A stretch of 64,000 bases of DNA from the NCBI GenBank assembly GCA_000497125.2, contig CM035321.1:690001-754000 (forward strand), read 5' to 3'. The notes under the pieces were generated by a model. The model was not told the DNA's origin. It saw nothing but the letters and a program-made list of their open reading frames with translations, and did not search any database. The stretch's first letter is position 1; every line of letters begins with the position of its first letter. Shown here one piece after another: positions 1 to 64,000 of this stretch. Made by a program: the position numbers and the translations under genes. This DNA is from Spironucleus salmonicida. Lineage: Eukaryota > Fornicata > Diplomonadida > Hexamitidae.

Positions 1-976
1 ATTCGTACTGGCTTGTAAAAATGATGATATCTAGTATGTTGAAAAATCATATCTTGATATTAAGCACACTCCAGACCCTAGTTTTCCGCATTTTAAGTAG
101 TTTGGCGTATATGGCATTTTCCATGCCCTAATCCACAAATCGACCCAGGTCATTAAATTCCTTGCCCCATTTGAGTTCAACACGCAAACATTCTAGGAGC
201 TGACTATTCCAGTGATCGACTAGTCCTCCGACTACGTAAAAACCGTCATTTTTTTGTCCAAGCTCTACGACATCGAAACAGACGACGAGTTCATTGTCCT
301 GCCGGCCCGTTCGACGCCGTTAATGCTTGCGATCATTCTAGGCCAATTAGACGCAGTTTTGCTGCTGCTCGACTCGATCGGCGCCGTGAACACAGACCTC
401 TGCACCGCACTAGACTACGCCGTCTACACGCGCTCCCAGATGCTCCTCCAGGTGCTCCTCGAGACGCGAATTTTGAACCTCGAATTCATCCACTCCAAAT
501 CGGTTGAAATCGCAATTTCGTGTGGCAACCACATCATCCTGCAGTACTACAACGACGTCAGCGAGTCCTCGGACGAGTTCTTCATCGCGTACTCGCTCAA
601 GGTGCACAAGGGCAAAATCGCGCAAAAGCTCAAGCAGCAGATGCTGAAAATCGAGCAGATGGGCCTCCTGACCGAGATGGGGAACTACGTGAAGTGCAGC
701 GAGCAGCTGATGCGGTTCAACGCGATCGTTCGGCGGATTGGGCTCGGGAGTTCCGAGAAGCGGGATGGGAGCGAGGACCAGATTTAGGGGTCGCTCGTCA
801 TCAGGCGCTTCACGAGCGTCTCGGCGATTCCGCGGTAGCGGAGTCAAATATCGTCGCAGCGGTCGAATCTGAGCCATGCTGAGAGTTCTGATGTGCTAAA
901 TTTGAGCGACGAGATAGAGGAGGTGAAAGCGGAAGGAACTGATAGCATGGAGGAGCATAGCGTGCAGGATCTGTGA
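1..976 (+). CDS. Ankyrin-repeat protein, 5' end outside window
   Basis: One frame is open from base 2 to the TGA at 974-976 (324 codons) when TAA/TAG are glutamine, so the start lies upstream of the window. Ankyrin-type helix pairs are visible around residues 30-60 and best around bases 290-480, in the pattern STPLMLAIILGQLDAVLLLL followed by TALDYAVYTRSQMLLQVLL. Such repeats bind partner proteins and are abundant in diplomonads. The C-terminal third is charged and Ser/Glu-rich with no recognisable domain. An opposite-strand frame at 410-877 is proline/arginine-rich and looks like a shadow. Ankyrin assignment is fairly safe; the cellular role is unknown. Confidence 0.75.
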
Positions 977-1618
977 GATATGGGTATATGGTGAGTTTAA
1001 AAGCAGTGTTCTGCATAGTTTAATGGTTTTCAGTGACTTTATCGCACTTTAGCGTTTCGGATAAAGGATGGTGGTACCAGGGAGTTGGCATGTTGATTTT
1101 AAATGAATTTAAGATGATTTTAGTAATACTTGATTTTTAGGCATTAATTATCAGCTTACGGAAGAAACGCTTAAATGAGTAATTGTTTGATGGTAATACA
1201 TTAAGTATAATGTATTTGGGTGATAGTGGTCTAGATTATTCATATTTGTAGATATCAGAATTTTCAAAATACAATCACGTAGGTGGATAGATGGATTTCT
1301 GAATACTGATTTTTATAGTTAATAAAATAGTGTTCTTGTGTTAAATTATCGTACCTTCTGCAATTCGAAGAATTGGTAAATATTTAGTTTGAAATCATTA
1401 GGTTGTAAAATTAATCTCTTGATTATTATACATTAATTCTAAATATTAAATAATTACGATTAGGTATAAAAATTTGATGATGTAAGGAGTTAACTGTTAA
1501 TTTATTTTTTATATTGAACCAGCTCGTAATTTGATCTATTCTAAACATAAACTAGTAGTTTTAACCAATACATATGGTAATAATCTATTTAAGTCTCTAA
1601 ATAAATGAAGGAAATTTA
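977..1618. other. AT-rich intergenic spacer
   Basis: No supportable gene or RNA seen. It separates the 3' ends of two convergent genes, so it should hold both 3' ends and no promoter. Confidence 0.5.
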
Positions 1619-2509
1619 TCATTTCTTCTATTTATTGATAAAGTAGTAAGCAAGCCCTCCGCCCACAGCCAATACAATTAATGCTACTCCAACGACAATT
1701 CCAGCAATAGCACCCCCAGAAAGCTTATTTGGAATCTCCTCTTCTTTCTATGCGTCAGATTAGAAGCAGTAATCGCCTAACTTTGCATATCCTGAATCAC
1801 ATTTTTTGCAATTACCATCTTCCAAAATATATCCTATAAGACATGCAATACAACTTGTAGGGGCATTTGCTGAGCATTTTTAATCTGAAAATGTAAAATT
1901 TTCGTTATCAACGCATCCAGTACATAAATTTGGCTTTGAGACATCACAGGTACATGCTAAAGCAGTACAATCACCTTTTGGTGGAAATTTAGTTGGAGTA
2001 CAAAGTTTACAATTAACTAGTTCACCCCCACAAACACATGCAGTTTACTAACCTTCAGATCCACATAAAAACACGTTTCCTCCATCTTTGCACATTTAGT
2101 GATAGCTTAAGTCATTACAAACAGTTGTGCATGTTTAGTCTGTATTCATTTCATTACCATTTGAACAAGATGTGCATTTAGTTTTGCTAGAACACGTTTA
2201 ACACTTATTATTACATGCTTCACATGTGTTTCCACTCTCTTTTACATCACAATATTTACCATCATCGCATACATTCATCTTATCACAAATGTGAACAATA
2301 TCCGCTTTTGCAATGCAATTTCCATCTTTCAACACAAAAGTATTATTGCATGCGATACAAGTACCAAGTGTGGCGGGAGAACATTCTGAACAGCTATCGG
2401 TAGTGCATTTTAAACATTCTTATGCTTCTACTGGATTTGGTTATGGGCAGACGTAACCAGATGGACAAACTTAGCCAGTAGTACAGGTTATAGACATTTA
2501 GAGAGACAT
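1619..2509 (-). CDS. VSP-like cysteine-rich membrane protein
   Basis: A 296-aa protein with about ten CxxC motifs (for example CLKC, CSEC, CIAC, CQTC, CKLC, CTGC, CKKC) spread over the ectodomain. One membrane span near residues 266-288 ([20 protein letters not shown]) is followed by a very short basic tail ending NKQKK. This is the architecture of diplomonad variant-specific surface proteins and high-cysteine membrane proteins. It lacks the CRGKA tail of Giardia VSPs, as expected for a hexamitid. Several glutamines are TAA/TAG. No clear N-terminal signal peptide is visible with the start at 2509, so a second methionine at codon 5 or a more distant start is possible. Likely role: cell-surface coat, by family resemblance. 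Confidence 0.8.
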
Positions 2510-3449
2510 AAAATTGGGTTTTTAATAATAAATATAAATATAGTATAGTTTATTGGATTATGTAAATAATATACTTAAGATTACTCATAAAATTGTACAA
2601 AATATACATACATAAATCATGTTATTTGTGAGTGAGGTTTTATTATATGTATGATTACTAACTAAAATAATAATAGAAAATAGTTTCAACAATTTGATAA
2701 AGTCTATATTATAATAATAAATAGATGAGAAGTTATTTATAAAGCAAAAGATAATTTAGAAATAGTGTGATAATTATATCTAATATATATTTCACTGGTA
2801 AAGATATAAAAATAACCTAAAGATAATTAGAAAACTATAATAATAACATACTAAAATATCTTAAATTGTAAAATTTTAGTAAGATGTATATTATAATCTT
2901 AATAAATAATCCTAATTATTAGAAGTATATTTATACTTGTTAATTATATAGTATTGAGTATTTCACATTACTAAAAAATTATTATATAGAAATTTTTCTC
3001 TAGTTAATAATGTGAAGCAATGACCGAAAATATTAATAATTTATTATCATTTATTACTTTGTTAGCCTAAGTTAGATATTTAATTACTTGTTAAAAATTA
3101 CTCTGACTAATTAATACTTTAAATATACATAATAATAATGCTAATATTTATATATTACTGAATATATATATATATAATCACATTAAATTATAGAACTTTT
3201 AGCTCAATTTATTTTATTCTAGATATTTATTGTTCTTAATAATATTATTTTATAAACAATAGTTTTACATGTATCTAGCGTTAAAATTAACTTACATATA
3301 AACAATATATAAAGAATTAAATAAAATTATATAATCATTATTCTATTAATTAATAACTAATATTAAAAATTATTAGACAACTTAACAGAATATAATCTAC
3401 ATTTATTTACTATTCTTTGTCTAATGAAACTATCATAACTATTCATCAC
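2510..3449. other. Very AT-rich spacer
   Basis: Over 900 bases rich in ATTA/TATA runs with no protein-like frame. It lies upstream of the cysteine-rich gene and downstream of the next one. Confidence 0.5.
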
Positions 3450-5087
3450 TCAACTTTTACCTTTATACTTAACCTTTTCTGCTATAAAAATAACGGCTAT
3501 GAGGAACAAGAATCCGAATATTCCAAACAGAATAATCAGCAGCTGCTTCCAAAAGATCTTAGGCAAGGTGGCGCTCTCTATTTTGTACACAGGCAAAGCC
3601 TCACCGTCGATAACGAACAAAATATCCATTTTCTAATTGTTGAGTATATTCTAAATTAAGAGGGAGTCACCCTAGCTTATTACCTGGCAATACGGGTCCT
3701 ACGTAGCTTGGAGCTATTATTGCCACTAAATTTCATAAGTCCCTATATGCAGCAGAAATTGAGCGTCTCCAGATTTTTTCTCAGCCCAGGGTAACTTTGT
3801 TGTCACCATACAAACCTGCGTATCGAAAATAGTCAATGTAGTATTTCTGTAGGTCTCTTGCTTATCGCTTACCTTGAACTCCTGAGACAATGCTACCTTG
3901 TTGTCTTTGACATACTGTAAAATTAGACGTAGACTAGACCTCTGCCCGCGTAGCGCTATGGAGATATTACCGTTGTATTCGGTCGCATTTCTCGCGGTAT
4001 TGGCGCTCATAATCACGCTACCATCGCCCTCTGGGAGCACCACACCAGAGTTTTGGAGCAGAAAGTACTCGTCCGTTGACCCGTAAATCTCGAGATTCAC
4101 GCGATCGAACATTACCGTCTTGCACGCTTTTGGCATCGTATTTCGCACCAGGCTTACATTCAGATGGTCCTAGAACATCTTCACAGTCACATCAATGAAG
4201 CAGTCAACTTCAGTCAGGACCTCGTCGATGCCCGCAAACCCTTTGTAGTACGCGGCCGTTCCGATCGGCATGTCCATTTGCTTCGTAGTACCAATATTAC
4301 GCTCCACCGCTACGGCGAGCTAGAACTCCACAAAGCTCTCCTGATTGCTATTTATGACCTACATAAAATTTTCGCATTTCTGCAGATCCGAGACGAGAAC
4401 TTTATCGCATTCGACCTCGATCTGGCCCATTTAGAGCATGTTCAGCGTATAATACGCAGTCACACTTATCGCTTCGCCGTTAACCAACAGCTGAATCCAG
4501 GGACAGTCCTGCGGGATGCCGCGAACTGGTTCTTTGCACGTTTTGGATGCCATGAGAGTCTTCGTGCTGTCAGAGAACTGGAGAATGCAGAGCAACGGTA
4601 TGCCGGTAAAAACGAGCTTCTTGGGGCTGTACTACAGGGTGTAGTCTTAGAAGCAGGATGTGGCGTCGTTGGCCACGACCTGATAGATGCTGGGAGCAAA
4701 GGTCATCTGGATGTCATCGATGTGGAAGTCGAAGCTGATTTCGGCAATCGTGGCTAGGGAGGCGTCCTTACAGGCCTTTTATCTGTCGTTTTGACATGTT
4801 TTGCATTTTGTCTCGTCCATTGGCTGTTTGCAGGCCGTGCCGCACAAGGGAAGTGGGCACTCCAGGCGTACAGTTAGTGGCTCATTGGATGAAAATGTAA
4901 TTTAAGGGGATACGAATTTAACGCTTCCAAGCGTCACGATGGGAATAGCGAGTTTTCCTTCTAGGTACGTGCACAGTTCGCTTTTAGTATGCTATGGATT
5001 CCCGACGAAGAGTACAGATGCTGATATGTAGTTGTACTCCACTGACGCAAATTAGTCAAAACACGAAAAATGTAAAACTATCAGCAT
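3450..5087 (-). CDS. Type I membrane protein, family unknown
   Basis: A 545-aa protein starting MLIVLHFSCF, a plausible signal peptide, then an ectodomain with a cysteine cluster around residues 85-115 (CPLPLC, CKTC). The rest is beta-type sequence with many N-glycosylation sequons. One membrane span lies near residues 513-536, followed by a short basic tail (EKVKYKGKS). Numerous in-frame TAA/TAG are needed to read it; TGA stops it at 3450-3452. I considered the gamete fusogen HAP2/GCS1 because of topology and size, but cannot identify its signature. The gene at 6808-8349 has the same plan and a similar YKGK tail, so the two may be distant members of one surface family. Confidence 0.7.
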
Positions 5088-5717
5088 TTTATGGTAATAA
5101 CTAATGAGCCTACAAGTAAAATATTATTGCATATCTGACAAATATGAAAAAATATGTGAATAAAACTATATAAGTATATATTATAATAGTATTAGTATCT
5201 TAAATTTTTATTGTAACAAATACATATTATAATTTATAATTTATAATAAGTAATTAATTATTTTGCACAAACTGATACTTATGTTTTTCCATAAATAAAA
5301 ATAATTCTAAAGGTTATTAATTAAGGTATTAGTAAAGTAAAAAATAAATTGATATAAAATGTTCAAATTAAATCCTAAATTGAGATAATATGTAGTAAAT
5401 TCTATTATTAAATGGAGTAAAAATTTAGTGTATATATAGTATAATAATTTTAAAATATAAATTAAACATCTAGGATAATTCAATTTTAGCGTTAAAAAAG
5501 TTATTTTATGCGTTCGGTGAAGATGGTTTCTTATAGCTGTAAGCTAAATCAAATGGTAAAGATATCATAATATCAATTCAACTTATCAAATACAATTCTA
5601 ATTTTTCCTGCATATTATAGCCAACTACACTTTTGATTTTTATATTCTGTTTACAGTATTTATTTTGCAAAGATGATAAAAACAGATAATACTAACTAGA
5701 TAATAAATTTAATAACC
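5088..5717. other. AT-rich spacer
   Basis: No gene recognised. It contains the upstream region of the 545-aa membrane-protein gene on the minus strand. Confidence 0.5.
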
Positions 5718-6014
5718 TCACTAAATAGAATCAGCATCCTCGGCAGTAAACTTAGAAATGATACTACTCAACCGCTGTTTGCTTTTTTCAAAATCTTATT
5801 TAACCTATATAGACCTCAGCCCAGAACTATTTTATTAGTCTATTTAAGCCGCATTCATTTACATAAATCTTTATGTTTCGAATTATGCAGATTATACATG
5901 CGCTGATAGTTTCAATATAAAAGAATTCTAGTGTTAAATATCTGGTTTTGGAAGTTCCATGACTAGATTAAGCTCAGCATTCACCCGATCTTACAGGGAA
6001 TTATTTGCACCCAT
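5718..6014 (-). CDS. Small protein with N-myristoylation-type start
   Basis: A 98-aa reading frame beginning MGANNSL, which fits the MGxxxS/T N-myristoylation consensus, followed by a mostly helical polar sequence rich in Gln, Ser and Lys. It contains about a dozen TAA/TAG glutamines and ends at TGA. The likely picture is a small lipid-anchored helical protein at a membrane face. Composition is SNARE-like or adaptor-like but no family can be named. The frame is short, so coding status is moderately certain. Confidence 0.5.
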
Positions 6015-6807
6015 TTTGTTGAAATAACAATCTATATATAATATACTAAAAACATTATTGGAAAAGATACTATGGGAATTTTTCTGAATATACTTAAATA
6101 TACATATATATATTTAAGTTTCATATGAAAATTATAAAACGTTAAGATTTTCTATAATAATAGCAATAATATATCGTAAATAAAATTATAGTAATTTTAC
6201 TAAAATGAAAAGTTAAAATTTTCTTTAATACAATTTAATAGATAAACTGTAATATGAAATGTGTAATTTAATACATCAGCTTAATTTATAATTTATAACA
6301 AATTAAAATAGATTAAGCAACAATAATATACTGAATCATAGAGTTATTTCGTAATATCATTTTTTTAATGGATATTGCAAAGCTTAGCATTATAACAAAT
6401 TCAAATTAATCTTGCTGTTTTCTAATATTTATTACTATCAAATATCTTCTTAACTCCTTATTGGTAATTTTATAATTTACCCCCAAATTACTTATTTTCA
6501 GTAATAAATTTATTAAACCATACTCTGATTATTATATAAATCTATTTCAAAATATTAAGTTTCTGGTTTTTTATTTTACATAATAAAAAAGGGATCCCCA
6601 TTTAGACTTTAATTACAACTTATAATAGTGCCCAGTTTTTTTCGTATAAGTTACTCTAACTCACCTATATAAAAATGATTTTATAATATTTAAATATTAT
6701 TTTTATACGATTTTAATAAGATTTAATACAAAATACAATATACAGAATTACAATATACTATCATATTTTATTACATATTATACTATATAATACCCCTCCC
6801 TCCAAAA
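6015..6807. other. AT-rich spacer between divergent genes
   Basis: It separates the start of the 98-aa gene (minus) from the start of the 513-aa membrane protein (plus). A TGA-free frame from about 6369 to the start of the next gene is Phe/Ile/Tyr/Asn-rich and looks like a by-product of AT-richness. Confidence 0.5.
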
Positions 6808-8349
6808 ATGCTACAACTCATTTTGACAGTTTACACCCCTTTAATCGAACTCTAAGACTGCTTTTCCGCATCAGAGGTATTCCTGCTACCGAAAACGAAA
6901 TAAATTCGAGTCGAATTATCACCCATTTTGATCAGCGCCGAGTGCTAAATTATCAAAAAGGGAGTCCAGTTTAATCTAACACTCAAAAAGACAAGTACTG
7001 ACGCGTTTGCACCTGTATTCACCCGCTCCAAAGACTTCGTTTTCGGTGAAACCAACACGTTCTTATTCGCCTCCAATGATGATCTCAGTAAGGTTACTTT
7101 GGTGGAGTTGAGTCTGAGCTCGATGACCCATATGACGAATGTGCTAATCGGGAGCGTGCAAATTGACACTTCGATTTCGAACGACTGTTTCAAGGATATT
7201 TTGCTTAATTTGACTGAAAAAGTCGTACTTACGATGACTGCGACTGGGTTCTGTGATCATTTAAGCACTGGAAAAATTTCTCAAATCACTGTACCGGATT
7301 TAGGGTTGTAGAAGTTGCCAGAAACAGGGAATAGTTCAGTGTTTTTAACTGGCTTTGCTGATTTTACGAAAACTCTGTAAATTGAATTTTAGGATAATTT
7401 ACTGTTTTCTAAAATAGAGCTTGGAATTAGTTCAGATATCGATTTTCAGATGTAGTTAAACATAGGTGAAATTGAGTATTTGGTAGTTGGATTTATAGAC
7501 CAGGCTGTAGGTAAGTTTAAGAGCGATTTTGCTGAAAATTTCACGGCACTTTCCGATTCAAATTCTATTACGCTATTTTACAATGTAAAAAAAGATGTTG
7601 AAAATGCAATTACCGCGCTTAAAATTAATACTTTTTCCTTACAACTAGGTATTAAGGTTAATGGAACTTGGTTGTATAGCATATTTAAGGCGTAGGAAGA
7701 AGATTTATTTTTAAACTAACTTCAGTTTGATTGTATGAAGTTATGTAATATAAATTTTGAAGATATGGAATTAATTTAACTAAATGTTGTAGGGATATAG
7801 GACGACAAGGTTAAGGTTTTTTTCAATAATACAATTAGCTCTTTCAGACAATCTTCATTTTAGTAGGGTAATATTAATTTTGTAGGAAGATTTATGTAGG
7901 TTACATTTAAGCAAAACGATGTAACTGATTAATCAACATTTACTACATCATTATATGTTAATGTGACCGTATCGATGTTAGTAGACGGATAACTTACTGA
8001 TTAATTTATCACAGAAGATACTCATATCAGTCCTGAAACAAGGTATGTAAATCTAGCTTGCTTTGAAAAAGAATGTTTAAATATTAGAGAATTTATGTCT
8101 AAGAAAATGCCTGAATCAATATAAATATAATTTTTTAGAAATTCTGAATAAACACCATTTGATGCTTTAACTATTCATTATAATACAGCCATTTAGGTGG
8201 ATTTTATTACTTTAGTTCTTATTGTGATAGGATCAGTTATAATTTGTGGAATATGGGCAATTGTTTAACTATATTTAGATTATAAGGGTAAAAAAGTAAT
8301 ACATAAAAGAAAAATTATTAAAAAACCTGATATGGACGACGTGATTTGA
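6808..8349 (+). CDS. Type I membrane protein, family unknown
   Basis: A 513-aa protein. The start is chosen because ATG follows CCCTCCCTCCAAAA, the CT-rich context shared by many genes here, and begins a signal-peptide-like segment (MLQLILTVYTPLIEL). The ectodomain carries several sequons and scattered cysteines. A strong membrane span lies near residues 464-487 (ITLVLIVIGSVIICGIWAIV), followed by a lysine-rich cytosolic tail (YKGKKVIHKRKIIKK). Many TAA/TAG codons interrupt the standard-code reading. Surface or endomembrane location is inferred. Same architecture as the protein at 3450-5087, but I see no convincing residue-level match. Confidence 0.7.
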
Positions 8350-8574
8350 TGTGTAATGTTAAGGATAAATCTTATTATATTTGTCTATTAAAAATATTTT
8401 AAAAGTGTATGCATGAGCAAAAGCGTACACTTAAACTAAAACACAATATTTTTTAATTTTATAATATTACATATAATTTCAATCTTGCAGTTAAATATTT
8501 ACTATACAAAGTATACATTATATAATTATTTCTTATAATTAATATTATAAACTTTACTAAATCTCCCTTCCTCA

Positions 8575-9171
8575 ATGCCAATCCCACAACCAGGATCGCC
8601 CGCACCCGACTTCAAGGTACAGGTTCTCACTCCTGACATGACCTTCGCTACCCGCCAGCTCTCTGACTACAAGGGTAAATACTTAGTTGTTATGTTCTAT
8701 CCTATGGACTTCACCTTTGTCTGCCCTTCAGAGATCATCAAGTTCACTGAAGCTGCAGAATCGCTCAGAAAGCACAATTGCGAGATCATCGTAGGTTCCT
8801 GCGATTCCCACTTCTCCCACTACGCCTGGTGCCTCCAGGACCGTAACGAGGGTGGAATCGGTGTCTGCAAGTGCGACCTCTTCGCGGACAAGTCCTGCAC
8901 CATGGCAGAGGCATACGGTGTTCTCATCCCAGGGGCTGGGGTCCCTCTCAGAGGCAACTTTATCATTTCAGATAAAGGCATCATCCGCTCAGTTACTGTG
9001 AACGACCTCCCAGTTGGCAGATCCGTCGAAGAATGTGTCAGAGTGGTCAAGGCCTTCCAGCATGCCGACAAGACCGGCTGTGATATCCCTTGCGGCTGGA
9101 CTCCCGAGAACAACGAGACTATCACCCCCACTATCGCTGGAATGAAGGAGTACTTCAAGAAAAACTATTGA
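8575..9171 (+). CDS. 2-Cys peroxiredoxin
   Basis: A 198-aa protein, the usual length for a typical 2-Cys (AhpC/Prx1) peroxiredoxin, reducing H2O2 and organic peroxides with thioredoxin-like donors in the cytosol. The peroxidatic cysteine sits in the conserved DFTFVCPSEI motif; the resolving cysteine region is GCDIPCGWTP near residue 170, slightly altered from the usual EVCPAGW. The C-terminus keeps the YF motif (KEYFKKNY) associated with sensitivity to overoxidation. No TAA/TAG codon is used, unlike its neighbours, which fits a highly expressed gene. The ATG follows CTCCCTTCCTCA. Peroxiredoxins are major oxygen-defence enzymes in diplomonads, which lack catalase. Confidence 0.96.
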   Translation: MPIPQPGSPAPDFKVQVLTPDMTFATRQLSDYKGKYLVVMFYPMDFTFVCPSEIIKFTEAAESLRKHNCEIIVGSCDSHFSHYAWCLQDRNEGGIGVCKCDLFADKSCTMAEAYGVLIPGAGVPLRGNFIISDKGIIRSVTVNDLPVGRSVEECVRVVKAFQHADKTGCDIPCGWTPENNETITPTIAGMKEYFKKNY

Positions 9172-9193
9172 GTGATATTCTTTCCGCTTCAAA

Positions 9194-9673
9194 ATGCCGT
9201 ATCAAGTGAGACCACTATCACAGTAGCAGCTTGCCTATTTCGCAATGAACCGAACTCAGTAACAGCCGTGCGCATACGAAGAAGCGATCCAGGATATTTG
9301 CAGCCAGCCACTTCCATAGCAACCCGCCGACTTCATTCCACAAATTAGGAAAATGCATCAGGTCCTGGCATCACAGCGGTACAAAATGCACCACACCCCT
9401 GCGATGATGGGCGCGGTGGTGGCTAGGACGGTCGAGATGCTGTGCCGCTACCAGCCCCACTTCACGGTCAGGGCGAACAGGATTGTGCCGTTCCGGGACG
9501 GAGAAGCGGGGTTTCAGCCGCTGCTGGACTGGGCCTTCCACGCACAGGGGCTGGTCGAGATGGTGCGCAGGATGCGGTACGACAGCAGGGGCCGTACGGT
9601 GCTGAAGCACGTCGACTGGTTCGAGCGCAGCGTGCGGCCGCTCGGGTTCGAGTTCCCCCGCTGCGGCGGCTGA
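9194..9673 (+). CDS. Hypothetical protein, GC-rich 3' half
   Basis: A 159-aa frame starting only 23 bases after the peroxiredoxin stop (ATG after CTTTCCGCTTCAAA) and ending at TGA 9671-9673. The first third is Gln-rich and uses TAG/TAA. The rest is GC-rich and looks helical and basic (MMGAVVARTVEML, FHAQGLVEMVRRM, LKHVDWFERSV). Base composition switches abruptly around 9400, as in other genes of this window. No family recognised. Confidence 0.55.
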
Positions 9674-10703
9674 GTGAGGAGCAGAGTCACTGGCAACGGC
9701 GCGCGCATAAGCATTTCCACGTGTTCAAAACGCTTACTAGCAGCATTTGCATCAGCATAGCTCACTATCTTCCGCCATAGAAATGAAACTCAGGAGGCTC
9801 ATCTGCTCTAGCTATGAGTCTTCCTATAGAATAGAGCATCCGAATGTTTGATTCTTATTGAGTAGTTACAGCTTATCCGTGACATTAGGTGCAGGGTGGG
9901 TTGGTTACTGTGCGACCTAGACTATATGAGACCATCCGAGACCCATTTCTAATTTTTCATTTTTTCAATTATTACTAGTATCTTTCAATATATATACTTT
10001 TTAATATTTAAACTGTATCGAACCTGCACTTAAGTATACGACATAGTAGCAAATTAGCGAGCCAATGTGATGCATATTTTATAGCGAGATTAGTTTAAAT
10101 TTTAATTAATACCGTATTGCAACCTCGTATTAAACATATATGCACTGTTTTACTACATGTACTGTTGCTAGAAATTTACTATGGCGAACTCTTACGTTGG
10201 CCATCATGCACGTGAGTAGTTTGAAAATACCCACCTAAGAATACGAGTGCGGCTGCACAAGACTATTGCTTTGTTCCGGATCACAGATATTCCAGTATTA
10301 TGCTGTAATCCCATAGTAAGGGTATACGGCTAACAACTTTCCCAATTCCCGCTAGCACCCCAATAATGCCAAAGCAGTTTTCGGGGATTCCCGCTGTAAA
10401 CCTTTCAGCCCGTCTACGCACCGCTGCACTTCCGAGAGATAGCAATGGGTGCTGGCACCTGGAGGTCCTTGACCAGGGGTTTAAGTGAACGGGCAGCTGA
10501 CTAATGGAGCAAACAAGAGCGGTTGCATGCGCGCAGTAAGGTACTATTATCTCACCGCCTCGAGTCTGCAGGGGCCAGCTAGGCGCGCAGTCAAACACTG
10601 CAGCCCGGTAGCCCCATGGACGCTCGCCTAGCTCAGCATGCCCGTTATGGGCTGTGCTATTTTGTTGTTTCGCCCTAATAAAGCGCTGCTGACGACTTAT
10701 GCT
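9674..10703. other. Intergenic, possible degenerate sequence
   Basis: About 1 kb of intermediate base composition. A minus-strand frame at 10281-10598 is open but not protein-like enough to call. A 16-base word (TACTGTTGCTAGAAAT) near 10152 recurs near 19469 inside the palindrome arm, which hints at dispersed repeat remnants. Confidence 0.35.
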
Positions 10704-11561
10704 ATGAGGTCATCCCATAAGGCAGCCTTTCGCTGTCAGAGACCTCACTGGTAGCAGTTGGAACTGGGCAATGCGCAGTCGGGCCGTGCTAGGGCTGGGA
10801 GCCAGCGACTGGACAGCGAAAAGTATTTCTGGGCGTTGCAAAAGAATGAATATGCTTCTGGAATTGGGCTGCAGTTAGAATATCCCCAACTTCAGTACTC
10901 TCCCGCAGCATCTCCAGACTATCATCCCGCACCAACCATGGTCTTCTAAAGGCAGATAGCAAAATACTGGATCGCAGGTTTGGCTCTCTCGTGCAGGACA
11001 GTTCCTGGGCAAGGGAGCTTCGCAGCTGTCCCGCCTGGATGCCGATATACGGTATTGCGTTGGGCTGGTTTACAGTAGCCTGCTGAAGGACTGCACGCGG
11101 CGTCCTCTTCGAGCCATGGGAGTGGGGAGGAAGCTCGGGGAGTACGGCCGCGCCCTATTACTAAAGATAGCCAGGTGTCATGCTGCCAGCCCGGCCAGTG
11201 CAAGTGCAAGTGTCCGCCCTCTCACGCATCGCCAAAACTCAGCTCTTCGTCGTCCTCCTCGGAGTCGGACGCGCGCGCGAAGTCGCTGGCGGCCGACGTG
11301 TTTTCGAGGGCGCTTCCGAAGAGCGCGGGGGGCATTGTGGAGTGGGCAGAAACTTCGGCTAGGGTGGACGAGGGCGAGGGCGCAGAGAAACTGCAGGACG
11401 AAGTGCGTATTGCGTGGCATGGGATGCTGCCCGGACAGCTAAACGCACGGCACGGTGTGGCGGCCACGAAAGTGCTTGACGCAGACTAAGCAATCGTTGT
11501 ATTTAATTCCGTAAAGTGGAAATGGTATATTACCTTGGCCGGACGGTCCACGCCGATTTGA
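10704..11561 (+). CDS. Doubtful ORF, Ser- and Cys-containing
   Basis: A 285-codon frame from ATG 10704 to TGA 11559-11561 with only a few TAG/TAA. The middle holds CCQPGQCKCKCPP and an acidic serine run (SSSSSSSESD), followed by an ordinary-looking hydrophilic segment in a GC-rich stretch. The 5' part is low in recognisable structure and may not be coding. If real, the gene may begin nearer 11100. No family recognised; several other frames are also open here because of the high GC. Confidence 0.35.
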
Positions 11562-11741
11562 AAAACTCAAAATCTATTTCCACCTAGGGCACTGGCAGGC
11601 CGGTCTGGCTAGAAAACAGTCACCTCACTCGCGCATCCAGCTCCGTGGCGAGCCAGCTGGCGGCACGATAGAATGGTACCCGCGCCAGCACAGAGGCTCG
11701 GCCGAGAGGAAGTGCCATGTCCAGCGCGCAGGCCACCCGGC

Positions 11742-12401
11742 TCACCCCAGGGAGCTGAAGCCCAGCCGCCCGTCGCGGCTCTTCGCCATCCCGCCGAAGT
11801 CCCGCTCCAGGTAGTCCGCCTCCTCGATGATCGCGATCCTGCCCAGCACGCTGCGGCCGCGCGTGAGGTTGCGCAGGAAGTTGAAGCTCATCTTCTCGCG
11901 CGAGAACTTGTACACCGGCGTGTAGTCCATCTGCTGGTCCAGGTTCTTGGTGAGGGTGTAGAGGATCGCCAGCTTGAGGTCCTGTATCTCGAACACCTTG
12001 TCCAGCAGCACCGAGGACACCAGCCGCGTGCGGTTCGCGTCCTTGGCGAGCACCTTCGTCATGTCCATCAGCGCGCCCAGCTCCTCCACCACCTGGGGCG
12101 CGATCTCGACTTTCTGCATCAGCGGTGAGCAGGGCGGCTCGCTCTTGGAAAAGCTCGCCTGGCTGCCGAAGCTCTGCCGCTCGCACTCGGCCTGCACCGG
12201 CCGCGATATGAGCGCCGCCAGCGAGGCCTGGTCCGTCTGGGCGGCGAGGGCGGCCGTTTCCACAGCGTCGGTCTGGACGCCGGCGGTGACCGTCTGGGGG
12301 CACAGCTTCAGCTGGCTGACGGCGGTCTCCAGCTGCTGGATCCGGAGGTTCTTGTCCAGGTCCGCCTGCTTGTAGATATCGAGCTCCTGCTGGGCGTCCA
12401 T
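11742..12401 (-). CDS. Coiled-coil protein, unknown function
   Basis: A 219-aa protein whose ATG follows CCGCTCCAA, identical to the context of the GC-rich ORFs at 28428 and 31546. The N-terminus is a heptad-like helix (LDKNLRIQQLETAVSQL). The middle is Ala/Gln/Ser-rich and the C-terminal half has a compact mixed pattern (FSREKMSFNFLRNL, LGRIAIIEEADYLERDFGGM). The whole gene is GC-rich and uses CAG rather than TAG. An upstream in-frame extension to 12557 exists, but the start context favours 12401. No known family. Confidence 0.65.
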   Translation of the reverse strand: MDAQQELDIYKQADLDKNLRIQQLETAVSQLKLCPQTVTAGVQTDAVETAALAAQTDQASLAALISRPVQAECERQSFGSQASFSKSEPPCSPLMQKVEIAPQVVEELGALMDMTKVLAKDANRTRLVSSVLLDKVFEIQDLKLAILYTLTKNLDQQMDYTPVYKFSREKMSFNFLRNLTRGRSVLGRIAIIEEADYLERDFGGMAKSRDGRLGFSSLG

Positions 12402-13625
12402 TTGGAGCGGGGAAGAATGGCGATTGCGTCTCGGGTCGCAGTAGTGCGGGATAGAAGGGGAAGCATATCCGTCCAGTAATTGGCGTGGAAGCGTGCCGCA
12501 CGCCCTGCGCTCGCCAGACTCTTGCAGGGGTTCGCCCAGGCACCGCAGCAGCTCCAAGCTAGTTCAGCCGGCGACTATGAGAGCAAGGTGGAAATACAGC
12601 TGCCGAGATGGTATTGCTATTTTCATATTATATAGTATATTTGTGATAGTGCTGCTTCAGCATGGTGCGCCACGAGTACCTGGAGCGGTACTAGAGAGTC
12701 CGGCTACTGCCGTATTTCTGCAGCCAAGAATGATAATAGTCAGTCTGCTAGTAGCCTAAATACCAACTCTTAGATGTTTTTTTAGCCAAGTAAATCCACA
12801 CTTCCAAGATTATCTAGCATGTTTTATAACATGCATACTCCTACCATTAACTAAGGTCTCATTCCATCTTGGCGTAGTAAATTTTGATTTATTAATTTTT
12901 GGAAGTGACTTTGGATAGTTTAGTTAAGCTAATTGATGATCAGATAAAGGTTACTTTTTTTTATAAAAGAAGTGGTTAATTGGCTCGATCATCCATAACA
13001 TTTAAAATTATTTTATGTAGCGGTAAAGTATAGATTTCCCCCATTTCATATTACAACTGGTGAAAAAATTTGTTTATCTTATAATTAATTATAGTGTAGT
13101 CTTTACTTTTATGCATTCTTAATATGAAGTAAAGTATAGGTATGCTGTAAATTAAATGTATAATTGAATACATATGTAATATATTAACAATCAAATTTGT
13201 AATAAAGGTAATGTGAATCTTTATAATAATCTATATACTACAACAGAGGAATTATATAACTAATATTGATTGAGTTTTTACCAATTGTGAATAGTACATT
13301 TAATAATAAACTATTTATAAGTTTATAACCAGTATCATTACTTAGTCAATAATTTTATCGCAATGTAACGTTCATAAATTATACATCACTATTATATTTT
13401 ATATTTAGTAATTTTGTATACTTTATGATTTTCGTGTAACAAACCATAAAATGACTTACATTATTTACCCCATTATTTGTGATTGATAAAAATCACAATT
13501 AGTATTACTAATAAATATTTAAATATAAATAAAAGTAGACTCTTAGCTAAATATATTTTTGAAACAATATAAATAATTATTTTATATAAATTAAACTTAC
13601 TATTTAAATCTTCCGTCTTTTAAAA
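12402..13625. other. Spacer, AT-rich after 12600
   Basis: Divergent upstream region of the coiled-coil gene and the fused oxidoreductase. A plus frame from about 12575 with one hydrophobic segment is not supported as a gene. Nothing else recognised. Confidence 0.45.
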
Positions 13626-16600
13626 ATGAACAAGGCAATCATTATTGGATGCGGTTGTGTGGGAGCTTTTACGGCATTGGAGATGTCAAAATCTAATCTG
13701 AGTACTATGTTAATAGAGGCTGCCCCTGAGCCTGCTTTTGGTACAACAAATGCTAATTCAGGTATTGTCCACTCTTCTCATAATACTTAACCTAATACGC
13801 TAAAATTCACACTAGTAGATTCTGGAAATAGAGAAATTAAGAGACTGTCTACTATCTTAAACTATGGTTATAAATAATGTGGTGAGATAGTTGTCATTCA
13901 ATGCCAAGAGTAGATGCCAAAACTTGAAGAAATGATTGACTTGGCCAAAGCTTAAAATCTCAATATTGAATTATTAAATAAAGAAAAATTATAAGCGCTT
14001 GAACCAAATGTTGTTGGATTTGCTGGCCTACTTGTTAAAGATGCAGGGGTCGTTAACCCATACGAAATGACTTAGGCAGTTTGGAATACGGCGGCCGCTA
14101 ACGGTGTGGTAGGTAAATTCAATGAAAAAGTTACTAGCATAGAGAAAATTGGCGAGCTTTGGTAAGTGAAGACTAATAAAGGATGCTATGAATCAGAGTT
14201 CGTGGTCAACTGTGCCGGTTTATTTGCCGAAGAAATCTCCAAAATGGCATTAAAAGATGCAAACCGAGTTAAAATAATGCCAAGAAAAGGCGAAGAATAT
14301 CTTCTTGACAAGGACTGTAAAGACTTAGTACACAGTATCATTTTCCCCCTCCCCAGTGGAAACTCTAAAGGAACCTTGGTTATTCCTACCGTTGATGGAA
14401 CTATTATGGTAGGCCCTACTGCGCAGTAGACTGAAGATAAAAGCGACAGGTCCACTACCGCAGAAGGCAGAGAAAAGGTATTCGCGGAGGCCAGAAAACT
14501 GGTCCCAAGCTTGAACGAAGCAACTGCTATAGCTTATTTCACTGGAATCAGAGCCAGCGACGAATCCGGAGATTTCATAGTGGAGAAAATCAACAATTTC
14601 ATCAACCTCGCAGGAATCCAGTCCCCAGGCCTGACGGCGAGCCCGATTTTAGGCAAAATGGGCGCAGATTTCATCACCAAAAATCGCACGCGAGAAATAG
14701 CATACGTACCGTTACATACTAAGTTTATCAACGGCGACAAGGAAGCACTGATTCGCGAGGATGGAAACCACTCCAAAATCGTATGCGGCTGCGAAATGGT
14801 GTCGCTAGCGGACGTGCACAACGCGATTACAGACGGAGCGCGGACGCTCGACGGCATCAAAACACGCTCCCGGGCGGGCATGGGCCGCTGCCAGGGCGGT
14901 TTTTGCACGGAGACCGTCGCAGCCATTTTGGCCGCGCGGCTTGGCGCCCCCAAAAGCGCTATTTGCAAGAATGTGCACGGCAGCAATCTGATCAGCAGCG
15001 AAGTTGATGGCATACCATGCGTGCAGGAGCTTGAGGACGCGCTGCCGTACCACGCGGTCCAACTGGCCGATTTGAAGGTGCTGGTGAAGTCGAAATCGCG
15101 CGATGCGGTGATCGCCCAAATCGAGGCGAATCACTGCTTCGACGTGGTCGTCCTGGGGGCCGGGCCAGCCGGGCTTGCAGCAGCGTCTTCGGCCGCCGCA
15201 CTTGGCAAATCGGTCCTGGTGCTCGAAAAGGGCGCCCGCGCGGGGGGCATTCTGGTGCAGTGCATCCACGGCGGCTTCGGGCTCCGCAAGTACAAGCAGG
15301 AGCTTACGGGCCCCGAATACGCGGAGCTGCTCGAATCGGACTGTCTTCAGTCGAACGCGAGCATTCTGATGCATTCGTTCGTGTTTCAGTGCGCGGAAAC
15401 GGGCGGCGGGTACACAATTTCGACCGTCACGAGGGGCCTCGGCGTGCGGCACTTCTCGGCGAAGGCGCTGATTTCGTGCATGGGCTGCCGCGAGAGATCC
15501 CGTGCGGGGGTGCGCATTCCGGGCACTCGGCCCGCGGGCGTCTACTCGGCTGGGCTGGCGCAGCAGATGATCAACATGGACGGGCAGCTGCCTGGGAAGA
15601 ACGTGGTGATCCTGGGCTCTGGCGATATCGGGCTGATTATGGCCCGCAGGTGCACCTTGGAGGGCGCGCGCGTTTTGGGCGTCTACGAGCTCTTGCCGCG
15701 CTGCTCTGGCCTTTAGCGAAATGTCGAATAGTGCTTAACCGATTTCGGAATTCCGCTCCATCTGTCTACCACGGTTGTAAATATAATTGGAGAACCTCGG
15801 ATCACCGCGGTGGACCTTGCTCCGGTGGATCCTGTAACTTTGCAGCCAGATCTCACGAAAACTACAAGGCTCGAATGCGACTGTTTGTTACTCTCGGTTG
15901 GCCTTATTCCGCAGGCTAAAGTTGCCGTTACTTTGGGTGGAAAGGTGAATCCAAAAACCAGGCTTATAGAGGTTGATTCGTTCAAACGTGTTAGCGGGCG
16001 CTTCTTTACAGCCGGAAATTGCCTTTAGGTTCATGATTTGGCGGATGATGCCGCCGAAGAGGGGCATGATGCTGGAAGAGCTGCCGCTCTTCTTTTGGAG
16101 ACATCTGTAGCCCCTGGTACGCTGGTTGTACAAACTGATGAAAACGTATTGTTCTCTGTGCCGCAATTCCTTATCAAAGAGCTCGATTCATAGTCAATAA
16201 GCATCCGCGTCAATAAGATTCTTGGGAGATGCAAAGTTGTGGCGAGATGCGGATAAGAAATTGTGGGGGAGACGGAGGTTGCTCACGCCGTTCCAGCGGA
16301 GATGGTTCACGTTCGTATAAAGAAAGTTGACAGTAATGTATCTATCGCAATTGAAAAGTTAGAAGAAGTGGAGGTTGATAAATCTCAAAGATAGATCACG
16401 TGTATTGTATGTCCTAATGGGTGCAATATGCTTGTAAAACTCGGGAATGCCAATGATATCGAAGAGATTACAGGCAATTAATGCAAATCCGGCATTAGCT
16501 ACGCTAGATAAGAAATTGTTGAGCCGTTTAGAACATTTTCTACATCTATTGCAATAGAGAATGGCGAGACGACTAGACTTCCTGTAAAGCTTTCCAAGCC

Positions 16601-16742
16601 TATCCCTAGAAATAAACTTATAGAGGCAGCTAAGAAAATAAGGCAATGCGTTGTAAAGGCCCCCATTATGATGGGCGATGTCGTACTTAAGGGTATTTTC
16701 GGCTCAAAGGTTGTAGCCTGCTGCAGTGTCTTAGAAAAATGA
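13626..16742 (+). CDS. Fused FAD oxidoreductase (GlpA-like/BFD/NAD-oxidoreductase/DUF1667)
   Basis: A 1038-aa four-module protein. Residues 4-18 form a GlpA/LhgO-type FAD fold ([14 protein letters not shown]). Around 384-430 lies a BFD-like [2Fe-2S] module with CGC and CQGGFC cysteines. From about 505 there is a second flavin fold ([13 protein letters not shown]) with an NAD-binding site near 660 ([15 protein letters not shown]). Residues about 924-1038 are DUF1667 with CIVCPNGC and a further Cys. In bacteria these are three adjacent genes linked to anaerobic glycerol-3-phosphate oxidation, and Giardia has a related fused G3P dehydrogenase, so this is the likely activity. The first 0.85 kb and last 1 kb are AT-rich with many TAA/TAG; the middle (14.8-15.7 kb) is strongly GC-rich. 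The left arm of the palindrome begins inside it at 15203. Confidence 0.88.
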
Positions 16743-18533
16743 CATAGTGATAAGTTTTTATTTCTCGCTTAAATATTCAATCCGTTTACAGTAATGTGAT
16801 GTAGACCAGCAGAAAATTGGTTAATATTAAATTTAGCATAATTTCAGTCTATTCTAATTACACTTAATTAAATTTCATTATAAATAATGTATGACTCATA
16901 ATGTTGCACCATATACTGTGCTTAGTCTGCAATCTAGCCCAAACTCATCTTATCAATAACTATTATAAATTTATTAGTAGTCGTCACCAATATGCATCTG
17001 TACTAATTACATTAGTATTTACATTCTAGTAAGCCTTAACATTCTTGAAAAGGCATTCGTACTGTTTCTAGACTAGTGCTCTTTTGTTATATAAATATGT
17101 TACTATGCTCGAACACTCTTACACCATACAAATTGTTAGTAATGTTCATATACATTGCAAAAATCAATTAATTTATCCTAACATAAATTTCATATTCGAA
17201 GAAACCCAATCCAGTTGCGTTAAATACAGTGTTATACGATAAAGCCTATAAAATGATATGCAAATAATACCACTCTATCCATCTTTATCTACAAATATTT
17301 AAATGATATATACTCAAAATCGTGATATTATTAAGTACGAAACTGTCCAAAAAATATATCACGGCTATGTATTACAGGTATTTGTTCCATTATAATATAT
17401 GCCTAGAGCTCAAACAGTTTCAAAGAATATTGCTTAGAAAATGTAACTGTTCTCAATATTTTGGAAAGCAGCAATGATTATTATTTTCACTACAAAATCT
17501 TAAATGGGTGCTTAAATAGTTTGGCAGTTATTGATAAGATTTTGAAAAATTTAGGCTAAATTATTGATATATAGCGTTTCAGATAACGTATTTCGTGGAT
17601 ATAACTATTATGATTGTCAGAAGTCATTGTTGCGCCAACAATAAGCTATCTAAATAGAATAAGCAATAATTTTTATAGTTAGCATATTTATTATAATATG
17701 TATGCGATGACTTAATAGGCTAAAAAAGACTAGTGACGATGTTTCGGTATAATCTTTTTAAAAACTTATAACAATAACTATTATATAGAAAGCCAGTATG
17801 TTCCTTCTATAGCAATTTCGCCAAGTATAGCTATTTCATGTAATCAGATGCTATATATTTATCTGAATATAATTATATTAGAGTACCTAAATTTAATTAT
17901 AAAAATTTCAAAATCTGCATACTATTATCGAGATAATATGACATATGTAAGTATTATTCTTGTTATTCGCGATTTGAATTGGAATTTCGCAATTATCGTA
18001 AGATTACGGAAAACACAAACCTGGTCCTCACTTTACTGATAGCCTTGTCACACCTGATCAATACACCCTAACCAAAAAACTGATCAAGACGTGAGATTAT
18101 ATATTTTCTTCTTTCACGGCCCCTGAAAGTTCTATCTGTGCCGCCTACTTACTGGTACTTGTATGCAAAGAAAAACTGCGCGCTGTTTGGTATTCTAGAC
18201 GATTGAACTTGTATAGTTGATATGATTTCTTATTATTCGCCCAATTCGCTTTGGACTCAACAATGTATTATCAGCCAATTCCGCTCTAACCAACTTTATG
18301 GGCATGCCCCTTGGAGTCCATACTTCCAGCTGGGCCTTCGCATTACACAATTGTATTTATCTTTCGTAGTGGCTAATATTCATATATATTTATGGTCAAT
18401 ATGCTTCTTTATAGATCTAGTATTTCTTGGCACAGAATCTTGTAACGCTAGATACTGCTCGAGGAAAACTGACAACCAATAGACACGCGCTACCACCATA
18501 CGACAGCGAAATTATATATTTTCTCGCTTTGAG
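16743..18533. other. Non-coding stretch within left arm
   Basis: Mostly AT-rich with no gene I can support. A weak frame opens at 18222 in phase with the ORF at 18534, but the right-arm copy carries an in-frame TGA there, so it is not conserved. Arm-to-arm differences cluster near 17280 in a TCTA/TATC microsatellite-like tract. Confidence 0.45.
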
Positions 18534-19295
18534 ATGCCAGTCGAGAGTCTGTGTATGCGCCTCTTTACACAATCCTCTATCCTGATAATTTGCATGCTTG
18601 TAGGCTGTGCAGTCGCAACACTGAAGAGCTAGATCTTATTCTACGCCAATATGTAGGATAAAGTGGTGTACTAAGCATGCTACAACTCCTATGTGGCCAT
18701 TTATATTCAAAAATTTGAAAAGTAAATGAATGCATATCGCTTAAAAGTTTTAAATAATATACAAATCCTCAGAAGTTGTATAATATACACTATATGTTGC
18801 CTATCTACATTATCCATGTCTATCTTGACCTACTGCACTACTACATTATCTGCGTTAGTATTCAGCATTCCTAACCACTGTCAGCGGCTGTTGTCTGTAA
18901 TTTTATTAAAAGCCCACGTGTATCTTGGAGGGAAGATGGATCATCTCACAGCAGTCTTCAGCTATCAGCTGCTCAACCCAGAAGTTGTGTATTGTGGTAT
19001 GTTCTGTGCATGGTATGATGGTATTCGTTTTTACAATAATTATGGCTTTCGCGCTGTACAGTTTATTGCTGCCATATGCTTCTGCGTCACGGGGCCTCCT
19101 AACCAGATTCTCTTCCCCTATTATGGTAATTTGACTTACCTGAATATCATCATAGGATGCCTGTAGCATTATTTCCTACTTAAGTTGTAAGTAACATAAC
19201 TGCAATTAGGTTGCGTGAAACTTCCTGCATCCTTTGATAACATCATTACTGGTCGACCGATCGCCAAATAATAGTTTCAGATGCACTAAGTATGA
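18534..19295 (+). CDS. Possible multi-span membrane protein
   Basis: A 253-codon frame from ATG 18534 to TGA 19293-19295. Hydrophobic segments include SILIICMLVGCAVATL near residues 14-29, a cluster near 80-105 (IIYTICCLSTLSMSIL) and two more in the C-terminal half. The layout recalls small four-span proteins but there is no tetraspanin CCG signature. The opposite strand is also TGA-free for about 257 codons, so coding is uncertain. In the right arm three nearby residues change (VGCA to ADCT). Confidence 0.35.
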
Positions 19296-20555
19296 ATATG
19301 GTCAGGACGTCACATGGTGCGTCTTGTACATCGGTTTTACCTCCAGAATCGAGGGACATTCCAGGAGGCGAGAATTATAGGAATTCTAATCTTCTAATAA
19401 TGCGTAGCATGCTTAGTCATTATATTAACTCCTTACGCTATCGCAACACTAGCATACAGAAACAAGTTACTGTTGCTAGAAATAGTTTGTCTGTTCTACT
19501 AGCCTGCAGCTATCTATCGGCAAATAGTTTGCATGATTGTGTTTTAAGGATTACGAAGGATATCCAGCTATTTTGATCTGTCAAAGTCATGTTACCTAAT
19601 CATAGCACTGACGGTTAACCCAAACCTAGAAGTTATGACCAGCCTCAACCAAGAAATATAAAAGGACTCGATGTCTTAGTAGTCCCAGGAACGAAGATTA
19701 CTGGTAATGGCAAAAACTGCAGATATAATGTGTCATCATTAATACACCATAAATCAGTTCTATGGAGTCTGGTGCATTTGCAACCACTTTAATAAGCAAA
19801 ATACACTATCGTGTTAAATCACTACTCCTTCTAATTGAAATTGCAGGCACCAATATATGTTAAGCTTAAATTCAGCACCACTATCCTAAATTTTTAAAAT
19901 TTGCAGATGCGCTACTGGCCCAGCACAAAATTGCCATACCGCTCTGTTAATACTCCCGGAGTAGTACATGAAGCTAGACTTTCAGCACAGAAATTCCATT
20001 TTTCAAAATAACATAAACCGCACATTTACCTATTTTGGGTATCTACATTGTACTTCGACGGGCTTGCAGGACCAGACTATCTTTTATCACTTGATCTGCA
20101 ATTTGAGTTAAAATAGTAAATGCGCTTGAAACGAGCAAACTTTCTTGATGGTTATAATGTAAATATGTGTCATCTTAGGCAGCAAAAAGGCCAATGCAGA
20201 AGAATGTTTAGCACACTCGACCAAGGATATTCATCATTCTAAATCGGGAAACAAAGTTTATTGCAAATGCTGAACCCAATATTTAGCAATTGAAGTACTG
20301 GAAGCAGAGTAGTTCTTGTAAAGTGTCATTTAGCAAAATGTTTAAAAATTATCTGAACACTGAGATGTTTTACAGAGTTTTGATCTATTCTTAAAAACTT
20401 ACTTATTTAAGAATTTCTTATTTTCAGCTTAAGGAAGCAGTTCAAAATTATAGAATATGATATATACGAAACGGTTAATATAAATAAGCAGTCATTTAGC
20501 CTACCAGTTTCCCCATGCAGCGACCTCAAGCAGTAGAACCAACAAACCCTCACTT
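19296..20555. other. Non-coding stretch within left arm
   Basis: Short frames only (for example 19292-19576), none protein-like. It includes the recurring TACTGTTGCTAGAAAT word and lies downstream of the 1775-aa gene. Confidence 0.4.
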
Positions 20556-23500
20556 TCACTCAAGAATTATCACGTGGACGACGCCATCCTCGATGGCCAC
20601 TATAACAGCTTTGAGTCGTGTGAACGTTTCCAGTAAGTTCTCTTTGGATTCGTAAATAGTCTCGAAACAATCCTCCTTAAAAGATGTTCTCTACCTTCTC
20701 GTAATAGACATTTAGTATAAATATTTTACGTTAAATGCAAAAAATCCATCATCAAATTATAGTAACGCGCATGCTGCATCAAAAACTTTGTCTTCCTTCT
20801 TTTGCAGGAATTCGATATCGCGCTCGGAGAGTTTGCTTTTATACGTTTCGATTGCACTTTTGCACAAAATTTCGTATTACAATCCAGTGCCTTCAGCTTC
20901 AATTTCTGACTGACTGAAAGCTGGAGGATTGAACTGCTCATGATCAGTGGTGAGCTTGCAGACTATTAACGTTTAATCTACAACCTACACTGGGAACAGA
21001 TGTAGGCGTGAAAAGTATGTGAAAATGTCAGTAGCACCAATGTCAGCTTCGACCTCTTTGGTATCCTTGATAGCCTAGTCGCTAAAGAAGGTTTTGTAAG
21101 TCACCTTGCTTTTGTCTGTACAAGAGTTTACTATTTAGACGAGCTCTTTAAGAATCAGTGGTGGTAGCGTAGTGTTTTCTGTCCTAGAGGAATTCAGTAA
21201 ATTTGGGACCCAGTCGTGAGTCTGTAGATGAATGCAGGTCCTGGCTTCTTCTACTTTCTCCTGAATATCACCTAACTGGCTAAACAGATATTTATACTCC
21301 TCAATAAACTAGTGCACGTCTATCTGGCAGGTGCCAGCTTCTAGAATGCTGTCATCTGACTGAATGAACTTTTGAACTTTCTTAGATTATACATATTTTA
21401 AGACCATATTCTAGTCTTTAAACGCGTCTTAGATAGCTTGACCTTCCTTTAAGACAACATAAACCTGCTTCTACGTGGGATCCATGAATACGTTATTCAA
21501 GATAGTTTTTAGTTTTTCGTATGCATAGTCTTACACAGCGAAATATGTTCTTTCTTCCTTGACACGTAAATCATTGTTCTCTTCTATAAGTTTATCTTAC
21601 TATTTTTTCAAGTTCTATTATTATGTTGCATCTTTGCATTTTTGCCTTTGTTTAGCTAAAGCCAATTGGCTGGCTTCATTCTCTTTGATAATTTCGCCCA
21701 GTTTTTTAGTTAGCGCGTAATATTCCTCCCTAGAGCCACTAAAGCCACCAATCTAACCTACTTTAGTCAGTAGTATATTTTATTTTTGGATCTATTGTTC
21801 TGCATATGTTTATTTCTTTTATGCCTACTTCACCATATCAGTTACTTTTGCAACGGTCTCAGTTTTTGCGTTTTATTTAGATTCCACATCTAAGAGTTAA
21901 GCTTTCAGCTTTTCCACCTTCCCAGTAGCCCTTTCAAGGTCAACATATACTTGTTCTTCCTCTTCCTTTAATAGCTTCTGAACCTGCAATTCTCCTTCTT
22001 TTGTAATCTTCCGCCCTTGCTTGATTAGGTCAATTTATGCCGTACTTATCCCGGGCACATTGGTCGTTTGGAAGCATATGTGAACTCCAGCATCATTTGA
22101 TTTATTGAAAACTGCCAAATTACCACGCGTACCTGAGTCTAGCAGAAAGTTAAGACTCTGAAATTGGCGTTCCTTGACTAAGTGCTACTGCACTGATAGC
22201 ATATCATTGTACAGTAAGTTATTGGTGTTTTCTTCTATGGTTCCGAATAACGATATCAAGTAGTCTGGCATTGCAGGGTAATGTTTCAAAAGCAGATTTT
22301 AAATTTTAGTCTTATCCAAAATACTAACAATTGCTATTTTTTGATTGGATTCTAGTAATTTCATTTCACACAGCGTAGCCTAGCAGTTGGCTGCATTTGC
22401 TATTGCATGCTAAATATAGCTTTTAATATTCCGCTTATCTGCCGATTGGAAGAATATGTCAAAGGATTGCTGCAGAAACATGAAAGTGGCCCCCTAAAAT
22501 AGAGTTTATAAATTGTTATAGATTGTTTCCAAGGGAGTGGTGATATCGTAGCTGGTGACCTACACCGGGTTAAAGTATATTTCTAGAAATTGCTCATACT
22601 AGTTAAGCTCGCTCATAAGCCTATTAAGTAGTAACATATGACTGTCGCTAACTATATTCAAATCAGCGCGTGTACTATCTTAAGATCCAGTGCAAGATAA
22701 CTGCATAACAAGAAATATTGCCGCAGAGATTTCAGATATTTATTACTATTTGAACAAACACAGCATCTGATCGATGCCACTTTTCTCTCTGGGGAATATT
22801 TACATTGCATCCTGTCCTAAACGTCTCAGATTTGTCAAGAATTATTAGCTCGCTAAGAAATTTAATACGAACACCACATCTCGATTCAGCGATGAGGAAG
22901 ACGTGCGATGTAAATGTTTATTAAATTCTGCAATTGACTACGGTTCAAACAGTACCTCTTGGTCGTTCGAATTTATGAGCTAGTTAGCTCCAACTAATTC
23001 CTCATCCCTCATTATGCACAATGAATTTTGAATTTACATATGAGAAGAAATCTAGTTCAAAGGAATCTCCTTTTCGTTCACTTTGAACTAAAATTACTGT
23101 GTAGTGTTAAAAAAGTATGCATTTGCACCCTCATTAATAATTATCTATGGGCACACCAGGGGGCACATGAACTGCATCTCTGCCGCTAGCTCGGGTGCAG
23201 CCGTAAGGTAGAAATCCTTGATGTCCATACCCTATACCTGCTTCTTTACGTATTGGATCATAGAATCGTCAGTGAGGGCTGCAATTTGCATACCTTGGTA
23301 GTAGCGTTAAGTCAAGCAGGAGGAGTGCATTTAGGAGGTGCCCAGTATATTAGATTCTGTAAATATGTTACTGCCTCTACTATTGCAAGAAGTGTAGCGA
23401 GATTAATTGTATCCAATGAAGTTTACAATCGATATATCCGTTCCAGCGGTCAGTAGGTGAACGGTATTCTTCGAGGTAAAGGGTACTTCTTCGTAAACAT

Positions 23501-25883
23501 TCTTTTAAGGGAATGTTATCTTAACATCATATGTATTTTTGAAGAAATCTGTATACTGGTTTTCTGTACCAAACTATTTCCTAAAATATTCGTTTAATTT
23601 ATATGTAACATCAATTGGTGTATTCAATCTGGTAGTTCTATTGTGTTAATTGATAAAATAAGAAACATTAAGCCAGAATATCGTCTCGACCCCACGCGGG
23701 TTGTACAGCATAATGAGGAACTAGTAGATTTTCTCTCTGAATACTTCCAACGTACTTTATTTTGTAAGATCTTACATCATTTCCTAGAACGACTTCTATA
23801 CGATTAATGGCTATCTAAGGTTGCTAAAATTGGGTGACGAAATACCCATTAGATCAATAATTTTATAGGCTTTACAGTTTTTGAATAGTTCAGATGGTAT
23901 TAGCCTCAGGAAGTATCGTTCAATCTCTGTAGGATCAAGAAGAATTGATTCTAGTTTTTTCTTTGCATATTCTAAGTACTAAGGAGTGTCATAGTAATCA
24001 ATTTTCCTTACTATCAAACCATTTTAACGAATTTCTAACCAGTCTAATAATTATATGAGATAATTAACTGATATATCTTCTATTTTGTTAAGTATTTCAT
24101 CAATGCTCGATTTTGCCTTTTCCATAAATTTTACAACGAATTAATCTGTTATTCCCACTAGCGCGCTGGTGCACAATGCGTAGCTGGCTTTCTGCTAGGA
24201 TAAACACTCATCGACTAAAAGCATGACTTCCTTATTGGAGTTATACGATTAAACACTAATTGACCGGGGCTGAGTTTTGTATGCTCTATAAGAGTTTTTA
24301 CGCTACGTCAATAGCTCAATTTATTACTCTATAGCTCTAATAACGTCTTTCTAGTTTTGTATGCTGTCTTCCTAATTTAGTGTACCTATTATTTTTTTAG
24401 CTGCTTCTAATTTATTTGTAGACGCCTAAATTTCATCATCTAAGAATTTTGTAGTTTATTCTAATTACTTGTTCTGATCAAATTTAAAAAAATCAAGCAG
24501 GCCGGTCACAGAAAATTCACAAAATACTGACGTACCCTACAAATACAACTCAAACGCACCCTTAAGTTATTATTAGGCAGTATGCATATCATATATTTTG
24601 ATTAACTTGAAACACTCTGCTTTGACATAGGCCATCGTTTTAGAATATTCAACTCCATCTTTCAAATTACTACTAATAACGTCTCCAAGGTCAGTTTTAC
24701 TTTGATACTCGCAAAATAGAGCTCTTATGCCTTCACCAATCTCGATAGAAGTTCTATCGTATAGCGGCTGCGTTTCCAGCTCACGCGAATCTTTTGTAAA
24801 TCCTGTGTTAATCAATATGGGAATTTTTACCCCTGAGAACAGGTTGAAGTAGAAGATGGTGTGCAGGGTGACAGTTTTCCCGCTCCTCGAGCTCTGGCTC
24901 ATAACCGCATTATCTAGGGGGAAGAAGGCTGAGAACACCGCAAAGTACTGCGCCTTGAAGAGGTAGGACACGTCGCACATTTGCTGGAAGATGAACTTGT
25001 TGGTATCGTTAAACTCGAATATTTTTAGTAAATGCACTGGGAGCTCAAAGAAGTTTTAATAAGCTTGGGAAACCATTAAATCTGTATAAATTTATTATGA
25101 ATATGCTACTGCTTCTTGTGCACGAACTTGAATCGTGTAATTTCTCTTTACCACATCATTATTTTCCATTTGTTTGTAAATAAGGTATGCAGTATACCCT
25201 AGTATCATTGGCAGGAGATGCGCATATGTATCACATTTATGTAATGTTAATCCAATTATTTGCAGGATAGCCAATTACTCGACACTGCTAATGGCAGGTG
25301 GCATGTTAAACATAGGGTAAATTAGTTCATAACCATCATATTTCATATCAACTTTATTCTATTTTTATAAATTAATATCATCTTCAATCAAAATATAATT
25401 TGGAAATAATTTAGAGTCGATTGCTGAATTTTTAGAAACTATAACAATCTCGTGATCTGATTTCATGATTTCTACTTATACCTCTGCTAGTTTTTGTATT
25501 TCTTCATCGCCTATTACTTAATATGATAAAATTGAAAATCCCATTTGGATAGATAGTGAGACCAGGTTCAGCCAGTAGTCGGATACTGAGCTATTCTTTA
25601 AATCAAACGTCTTTTGAATAATGATTATCTAGACTTTCCGTTTGAACAGCAGTTCTTATTTGTGCTGCCACATGAAGAGGTGCAGGAGGCTGAGGTCTCC
25701 AACAGTATCAATGGTTATCCTCAGGTAGCGTACGGTATCGCCAACTTCGCTTATCTTAAATTAAGTTCCGCTGAATGCAAACACCACATCCTATTGAAGC
25801 TCCACCAGATCTTTGCCTAGCGAGGAAAAAGTGAGCTAGGCAGGCTTAGCTTCTGCCTTGGTATTCGAGCCCTGATCGGTCAT
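20556..25883 (-). CDS. Large 1775-aa protein, unknown (left copy)
   Basis: An uninterrupted frame of 1775 codons from ATG 25883 to TGA 20556-20558, with well over a hundred TAA/TAG glutamines. Residues about 1290-1450 are a long charged coiled coil (EGELQVQKLLKEEEEQ onward); the rest is alternating helical sequence. Segments such as SRSGKTVTLH near residue 335 resemble a P-loop only loosely, since the leading glycine is missing. The size and helix-coil-helix plan prompted comparison with dynein heavy chain, but no AAA+ motifs are present. The copy at 34091-39418 gives the same translation wherever I compared them. Function unknown; a structural or ciliary/cytoskeletal role is only a guess. 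Confidence 0.75.
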
Positions 25884-26914
25884 TTAAGGAGTAATAGTAA
25901 TTAGAGTGAAACCTATATATAGTATAATATTATATAGGCATGTTAAAAGTAATGTGGTTATCCACTAGTTCCTATAAACTAGTCTGCGTAATGGCCAATT
26001 ACATAAAGAACCGGGCGCGCAGTTGACACACTCAACGCGTTATTGGAACACGGTAACGCTGCACTGCTACACTAAGTGCGCAGCAGCTGCATAAAATTCT
26101 CACTATTATCTTTTACCTACCTGCATGCAGCACTCTGCCGTGCCGTACTAGTGGTCACTAGATATGGACAATATCCTAGTGCTAGGGATTTTGGCAAAAC
26201 TGCTATTCTAGACATACTATTATTTTACATATACCACCCAATATCTAGTTTGAAAATGAGCAGCGAGCCAAACTGCGTTATAAAGCAGCTCAGACAGACG
26301 CCCCTGTTGCGTGCAAAAACCAGGGCCTATCTTTATTCGACCAGCACGACTTCTGAATCACCAAAGTCTTCAGCTTCTGAAGGTTGACGCGAAAGTTTCT
26401 GGGTATTGTGCACTGGATGTACTTTACTTCGTCATACTTATGTTGAGGAGCAACCCTCTAATAACTTTTATGCGAGGCTCTACTATTCTATTATCTAACT
26501 GTAGTATACTATTCTCGCATAGTCTTTGGTACAGCTTTGCTCTTAAAGCCTAGATATATTTTACTTACTCGGGTGTAGCAGCTCGTTCGTACGGGCAGCT
26601 AGGTAAGTTGAAGTTGCATCATACATTAGTCATCTCATTGCTTAGTTGTGCTCCGCCGCTCTCTAAAGCCTTTTCCTCGTCATTAAAGGCATAGGCACAA
26701 TTATTAGGACTAGATGCCATATATCTACTATCAATAAAACATATAAATATGACAGTACTATTTCAATTTAAGTATTATCTATATATAAAGTATAATATCC
26801 TTTACTCTTGACTATCATAAAATTAGGTGTATTGAAATCGTTAAGTAGTTGCACTAAGTATTTTTAGATAGCATAATATTAGTTACTGCATGTCTATACT
26901 AATACAAACGTACA
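25884..26914. other. Intergenic segment in left arm
   Basis: Upstream region of the 1775-aa gene. A 110-codon minus-strand frame (26290-26622, mirrored at 33352-33684) is open but matches nothing. A 33-codon frame precedes it. I see no stronger feature. Confidence 0.35.
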
Positions 26915-27173
26915 GTGTCACTTGCAGAGAAGCTGCAGCACCTAGGCGAGTCACCGCCTCCTGGGGCTGCTCACCGCGCCTGGGCGACCTCGGGAGCTGG
27001 CGCAGGACCTCCCACGCGATGGCCTCCACCAAGCCAAGTACGGCGCGAATGGCCCGGCACTACTTACGGTCACTGCGGAACACCGGAACAGCCCGCTGCT
27101 CCAGCTGCAGAGCGAGGCCCGCCAGCGCTCCGACACCGACTCCCTGCTCTGCCAGCAGCGCCCGCGTCTATGA
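26915..27173 (+). pseudogene. Internally deleted WRKY-gene relic (left arm)
   Basis: Starts like the WRKY gene at 45624 (SLAEKLQHLGESP against SLSEKLQQLGESP), but its ATG has become GTG. It continues with broken frames to a degenerate core (QAKYGANGP against WAKYGVNGP). It then jumps straight to the WRKY C-terminus (TAEHRNSPLLQLQSEARQ) and the same TGA. About 570 bases, including both zinc fingers, are missing. It lies tail-to-tail with, and overlaps, the GC-rich ORF on the other strand. Confidence 0.85.
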
Positions 27174-28428
27174 GCGCCCGCTGCACCAGCAGGAACGCGC
27201 GGTCCGAGAGGGGGCGGCCCCGCAGCTCCCGCACCCTGGCCTCCAGCTCCGCCCCCGTGCGCCTGGCCTCCTCCAGCAGGGCTGCCCGGCGCGCCCCCTC
27301 CTGCCGCCGGTGGGAGGCAAGTGCATCCGCAGCCCCGGAGGCCGCCTCCCGCCGCAGCCTGGCCCCGAGCAGCCGGCACTCGCGCCCGAAGTCCGGCCTG
27401 GGCGGTATCGCGTGCGGCTGGTTCCCCGCCTCCGCGGCCGCTATCGCCCGGTAGCGCGCCCCCAGGCCAGCGAAGGCCTCCTCCTGGCGGGCGAGCACCT
27501 CCGCGCGCAGGGCGTCCGCCTCCTCCCGGGCCGCCGTGTCCAGTGCGTGCGGGATGCGCGGCGGCCCCTCCCCAGGCTCCCCGGCGCGCACCGCCCCGAA
27601 GACGCCGTCGAAGTCCGCCATCGCGCCCAGCTGCACCAGGGCGTCGGCGATGCGGCGCCACTGCACCTGGCGGCGGTCCGCGGGGTCCGCCCTCACCGCG
27701 GCCTCGAAGGCGCCCACGAAGGCCAGCAGGTCCGCGTCCGCCAGCAGCGCCAGGTCCCCGTAGCGCAGCCGGAGCACCGCCGCAGCCGCGCAGACAGCGT
27801 GCTCCTGTCCCACCTCGTGCGCCCCCAGCGCGCCCTGGACGCCCCCGAGGCGGTCCCGGTCCAGCGCGCCCCCGAGGAAGAGCCCGTCCAGCAGGAGCGA
27901 GGCCCGCGGATGCCGCAGCCCGGTGTACGCCGCGCCCCCAGCGCGCCCGAACTGCCGGAAGAAGAGCGCGCGCCGGCAGCGGAGGTAGCGCTCGAACCCC
28001 GGCGCGCCGCCCAGGTGCCCCGCCACGCCCCGCTGGATGCGCTCCGCGAGGGCCGCGTAGGCGCTGTTCCGGACGCAGCGGTGGGAGTGCGCCTCGCCCT
28101 GCGCCCGCTCCCCCAGGGCATCCCGGGCCGCCCGCTGCGCCCCCAGCCGCGTGAGCCGGTCCTCGAGGGCCGCCAGCTGCGGGAGGCTGGCCCGCTGAGT
28201 GAGCGCGTCCGTATCCACTGCGAGTCGGGGAGCGCGCGTCTCGCCGCCTACCTGCGCGCATTCCGGTCGCACCGCCACGCCCGCCAGGCGCTCCGCGATG
28301 CCCGCGAGCCCCCGGGCGCGCACCAGCTTCAGGGCGAGCAGGGCCTCCGAGAGCAGCGTGCGCTCGTCCGCGGCAACCGCACCGCTCCGGCTGAGGGCGA
28401 GCTTTGACAGCAGCGCCTCGACCTCCAT
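27070..28428 (-). CDS. GC-rich 452-aa protein, unknown (left copy)
   Basis: A 452-codon frame in a block of very high GC, starting MEVEALLSKLAL after CCGCTCCAA and ending at a TGA inside the antisense WRKY relic. The sequence is Ala/Leu/Arg/Glu-rich and helical, with a coiled-coil-like C-terminal half (REEADALRAEVLARQEEAF). The last 35 residues are antisense to the WRKY relic, so the true C-terminus is probably altered. A longer opposite-strand frame (505 codons) has proline/arginine repeats and is judged a shadow. The right-arm copy differs by one residue (GERAQ to GEQAQ). No family recognised. Confidence 0.6.
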   Translation of the reverse strand: MEVEALLSKLALSRSGAVAADERTLLSEALLALKLVRARGLAGIAERLAGVAVRPECAQVGGETRAPRLAVDTDALTQRASLPQLAALEDRLTRLGAQRAARDALGERAQGEAHSHRCVRNSAYAALAERIQRGVAGHLGGAPGFERYLRCRRALFFRQFGRAGGAAYTGLRHPRASLLLDGLFLGGALDRDRLGGVQGALGAHEVGQEHAVCAAAAVLRLRYGDLALLADADLLAFVGAFEAAVRADPADRRQVQWRRIADALVQLGAMADFDGVFGAVRAGEPGEGPPRIPHALDTAAREEADALRAEVLARQEEAFAGLGARYRAIAAAEAGNQPHAIPPRPDFGRECRLLGARLRREAASGAADALASHRRQEGARRAALLEEARRTGAELEARVRELRGRPLSDRAFLLVQRALIDAGAAGRAGSRCRSAGGPRSAAGAAGCSGVPQ

Positions 28429-28457
28429 TTGGAGCGGCCCTTCCAAATGCTGATTTC

Positions 28458-28952
28458 TATACTTCCATGACACTAACTATACAGTTGGATATTTTAATAA
28501 TATCAGAGTAACTTCAACATATTGTATATGTATATACATTAAATAAGAAAATTAATACATTTCCAATTCTACACTTATCATGCCACTCTAATACCTCTTC
28601 CTAATCATATTATTTAGATATTTTAAAAATGCTATAGACATTCTTTAACTGATACTTCTATAGGCGTATTAAGTTCATTTGTGGAATATAGTTTATATTA
28701 AATTAAATTTATTGATTTAAATTAAATTGATTCTAAATACAAATTTTCATTGTGTTTATATAAAATAAATTTATTTTTTTATTATTATATTCTGAAGTAT
28801 CCTTTTATATTCAAATTAGTGTGAACTGAATGATATTATGTAAAATAAATACTAAATTAACTGCTATATTGCCTATATCCTTTACAATGTGTTAATTTCT
28901 TTTTATATATTTTATTATTATTGAAATAAAAATATGTTCATACATAAAGAAA
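28458..28952. other. AT-rich spacer at left side of the loop
   Basis: It begins exactly where arm identity ends. Downstream flank of the 300-aa loop gene. No gene seen. Confidence 0.5.
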
Positions 28953-29855
28953 TCACATTTCTAACATATATTATAGAAATTTATCAACAGCTCGTTCTTT
29001 TCTAGCATCAACTCTAATTTATTCAAACTCTTTTCGTTGACTATCTATTTGTTAAATTTAGTTTTCTATTTCCTGTTCATTATCTATTAACTCTTATAAA
29101 ACGGAAACATCTAAGATATCTTCAGAAAATATTCTTTCTTTTTCTTGAACTGCTAAATACACTGCAAGATCAATAGCCATCTAACTTTTTCCACAAATAC
29201 AAGAGTTTTCATCTAACATATCTGGATCGATTAAATTAGTTATTTTAACTATCTTTTAAATTGTAGTAAAATGATGTGGACTCAATAAAGTATTTATGTG
29301 TAAAATTAAATTATTTAATGTGCTTTACGTTTATTATTTATTAAATTGCTAAGTTAACTATATAATTTTAGAATTTACATTATGAAGTAAATGTTAAGAG
29401 ATTTATCCTCTATTTGTATATTCAGTTATTTTTATTCCTTGGATAATATTCTTGTCATAATAAATAAAAAATTCATCGATCGTATTATGTAGTATCCTTA
29501 ATATTTTACGAGAACTTTCTTCTATTTATAAACCCGAGACTCCATCCCAATATACTGTTGTAAAACATGAATCAGGTTAATTACAAACATAAAAAGCATG
29601 GTTATTTAAATATACTAAAGGTTAGGAAGTAATAAAATTAAAAATATCAACATTAGATGACAATTATATTGGTGATTTAGTAACAATGGCTTCTATCCAC
29701 AATTAAAATTCTTATTTATTTTCGATATCAGCAAAAAATGAGTCAGGAGTTGAGCGTTATATTGTATCTCCAGTTATTACATTAGCATATCCTGGTTAAT
29801 AGAAATTACCATCAAAAGGTATACCTTTGCTTTATATTTAATAAATAGCATGCAT
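28953..29855 (-). CDS. Hypothetical 300-aa protein in palindrome loop
   Basis: A 300-codon frame visible only with TAA/TAG as Gln, from ATG 29855 to TGA 28953-28955. Content is protein-like throughout, for example YVCNQPDSCFTTVYWDGVSG near residue 90, KILRILHNTIDEFFIYYDK near 115-135, and a charged helical C-terminus (QEIENQIQQIDSQRKEFEQI). No domain recognised. It follows MRE11 on the same strand after 226 bases and is single-copy because it lies in the loop. Confidence 0.65.
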
Positions 29856-30081
29856 TAAAAAATACATATATTTATATTATTTGATATATTATATTATAAC
29901 TTATTTTTTATGTAAAAGTAAAAGAAATTTTCGAACATTTTACTTCAGTCATAATTGAAACTGCAAAAACCAACTTTGAAATAATCAGTCAACAAAAATA
30001 TATTCTTAATGTTCTTTCTGGTTTTTATACTTTCTAAACGCTACTTCTTGAAGTTAAACACTACATTGTAAATAAAATTCC

Positions 30082-31527
30082 TCACAAACTTTCTTATTAT
30101 TGATCTTAACTCTGCACTTTACCCAAAAAGATACTGTCAATAATTTTCTAGATTCCTTCCTGCATATCATCATTATCGTCAATGAGATGGTTAATACGCT
30201 TGAAAATATCGGCCTCAAGCCCTATTTTGATCTTCTCAATACTATCGCCGATTTCCTAAATCCCACCCTAATCGCCCTATAAACTGCGAATTTACTCACC
30301 CAAAAAGTCTTTCATTATTCTTATGCCATTATACGACATTTCAATTTGATTTTGATTTTTCACTTCCTCAAAACTTTACTATTATTATTCTTTAATTATG
30401 CTGATAGTCAAAAAGTTGTCATTTTCGATCATTTTCGCGAATTTCGCCCTCAAATCGTCGATTTTCTAAGTTTTGAACTGGCTGAAGTTGCAGTTAAGCA
30501 TCGCGAAATCGACGATGAAAGCAGGCTTGAACAGGTAATTTTCGGCGTACAAATCGGTGTCCTAGGCCGCCAGCATCCGCTCCACCAGCGCCCGGAATTT
30601 TTCGGGCCCCAAACCGGCCTTCCGCGCTCCAAATTCGACCGCCGCGGCGTCAAATTCGCTGAAAATCGCGCGCTGCGCCTCGAAGATTTCGGCGACGATT
30701 CCGCGGAATTGCGCCTCCACGAACGCCTCCAAATGCTCGATTTTGCGCTCCGCCAAATCGTAGGAAATGCTGCGCCGGAAGACGATTTGGCTCGAGAAAA
30801 TACGCTCGCTGAAGACTGAATTCGTGCCCGTGTCGATGAAGAAGTGGTGCGCCGTGCTGGCCATCTGCTGCGTCTTTATCGCCGTAACGACCTCCGTGCC
30901 CGGTTGCACGAAAAACACGTTGTTCAGCCTCTGCAGCTGCGACTCGTGCTCGTGGCCGTTTACGACGAATTAGACAGGCGCGAAAGCGTGCAAATTGAAG
31001 TGGAAAATTGATTTGAAATCGAATTTTCCCGCTATTGAGTTGTTCTCGTGCGCGATCAGAATGCATGTGCGGGGCAGGGCTGTCAGCTAAGGGTTTTGGT
31101 CGAAAAACGGCCTGGAATCCGCCAAAAGCGTGTACTGGGTGCCGTGATTTATGGCGTAAATGATCAGAATCTCTTGGTTTACGAGGTAAAACTACGGTAT
31201 AATCGTCATTTCGAGCACGTAGGACGGAATAGACGCATCCAGCAGTTCCACAATGTTATGGTCTTCGTGGTTACCGACGCAGTAGATGAGGTTTCCAGGA
31301 GGTGCAAATATGTTTTTTAGCTTTCTGAGCCTTCTTATTTGGAGCTGTACCCTTCGTAGGTCACTAGGGGTCGCGCGCTTAGAGTCGAATAGATCACCAG
31401 CATGGATCGTAACATCTGCGTGAACTGAGCGGTCAATATGCTCCTCGAACGCGCTCATTGGTTGCTCAGATTCCGTCTTGAAGCGCCTGTAGCCAATATG
31501 TGAATCTGTGAAAACGGAAATCAGCAT
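30082..31527 (-). CDS. MRE11: MRE11 double-strand-break nuclease
   Basis: A 481-aa metallophosphoesterase with the MRE11 motifs in order: FTDSHIGY (D8, H10), GDLFD (D45), GNHE (N86, H87), LIAHENN (H160), NGHEHE (H192, H194) and QPGTEV near 208. MRE11 with RAD50 resects broken DNA ends and opens hairpins in the nucleus. At 481 aa it is shorter than yeast or human MRE11; the C-terminal part is a charged helical region rich in TAA/TAG glutamines. The start at 31527 is chosen because ATG follows CCCTTCCAA and leads directly into motif I. It is the only intact copy; the left inner arm end keeps just its first 11 bases. Confidence 0.93.
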
Positions 31528-31548
31528 TTGGAAGGGCCGCTCCAAATG
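31525..31548. promoter_or_regulatory. Dyad containing two divergent start codons
   Basis: CATTTGGA and TCCAAATG flank an 8-base core (AGGGCCGC). One half contains the MRE11 ATG (minus), the other the ATG of the GC-rich ORF (plus). The two start codons are 18 bases apart, so promoter and 5' leaders must overlap both genes. TCCAAATG also starts the gene at 12401, so it may be a start-site element. Confidence 0.55.
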
Positions 31549-32904
31549 GAGGTCGAGGCGCTGCTGTCAAAGCTCGCCCTCAGCCGGAGCGGTGCGGTTG
31601 CCGCGGACGAGCGCACGCTGCTCTCGGAGGCCCTGCTCGCCCTGAAGCTGGTGCGCGCCCGGGGGCTCGCGGGCATCGCGGAGCGCCTGGCGGGCGTGGC
31701 GGTGCGACCGGAATGCGCGCAGGTAGGCGGCGAGACGCGCGCTCCCCGACTCGCAGTGGATACGGACGCGCTCACTCAGCGGGCCAGCCTCCCGCAGCTG
31801 GCGGCCCTCGAGGACCGGCTCACGCGGCTGGGGGCGCAGCGGGCGGCCCGGGATGCCCTGGGGGAGCAGGCGCAGGGCGAGGCGCACTCCCACCGCTGCG
31901 TCCGGAACAGCGCCTACGCGGCCCTCGCGGAGCGCATCCAGCGGGGCGTGGCGGGGCACCTGGGCGGCGCGCCGGGGTTCGAGCGCTACCTCCGCTGCCG
32001 GCGCGCGCTCTTCTTCCGGCAGTTCGGGCGCGCTGGGGGCGCGGCGTACACCGGGCTGCGGCATCCGCGGGCCTCGCTCCTGCTGGACGGGCTCTTCCTC
32101 GGGGGCGCGCTGGACCGGGACCGCCTCGGGGGCGTCCAGGGCGCGCTGGGGGCGCACGAGGTGGGACAGGAGCACGCTGTCTGCGCGGCTGCGGCGGTGC
32201 TCCGGCTGCGCTACGGGGACCTGGCGCTGCTGGCGGACGCGGACCTGCTGGCCTTCGTGGGCGCCTTCGAGGCCGCGGTGAGGGCGGACCCCGCGGACCG
32301 CCGCCAGGTGCAGTGGCGCCGCATCGCCGACGCCCTGGTGCAGCTGGGCGCGATGGCGGACTTCGACGGCGTCTTCGGGGCGGTGCGCGCCGGGGAGCCT
32401 GGGGAGGGGCCGCCGCGCATCCCGCACGCACTGGACACGGCGGCCCGGGAGGAGGCGGACGCCCTGCGCGCGGAGGTGCTCGCCCGCCAGGAGGAGGCCT
32501 TCGCTGGCCTGGGGGCGCGCTACCGGGCGATAGCGGCCGCGGAGGCGGGGAACCAGCCGCACGCGATACCGCCCAGGCCGGACTTCGGGCGCGAGTGCCG
32601 GCTGCTCGGGGCCAGGCTGCGGCGGGAGGCGGCCTCCGGGGCTGCGGATGCACTTGCCTCCCACCGGCGGCAGGAGGGGGCGCGCCGGGCAGCCCTGCTG
32701 GAGGAGGCCAGGCGCACGGGGGCGGAGCTGGAGGCCAGGGTGCGGGAGCTGCGGGGCCGCCCCCTCTCGGACCGCGCGTTCCTGCTGGTGCAGCGGGCGC
32801 TCATAGACGCGGGCGCTGCTGGCAGAGCAGGGAGTCGGTGTCGGAGCGCTGGCGGGCCTCGCTCTGCAGCTGGAGCAGCGGGCTGTTCCGGTGTTCCGCA
32901 GTGA
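31546..32904 (+). CDS. GC-rich 452-aa protein, unknown (right copy)
   Basis: Right-arm copy of 27070-28428 with one residue difference seen (GEQAQ). It starts 18 bases from the MRE11 start on the opposite strand, giving a head-to-head pair. Only this copy keeps that intact neighbour. Its 3' end runs into the antisense WRKY relic. Confidence 0.6.
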   Translation: MEVEALLSKLALSRSGAVAADERTLLSEALLALKLVRARGLAGIAERLAGVAVRPECAQVGGETRAPRLAVDTDALTQRASLPQLAALEDRLTRLGAQRAARDALGEQAQGEAHSHRCVRNSAYAALAERIQRGVAGHLGGAPGFERYLRCRRALFFRQFGRAGGAAYTGLRHPRASLLLDGLFLGGALDRDRLGGVQGALGAHEVGQEHAVCAAAAVLRLRYGDLALLADADLLAFVGAFEAAVRADPADRRQVQWRRIADALVQLGAMADFDGVFGAVRAGEPGEGPPRIPHALDTAAREEADALRAEVLARQEEAFAGLGARYRAIAAAEAGNQPHAIPPRPDFGRECRLLGARLRREAASGAADALASHRRQEGARRAALLEEARRTGAELEARVRELRGRPLSDRAFLLVQRALIDAGAAGRAGSRCRSAGGPRSAAGAAGCSGVPQ

Positions 32905-33059
32905 CCGTAAGTAGTGCCGGGCCATTCGCGCCGTACTTGGCTTGGTGGAGGCCATCGCGTGGGAGGTCCTGCGCCAGCTCCCGAGGTCGCCCAGGCGCGG
33001 TGAGCAGCCCCAGGAGGCGGTGACTCGCCTAGGTGCTGCAGCTTCTCTGCAAGTGACAC
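32801..33059 (-). pseudogene. Internally deleted WRKY-gene relic (right arm)
   Basis: Mirror copy of 26915-27173: same N-terminal remnant, same missing zinc-finger region, same C-terminal tail and TGA. Both relics therefore predate the inverted duplication. Confidence 0.85.
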
Positions 33060-34090
33060 TGTACGTTTGTATTAGTATAGACATGCAGTAACTAATATTA
33101 TGCTATCTAAAAATACTTAGTGCAACTACTTAACGATTTCAATACACCTAATTTTATGATAGTCAAGAGTAAAGGATATTATACTTTATATATAGATAAT
33201 ACTTAAATTGAAATAGTACTGTCATATTTATATGTTTTATTGATAGTAGATATATGGCATCTAGTCCTAATAATTGTGCCTATGCCTTTAATGACGAGGA
33301 AAAGGCTTTAGAGAGCGGCGGAGCACAACTAAGCAATGAGATGACTAATGTATGATGCAACTTCAACTTACCTAGCTGCCCGTACGAACGAGCTGCTACA
33401 CCCGAGTAAGTAAAATATATCTAGGCTTTAAGAGCAAAGCTGTACCAAAGACTATGCGAGAATAGTATACTACAGTTAGATAATAGAATAGTAGAGCCTC
33501 GCATAAAAGTTATTAGAGGGTTGCTCCTCAACATAAGTATGACGAAGTAAAGTACATCCAGTGCACAATACCCAGAAACTTTCGCGTCAACCTTCAGAAG
33601 CTGAAGACTTTGGTGATTCAGAAGTCGTGCTGGTCGAATAAAGATAGGCCCTGGTTTTTGCACGCAACAGGGGCGTCTGTCTGAGCTGCTTTATAACGCA
33701 GTTTGGCTCGCTGCTCATTTTCAAACTAGATATTGGGTGGTATATGTAAAATAATAGTATGTCTAGAATAGCAGTTTTGCCAAAATCCCTAGCACTAGGA
33801 TATTGTCCATATCTAGTGACCACTAGTACGGCACGGCAGAGTGCTGCATGCAGGTAGGTAAAAGATAATAGTGAGAATTTTATGCAGCTGCTGCGCACTT
33901 AGTGTAGCAGTGCAGCGTTACCGTGTTCCAATAACGCGTTGAGTGTGTCAACTGCGCGCCCGGTTCTTTATGTAATTGGCCATTACGCAGACTAGTTTAT
34001 AGGAACTAGTGGATAACCACATTACTTTTAACATGCCTATATAATATTATACTATATATAGGTTTCACTCTAATTACTATTACTCCTTAA
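33060..34090. other. Intergenic segment in right arm
   Basis: Mirror of 25884-26914. It contains the open but unrecognised 110-codon frame 33352-33684 (plus) and a 33-codon frame from 33254 that overlaps its start. Confidence 0.35.
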
Positions 34091-37000
34091 ATGACCGATC
34101 AGGGCTCGAATACCAAGGCAGAAGCTAAGCCTGCCTAGCTCACTTTTTCCTCGCTAGGCAAAGATCTGGTGGAGCTTCAATAGGATGTGGTGTTTGCATT
34201 CAGCGGAACTTAATTTAAGATAAGCGAAGTTGGCGATACCGTACGCTACCTGAGGATAACCATTGATACTGTTGGAGACCTCAGCCTCCTGCACCTCTTC
34301 ATGTGGCAGCACAAATAAGAACTGCTGTTCAAACGGAAAGTCTAGATAATCATTATTCAAAAGACGTTTGATTTAAAGAATAGCTCAGTATCCGACTACT
34401 GGCTGAACCTGGTCTCACTATCTATCCAAATGGGATTTTCAATTTTATCATATTAAGTAATAGGCGATGAAGAAATACAAAAACTAGCAGAGGTATAAGT
34501 AGAAATCATGAAATCAGATCACGAGATTGTTATAGTTTCTAAAAATTCAGCAATCGACTCTAAATTATTTCCAAATTATATTTTGATTGAAGATGATATT
34601 AATTTATAAAAATAGAATAAAGTTGATATGAAATATGATGGTTATGAACTAATTTACCCTATGTTTAACATGCCACCTGCCATTAGCAGTGTCGAGTAAT
34701 TGGCTATCCTGCAAATAATTGGATTAACATTACATAAATGTGATACATATGCGCATCTCCTGCCAATGATACTAGGGTATACTGCATACCTTATTTACAA
34801 ACAAATGGAAAATAATGATGTGGTAAAGAGAAATTACACGATTCAAGTTCGTGCACAAGAAGCAGTAGCATATTCATAATAAATTTATACAGATTTAATG
34901 GTTTCCCAAGCTTATTAAAACTTCTTTGAGCTCCCAGTGCATTTACTAAAAATATTCGAGTTTAACGATACCAACAAGTTCATCTTCCAGCAAATGTGCG
35001 ACGTGTCCTACCTCTTCAAGGCGCAGTACTTTGCGGTGTTCTCAGCCTTCTTCCCCCTAGATAATGCGGTTATGAGCCAGAGCTCGAGGAGCGGGAAAAC
35101 TGTCACCCTGCACACCATCTTCTACTTCAACCTGTTCTCAGGGGTAAAAATTCCCATATTGATTAACACAGGATTTACAAAAGATTCGCGTGAGCTGGAA
35201 ACGCAGCCGCTATACGATAGAACTTCTATCGAGATTGGTGAAGGCATAAGAGCTCTATTTTGCGAGTATCAAAGTAAAACTGACCTTGGAGACGTTATTA
35301 GTAGTAATTTGAAAGATGGAGTTGAATATTCTAAAACGATGGCCTATGTCAAAGCAGAGTGTTTCAAGTTAATCAAAATATATGATATGCATACTGCCTA
35401 ATAATAACTTAAGGGTGCGTTTGAGTTGTATTTGTAGGGTACGTCAGTATTTTGTGAATTTTCTGTGACCGGCCTGCTTGATTTTTTTAAATTTGATCAG
35501 AACAAGTAATTAGAATAAACTACAAAATTCTTAGATGATGAAATTTAGGCGTCTACAAATAAATTAGAAGCAGCTAAAAAAATAATAGGTACACTAAATT
35601 AGGAAGACAGCATACAAAACTAGAAAGACGTTATTAGAGCTATAGAGTAATAAATTGAGCTATTGACGTAGCGTAAAAACTCTTATAGAGCATACAAAAC
35701 TCAGCCCCGGTCAATTAGTGTTTAATCGTATAACTCCAATAAGGAAGTCATGCTTTTAGTCGATGAGTGTTTATCCTAGCAGAAAGCCAGCTACGCATTG
35801 TGCACCAGCGCGCTAGTGGGAATAACAGATTAATTCGTTGTAAAATTTATGGAAAAGGCAAAATCGAGCATTGAAGAAATACTTAACAAAATAGATGATA
35901 TATCAGTTAATTATCTCATATAATTATTAGACTGGTTAGAAATTCGTTAAAATGGTTTGATAGTAAGGAAAATTGATTACTATGACACTCCTTAGTACTT
36001 AGAATATGCAAAGAAAAAACTAGAATCAATTCTTCTTGATCCTACAGAGATTGAACGATACTTCCTGAGGCTAATACCATCTGAACTATTCAAAAACTGT
36101 AAAGCCTATAAAATTATTGATCTAATGGGTATTTCGTCACCCAATTTTAGCAACCTTAGATAGCCATTAATCGTATAGAAGTCGTTCTAGGAAATGATGT
36201 AAGATCTTACAAAATAAAGTACGTTGGAAGTATTCAGAGAGAAAATCTACTAGTTCCTCATTATGCTGTACAACCCGCGTGGGGTCGAGACGATATTCTG
36301 GCTTAATGTTTCTTATTTTATCAATTAACACAATAGAACTACCAGATTGAATACACCAATTGATGTTACATATAAATTAAACGAATATTTTAGGAAATAG
36401 TTTGGTACAGAAAACCAGTATACAGATTTCTTCAAAAATACATATGATGTTAAGATAACATTCCCTTAAAAGAATGTTTACGAAGAAGTACCCTTTACCT
36501 CGAAGAATACCGTTCACCTACTGACCGCTGGAACGGATATATCGATTGTAAACTTCATTGGATACAATTAATCTCGCTACACTTCTTGCAATAGTAGAGG
36601 CAGTAACATATTTACAGAATCTAATATACTGGGCACCTCCTAAATGCACTCCTCCTGCTTGACTTAACGCTACTACCAAGGTATGCAAATTGCAGCCCTC
36701 ACTGACGATTCTATGATCCAATACGTAAAGAAGCAGGTATAGGGTATGGACATCAAGGATTTCTACCTTACGGCTGCACCCGAGCTAGCGGCAGAGATGC
36801 AGTTCATGTGCCCCCTGGTGTGCCCATAGATAATTATTAATGAGGGTGCAAATGCATACTTTTTTAACACTACACAGTAATTTTAGTTCAAAGTGAACGA
36901 AAAGGAGATTCCTTTGAACTAGATTTCTTCTCATATGTAAATTCAAAATTCATTGTGCATAATGAGGGATGAGGAATTAGTTGGAGCTAACTAGCTCATA

Positions 37001-39418
37001 AATTCGAACGACCAAGAGGTACTGTTTGAACCGTAGTCAATTGCAGAATTTAATAAACATTTACATCGCACGTCTTCCTCATCGCTGAATCGAGATGTGG
37101 TGTTCGTATTAAATTTCTTAGCGAGCTAATAATTCTTGACAAATCTGAGACGTTTAGGACAGGATGCAATGTAAATATTCCCCAGAGAGAAAAGTGGCAT
37201 CGATCAGATGCTGTGTTTGTTCAAATAGTAATAAATATCTGAAATCTCTGCGGCAATATTTCTTGTTATGCAGTTATCTTGCACTGGATCTTAAGATAGT
37301 ACACGCGCTGATTTGAATATAGTTAGCGACAGTCATATGTTACTACTTAATAGGCTTATGAGCGAGCTTAACTAGTATGAGCAATTTCTAGAAATATACT
37401 TTAACCCGGTGTAGGTCACCAGCTACGATATCACCACTCCCTTGGAAACAATCTATAACAATTTATAAACTCTATTTTAGGGGGCCACTTTCATGTTTCT
37501 GCAGCAATCCTTTGACATATTCTTCCAATCGGCAGATAAGCGGAATATTAAAAGCTATATTTAGCATGCAATAGCAAATGCAGCTAACTGCTAGGCTACG
37601 CTGTGTGAAATGAAATTACTAGAATCCAATCAAAAAATAGCAATTGTTAGTATTTTGGATAAGACTAAAATTTAAAATCTGCTTTTGAAACATTACCCTG
37701 CAATGCCAGACTACTTGATATCGTTATTCGGAACCATAGAAGAAAACACCAATAACTTACTGTACAATGATATGCTATCAGTGCAGTAGCACTTAGTCAA
37801 GGAACGCCAATTTCAGAGTCTTAACTTTCTGCTAGACTCAGGTACGCGTGGTAATTTGGCAGTTTTCAATAAATCAAATGATGCTGGAGTTCACATATGC
37901 TTCCAAACGACCAATGTGCCCGGGATAAGTACGGCATAAATTGACCTAATCAAGCAAGGGCGGAAGATTACAAAAGAAGGAGAATTGCAGGTTCAGAAGC
38001 TATTAAAGGAAGAGGAAGAACAAGTATATGTTGACCTTGAAAGGGCTACTGGGAAGGTGGAAAAGCTGAAAGCTTAACTCTTAGATGTGGAATCTAAATA
38101 AAACGCAAAAACTGAGACCGTTGCAAAAGTAACTGATATGGTGAAGTAGGCATAAAAGAAATAAACATATGCAGAACAATAGATCCAAAAATAAAATATA
38201 CTACTGACTAAAGTAGGTTAGATTGGTGGCTTTAGTGGCTCTAGGGAGGAATATTACGCGCTAACTAAAAAACTGGGCGAAATTATCAAAGAGAATGAAG
38301 CCAGCCAATTGGCTTTAGCTAAACAAAGGCAAAAATGCAAAGATGCAACATAATAATAGAACTTGAAAAAATAGTAAGATAAACTTATAGAAGAGAACAA
38401 TGATTTACGTGTCAAGGAAGAAAGAACATATTTCGCTGTGTAAGACTATGCATACGAAAAACTAAAAACTATCTTGAATAACATATTCATGGATCCCACG
38501 TAGAAGCAGGTTTATGTTGTCTTAAAGGAAGGTCAAGCTATCTAAGACGCGTTTAAAGACTAGAATATGGTCTTAAAATATGTATAATCTAAGAAAGTTC
38601 AAAAGTTCATTCAGTCAGATGACAGCATTCTAGAAGCTGGCACCTGCCAGATAGACGTGCACTAGTTTATTGAGGAGTATAAATATCTGTTTAGCCAGTT
38701 AGGTGATATTCAGGAGAAAGTAGAAGAAGCCAGGACCTGCATTCATCTACAGACTCACGACTGGGTCCCAAATTTACTGAATTCCTCTAGGACAGAAAAC
38801 ACTACGCTACCACCACTGATTCTTAAAGAGCTCGTCTAAATAGTAAACTCTTGTACAGACAAAAGCAAGGTGACTTACAAAACCTTCTTTAGCGACTAGG
38901 CTATCAAGGATACCAAAGAGGTCGAAGCTGACATTGGTGCTACTGACATTTTCACATACTTTTCACGCCTACATCTGTTCCCAGTGTAGGTTGTAGATTA
39001 AACGTTAATAGTCTGCAAGCTCACCACTGATCATGAGCAGTTCAATCCTCCAGCTTTCAGTCAGTCAGAAATTGAAGCTGAAGGCACTGGATTGTAATAC
39101 GAAATTTTGTGCAAAAGTGCAATCGAAACGTATAAAAGCAAACTCTCCGAGCGCGATATCGAATTCCTGCAAAAGAAGGAAGACAAAGTTTTTGATGCAG
39201 CATGCGCGTTACTATAATTTGATGATGGATTTTTTGCATTTAACGTAAAATATTTATACTAAATGTCTATTACGAGAAGGTAGAGAACATCTTTTAAGGA
39301 GGATTGTTTCGAGACTATTTACGAATCCAAAGAGAACTTACTGGAAACGTTCACACGACTCAAAGCTGTTATAGTGGCCATCGAGGATGGCGTCGTCCAC
39401 GTGATAATTCTTGAGTGA
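34091..39418 (+). CDS. Large 1775-aa protein, unknown (right copy)
   Basis: Right-arm copy of 20556-25883, open from ATG 34091 (after TACTCCTTAA) to TGA 39416-39418. Its start context and whole frame are intact, so both copies could be expressed. Coiled coil at about residues 1290-1450. Description as for the left copy; no family named. Confidence 0.75.
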
Positions 39419-40677
39419 AAGTGAGGGTTTGTTGGTTCTACTGCTTGAGGTCGCTGCATGGGGAAACTGGTAGGCTAAATGACTGCTTATTTATATTAAC
39501 CGTTTCGTATATATCATATTCTATAATTTTGAACTGCTTCCTTAAGCTGAAAATAAGAAATTCTTAAATAAGTAAGTTTTTAAGAATAGATCAAAACTCT
39601 GTAAAACATCTCAGTGTTCAGATAATTTTTAAACATTTTGCTAAATGACACTTTACAAGAACTACTCTGCTTCCAGTACTTCAATTGCTAAATATTGGGT
39701 TCAGCATTTGCAATAAACTTTGTTTCCCGATTTAGAATGATGAATATCCTTGGTCGAGTGTGCTAAACATTCTTCTGCATTGGCCTTTTTGCTGCCTAAG
39801 ATGACACATATTTACATTATAACCATCAAGAAAGTTTGCTCGTTTCAAGCGCATTTACTATTTTAACTCAAATTGCAGATCAAGTGATAAAAGATAGTCT
39901 GGTCCTGCAAGCCCGTCGAAGTACAATGTAGATACCCAAAATAGGTAAATGTGCGGTTTATGTTATTTTGAAAAATGGAATTTCTGTGCTGAAAGTCTAG
40001 CTTCATGTACTACTCCGGGAGTATTAACAGAGCGGTATGCAATTTTGTGCTGGACCAGTAGCGCATCTGCAAATTTAAAAAATTTAGGGCAGGGGTGCTG
40101 AATTTAAGGTTAACCTATATTGGTGCCTGCAATTTCAATTAGAAGGAGTAGTGATTTAACACGATAGTGTATTTTGCTTATTAAAGTGGTTGCAAATGCA
40201 CCAGACTCCATAGAACTGATTTATGGTGTATTAATGATGACACATTATATCTGCAGTTTTTGCCATTACCAGTAATCTTCGTTCCTGGGACTACTAAGAC
40301 ATCGAGTCCTTTTATATTTCTTGGTTGAGGCTGGTCATAACTTCTAGGTTTGGGTTAACCGTCAGTGCTATGATTAGGTAACATGACTTTGACAGATCAA
40401 AATAGCTGGATATCCTTCGTAATCCTTAAAACACAATCATGCAAACTATTTGCCGATAGATAGCTGCAGGCTAGTAGAACAGACAAACTATTTCTAGCAA
40501 CAGTAACTTGTTTCTGTATGCTAGTGTTGCGATAGCGTAAGGAGTTAATATAATGACTAAGCATGCTACGCATTATTAGAAGATTAGAATTCCTATAATT
40601 CTCGCCTCCTGGAATGTCCCTCGATTCTGGAGGTAAAACCGATGTACAAGACGCACCATGTGACGTCCTGACCATAT
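39419..40677. other. Non-coding stretch within right arm
   Basis: Mirror of 19296-20555. A short cluster of differences from the left arm lies near 40085-40120. No gene supported. Confidence 0.4.
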
Positions 40678-41439
40678 TCATACTTAGTGCATCTGAAACT
40701 ATTATTTGGCGATCGGTCGACCAGTAATGATGTTATCAAAGGATGCAGGAAGTTTCACGCAACCTAATTGCAGTTATGTTACTTACAACTTAAGTAGGAA
40801 ATAATGCTACAGGCATCCTATGATGATATTCAGGTAAGTCAAATTACCATAATAGGGGAAGAGAATCTGGTTAGGAGGCCCCGTGACGCAGAAGCATATG
40901 GCAGCAATAAACTGTACAGCGCGAAAGCCATAATTATTGTAAAAACGAATACCATCATACCATGCACAGAACATACCACAATACACAACTTCTGGGTTTA
41001 GCAGCTGATAGCTGAAGACTGCTGTGAGATGATCCATCTTCCCTCCAAGATACACGTGGGCTTTTAATAAAATTACAGACAACAGCCGCTGACAGTGGTT
41101 AGGAATGCTGAATACTAACGCAGATAATGTAGTAGTGCAGTAGGTCAAGATAGACATGGATAATGTAGATAGGCAACATATAGTGTATATTATACAACTT
41201 CTGAGGATTTGTATATTATTTAAAACTTTTAAGCGATATGCATTCATTTACTTTTCAAATTTTTGAATATAAATGGCCACATAGGAGTTGTAGCATGCTT
41301 AGTACACCACTTTATCCTACATATTGGCGTAGAATAAGATCTAGCTCTTCAGTGTTGCGACTGTACAGTCTGCAAGCATGCAAATTATCAGGATAGAGGA
41401 TTGTGTAAAGAGGCGCATACACAGACTCTCGACTGGCAT
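40678..41439 (-). CDS. Possible multi-span membrane protein (right copy)
   Basis: Mirror of 18534-19295, still open for 253 codons despite several substitutions. An in-phase upstream extension is closed by TGA here, supporting the shorter start if the gene is real. Confidence 0.33.
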
Positions 41440-43230
41440 CTCAAAGCGAGAAAATATATAATTTCGCTGTCGTATGGTGGTAGCGCGTGTCTATTGGTTG
41501 TCAGTTTTCCTCGAGCAGTATCTAGCGTTACAAGATACTGTGCCAAGAAATATTAGATCTATAAAGAAGCATATTGATCATAAATATCTATGAATATTAG
41601 CCACTACGAAAGATAAATACAATTGTGTAATGCGAAGGCCCAGCTGGAAGTATGGACTCCAAGGGGCATGCCCATAAAGTTGGTTAGAGCGGAATTGGCT
41701 GATAATACATTGTTGAGTCCAAAGCGAATTGGGCGAATAATAAGAAATCATATCAACTATACAAGTTCAATCGTCTAGAATACCAAACAGCGCGCAGTTT
41801 TTCTTTGCATACAAGTACCAGTAAGTAGGCGGCACAGATAGAACTTTCAGGGGTCGTGAAAGAAGAAAATATATAATCTCACGTCTTGATCAGTTTTTTG
41901 GTTAGGGTGTATTGATCAGGTGTGACAAGGCTATCAGTAAAGTGAGGACCAGGTTTGTGTTTTCCGTAATCTTACGATAATTGCGAAATTCCAATTCAAA
42001 TCGCGAATAACAAGAATAATACTTACATATGTCATATTATCTCGATAATAGTATGCAGATTTTGAAATTTTTATAATTAAATTTAGGTACTCTAATATAA
42101 TTATATTCAGATAAATATATAGCATCTGATTACATGAAATAGCTATACTTGGCGAAATTGCTATAGAAGGAACATACTGGCTTTCTATATAATAGTTATT
42201 GTTATAAGTTTTTAAAAAGATTATACCGAAACATCGTCACTAGTCTTTTTTAGCCTATTAAGTCATCGCATACATATTATAATAAATATGCTAACTATAA
42301 AAATTATTGCTTATTCTATTTAGATAGCTTATTGTTGGCGCAACAATGACTTCTGACAATCATAATAGTTATATCCACGAAATACGTTATCTGAAACGCT
42401 ATATATCAATAATTTAGCCTAAATTTTTCAAAATCTTATCAATAACTGCCAAACTATTTAAGCACCCATTTAAGATTTTGTAGTGAAAATAATAATCATT
42501 GCTGCTTTCCAAAATATTGAGAACAGTTACATTTTCTAAGCAATATTCTTTGAAACTGTTTGAGCTCTAGGCATATATTATAATGGAACAAATACCTGTA
42601 ATACATAGCCGTGATATATTTTTTGGACAGTTTCGTACTTAATAATATCACGATTTTGAGTATATATCATTTAAATATGTGTAGAGAGAGATAGATAGAG
42701 TGATATTATTTGCATATCATTTTATAGGCTTTATCGTATAACACTGTATTTAACGCAACTGGATTGGGTTTCTTCGAATATGAAATTTATGTTAGGATAA
42801 ATTAATTGATTTTTGCAATGTATATGAACATTACTAACAATTTGTATGGTGTAAGAGTGTTCGAGCATAGTAACATATTTATATAACAAAAGAGCACTAG
42901 TCTAGAAACAGTACGAATGCCTTTTCAAGAATGTTAAGGCTTACTAGAATGTAAATACTAATGTAATTAGTACAGATGCATATTGGTGACGACTACTAAT
43001 GTATTTATAATAGTTATTGGTAAAGATGATTTTGACAAGATTGCAGACTAAGCACAGTATATGGTGCAACATTATGAGTCATACATTATTTATAATGAAA
43101 TGTAATTAAGTGTAATTAGAATAGACTGAAATTATGCTAAATTTAATATTAACCAATTTTCTGCTGGTCTACATCACATTACTGTAAACGGATTGAATAT
43201 TTAAGCGAGAAATAAAAACTTATCACTATG
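41440..43230. other. Non-coding stretch within right arm
   Basis: Mirror of 16743-18533, including a GAGAGAGATAGATAGAG tract near 42680 that differs from the left arm. No gene supported. Confidence 0.45.
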
Positions 43231-44769
43231 TCATTTTTCTAAGACACTGCAGCAGGCTACAACCTTTGAGCCGAAAATACCCTTAAGTACGACATCGCCC
43301 ATCATAATGGGGGCCTTTACAACGCATTGCCTTATTTTCTTAGCTGCCTCTATAAGTTTATTTCTAGGGATAGGCTTGGAAAGCTTTACAGGAAGTCTAG
43401 TCGTCTCGCCATTCTCTATTGCAATAGATGTAGAAAATGTTCTAAACGGCTCAACAATTTCTTATCTAGCGTAGCTAATGCCGGATTTGCATTAATTGCC
43501 TGTAATCTCTTCGATATCATTGGCATTCCCGAGTTTTACAAGCATATTGCACCCATTAGGACATACAATACACGTGATCTATCTTTGAGATTTATCAACC
43601 TCCACTTCTTCTAACTTTTCAATTGCGATAGATACATTACTGTCACTTTCTTTATACGAACGTGAACCATCTCCGCTGGAACGGCGTGAGCAACCTCCGT
43701 CTCCCCCACAATTTCTTATCCGCATCTCGCCACAACTTTGCATCTCCCAAGAATCTTATTGACGCGGATGCTTATTGACTATGAATCGAGCTCTTTGATA
43801 AGGAATTGCGGCACAGAGAACAATACGTTTTCATCAGTTTGTACAACCAGCGTACCAGGGGCTACAGATGTCTCCAAAAGAAGAGCGGCAGCTCTTCCAG
43901 CATCATGCCCCTCTTCGGCGGCATCATCCGCCAAATCATGAACCTAAAGACAATTTCCGGCTGTAAAGAAGCGCCCGCTAACACGTTTGAACGAATCAAC
44001 CTCTATAAGCCTGGTTTTTGGATTCACCTTTCCACCCAAAGTAACGGCAACTTTAGCCTGCGGAATAAGGCCAACCGAGAGTAACAAACAGTCGCATTCG
44101 AGCCTTGTAGTTTTCGTGAGATCTGGCTGCAAAGTTACAGGATCCACCGGAGCAAGGTCCACCGCGGTGATCCGAGGTTCTCCAATTATATTTACAACCG
44201 TGGTAGACAGATGGAGCGGAATTCCGAAATCGGTTAAGCACTATTCGACATTTCGCTAAAGGACAGAGCAGCGCGGCAAGAGCTCGTAGACGCCCAAAAC
44301 GCGCGCGCCCTCCAAGGTGCACCTGCGGGCCATAATCAGCCCGATATCGCCAGAGCCCAGGATCACCACGTTCTTCCCAGGCAGCTGCCCGTCCATGTTG
44401 ATCATCTGCTGCGCCAGCCCAGCCGAGTAGACGCCCGCGGGCCGAGTGCCCGGAATGCGCACCCCCGCACGGGATCTCTCGCGGCAGCCCATGCACGAAA
44501 TCAGCGCCTTCGCCGAGAAGTGCCGCACGCCGAGGCCCCTCGTGACGGTCGAAATTGTGTACCCGCCGCCCGTTTCCGCGCACTGAAACACGAACGAATG
44601 CATCAGAATGCTCGCGTTCGACTGAAGACAGTCCGATTCGAGCAGCTCCGCGTATTCGGGGCCCGTAAGCTCCTGCTTGTACTTGCGGAGCCCGAAGCCG
44701 CCGTGGATGCACTGCACCAGAATGCCCCCCGCGCGGGCGCCATTTTCGAGCACCAGGACCGATTTGCCA
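43231..44769 (-). pseudogene. 5'-truncated, frameshifted oxidoreductase copy
   Basis: Corresponds to residues from about 526 to the end of the fused oxidoreductase. It lacks the GlpA-like and iron-sulphur modules, the start codon and the first glycine-rich FAD motif. A one-base deletion near 43654 (TGTCACTTT where the left arm has TGTCAACTTT) also breaks the frame before the DUF1667 module. It also carries substitutions (CSGL to CSVL, AISG to TISG on the antisense frame). It cannot encode the enzyme. Confidence 0.88.
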
Positions 44770-44790
44770 GGGTGCGGAAGCAGCTGGCGT

Positions 44791-45624
44791 TCATAGATGC
44801 GGGAACTGCTGGTAGAACAGGAAGTCGGTGTCGTCGGTCTCGGAAAGCTGGTTAGCCTCGCTCTGCAGCTGGAGCAACAGACTGTTCGGTCGTTCCGCAG
44901 TGACCAGGTTATGCCCCTCCCGCCGATACAACCCCAGCGCCACGAGGGTGCGGTACCGTAGCACTAGGCTAGGGTGGTGGCAGTGCACTCCTGTAACAAC
45001 CGCCTCCCGCGCGCCAACAGCGTACCGTACCGCGCATCCGGCCTCCCGGCAGCGACCGTCCTAGGCCCGGAAGCAGAGGTAGCCGCGCTTCAGGGTGAAC
45101 GCCGTCTAGACGCTGAAGCGCTGCGTACCACCTGTCTGGGCCGATATGCCCTCGACCCTAGCGAGCCCCACCTACTGCGGCGGTGCCCGGACCGCCGGCT
45201 GGTGCGCCTCCCCAAAGCCGTCCAGCAATGCACCGGCGTGCAGGAAGGCGGATCGGCGGCACAACTCGGTGATGAATTGGTTGAGGCTGGTGCAGGCCCC
45301 TACCGCCTCGTGCGAGTGGACGCCGCGGTAGGAGGAGAGCACGTGGCCGCCGGTGCGCTGGGCGATGCGCTTCGCGACGCAGGCGGGAACGTCGCACCGG
45401 AAGTAGTGTCGTGGACCGTTCACGCCGTACTTGGCCCAGCGGAAGCCATCGTCTTGGAGATCCTGCGCCCGGAGCTGCCGCGGGTCGCGCGGGGTGAGCC
45501 CCTTCACGAGGTCACCCAGGCGCGGATTGAGAGGGACGAGGTCCGCCTGGAGCGTGGTAAGCAGCCCCAGGAGGCGGGCCCGCGGTGACTCCCCTAGCTG
45601 CTGCAGCTTCTCTGAAAGTGACAT
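44791..45624 (-). CDS. WRKY-type zinc-finger protein, two fingers
   Basis: A 277-aa protein with two WRKY-like fingers. Finger 1: DGFRWAKYGVNGPRHYFRC then C77-x4-C82-x20-H103-x-H105; WAKYG replaces the plant WRKYGQK core. Finger 2: RGYLCFR then C192-x4-C197-x16-H214-x-H216, with no WRKY core. In-frame TAG codons (glutamine) lie between and inside the fingers. WRKY proteins are DNA-binding transcription factors of plants, also known in Giardia and Dictyostelium, where the Giardia protein has two fingers. The C-terminal tail is helical. GC-rich throughout. It is divergent from the gene at 45718, with 93 bases between the starts. Its 3' flank abuts the palindrome edge. Confidence 0.82.
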
Positions 45625-45717
45625 TGTAGGTGTATTTTCATATAGTATATATTATTTAACTTATGTTTTAACAAAATTAGAATATATAAAATTAGAATAT
45701 AAATAAATGATACTAAA

Positions 45718-46260
45718 ATGAGAAAAGCTTCAACGCAGAATGATATTTTGAACCCCGCGTTTGTGAAAGATCGCAAATACCACCTTGCACTGGCCACGGA
45801 GCTCAGCTCTGCTGTTTTAAATCAGCAGTACAATAGCAACCTACCAAATGTTGGATATACAGATTAGAGCATGCGCGTATCCAGGAAACTCCAGTTAGCC
45901 AACATGAAGTCGTCCGCCTTAGAAACTATCAGCGAGGAGTCGAAACTTTTTGGCAAGCTAGAGAAGCGCCCAACGTATACGAACATTTTTAAGACTTAAC
46001 CAGCGGCATCCATCAGCGACTTGCAGTCCAGCACGTTAGCGGAGGACCTAAAAGCGTTCAATTTTAACAGCTCAGACGATGAGATTTTTGGTCCTATGCC
46101 TACAAGCCCAGTCTGCGATAGGATTCCAGACATCTCGAAAAAATTGTCTCTGAAGGAGGAGATTCAGCACCTAACAGGCGCGTAATATCGCGGCAACATG
46201 ATCCGCGCGCTATCACCACTGCAGCGCCGAATCTAGGAGCGCAAACAGCTCCGGAAATGA
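45718..46260 (+). CDS. Hypothetical 180-aa protein
   Basis: Open from ATG 45718 to TGA 46258-46260 with a few TAG/TAA. Hydrophilic, Ser/Lys-rich and probably largely disordered (SSDDEIFGPMPTSPV near residue 125), with basic helical ends (LQRRIQERKQLRK). It shares a short divergent promoter region with the WRKY gene. No family recognised; SP and TSP sites suggest a phosphorylated regulatory protein, but that is a guess. Confidence 0.6.
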
Positions 46261-46419
46261 AAATTCCGCACGCGGTCTGCGCCCAGCGCGTTTATTTCGC
46301 CACCGACGTGCGCCGGAAAGCGCGCTTTGACCATTACTAATGTTTTTTCTGATAAGACGTAATGAATAATTTCATTTAAAAGTCGATTTTCCATTCCATC
46401 GTTAGATCACTTATAATTT

Positions 46420-47157
46420 TCACTCCCATTCATTTTTGCCTTCTTTGCCCAAAAACTTCTTCAAATCGCGCGATTTGTCCTGTCCGGGCGACCGTACACT
46501 CAGCTCCTGTAGATTTCGCAGGCTGCTCGTGCCGAGGCCGGCCAGGAGGCTGTTGCGGCTCTGGCGTGTGACCTGTACGACGTTCCGCGTAGTTTTCTGC
46601 TCCTGTGCCTAAATGCCGAGGCTGACGGTTTTGACCATCAGTTTGTTCTTGAGCGTCACACACTCCGTGTACAGCTCGTCGTACTCGTTCCGCGCGACGA
46701 CAAGCGCCTCCGTGAGCTCCTGGACCTCGTCCTTCAGCTCCTGCACGTCCGTGGGCTCGATTTTGATCTACTTGAAGTCGATTTGCGCGGCGCCCTGGAC
46801 GCTGTTTTTCTTGATCTGGCTGATCGTGGCCTTCAGGAACTCGATTTCCTGCCGCTTATTCGACTGCTCCTTGGCCTGCATCTGCACCTTGATTTCGAGC
46901 TCCTTTACGGTGTGCAGACGTCCTTTGAGTGCATCGACTTCGTTTGTCATCGCTTTGAGCTGTTTGGCGTGCTTTAAGATGTAGACTTCGGTCGTGTCGA
47001 TGAAAGTCCGGATGTACGGCAGAATTGACTTTTCCTTGACCTCCCTGTCGAAAATATCTAGATCGTCGTAAATGTAGAATTTGTGCGATTTTAGCTCGGA
47101 TCGGAGGTACTTAAATGCGTTGAGGACGAGCATGCTGAAGTCCTCCAGCTGCGTCAT
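46420..47157 (-). CDS. Coiled-coil protein, 245 aa
   Basis: Starts MTQLEDFSML and ends at TGA 46420-46422. Residues about 70-175 form a long heptad-rich coiled coil (KQLKAMTNEVDALKGRLHTV, VQELKDEVQELTEALVVARN). The C-terminal part is basic and Ser-rich. In-frame TAG codons are present. An upstream in-frame hydrophobic extension exists, but it lies in AT-rich DNA and the shorter start is preferred. Likely cytoskeletal or scaffold protein; no family named. Confidence 0.7.
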
Positions 47158-47700
47158 TGCAAAAATAAGGATTAACACGGTAGACTGTATAAAAATGAAT
47201 ATATTACAATTCACAATACAAAATAAATTATTCGATATAATAGACTGTAAATTAAAAATGAGATTCAAATAATAGAATTATATTATGAGTACAAAATATG
47301 ACGATTATGGCTAAATAAGGTAAGTATCTAGTCTAATATTAGGTAATAAAGCTAGATGAATTGTTTAACTTGTTTTATACTGATATTTCTAGTAATAATT
47401 AATATTTGGGCCTTGCATATGTGGTGAATAGGTAAATATGATTAGTCTAGTTGTTTCAATTCATGGCGGATAAATTTGATGAGATTGTTCAAGTCTAATG
47501 TAATATTGTATAATATTTCATTTATTATGGCACTGCTACATAAGAAATATATATCAGTAATTTTATGCGTAGTTTTCACTCTCTGGTACCGGAAGTCCTC
47601 TAAAATTTAGTGTTATCGATAAATTTATACTTTTGATAGCAGAAGGTAATTAGTTTGGCGTATGTAGCTTCCCATGCCACCAACTCCGCTAAAACATTTT
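47158..47700. other. AT-rich spacer
   Basis: Between the 3' end of the ABC transporter and the start of the coiled-coil gene, both on the minus strand. No feature recognised. Confidence 0.5.
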
Positions 47701-50700
47701 TCATTCCCCGATCAAGCGCATGAAGTCCTCCTCCAAGTCTATCTCGCATACATCATAGCTTTCCGATGCTACTTCGTTGTCAATCGCCCACTATACCACC
47801 CGGCTCATCTTCAGCCCAAATAGGACGAAGTAATCGCCCCTCTCGCCTCTAGTGTATTACGCAAATTTGAGCCTAAATTCATCACGCTTCACAGAAATTT
47901 GCACCTGGAAGCAATTTTTCTCCCGCATGTTGTCCACACTGCCGCAGTAGTTAATGCGACCGTCTTTCAGCAAAACAACATCGTCGACCAGTTAAGCCAC
48001 CTCGCTCAGGTCGTGCGTAGTGATGATAACGGTTTTACCTAGATGAATCAGCTTCTAGGTGGCAACCTGAATTACCTATTTAGTAAGCGCACCCAAACCT
48101 GTCGAGGGCTCGTCCAATGCGATTATATTTGCCTTGCTGGTCAGAGCGATTGCGAGAGATAGCTTTCGACGAATTCCTCCAGAAAGCGAGGAAATCAGAG
48201 CATTCCTGATAGCGCTCAGGTCCAGTAGCTCCAAAATTTGATCCACTTGGCTGGTTTCGTTGAAAATGGAGAATAGCTGCACAATTTAGGAAATGGTGAG
48301 ACTTTCATAAAATATATCGTGCTGCGGCACCATGGTGAAGCTCTTGTACTTGTGGTATGTTTTATAAAGGTCATATGGGCCAATTACCGCTGCACCTTGA
48401 TCAATCTATATGATTCCCGCGAAGGAGTGCATAAGGGTGCTCTTCCCCGACCCGTTCGAACCCAGAAGCCCAAACACGCAGTTCTCTTTCACTGAAAAAG
48501 ACACGTCCTTAAGCGCAAATTAGGATCTTTCATACTAATGCGTAACATTTTATACGTCGAAGAAGTTAGCGTCGCCATAATACTCGGTCACATGCGTATC
48601 TAGAAGAGCAAGCTCAGACCTAGTCTTTTTAAATTTTAGGATCACTTTTATGATGAACATAATTCTGTTTTTCTATGCGACAAGGAAAAATACAAAGAAC
48701 TACAAAAAGTATGAGATAAAAATCGTTACATATAATTTCTATTACACCACTTGATGATGTATTACCAAGGATATAATGTAGCAGAAACCATATGCCGGTA
48801 TCACAATAGAGATTATCTGGGCAAATGAATCCGATGCTATTGTCATTATCTAGAATACGACAGCAAAGATAGTAATTAATAACGATACCACCGCCGCATA
48901 CTTTCCGGAGTTCAGAATCTTTCCCATCAAAATACCAGTTGGGACACACACTAGAGCCTGCATAATATACAGGCCTACTACAAATCCCGGATTGGGTAGA
49001 TTTGCTAAAATAGGATAGCATATGATCGCAATAATCAGAAGCGTAGCCAATGCCATTATCAAAGCAACAATGGTGTAAAATGTCGAATGGGCAAGAAACA
49101 ATAGCGTCATCTTCACATTGTGAAAGTGGAAAAGTTTGTTGACTGCATTATCGCAATCCATACCCGCAAGCTGGCCTGTAAAAAATAGAGGTAAAAAGCC
49201 TCCTATCAGTAAAACTACTATTGTTATTAAATTTGTAATCTCATTAGAATTATTTATCTCCATATTCGGCTAAATGCTTACATTCGAAAAACCTGGCATC
49301 TCGCTCTACTATATAGAATAAGTGAAGTTCCAAGGAGAATAATCGATTGAATTGGCAAAAAGATACTTTCTAAATAATGCGGAGGTTTGTTGAGTTAACA
49401 TATTATTTCCTATATCATAAAATACAACCGGAGGATTACATGGTAGTCTCACAGTAGTATCATCTATCAATATGTATCTTTCTATCCCTCTGGCTCCTAT
49501 ATATACTACATATGTCTCGTTAATATATAATCCATCACATTTATACTATAACTTGTCTGCTAGTTAAACTAATAACGTATTTACATTGTAGCCAAACATA
49601 TTTAATGGCAGTGGTAGTGATATTTTAATATTAACATACTTACTATTTTATTTATTGAATTCTACTATACCAGATGAGTAAAGATTATTGTATAACTAGT
49701 TTAATATATCTGTAGTAGGTAGTGTATTATTTCCATTAAACTTTATATGAGAATTTTTACCTATCATATTATAATGATAAATTGCTTAAGCGGAAGTATT
49801 AAATACATTGATATTTTAATTTCTTATAACAAATTTTGATTAATAATCACATTTAAACTCTTGAATACATTATTATATACATTATATCTATTTAGGCTAT
49901 TCCGCACATTTTAAAAATTAAATATCCATGTTAATACAAGTTTACTTACAATATTCTAAATTATAGCATCCGGTCTCATTTCTAATATAATGATTGCCTA
50001 TAACCAGCTATTAAAGAGGAGCTAAATCAGGATATTTTAACGGGTTTACGACTTTACTATTTTCGTACAACTTATCATAGTCAAAATCTTCTAATTAGAA
50101 AGATTGATCTAAAAGTTTATTTTATGTTTACTTTGAAATTTATGGAAGCAAATCATTACGCTTGAGAGGATCAACTACTAAATAGTTAAATACCATATCC
50201 TAATGAGATTATCTATAGTCACCTAATGAAGTAGTAGATCGAGAATAATAATCAAGTCCCAAAAATGTCGCATATTAAATACAATATGGGCGTTCTAGTA
50301 TATTAAAGGTAAATAATTCTTTCGGCCTTTCTTACAAACATTAATTAAGTACATTTTTAATAAGATTTTAATTATTTCCATAATGCTTATAACATTATAA
50401 ATAGCACTAATTAAATAAATATTATTTCGTATTATGATAATGCACTGTAATATTTCCATCTCCGGTGAGCCCTATCATCTTAACAAGTAATATATATGCC
50501 ACTCCAAGAAATAAAACAATAAATGACATCAAAAGTAATAATGCATATATGAACGATGTTTGTCCAGAGAAAAATTCAAGTCTAAACATGTTCTATACTA
50601 AAGCCATAAATTTATTATTTATGTAACCACGCGAAGTTTTTCGTTACTTTATAGTCTCCTATTTTTACAGTTCCATTTACAGCTTAACATAAGTATCTTA

Positions 50701-53307
50701 AAGTTTAAATTTCTATAGGGTATAAGTAGACACTATTTTATCATGCTCTAGGGTTTCTAATAATAAGTGGAGCTCTAAAAGCACCTACTGGGATATTTCG
50801 TTGAACTCAAGTTGTACAGAATGTCGACGAATACCAATAACAGTAAATTCATACGGAAAGAGCTCGCGTAGTTTTTCTTCAGTGAAGTTCTCGGACTCGA
50901 AGTTGAAGGTAAGTGAGTAGCCCTAAAACATTTACCGCACCTGGGGTAGCGTCTGGTTATGCTAGAATATCGCCCCGCGGTCTATGAAGTTGATTTTCTA
51001 CGCAATCTCCTCAACCTCCGTCATGTCGTGTGTAGTCAAAACTACCGAGCATTCGATCTTGCGAACAATCTCCCAGATTTTTCGTTTCAATATTGGGTCC
51101 ACCCCAGCCGAAATTTCGTCGAACATGACGAGGTTGTTTGAGCCAACGATGGCGTTACAGCAGGCGAGTCTTCTCAGCATACCGCCACTGAGCCTCTTGG
51201 CGGTTCTTCGTTGAACGGACGGCGAATCTAGCCCTATAGTCGCGAGAAGGTCCTGGATGATAGCGCTCTACTCGGCGATTGATATCTTAGCACCAGTACG
51301 GTATTGTCTGAGGCTGAAGGAAAACGCTACATTATTCAACACCGACATATCCAGGAAGACGTTGCTAAAGTCTTAGGGGCAGTAGCCGGTAAAGGGCTTT
51401 ACCAAGTAAGCATGAATCGAGTTTGTGAGGTCGAATGTTCCAAAAACAGTTGAGCTGCAAGAAGCCTACCTGTCCAACTGAACATCACCGGCGATCGCCC
51501 CAAGTAGGGTTGACTTTCCTGCGGAAGTTTCGCCAATGACTGCCGAGGATCCCTCTAGCAGCGAAAAACTACAGTTAGCAAGGCCAACTATTTTACTACG
51601 ACGCCAGATTTTCCACTTTCCTGTATAAGTAACAGAAATATTCTACAGATTAACATGGTTAGAATCTGGCACCAGCCTCCGCCATTGCCATAGGTCCTTT
51701 TTCAAGAAGAAAAGTGGATGCAGACCATAGAAACCCTTTTCAGGAATTACATGGGCGAGGTAGATAATAAAAAGGAAAAAGAAAGCAGCAGAGAATCCCA
51801 GCACTAGGTAGAGATGCCAGTAGGTAACATGCTGATATTTGCATATATGTCCAGCGTCTATGTTCTGGAGAATGCATAAGAATTACTTAGTGCCTTATGA
51901 TGTAAGGAAGTTCAATGAAACAAGCGTTTCTTAGGGTTTCCAGGAATAGCTACTCACAAACTAGCTCTTTATATCCTTGCTTAGCGCAAAATACATGGAG
52001 TCATACACCATGACTACTCCAAAAATCGGAACTAGAAAGGTAACTGTCCAGGTAATAGCCTAAGGAAGCATGGACGGATCGAAGAATGTTGTTGAGAAAA
52101 ATAAAGCCTAGTGGAAAACTATGGGCAGTAAGATCATCGCAAGACACATTATACACACAAAAATAATTACACGCGTGCGCTAGCTGCCAAAAATCACGGA
52201 TATAAAATTTACACCAACCGAGATAATTAAAGCAGATGCCAGAGCCGCCACCATGCAGAAACCAACAGTAATACCGGAGAAAGGCAATATACCGACATAG
52301 TGGCCAAAGACGAAGAAGGTTTCAGTGGATACCAAGGTTGGGACAAAAGTGAAAACCATAGCAGTAGTATAGAAAGAATGATGGAGCACTCCTAACCGCT
52401 TAAGAACCACATGGATATTATCTCTGTTCTGCGTTGCGATGAAAGCTGCCATAAGAATGATAACAGTAAGCGAAAGCGAGTTAGCGATGCTAAAAAGAAG
52501 GTTGATATTCATCACATCATCAACGCGATGTCTCAATGGCTCTAGAAAGTTATGACTAATATGATAGTCTACTTTTGCGAAATAATCTACTAAATACTAA
52601 TCGATTTACGTCTAAAGAGCTATTCCGTAACCTGTCCAAAATGCTTTCTTCCAACCAAATGTGAATTACTAAAACAATGGATCAGGCTATTCTACCAGTA
52701 ATTTTTCTAAAAACGAATTGTTCACAACCACCTCGACCGTAAGGTTGAGCGGCATGTTCTAAATCATTTCCTCTGACTGTAGAATGTTAATATGAATGAA
52801 TATTTCGTCATTCAGGAGCGGACCTGAATATTATGGATACCTATTATGCAGATCGTCCTAGAAAGTATCTAAAAATGTGGAATTGCATGTATCCGCTACC
52901 TGCAATACATCATCGCAGAATACCTACCTAGCAAATTCTACATCAAAACTTTGGTTAGTAAAAAGGTTCTTCTTGGCGAAGTAGCTATTTGCCTCCTCTG
53001 GAGACTCGAAGAATCTCGTTCGGTGGCCCTTAAGGCCATTTTTCGCTAGAACGAAGTCCAGCAAATCTCTTGTTAGCTCAGTGTTCGGAGAGGCTGACAG
53101 ATAAACGAAATCTTCGTTTTATGGAAGTTTCGGCAAGGTCGGTATGTCGATGTTTACTGAGTTGGAAGTAAACAGACTGTTAGAGATGAGAAATATCATG
53201 CCCGAAAGGCCTATCGCCATGAGAAGTGGCAGAATCAGTTATGCTACCACGATTACTGTCAGCGACCTTGCCCTAAATAGGAAAAACTAGCTTAAAGGCT
53301 TGTTCAT
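47701..53307 (-). CDS. Full-length ABCA-type ABC transporter
   Basis: One uninterrupted frame of 1868 codons (TAA/TAG as Gln) with TMD-NBD-TMD-NBD order. NBD1 (about residues 570-800): Walker A GETSAGKST, Q-loop CPQ, signature LSGGM, Walker B LVMFDE, H-loop TTHD. The second half opens near residue 907 (MFRLEFFSGQ), followed by a large extracellular loop and a membrane bundle. NBD2 (about 1590-1830): GSNGSGKST, VPQHD, LSGGIRRKLSL, IIALDEPSTGL, TTHDLSEV. A first helix before each long extracytosolic loop is typical of subfamily A, which moves lipids across membranes. I checked the join between the two halves for in-frame TGA and found none, so this is one gene and not two half-transporters. Confidence 0.9.
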
Positions 53308-53351
53308 TTTATAGATAGTTGTAGTATTAATTAAAATATTCAATAATTATA

Positions 53352-53597
53352 ATGAAAGAAACTAGCAACCCAAGTTATGAAAATATTATTAGTTAATGCT
53401 ATTACTCTAAAATTCAAAACTTTGCATTCATGAATACTCAAGACCCTAACACTGTACATTAATATGAAAAATTATATGAACAAGTATATGCATATTTAAT
53501 TTACGATGCTAAATTTAGTTATTTTGTTACTATAACAATGACAATTTACTGCTTTGGTATAAATAATATAATAAAAATACGTAAAATAGAATAGTGA
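53352..53597 (+). CDS. Small protein with C-terminal hydrophobic segment
   Basis: An 81-codon frame with TAA/TAG glutamines, ending with a hydrophobic stretch (YFVTITMTIYCFGI) and a basic tail, the pattern of a tail-anchored protein. It lies 44 bases from the start of the ABC transporter on the other strand. Short and AT-rich, so coding is uncertain. Confidence 0.4.
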
Positions 53598-55259
53598 TAA
53601 ATGTAATCTGACGAAAAACCAATATTTAATTAAAGTTTTTAACCTGGTATTAACATTTATATTAGAGACATAATATTATATATTATTGCTTAAATAATAT
53701 TTGTAAAAGAAAATGAGCTAAATCCTGCTTATATGATGCACAATTAATAAAATCATTAATTTATTTATATATAAAGAATTTTATTATATACGTTAAATGT
53801 GTAATTATGATAATTTACTAAGTTTCACTCTATAGAAAATGATTCGGGACATTCTTGGTCTATTAAATTGTCGTTCTCCAGTGAGGAAAGATTGTCGATT
53901 GGTTTCTTTAATTAAGTAGAGTCTTTATATCGTTATTTTTTTCTCATTTAATACATCATTAGATTATTAATGAAGTAAAAAAGAACCGGTGTTATTAACA
54001 TTAGTAGATTATTCCTGAATTCTATTTAAATTTCTCTATATTCGTTTTTGTCTTGTATATTCTGCTAAATATGATTTATTAAGATTGTTTAATTGGCAGT
54101 AAACTTTATTAACATAAGACTAGTTCCCTCCCATTATAAATAGTTCATATTTTTAGACTAAATATATATTAGATTTTTAAAATCTTTTAATTCATATTTT
54201 ATACTTTAGTATATTAAATTATAATCATTTTATTTATAGAGTATATTTTCTCATATCTTTTTATATTTACAAAATACATAATTAATATTTCATGTTCCAG
54301 TTAATTAAACTATTATTCTAGATTATTAAGTAAAAACATCTCAAATTATTATTTAATAATTTATTGCAAAGTATCTTTGAACAATAAAAGATTTAGTTTT
54401 TCGATAATAATAAATTTTATTACGGATAATATTATTTAATGTTACTACATACTGTTTAATTAGTATTAAAATTAGATTAAACTCTAAAATTTTTATACAG
54501 TAATATAAATTTATTTTTAAACTATGAAATTAAATATCAGAATTAGTGGTATTGATAATTATCAAAAAATTATTTTCAATTATAATAACTTTTATTCACT
54601 TATACAAAATTATTCCTTTTTATTACATCTAAACAAAATATTTTATGCAAATAATCTTAACTACATATTTACCTTATAAAATAACTATAAAATATTATTA
54701 AGAGTATATCTAGAATAAATTTAGTTGCCATATATCAGTCAAGTTTGTTTGGTAACTATATTAGTAGTACTGTTAAAAATGCAGTCTTAGAAAAAACACT
54801 CAATAATATATTATAATAAGATTTTAACTAAATATAATATAAAAGTCTCATCATATGTTGTCGATAAGTTTATATTATTAGTATATTACTTATAGCAAAA
54901 GTGAAACTACAACGTTTATCTTTTACATTATAGAGTACTCAACTGAATTAATAGAGTTATTACTATATTATTCAAACCAATTACTACAAATACCTAAGTA
55001 ATTACTAATATTACCAACTAATTTTTAATTAAATAATATTGCTAACTCAAATTATATCACACTACTAAATCTAACATTTTTATATTTTAAAATTATTTAT
55101 TATTATATAATAATATATATTACGAAAGTTTCCTTTCGCCATCCACGTATACTTTAAACCGTGTAAATCAAATAAATTTCCACAATTTTGTATATGTTTC
55201 ATTTTGCAGTAATTTGAAGACTATTAACAATTGCTAATACACATTTTCACTTCTAGAAA
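53598..55259. other. Long AT-rich spacer
   Basis: Over 1.6 kb of very AT-rich DNA without a protein-like frame or recognisable RNA. Confidence 0.5.
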
Positions 55260-55421
55260 ATGCTACCGGATATTGCTACCCTAACAGTTTGCTGCTTAAT
55301 CCTCGTCCTAGGCATCATCCTAGGAGTAATCGTATTCATCAACTACAGAAGAATATATAAGCGAAAAGAATCTTTTCCGCCACTTTCTACTCCCTATAAC
55401 AGCCACCTTTCCATTCAGTGA
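55260..55421 (+). CDS. 53-aa single-span membrane protein
   Basis: Starts MLPDIATLTVCCLILVLG. One strong membrane span (residues about 8-30) is followed by a basic stop-transfer segment (YRRIYKRK) and a short Ser/Pro-rich tail ending at TGA 55419-55421. No TAA/TAG is used and codon use is richer in C than the flanks, which favours a real gene. It lies 50 bases upstream of the hexosaminidase-like gene on the same strand. Confidence 0.55.
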   Translation: MLPDIATLTVCCLILVLGIILGVIVFINYRRIYKRKESFPPLSTPYNSHLSIQ

Positions 55422-55471
55422 TTTTATGAGTATTATACATTAATATTGTCTTTACCACTCCATATCAAAAA

Positions 55472-56815
55472 ATGTTCCTAATACTGGCCCTGATCCCGAT
55501 ACCACAGGAGGTCAGTTTTTCTTCACAACCTCCCCTTAGGCTGGAATCAGTCAAATTTCGTTGCCAGTACTACGATCTGTCCTCCTGTCAGTCAGATATG
55601 CAAGAAACACTGAATTTCTTCTAAAAACAATTCGACACTGACGCTACCTCAGAAAAGGTCCAAATCAACATAAATCTGACCCAGAAAAATGAATCCCCGG
55701 ACCCCACGACGCTGAACGAGTCCTACACGATCAGCACGCTCACAACATCGATCGAAATCGAAGCCTGCAATGTTTTCGGCCTCTCTCGGGCCCTTTTCAC
55801 AGTTTTCAAGTACACGGAAAACGGCTTTTTCAACGTCTCAAAAACGCACGATTTCTCGACTTCCAACATCAGATTCTTCCAGCTGAACGTCGCAGACAAC
55901 TTTCGGAATTTAAATTCTTTGAAAACTGATATAACGAAACTCGCATTTTTAAGTTTTAATATGATCCAACTGGTCGTGAGTTCCGACGTTTCGACGCCGC
56001 TAAAGAACGAGTTTTCGCCGCAAAATACGCTAATCAAAACGGCGTTCCCGGGCCGCTTTTACGCCCCGCGCGACTTCGCTGAAATATACGAATTTGCCCT
56101 CAAAATCGGCGTTTTCGTGAGCCTGGAATTCCAAAATCCGGGTTTTTGCAGTTTATTAGAAAAAGGAATGAAAATTCAAAATTCAATTCAAATCTTAAAT
56201 GAATCGTCCGTAAACTTGATCGTCGGAATTTTCTACGAGAATTTGATGAGCGTTTGGCCCGGTAAGAACATTGTGCATCTGAGCGGGAAAACTGTCAATT
56301 TGGACGAGTTTCGCGCCGACGCAGAAATCCAGAAATTCGTCGCCGAGCAGGACGTCTCCTACAGCGTTTTGTACGGCAAGTTCGTCCAGAACGTCACCAG
56401 GGCCGTCCGGCAGTCCTACAAGGACAAGCAGCAGCCGATGATCATCAAGTACGAGGAGCAGCTCGAGTTTGCCGAAGACGATGATATTCTGCAGTTTCAC
56501 GCCTCCCAGAACGTCTAAAAAGCGCTGGCGTTGGGCTTCAAGGTCCTGCTTCAAGTAAATCAGAATTTGGACAAAATGAAGATCGGCGGCGAGACGGTCC
56601 GTTTCCGTGGAGAGGAGTGGGCGCACATCCTGAAGAACTGCTTCGTGAACGACAACAAGTTGATATTGGGAGGTGGGTTTTCAGCTGCTAGCGTGGATGG
56701 GGAGCTGGACAACGCTATCGCGGCCAGTCAGTGCCTCTGGCAGAAAATTGAGCCTTCTGAGCAGTTTCAAGAGAGGGTTTAGCTGGTGAAAGCGAAAATG
56801 GCAAAACTGAGATGA
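55472..56815 (+). CDS. GH20 hexosaminidase-like protein without catalytic residues
   Basis: A 447-aa protein beginning MFLILALIPIP (short signal-like segment). It aligns by eye along a beta-N-acetylhexosaminidase: TISTLTTSIEIEACNVFGLSRAL matches the N-terminal GH20b domain. Also matching are FYAPRDFAEIYEFALKIGV (YTP-D-x-x-VIEYAR-x-x-GI), KNIVHLSGKTVNL (F-IHLGGDEV), QKALALGFKVLL and AIAASQCLW. The catalytic Asp-Glu of GGDE is replaced by Lys-Thr, and the PGH histidine by Phe (NPGF). The active enzyme's tryptophans are mostly missing. The fold is well supported; sugar hydrolysis is very unlikely. Secreted or lysosome-like location inferred. The frame is intact, so it is a pseudoenzyme and not a pseudogene. 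Confidence 0.82.
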
Positions 56816-56847
56816 ATTTGTATTATATTAATTTGGTATTGTGGAAA

Positions 56848-57279
56848 ATGACTTTCCTGACCAATTTTGAGTACAATGTGCAAGAAATCAGCGCTGAACC
56901 CGTGGAGGTCAACTAACGGGGGTAGGAGCATAAACTGTGTGATATAAAGAAGCTCAGGGATAAGCCACAGGTGCGAATTAAGGTTATAGGGCTAGATCCA
57001 ATTTTAAACAAAAAATCACCAAAGCCAATTTTTCGATCCAAGCAGGAGTACTAGGAGTATCCGTTTTAAAATTACAGGCAGTTTAGAAGCTAGTAACAGA
57101 AGAAATAGTGCGGGTACACGTCTTTTCACCATGATCAAAAATCAGAGTATTAGGAGCAGATAGAACTGCTCGCATTCAACTCTATCGAATCTGTTAAGGG
57201 ATCTATACGGGAGTGGATGAAGGTTACGAACTAAGAACTAGCATAACAAAGCTTGTTCGCCCGGTTTTTCTAAGAATGA
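56848..57279 (+). CDS. Hypothetical 143-aa basic protein
   Basis: Open to TGA 57277-57279, with an optional earlier in-frame ATG at 56812 that overlaps the previous gene's end. Rich in Gln (many TAG), Lys and Tyr, with a motif EYQEYPFQNYRQFRSQQQKK near residue 65. No domain recognised; probably a nucleic-acid- or protein-binding disordered protein. It lies between two genes on the same strand. Confidence 0.5.
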
Positions 57280-57360
57280 ATATTTATAGCTAGTTTTTAT
57301 TTATAATATGAATTAATTAATAAATATGTACTTTATTAATTCTCCACTCCGAATTCAAAA

Positions 57361-59784
57361 ATGTCATATTTTATTCCATAAAAGTAAGGGCAACTTCAAT
57401 CATTAACACGTTCACTCAGACCTAAAACTCCTTAAATATCATATTTAAATACAATACCGTCACTAGTATATGTACAAAATAATAAACTGTTGACTCCGCC
57501 CATAGAAAATAAAGGCCTCTTTGAAACTTATAAGATCTTATCAAATATTTCTGCAGGGTCGTAGGGAGTAACCTATTTGGCCCAAACTAAAAACTTAACT
57601 AATGTTGTTATCAAGCGTGTTTTGACCCATATAAAAACATAAATCTAAGTAGCGTGTAATACATCATAAATTTTATCCCCAACAATCCCACTTGTAATAG
57701 ACGCATTTACAGAAGATAATGCATTGTTTATAATTACTGAAGCTGGAACTTTGGATTTTGAAGAGCTTCTATCTGTATATCACAAAATACCATAAGACTT
57801 ATTTTGGATTGTAGCTTAAGATATATCCCTCGCTATTTAAACATCTCATACTTAAAATATTGCACATTTAGATATAAAGCCGTCAAATATACTTATTAAA
57901 TCATTTAAAGATAAACCTTAGCTTTAATTTTCAAGTACATAACAAGATAGATAGGAAAATATTACACCTGAGGGTGTTAATTATAATTATCTTGCAATCT
58001 CATAGTTATCTTCAAAAAGATCGATAATATCACCTGAGCCAATTCCAAAATAATCTCCTTTAATTAATTTTGAGAATCCATTAGGACATCTTATTTCTAA
58101 TGTAATGTTATCTCCTGAACCTATTTAAAGAGTTAAATTTTAAGAATAATCAAAGCCTTTATAGTCATTTAATGATCCATTCTCTAAACTTTATTGCCAA
58201 AATTTTGAAGATATTATTAATTTCTGTATATTTTAGTTAATAGATTTTGGAATATCTTAAAGTTCACCTTTTAAACCAGACTCTGTATGTGGAGATTCTA
58301 GATATCTATAATAATAATTTTTAAGCACTGGCATACCATCATTTTAATGTGACTGCTTTAGTCTAGGCATAGTATTGTTTGAAATTATCAGCGGGTGTGA
58401 AGTACCAAGTTACGGATTAAATTATGAAAAACTTAGAGAATGTAATGGCATTCTTGAAGTTTTTGATTGGAAAGATACATCTTAATAGGTATTAGAATCT
58501 ATTAAAGATCTTTTATATTCTGATCTTACAATTACATAATGGATATTAAAGTATTAATAAAATTTTCAAGATAGAGATTATGCATATAATAAAGTAGAGT
58601 CTGGACGTAATTATATTCATAATATGATTTTTGTTGTCAAAAATATTAAAAAGAGTACCTTTCGTATGAAGAAATCCTAATTTACGATTAGATAATTTAT
58701 AATTCATGGTAGTTTGCTTAAACTATAGCATAAAAAGTAATCGTTAGGGTTCAAAGTAAATTTTGTTAGGCGAAACTCTTACGTAAAATCACCATTAGGA
58801 ACATCAGCTTTTCTTTAAGATAAATAAGAGACAGATGAAAGTTCAAATTTTTTTCAGTCCACTTCTCCATCAATGGTGAAACAAAATTAATGGTCAACTA
58901 GTGAAATAACACTCTAATAATAATGTGAAAACGGATACAATATTAACAAATCTACAACTAATTTTGAAGAAAATACTGGAAATTTCAATTTGACTAATAT
59001 TTCTTCCTCTTCCTCATCTTCATATTCTCTTACAACAGATATTTCTAATAATTCCTCGTTTTCTATTCAATACACTTCTAAAAAATCATAAACTGTTTAA
59101 ACTTTATTATCTGCTCTTGAAACGATTACTGGAATAGCTTCAATGGTATATTATCAACCTTTAAATTTCTATCATCCAACTCCAACAACTAATAAATCCT
59201 AATTTTCTAACTAGTGTTCTTTTGCTTTACCACTGTCAAATAAAGGAAACTATTCTCCAACTAGCACCCCTATTGTTGAAGATTCTATGTTAAATCATTA
59301 AGTTAAAGGTATTTTACGACCAAAAAGTGGCGATTACAAAATTTTAAATCAAGAAGAGCTTATGTAAAATGGATTTAGAAGTATTACTGATGCATTTGTA
59401 GATTGTTTCGAATAGAAACCATAGAATGTTAAGTTATGTACATTTTTAAGTAAAAACAGAGGAATGTTATTTATCTTAATTAATCTGTTAAGTTTCTTTA
59501 TTAAGGATCAAATTTCCAGTTTGATTCTTAATGCACTCTTTGTTCTTATAATATAACGTATTAATAAGTACAATATTAGTTTACTTTAAGAAAGATAATA
59601 TCATTATATTAAAAATAGTAACGTGTATTATGATCCTATAAAATTGCGAAGTGGCATTTTTGGTTTTCTGTTGCCTGCTATTTTTATTTTCATAAATTTT
59701 CATTTAAGGAGTTGCAAAGGGGTATATCTAATATCTGTAGTTGCAGAATTTCTATTTTTAAACCTGGCTGGAGGGTTCTAGTGA
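57361..59784 (+). CDS. WEE1/MYT1-like protein kinase with membrane segments
   Basis: An 807-aa protein. Kinase motifs: glycine loop SAGSQGVTY (res 64-72), lysine K85 (VVIKR), HLDIKPSNIL (D171, N176), DFG 295-297, GDSRYL before the activation-segment end, and DCFSLGIVLFEIISG (331-345). HLDIKPSN and GDSRYL are hallmarks of the WEE1/MYT1 family, which phosphorylates CDK1 to block mitosis. MYT1 is membrane-anchored, and this protein ends with hydrophobic segments near residues 690-800. Oddities: about 110 extra residues between catalytic loop and DFG, and the APE motif reads QQQ (three TAA). The start follows CTCCACTCCGAATTCAAAA. Catalytic residues are kept, so it is probably active. Confidence 0.82.
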
Positions 59785-60201
59785 GTATTTAGTTAATCTT
59801 ATGATTTTATAATATCCTTATGAGTTACAAATGCTTAAAAATACTTTATAAGTCGCAATTTCTTATTTATATTTTTTTTCATAACTAATAAGTATAATTC
59901 TAACATATTTCTCTTATTATATATTAAATATATTTCATTTTGTGAAATATTCTTTAAAAATTATCAATGAAAATTAATTAAAATTCAAAAATACTGTTGA
60001 TTATCTGTTAAATTCATGATCTAATTATATTTATATAATAAAATTTTATATTAACAACCTTTTTTGTAGAACTAAATGAATAGTTAAAAAATCAAATAAT
60101 TAACTTTAGTTCTGCACTAATTAAAAATTAATAATTATTATATACTTTATTTCATGATACTATCCCTTTCCGCGAAGCGAAATTCCGTTTCACTAGAATA
60201 T
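59785..60201. other. AT-rich spacer upstream of histone gene
   Basis: No gene seen. The last 50 bases are less AT-rich (CCCTTTCCGCGAAGCG) and may hold the histone promoter. They also encode an in-frame extension from 60154. Confidence 0.45.
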
Positions 60202-60642
60202 ATGGCTAGAGTTAAAAATACTATATCACGCTCAGGCGCTCGCAAAGGCATCAAGGCACCTCGTAAGACAATAGTTGCCAAAAAGGTAATTGCCCGCAAG
60301 TCAGTCTCTGACAAGACCGTGAAAGCTCACCGTCGCTCCAGATAGGGCGTAGTTGCCGATCGTGAAATTAGGCGGATGCAAAAAGATACCAATTGTGTCA
60401 TCCCTCGTAATCCTTTTGCAAGACTTGTCCGTGCTGTTGCTCAGGATTATGGTAGTGCTGAAATCCGTTTCTAGGGCCAGGCTCTTCAGGCTCTCTAGGA
60501 GGCTGCCGAAGCAGTTTTAATCAGGACATTGTCCGATTCTCAGCTGCTTGCCCAACATGCTCATAGAGTAACCATAATGGAAAAGGACGTTCAGTTATAC
60601 ATTACAATTACAAGGCCAGCATGGGCTCTTTCCATGAAGTGA
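60202..60642 (+). CDS. Histone H3 variant, candidate centromeric H3
   Basis: A 146-aa histone fold. The tail begins MARVKNT and keeps KAPRK, but is otherwise unlike canonical H3. The core shows PFARLVRAVAQD, RFQGQALQALQEAAEA, LLAQHAHRVTIMEKDVQL, with several glutamines from TAG. Pointers to CenH3: loop 1 (DYGSAEIRF) is one residue longer than canonical DFKTDLRF, the helix-2 cysteine is Ala, LL replaces LC, KDVQL replaces KDIQL, and there is a C-terminal extension (ITITRPAWALSMK) instead of RRIRGERA. It would package DNA in the nucleus, possibly at centromeres. The ATG at 60202 is preferred over an upstream in-frame ATG at 60154 because it gives the conserved N-terminus. Confidence 0.88.
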
Positions 60643-61417
60643 CTTGACTTTTAAAACACTATCATTATTTAGTAGAAGTTGATGACTAATAATTTTTAGT
60701 TTAATATATAGAGAATAGATATAGAAAGTGGGTTTTATTCATTTTTTGATAAAAAGTTCTAAGCCTAAATCCATGTAATTTAATTTAATTGCAGATACTC
60801 AAATAATGCAATTATAGTATCAAACTAAATATTTACTATTGATACTTTTCACGGTATCTAAGCTATTATATAATAGTTATATAAGATTTTCATGTTGGTT
60901 TGCTTAAAATTATTTATTTTAATTTTTGTATATAAATATTGCAAGTTAAATTATTTAAATTAATAGTATTTACACAAGTCTGGAATTAAATAAATGATAT
61001 ATAATATATTAAAGAAAGTGTTCCTGGTTTTAAGAAATACTAATGACGAATGTATCACGGTAAATTATAAATTAAAATGAATTTTATATAAGATAATGAT
61101 AATCATAACTAGATTATAATTAAATCTATAGTCGAAACAAAGTAAAAATTAGAGTATTTCGTAGCACTTGAAGTAAAATAATCGACATAATATATAATGC
61201 ATAATATTTTCTCATATAAATTGTTAAAATATGTTAAATTAAGTAAATTAATGCGATATATTTATTAGAAATTGAAACCGTTCACTTATAAAACGATTAG
61301 TAATGATGGTAATAGTATAAATATTTATTAGATTGCATAAAAATTGCAGGAATCTGTAAAAATAATATAAAAACTGTAGACAATCCACTATTCTTTAATA
61401 ATTTTAACATTCGTAAA
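60643..61417. other. AT-rich spacer
   Basis: Between two genes on the same strand. Nothing recognised. Confidence 0.5.
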
Positions 61418-62692
61418 ATGATTTTAGTATTACTGAAGTAATGCTATGTAACTACTTTCGCTTCACTTTAACCTAGTATTAACAAATATGATGGTTATAT
61501 GCAGGTAATGCTTACTTCAGAAGGATTATCGAAGTATTCTTAAAAAAATATCGCAATAGCAATTTCTGAAATTTAGGGAACACTTTAACTTCCAAATATA
61601 AGTTTAAAGTTCTCTGTATTTATAATTGATCTTACTAATGGTTAATTTTCTGATCTAAGTATAGGAAATTTAATTATGAATACACATGAGACCTCTGTTT
61701 TAATATCTATGAACAATATTACCATGGTAATCAAATTTTAATTATAAATCACATAATAAACATTTCCATATATAACTGATAGTGGAAGCTTAACTATTTC
61801 AGTATAAGATTTCTAAATATTTACAAATGGAAGAGTTACATATCCTGATGATGAATGTAAAAATAAATATATTATTGTTACTTAATAGACAAAAATTTAA
61901 CTAAATACATTTGAATTAAAATTTATTGCGGGTCTTTAAATAATATATAATGCTTTAGCTGGTATTATATCTGAGGAAATTAAAAATTAATTGAATGGCG
62001 AGATGGGATAGTAAATAGTTAAAACATTATGCGACCAGTTGCTTAAATTATTAACTTAATAATCAGAAGTATCTAAATTCAATTATGACTATAATATTGG
62101 TACATATTAGCGATATTTTGATGGTATTACCATAAAAGATAATATGCTATCTGTATGGTCTTAGGGGTATAAATGCGATCACAGCAATACTGATTCTACC
62201 TGCTTCGGATATAGTTAGACTAATATCTCTCGACCTAAAACTTTTTACACAAATCATGATGTTCAATACCAAATAGAGAAGTATGCGTTTAATTCAGGAT
62301 TTTGGCTTTATTTGTACCAGGAACGTATTTTTAATGGAATCAAGATAGAAAATATAACCCTTAAAAGATTTTTCAATATGGGGGCTCAAGTTATTGTTTA
62401 GCTTGATGTCAATGGGACAAAAGACACTCTTGAATTTCTAGAACCTGTAGTATTTACTCGCTCTGCAATACCAGGCCTAGTAGATATTGGGAGATTTGCA
62501 ATTCGACTAACTAACCTAATTAGCAATACAATATTATCTTAAAACTAATTAGCAAGTCTATCATAATACTTTGACAACAGATTTTCCCTATACGACATTT
62601 CATACACTAATGCTTTAGCAGTATCGGAAACGCAGGTAGAGTATATTTATCTTGATGAAAACTGGATTCACATTGGTAGCAACATAGAATGA
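61418..62692 (+). CDS. BPI/LBP-like secreted lipid-binding protein
   Basis: A 424-aa protein starting MILVLLKQCYVTTFASLQ (signal peptide), then the BPI N-terminal pattern (DGYMQVMLTSEGLSKYSQ, then a long alternation of beta strands and amphipathic segments such as GSLTISVQDFQIF). There is a second BPI-like half and no membrane anchor. BPI/LBP family proteins bind lipopolysaccharide or lipids; Giardia also encodes BPI-like proteins. Rich in TAA/TAG glutamines, AT-rich throughout. Family assignment rests on pattern and length only. Confidence 0.65.
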
Positions 62693-62752
62693 TAACTATT
62701 CATTTAAATTTATTTTTCAACTTTTACTTTTTCAGATTATTTATAATAATAT

Positions 62753-63172
62753 TCAAGGATTTAATATTATATTTCTAGAAAATGAATTATCGAAAATTTG
62801 AAAATTCACTTTATTAAACATATCTAAACAATCTGAACACCTTGGACTTAAATCGTAAATCTCCTCATATTACAGCATATTTAAATACACTTAAAGCGCA
62901 TAATAAAGCACTGAAACTGTCAGTGTTTTATAACGAAAACTGTAGGAACTATAATGCAAAATCTCGTCCGAAGTCTTAAGGCGCCTATACGACAAATTTA
63001 AACTTATCACTTCATATTTATTAAAATATTCCATAACCAAAGAAAGATAATCTAAGCCTAACAAAAATGGCGCGGACACGGTCTTCCTGTTATAATTAAG
63101 CCAATTTAACCGTGAACGGGACATAATTTAGACCTACTTAGAAAGAATCTACTACAAAATAGAAGATATCAT
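62753..63172 (-). CDS. Small protein, weakly F-box-like
   Basis: Open from ATG 63172 (alternative start 63124) to TGA 62753-62755, 139 or 123 aa. The segment LGLDYLSLVMEYFNKYEVISLNLSYRRL has F-box-like spacing of hydrophobics, which would suggest an SCF-type adaptor, but the match is loose. The tail contains SPRCSDCLDMF. Confidence 0.45.
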
Positions 63173-63354
63173 TGAACTTATTAGTGCATACCCAAAAATT
63201 CAATTAAGATAACAATATCCAAAGCAGGGTCATGATCCCAAAAATAGTATAACCAATATAAATAATGGAAGAACCTGTACTTAATCTTCCACTGAAACGC
63301 AAAACAAACCATATCCCCAGAAGTCTCTGGCAGCAGACGCGGATGGAGCGGCTC

Positions 63355-63627
63355 TCATAGGTAGGTTTCCAGCATACTAACGCCGACGAAGGACTACCTC
63401 AAGCTGTGCAGACCAGTTCGGGGATCTTCAATGAGTGAGTTGTCTGGTTCTTCGAACACAGTACTGGTGATGGAGTAGGTGATCAGCTTAGAGTATTCAC
63501 ATATATCGCACAGGTGTTCTTGTGTTTTGGTAGGGAAAATTTCAGCTATATTCTAATCGATTCCTAGGATGTTGCGCTCAATCTCGTCTTTGATACTTGT
63601 TTCCATATTGCTAATGCAGTTACCCAT
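63355..63627 (-). CDS. 90-aa protein with MGNC dual-acylation start
   Basis: Starts MGNCISNMETS: Gly2 fits N-myristoylation and Cys4 palmitoylation, as in MGNC-type membrane-targeted proteins. The body is acidic and helical (IKDEIERNILGIDQNIAEI), with a CDIC pair near residue 44, ending at TGA 63355-63357. Short but protein-like across both AT- and GC-richer parts. Function unknown; membrane-face adaptor inferred. Confidence 0.55.
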
Positions 63628-63974
63628 TTTGCAAAGTTTCTCGGCTGAAGGATTACTATTAATAGGAGTAAATTTAACTGAAGAAACAAGACAAAACCAA
63701 AGTTTCTTTAATTATACAAAAAGAGAAGACTACACAAAAGTATTAACAAATTCAATTAAGTCGGAATGAGATAGAATAATCTACTAAATAATTTTTATAT
63801 TCCTGAGGATAACTAAAACTGAATTATTTAAGTTAAATCTCCAAAATTTACATATTTGACGTAATAACCTAAATCATAACTGGTATTCTGAATCAGAGGC
63901 TCTCTGTTAGGTACTGCCGGTGTATAGGTTGACCAAGAAGTCCAATCTAAGCTTGCTGCTCTAAAACATCCCAT
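63483..63974 (-). CDS. Doubtful ORF with MGCF start
   Basis: A 163-codon frame whose first 65 residues look like protein (LDWTSWSTYTPAVPNREP), with another myristoyl/palmitoyl-type start (MGCFRAAS). Its second half is hydrophobic, AT-driven and overlaps the MGNC gene in another frame. Either the gene ends earlier through an unseen intron or frameshift, or the overlap is chance. Confidence 0.3.
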
Positions 63975-64000
63975 ATCTCATTCTATTATATTTATGCTCG

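Follow-up and report, generated by a model that had tools for sequence, protein, structure and literature searches.

A long imperfect palindrome with a gene-bearing loop on contig C6 of Spironucleus salmonicida, and a case for arm-to-arm gene conversion

Large palindromes of the gene-converted kind are best studied on sex chromosomes. The palindromes of the human Y chromosome, e.g. P6, have long inverted arms with more than 99.9% identity, and arm-to-arm conversion and crossover inversions have been described for them, with events counted in 378 chromosomes (PMC3723533). In Caenorhabditis, long inverted repeats that contain nearly perfect inverted gene pairs show evidence, drawn from three species, of being actively maintained (PMC1803023). 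For the diplomonad Spironucleus salmonicida, a member of a group whose cells contain two diploid nuclei, a chromosome-scale assembly (14.7 Mbp in 42 scaffolds) was constructed from PacBio reads (N50 of 14.6 kb) together with optical maps, and was polished with Illumina reads using Pilon; 2.7 Mbp (19.2%) of it is duplicated at 95% identity or more, and the accessible text of that report contains neither palindromes nor the C6 locus considered here (PMC9509377). Searches of the open-licence literature on Spironucleus palindromes and inverted duplication returned, judged by title, nothing about a palindrome at C6, and the accessible texts found for Giardia palindromes, Spironucleus Mre11 (including PMC12134460) and S. 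salmonicida gene conversion contain nothing on this locus.

We analyzed a 64,000-nucleotide stretch of S. salmonicida DNA (the window), which spans bases 690,001-754,000 of contig C6 (1,673,122 bp) in an assembly of 14,471,397 bp and 37 contigs; from its numbering and size, C6 is presumably chromosome 6. The palindrome sits in the interior of this contig and, within the assembly, is both real and unusual. Its arms are reverse complements of each other, with coordinate sums of 59972 at the outer and 59974 at the inner end. BLAST aligned 15196-28457 with 44777-31517 as one match of 13,264 columns at 99.683% identity (E = 0), with 37 mismatches and 5 gap letters, and a gap-free repeat search recovered the same arms as three blocks (15203-16327, 16328-19934 and 19928-28457) with their mirror images to 44769. 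Over 13,252 compared sites within the arms the identity is 99.73%, a likeness far above chance. The 3,059-bp loop between them matches, as DNA, a single place in the genome. A preliminary description, made from the letters of the window, had proposed these arms, this single-copy loop, the coordinate sums of 59972-59974, and sparse substitutions and tiny indels, all of which these searches bear out.

With the standard code the window contains 17 ATG frames of at least 150 aa, and translation table 6, in which TAA and TAG encode Gln, reveals long genes. The features are as follows, in window coordinates:

13626-16742, plus strand: intact glycerol-3-phosphate dehydrogenase-like gene, 1,038 aa (table 6), spanning the left outer edge (Pfam, protein search)
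15203-28457, plus strand: left arm (BLAST extends it to 15196)
20556-25883, minus strand: 1,775-aa gene, left copy, of a multicopy S. salmonicida family
26901-27184, plus strand: remnant resembling the WRKY gene, its middle missing, 75-91% alike in pieces and mirrored in the right arm
27070-28428, minus strand: 452-aa open reading frame (ORF), left copy, about 77% G+C
28447-28457, plus strand: 11-base copy of the 5' end of the MRE11-like gene, where the left arm meets the loop (sequence comparison)
28458-31516, no strand: loop, a single genome place as DNA (BLAST, genome search)
28953-29867, minus strand: 304-aa loop ORF, no Pfam family above the cut-off
30082-31527, minus strand: MRE11-like nuclease gene, 481 aa, Metallophos (Pfam and solved relatives), the sole copy found in the genome
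31517-44769, minus strand: right arm, reverse complement of the left (BLAST extends it to 44777)
31546-32904, plus strand: 452-aa ORF, right copy, with 1 amino-acid difference
34091-39418, plus strand: 1,775-aa gene, right copy, with 3 amino-acid differences from the left
43231-44769, minus strand: 3' part of the dehydrogenase-like gene in the right arm, from codon 527, without the 5' half and with its frame broken by a 1-base deletion
44791-45624, minus strand: WRKY-domain gene, 277 aa, adjoining the right outer edge (Pfam)

From its outer to its inner end, each arm thus carries the 3' part of the dehydrogenase-like gene, about 3.8 kb with no recognized gene (one 357-aa ORF from this stretch was run against Pfam), the 1,775-aa gene and the 452-aa ORF. 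The 1,775-aa protein has 7 relatives besides the window's own, all from S. salmonicida. One of these is labelled a dynein heavy chain in its source, a label for which neither Pfam, where the 1,775-aa protein has no family above the cut-off, nor solved structures offer support. The G+C content of the 452-aa ORF by codon position (0.85/0.58/0.90) suggests that it is coding. No transposase or reverse transcriptase family was matched by the three arm ORFs run against Pfam (1,775, 452 and 357 aa), and this general domain search recognized no cysteine-rich surface gene among the arm ORFs run. No non-coding RNA or tRNA was found in the window, in searches that included ARAGORN with the bacterial code. 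A fission-yeast-type centromere, considered for the arm-core-arm shape, lost its appeal once table 6 gave genes in the arms and loop. An old chromosome fusion marked by telomere repeats was rejected, as TAGG x3 with at most one mismatch had 0 matches in the window (0.27 expected).

The arm sequence is also dispersed through the genome, a feature absent from the preliminary description. At least 48 further pieces, excluding the two palindrome arms themselves, match an arm at 74-99% identity, the largest being C6:927222-934636 (94%), C2:29488-37620 (89%), C8:16733-22358 (91%), C1:1881538-1887120 (87%), C2:1860690-1866264 (87%), C9:1-3932 (90%) and C4:1693612-1696830 (88%). Apart from C6:927222, each of these is no more than about 41 kb from the end of its contig (C2 left and right, C8 left, C1 right, C9 left and C4 right), and internal copies occur on C6, C7 and C2. 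The arm is a member of a largely subtelomeric segmental-duplication family with copies near several chromosome ends. Over aligned sites, identity of the arms is 89.5-93.2% to the six subtelomeric copies and 95.8-95.9% to C6:927222. Members of the family form a second inverted pair on the same contig (C6:930265-932645 and 943392-945772, 95.6% identical); its arms are 2.4 kb long, and within the 21.5 kb inspected it was rejected as a palindrome of equal size.

The outer edges of the palindrome bear on how it arose. The claim that the breakpoints truncate genes held at these edges, where the 1,038-aa frame runs intact over the left edge and the right arm has only its 3' part. The intact protein contains DAO, Fer2_BFD, Pyr_redox_2 and DUF1667 domains, and full-length relatives with the same architecture occur in others and in Hexamita inflata, whose protein is 51% identical over 99% of the length, which makes the outer end of the left arm a native one. 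The truncated right copy shows only 4 differences, one of them the frameshift. In left-arm coordinates the right arm ends at about 15195-15203. All six places outside C6 that reach this edge lack the 5' part of the dehydrogenase gene, beginning at 15200 (C8, C2 left and C14) or 15180 (C1, C2 right and C22), which puts their break points no more than about 25 bp from the right edge; the copies on C14 and C22 are on small contigs without a known place, and those on C9 and C4 stop short of the edge. For an edge placed at random over the arm, the chance of agreement within 25 bp is about 0.4% (50 of 13,255). Moreover, the codon at 15230 encodes Asn in the right arm and in all five other copies read (C2 left, C8 left, C1 right, C2 right and C22), and Lys in the left gene; all 19 aligned relatives, the best 19 other of 1,115 matches, have Lys or Arg. 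The Asn codon is one derived site that the right arm shares with the other copies. The outer flank of these copies is common among themselves and is absent from the right arm, and therefore a common origin of the right edge with theirs is not proven. Past 15203, the similarity of the other copies is not significant, as the four copies compared have scores that were reached by 59, 79, 88 and 105 of 500 shuffles.

At the inner edges, the evidence comes from the loop gene, which is predicted to encode an MRE11-like nuclease. Its product matches Metallophos in Pfam (E = 6.5e-8) and four solved sequences (E of 5.5e-5 to 5.9e-4), three of which are named Mre11, and the fourth, chain 1s8e, is listed as 'exonuclease putative' and is one that we take to be Pyrococcus Mre11. 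The start codon, at 31527, lies inside the right arm, and the first 11 bases of the gene are arm sequence; the left arm carries the same final 11 bases and then diverges from the gene. A protein search for relatives in diplomonads returned the window's own protein alone, and the N-terminus was therefore judged from Pfam and the solved structures. The Metallophos match starts at residue 2, which is also profile position 2, and residue 6 aligns to residue 6 of 1s8e in an alignment that excludes residues 1-5, hence codons 1-4. The first codons thus look native rather than borrowed, and with them the inner end of the right arm. Because both arms end with identical upstream sequence and the same 11 bases, an inversion of the loop should spare the gene and leave it intact. 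In other eukaryotes, hairpins and palindromes are substrates of Mre11, and the location of such a gene within a palindrome loop is curious, but a single case is no evidence of a link. The native ends are thus divided, with the outer one on the left arm and the inner one on the right. A single copied block would keep both on one arm, so that either a crossover or a phasing choice in the assembly is needed.

The likeness of the arms was then compared with that of their relatives. A tree of 8 rows, or of 6 over the outer 1,560 bp, groups the two arms together at 100/100 support and separates them from the subtelomeric copies, of which C8 is nearest to them. At sites where four subtelomeric copies agree, both arms differ from them at 259, the right arm alone agrees with them at 11 and the left alone at 18 (gap-free columns only, without the copies at C6:927222, C9 and C4); beyond its edge the right arm therefore does not particularly resemble the subtelomeric copies. 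The differences between the arms are unevenly spread, with 34 in the outer 4,732 bp versus 5 in the inner 8,523 bp, gaps included (Fisher p = 4e-11, odds ratio 12), and when differences up to 15 bp apart are merged into 22 events, 17 are outer and 5 inner (p = 1.4e-4); the split at 19934 was picked after the differences had been viewed, so that both p-values overstate the contrast. Independently of the split, the longest event-free gap, 4,007 bp, was reached in 33 of 5,000 random placements. Of the 36 differing arm sites, 7 fall where the subtelomeric copies vary, versus 498 of 5,530 columns overall, and in two intervals, 17280-17294 and 18385-18436, the subtelomeric copies are divided between the same alleles that distinguish the two arms, which hints at exchange between arms and copies. 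The clustered differences could also have arisen by local hypermutation, through patches copied from other family members, or from Pilon short-read polishing of near-identical repeats.

Taken together, the coincidence of the edges, the shared codon and the uneven divergence favor conversion, and suggest that the arms are more alike than their age would allow; the unlike flank of the right arm and the count of 11 versus 18 sites speak against this. We consider it probable, from the sequence of one assembly, that the palindrome is an older inverted segmental duplication on C6 whose arms have been overwritten by arm-to-arm gene conversion. The duplicated block would have had one end inside the dehydrogenase-like gene and the other at codon 4 of the MRE11-like gene. 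The truncated copy would be old, as its outer part, with nearly the same break point, recurs close to the ends of several chromosomes, with 7-10% divergence. The facing copies on C6 would then have overwritten each other by gene conversion, most recently over the 8.5 kb on the loop side. In addition, a crossover between the arms may have flipped the loop at least once, or else its orientation in the assembly was chosen without being settled by the reads. A more speculative extension, which we put forward as a tentative possibility, is that the palindrome is an inversion-tolerant cassette whose loop, with the sole MRE11-like gene found, flips back and forth by arm recombination among nuclei, while either arm provides the gene with identical upstream sequence and start codon, and the arms also belong, as an interior member, to a subtelomeric conversion network. 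The preliminary description had left three origins side by side, namely a recent event, gene conversion and an assembly join; among these conversion has gained from the clustering of the differences and from the codon that the right edge shares with the other copies, and the assembly option persists chiefly for the orientation of the loop.

An alternative is that the left block was duplicated in inverted orientation very recently and that the arms are alike through youth, with no conversion. This would account for the 99.7% identity, for the arms being each other's closest kin, for a truncated dehydrogenase copy that has gathered so few differences, and for a right arm that is overall no closer to the subtelomeric copies than the left. 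However, it leaves unexplained why the right edge falls near the edge of the other copies, why the two share a codon, and why the odds ratio is 12, albeit for a split chosen afterwards. A fresh single copy also predicts both native ends on one arm, whereas the assembly places them on different arms, and we consider a purely recent origin unlikely.

We regard it as quite improbable that the second arm, or the orientation of the loop alone, is an artefact of reads that did not span the 13-kb repeat. The read N50 of 14.6 kb (PMC9509377) is close to the arm length of 13.25 kb, and native ends on different arms would fit a wrong orientation. Moreover, because the local sequence at the inner junctions should be identical in either orientation, only reads covering a whole arm would fix the orientation. 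An artefactual arm is harder to reconcile with the 37 mismatches, the two unlike outer flanks, the single-copy loop and the right edge near that of an independent repeat family, the same observations that disfavor a simple fold-back read, against which the small differences and the gene-truncating breakpoints had been cited at the outset. Optical maps are in good agreement with the assembly and read depth is normal at the two largest duplications, although the accessible text does not name the palindrome locus (PMC9509377). A join of two haplotypes, also suggested earlier, is unsupported: among the arm matches listed, the small contigs C14, C22, C25 and C31 give short pieces at 80-85%. Finally, a selected inversion switch in which flipping alters the expression of the loop genes is highly improbable, since although long inverted arms flank a short gene-bearing loop and the MRE11-like start and the divergent 452-aa ORF sit at its junction, the identical arm ends let the MRE11-like gene retain its start either way, about 500 bp of loop sequence lies past the 3' end of the 304-aa ORF, and no recombinase family was matched by the 11 distinct window ORFs run against Pfam (of 184 with at least 100 aa).

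If arm-to-arm conversion is the correct reading, C6, an ordinary protist chromosome rather than a sex chromosome, would carry a large gene-converted palindrome, and both conversion and inversion would become measurable in a culturable diplomonad. Among described S. salmonicida sequences, the locus shares duplication at 95% or more with the duplicated regions of the published assembly (PMC9509377). With the long inverted repeats of Caenorhabditis, it shares nearly perfect inverted gene pairs and a structure that is probably kept, although the evidence there came from three species and here comes from one genome (PMC1803023). The closest likeness is to the human Y palindromes such as P6: the C6 palindrome has long inverted arms of high identity, and we infer for it arm-to-arm conversion and, possibly, inversion by crossover (PMC3723533). 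It differs in its identity of 99.7%, in its ordinary protist chromosome, in a block that has subtelomeric copies, and in a case for conversion drawn from one assembly. Inverted arms of at least about 10 kb that are more than 99% alike around a unique spacer, one feature of a Y-type palindrome, are present at C6; strict membership would need a second isolate, and the C6 palindrome is best read, by analogy, as working like the human Y palindrome (PMC3723533).

Inverted duplications are recurrent on the chromosome represented by contig CM035321.1 (positions prefixed C6), as the region of the right flank that carries the ABC-transporter gene (window 47562-53309) has an inverted copy, 98% identical, at C6:777100-782847. 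The same flank contains a further gene:

Window 55472-56815, glycosyl hydrolase family 20 gene (beta-hexosaminidase-like).

Another inverted pair from the arm family, the dispersed and largely subtelomeric duplications to which the palindrome arms belong, is located within C6:925722-947272, where 2.4-kb arms that are 95.6% alike are spaced ~10.7 kb apart. Direct copies are found for the left flank, as window 9000-12781 is repeated at C6:659741-663549 with 97% identity, and its portion from 9390 onward is present again at C6:680458-683830 (98%).

The right outer edge of the palindrome is adjoined by a WRKY-domain gene (window 44780-45636), and each arm contains a remnant of a similar gene without the WRKY part (window 26901-27184 in the left arm).

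The 452-aa ORF (window 27070-28428) is complete only in the two palindrome arms; fragments of it occur elsewhere on the contig at C6:934492-935001, and a weak match is located at C6:734640-734900. Its G+C content is ~77%, as compared to the ~33% stated for the S. salmonicida genome in PMC9509377.
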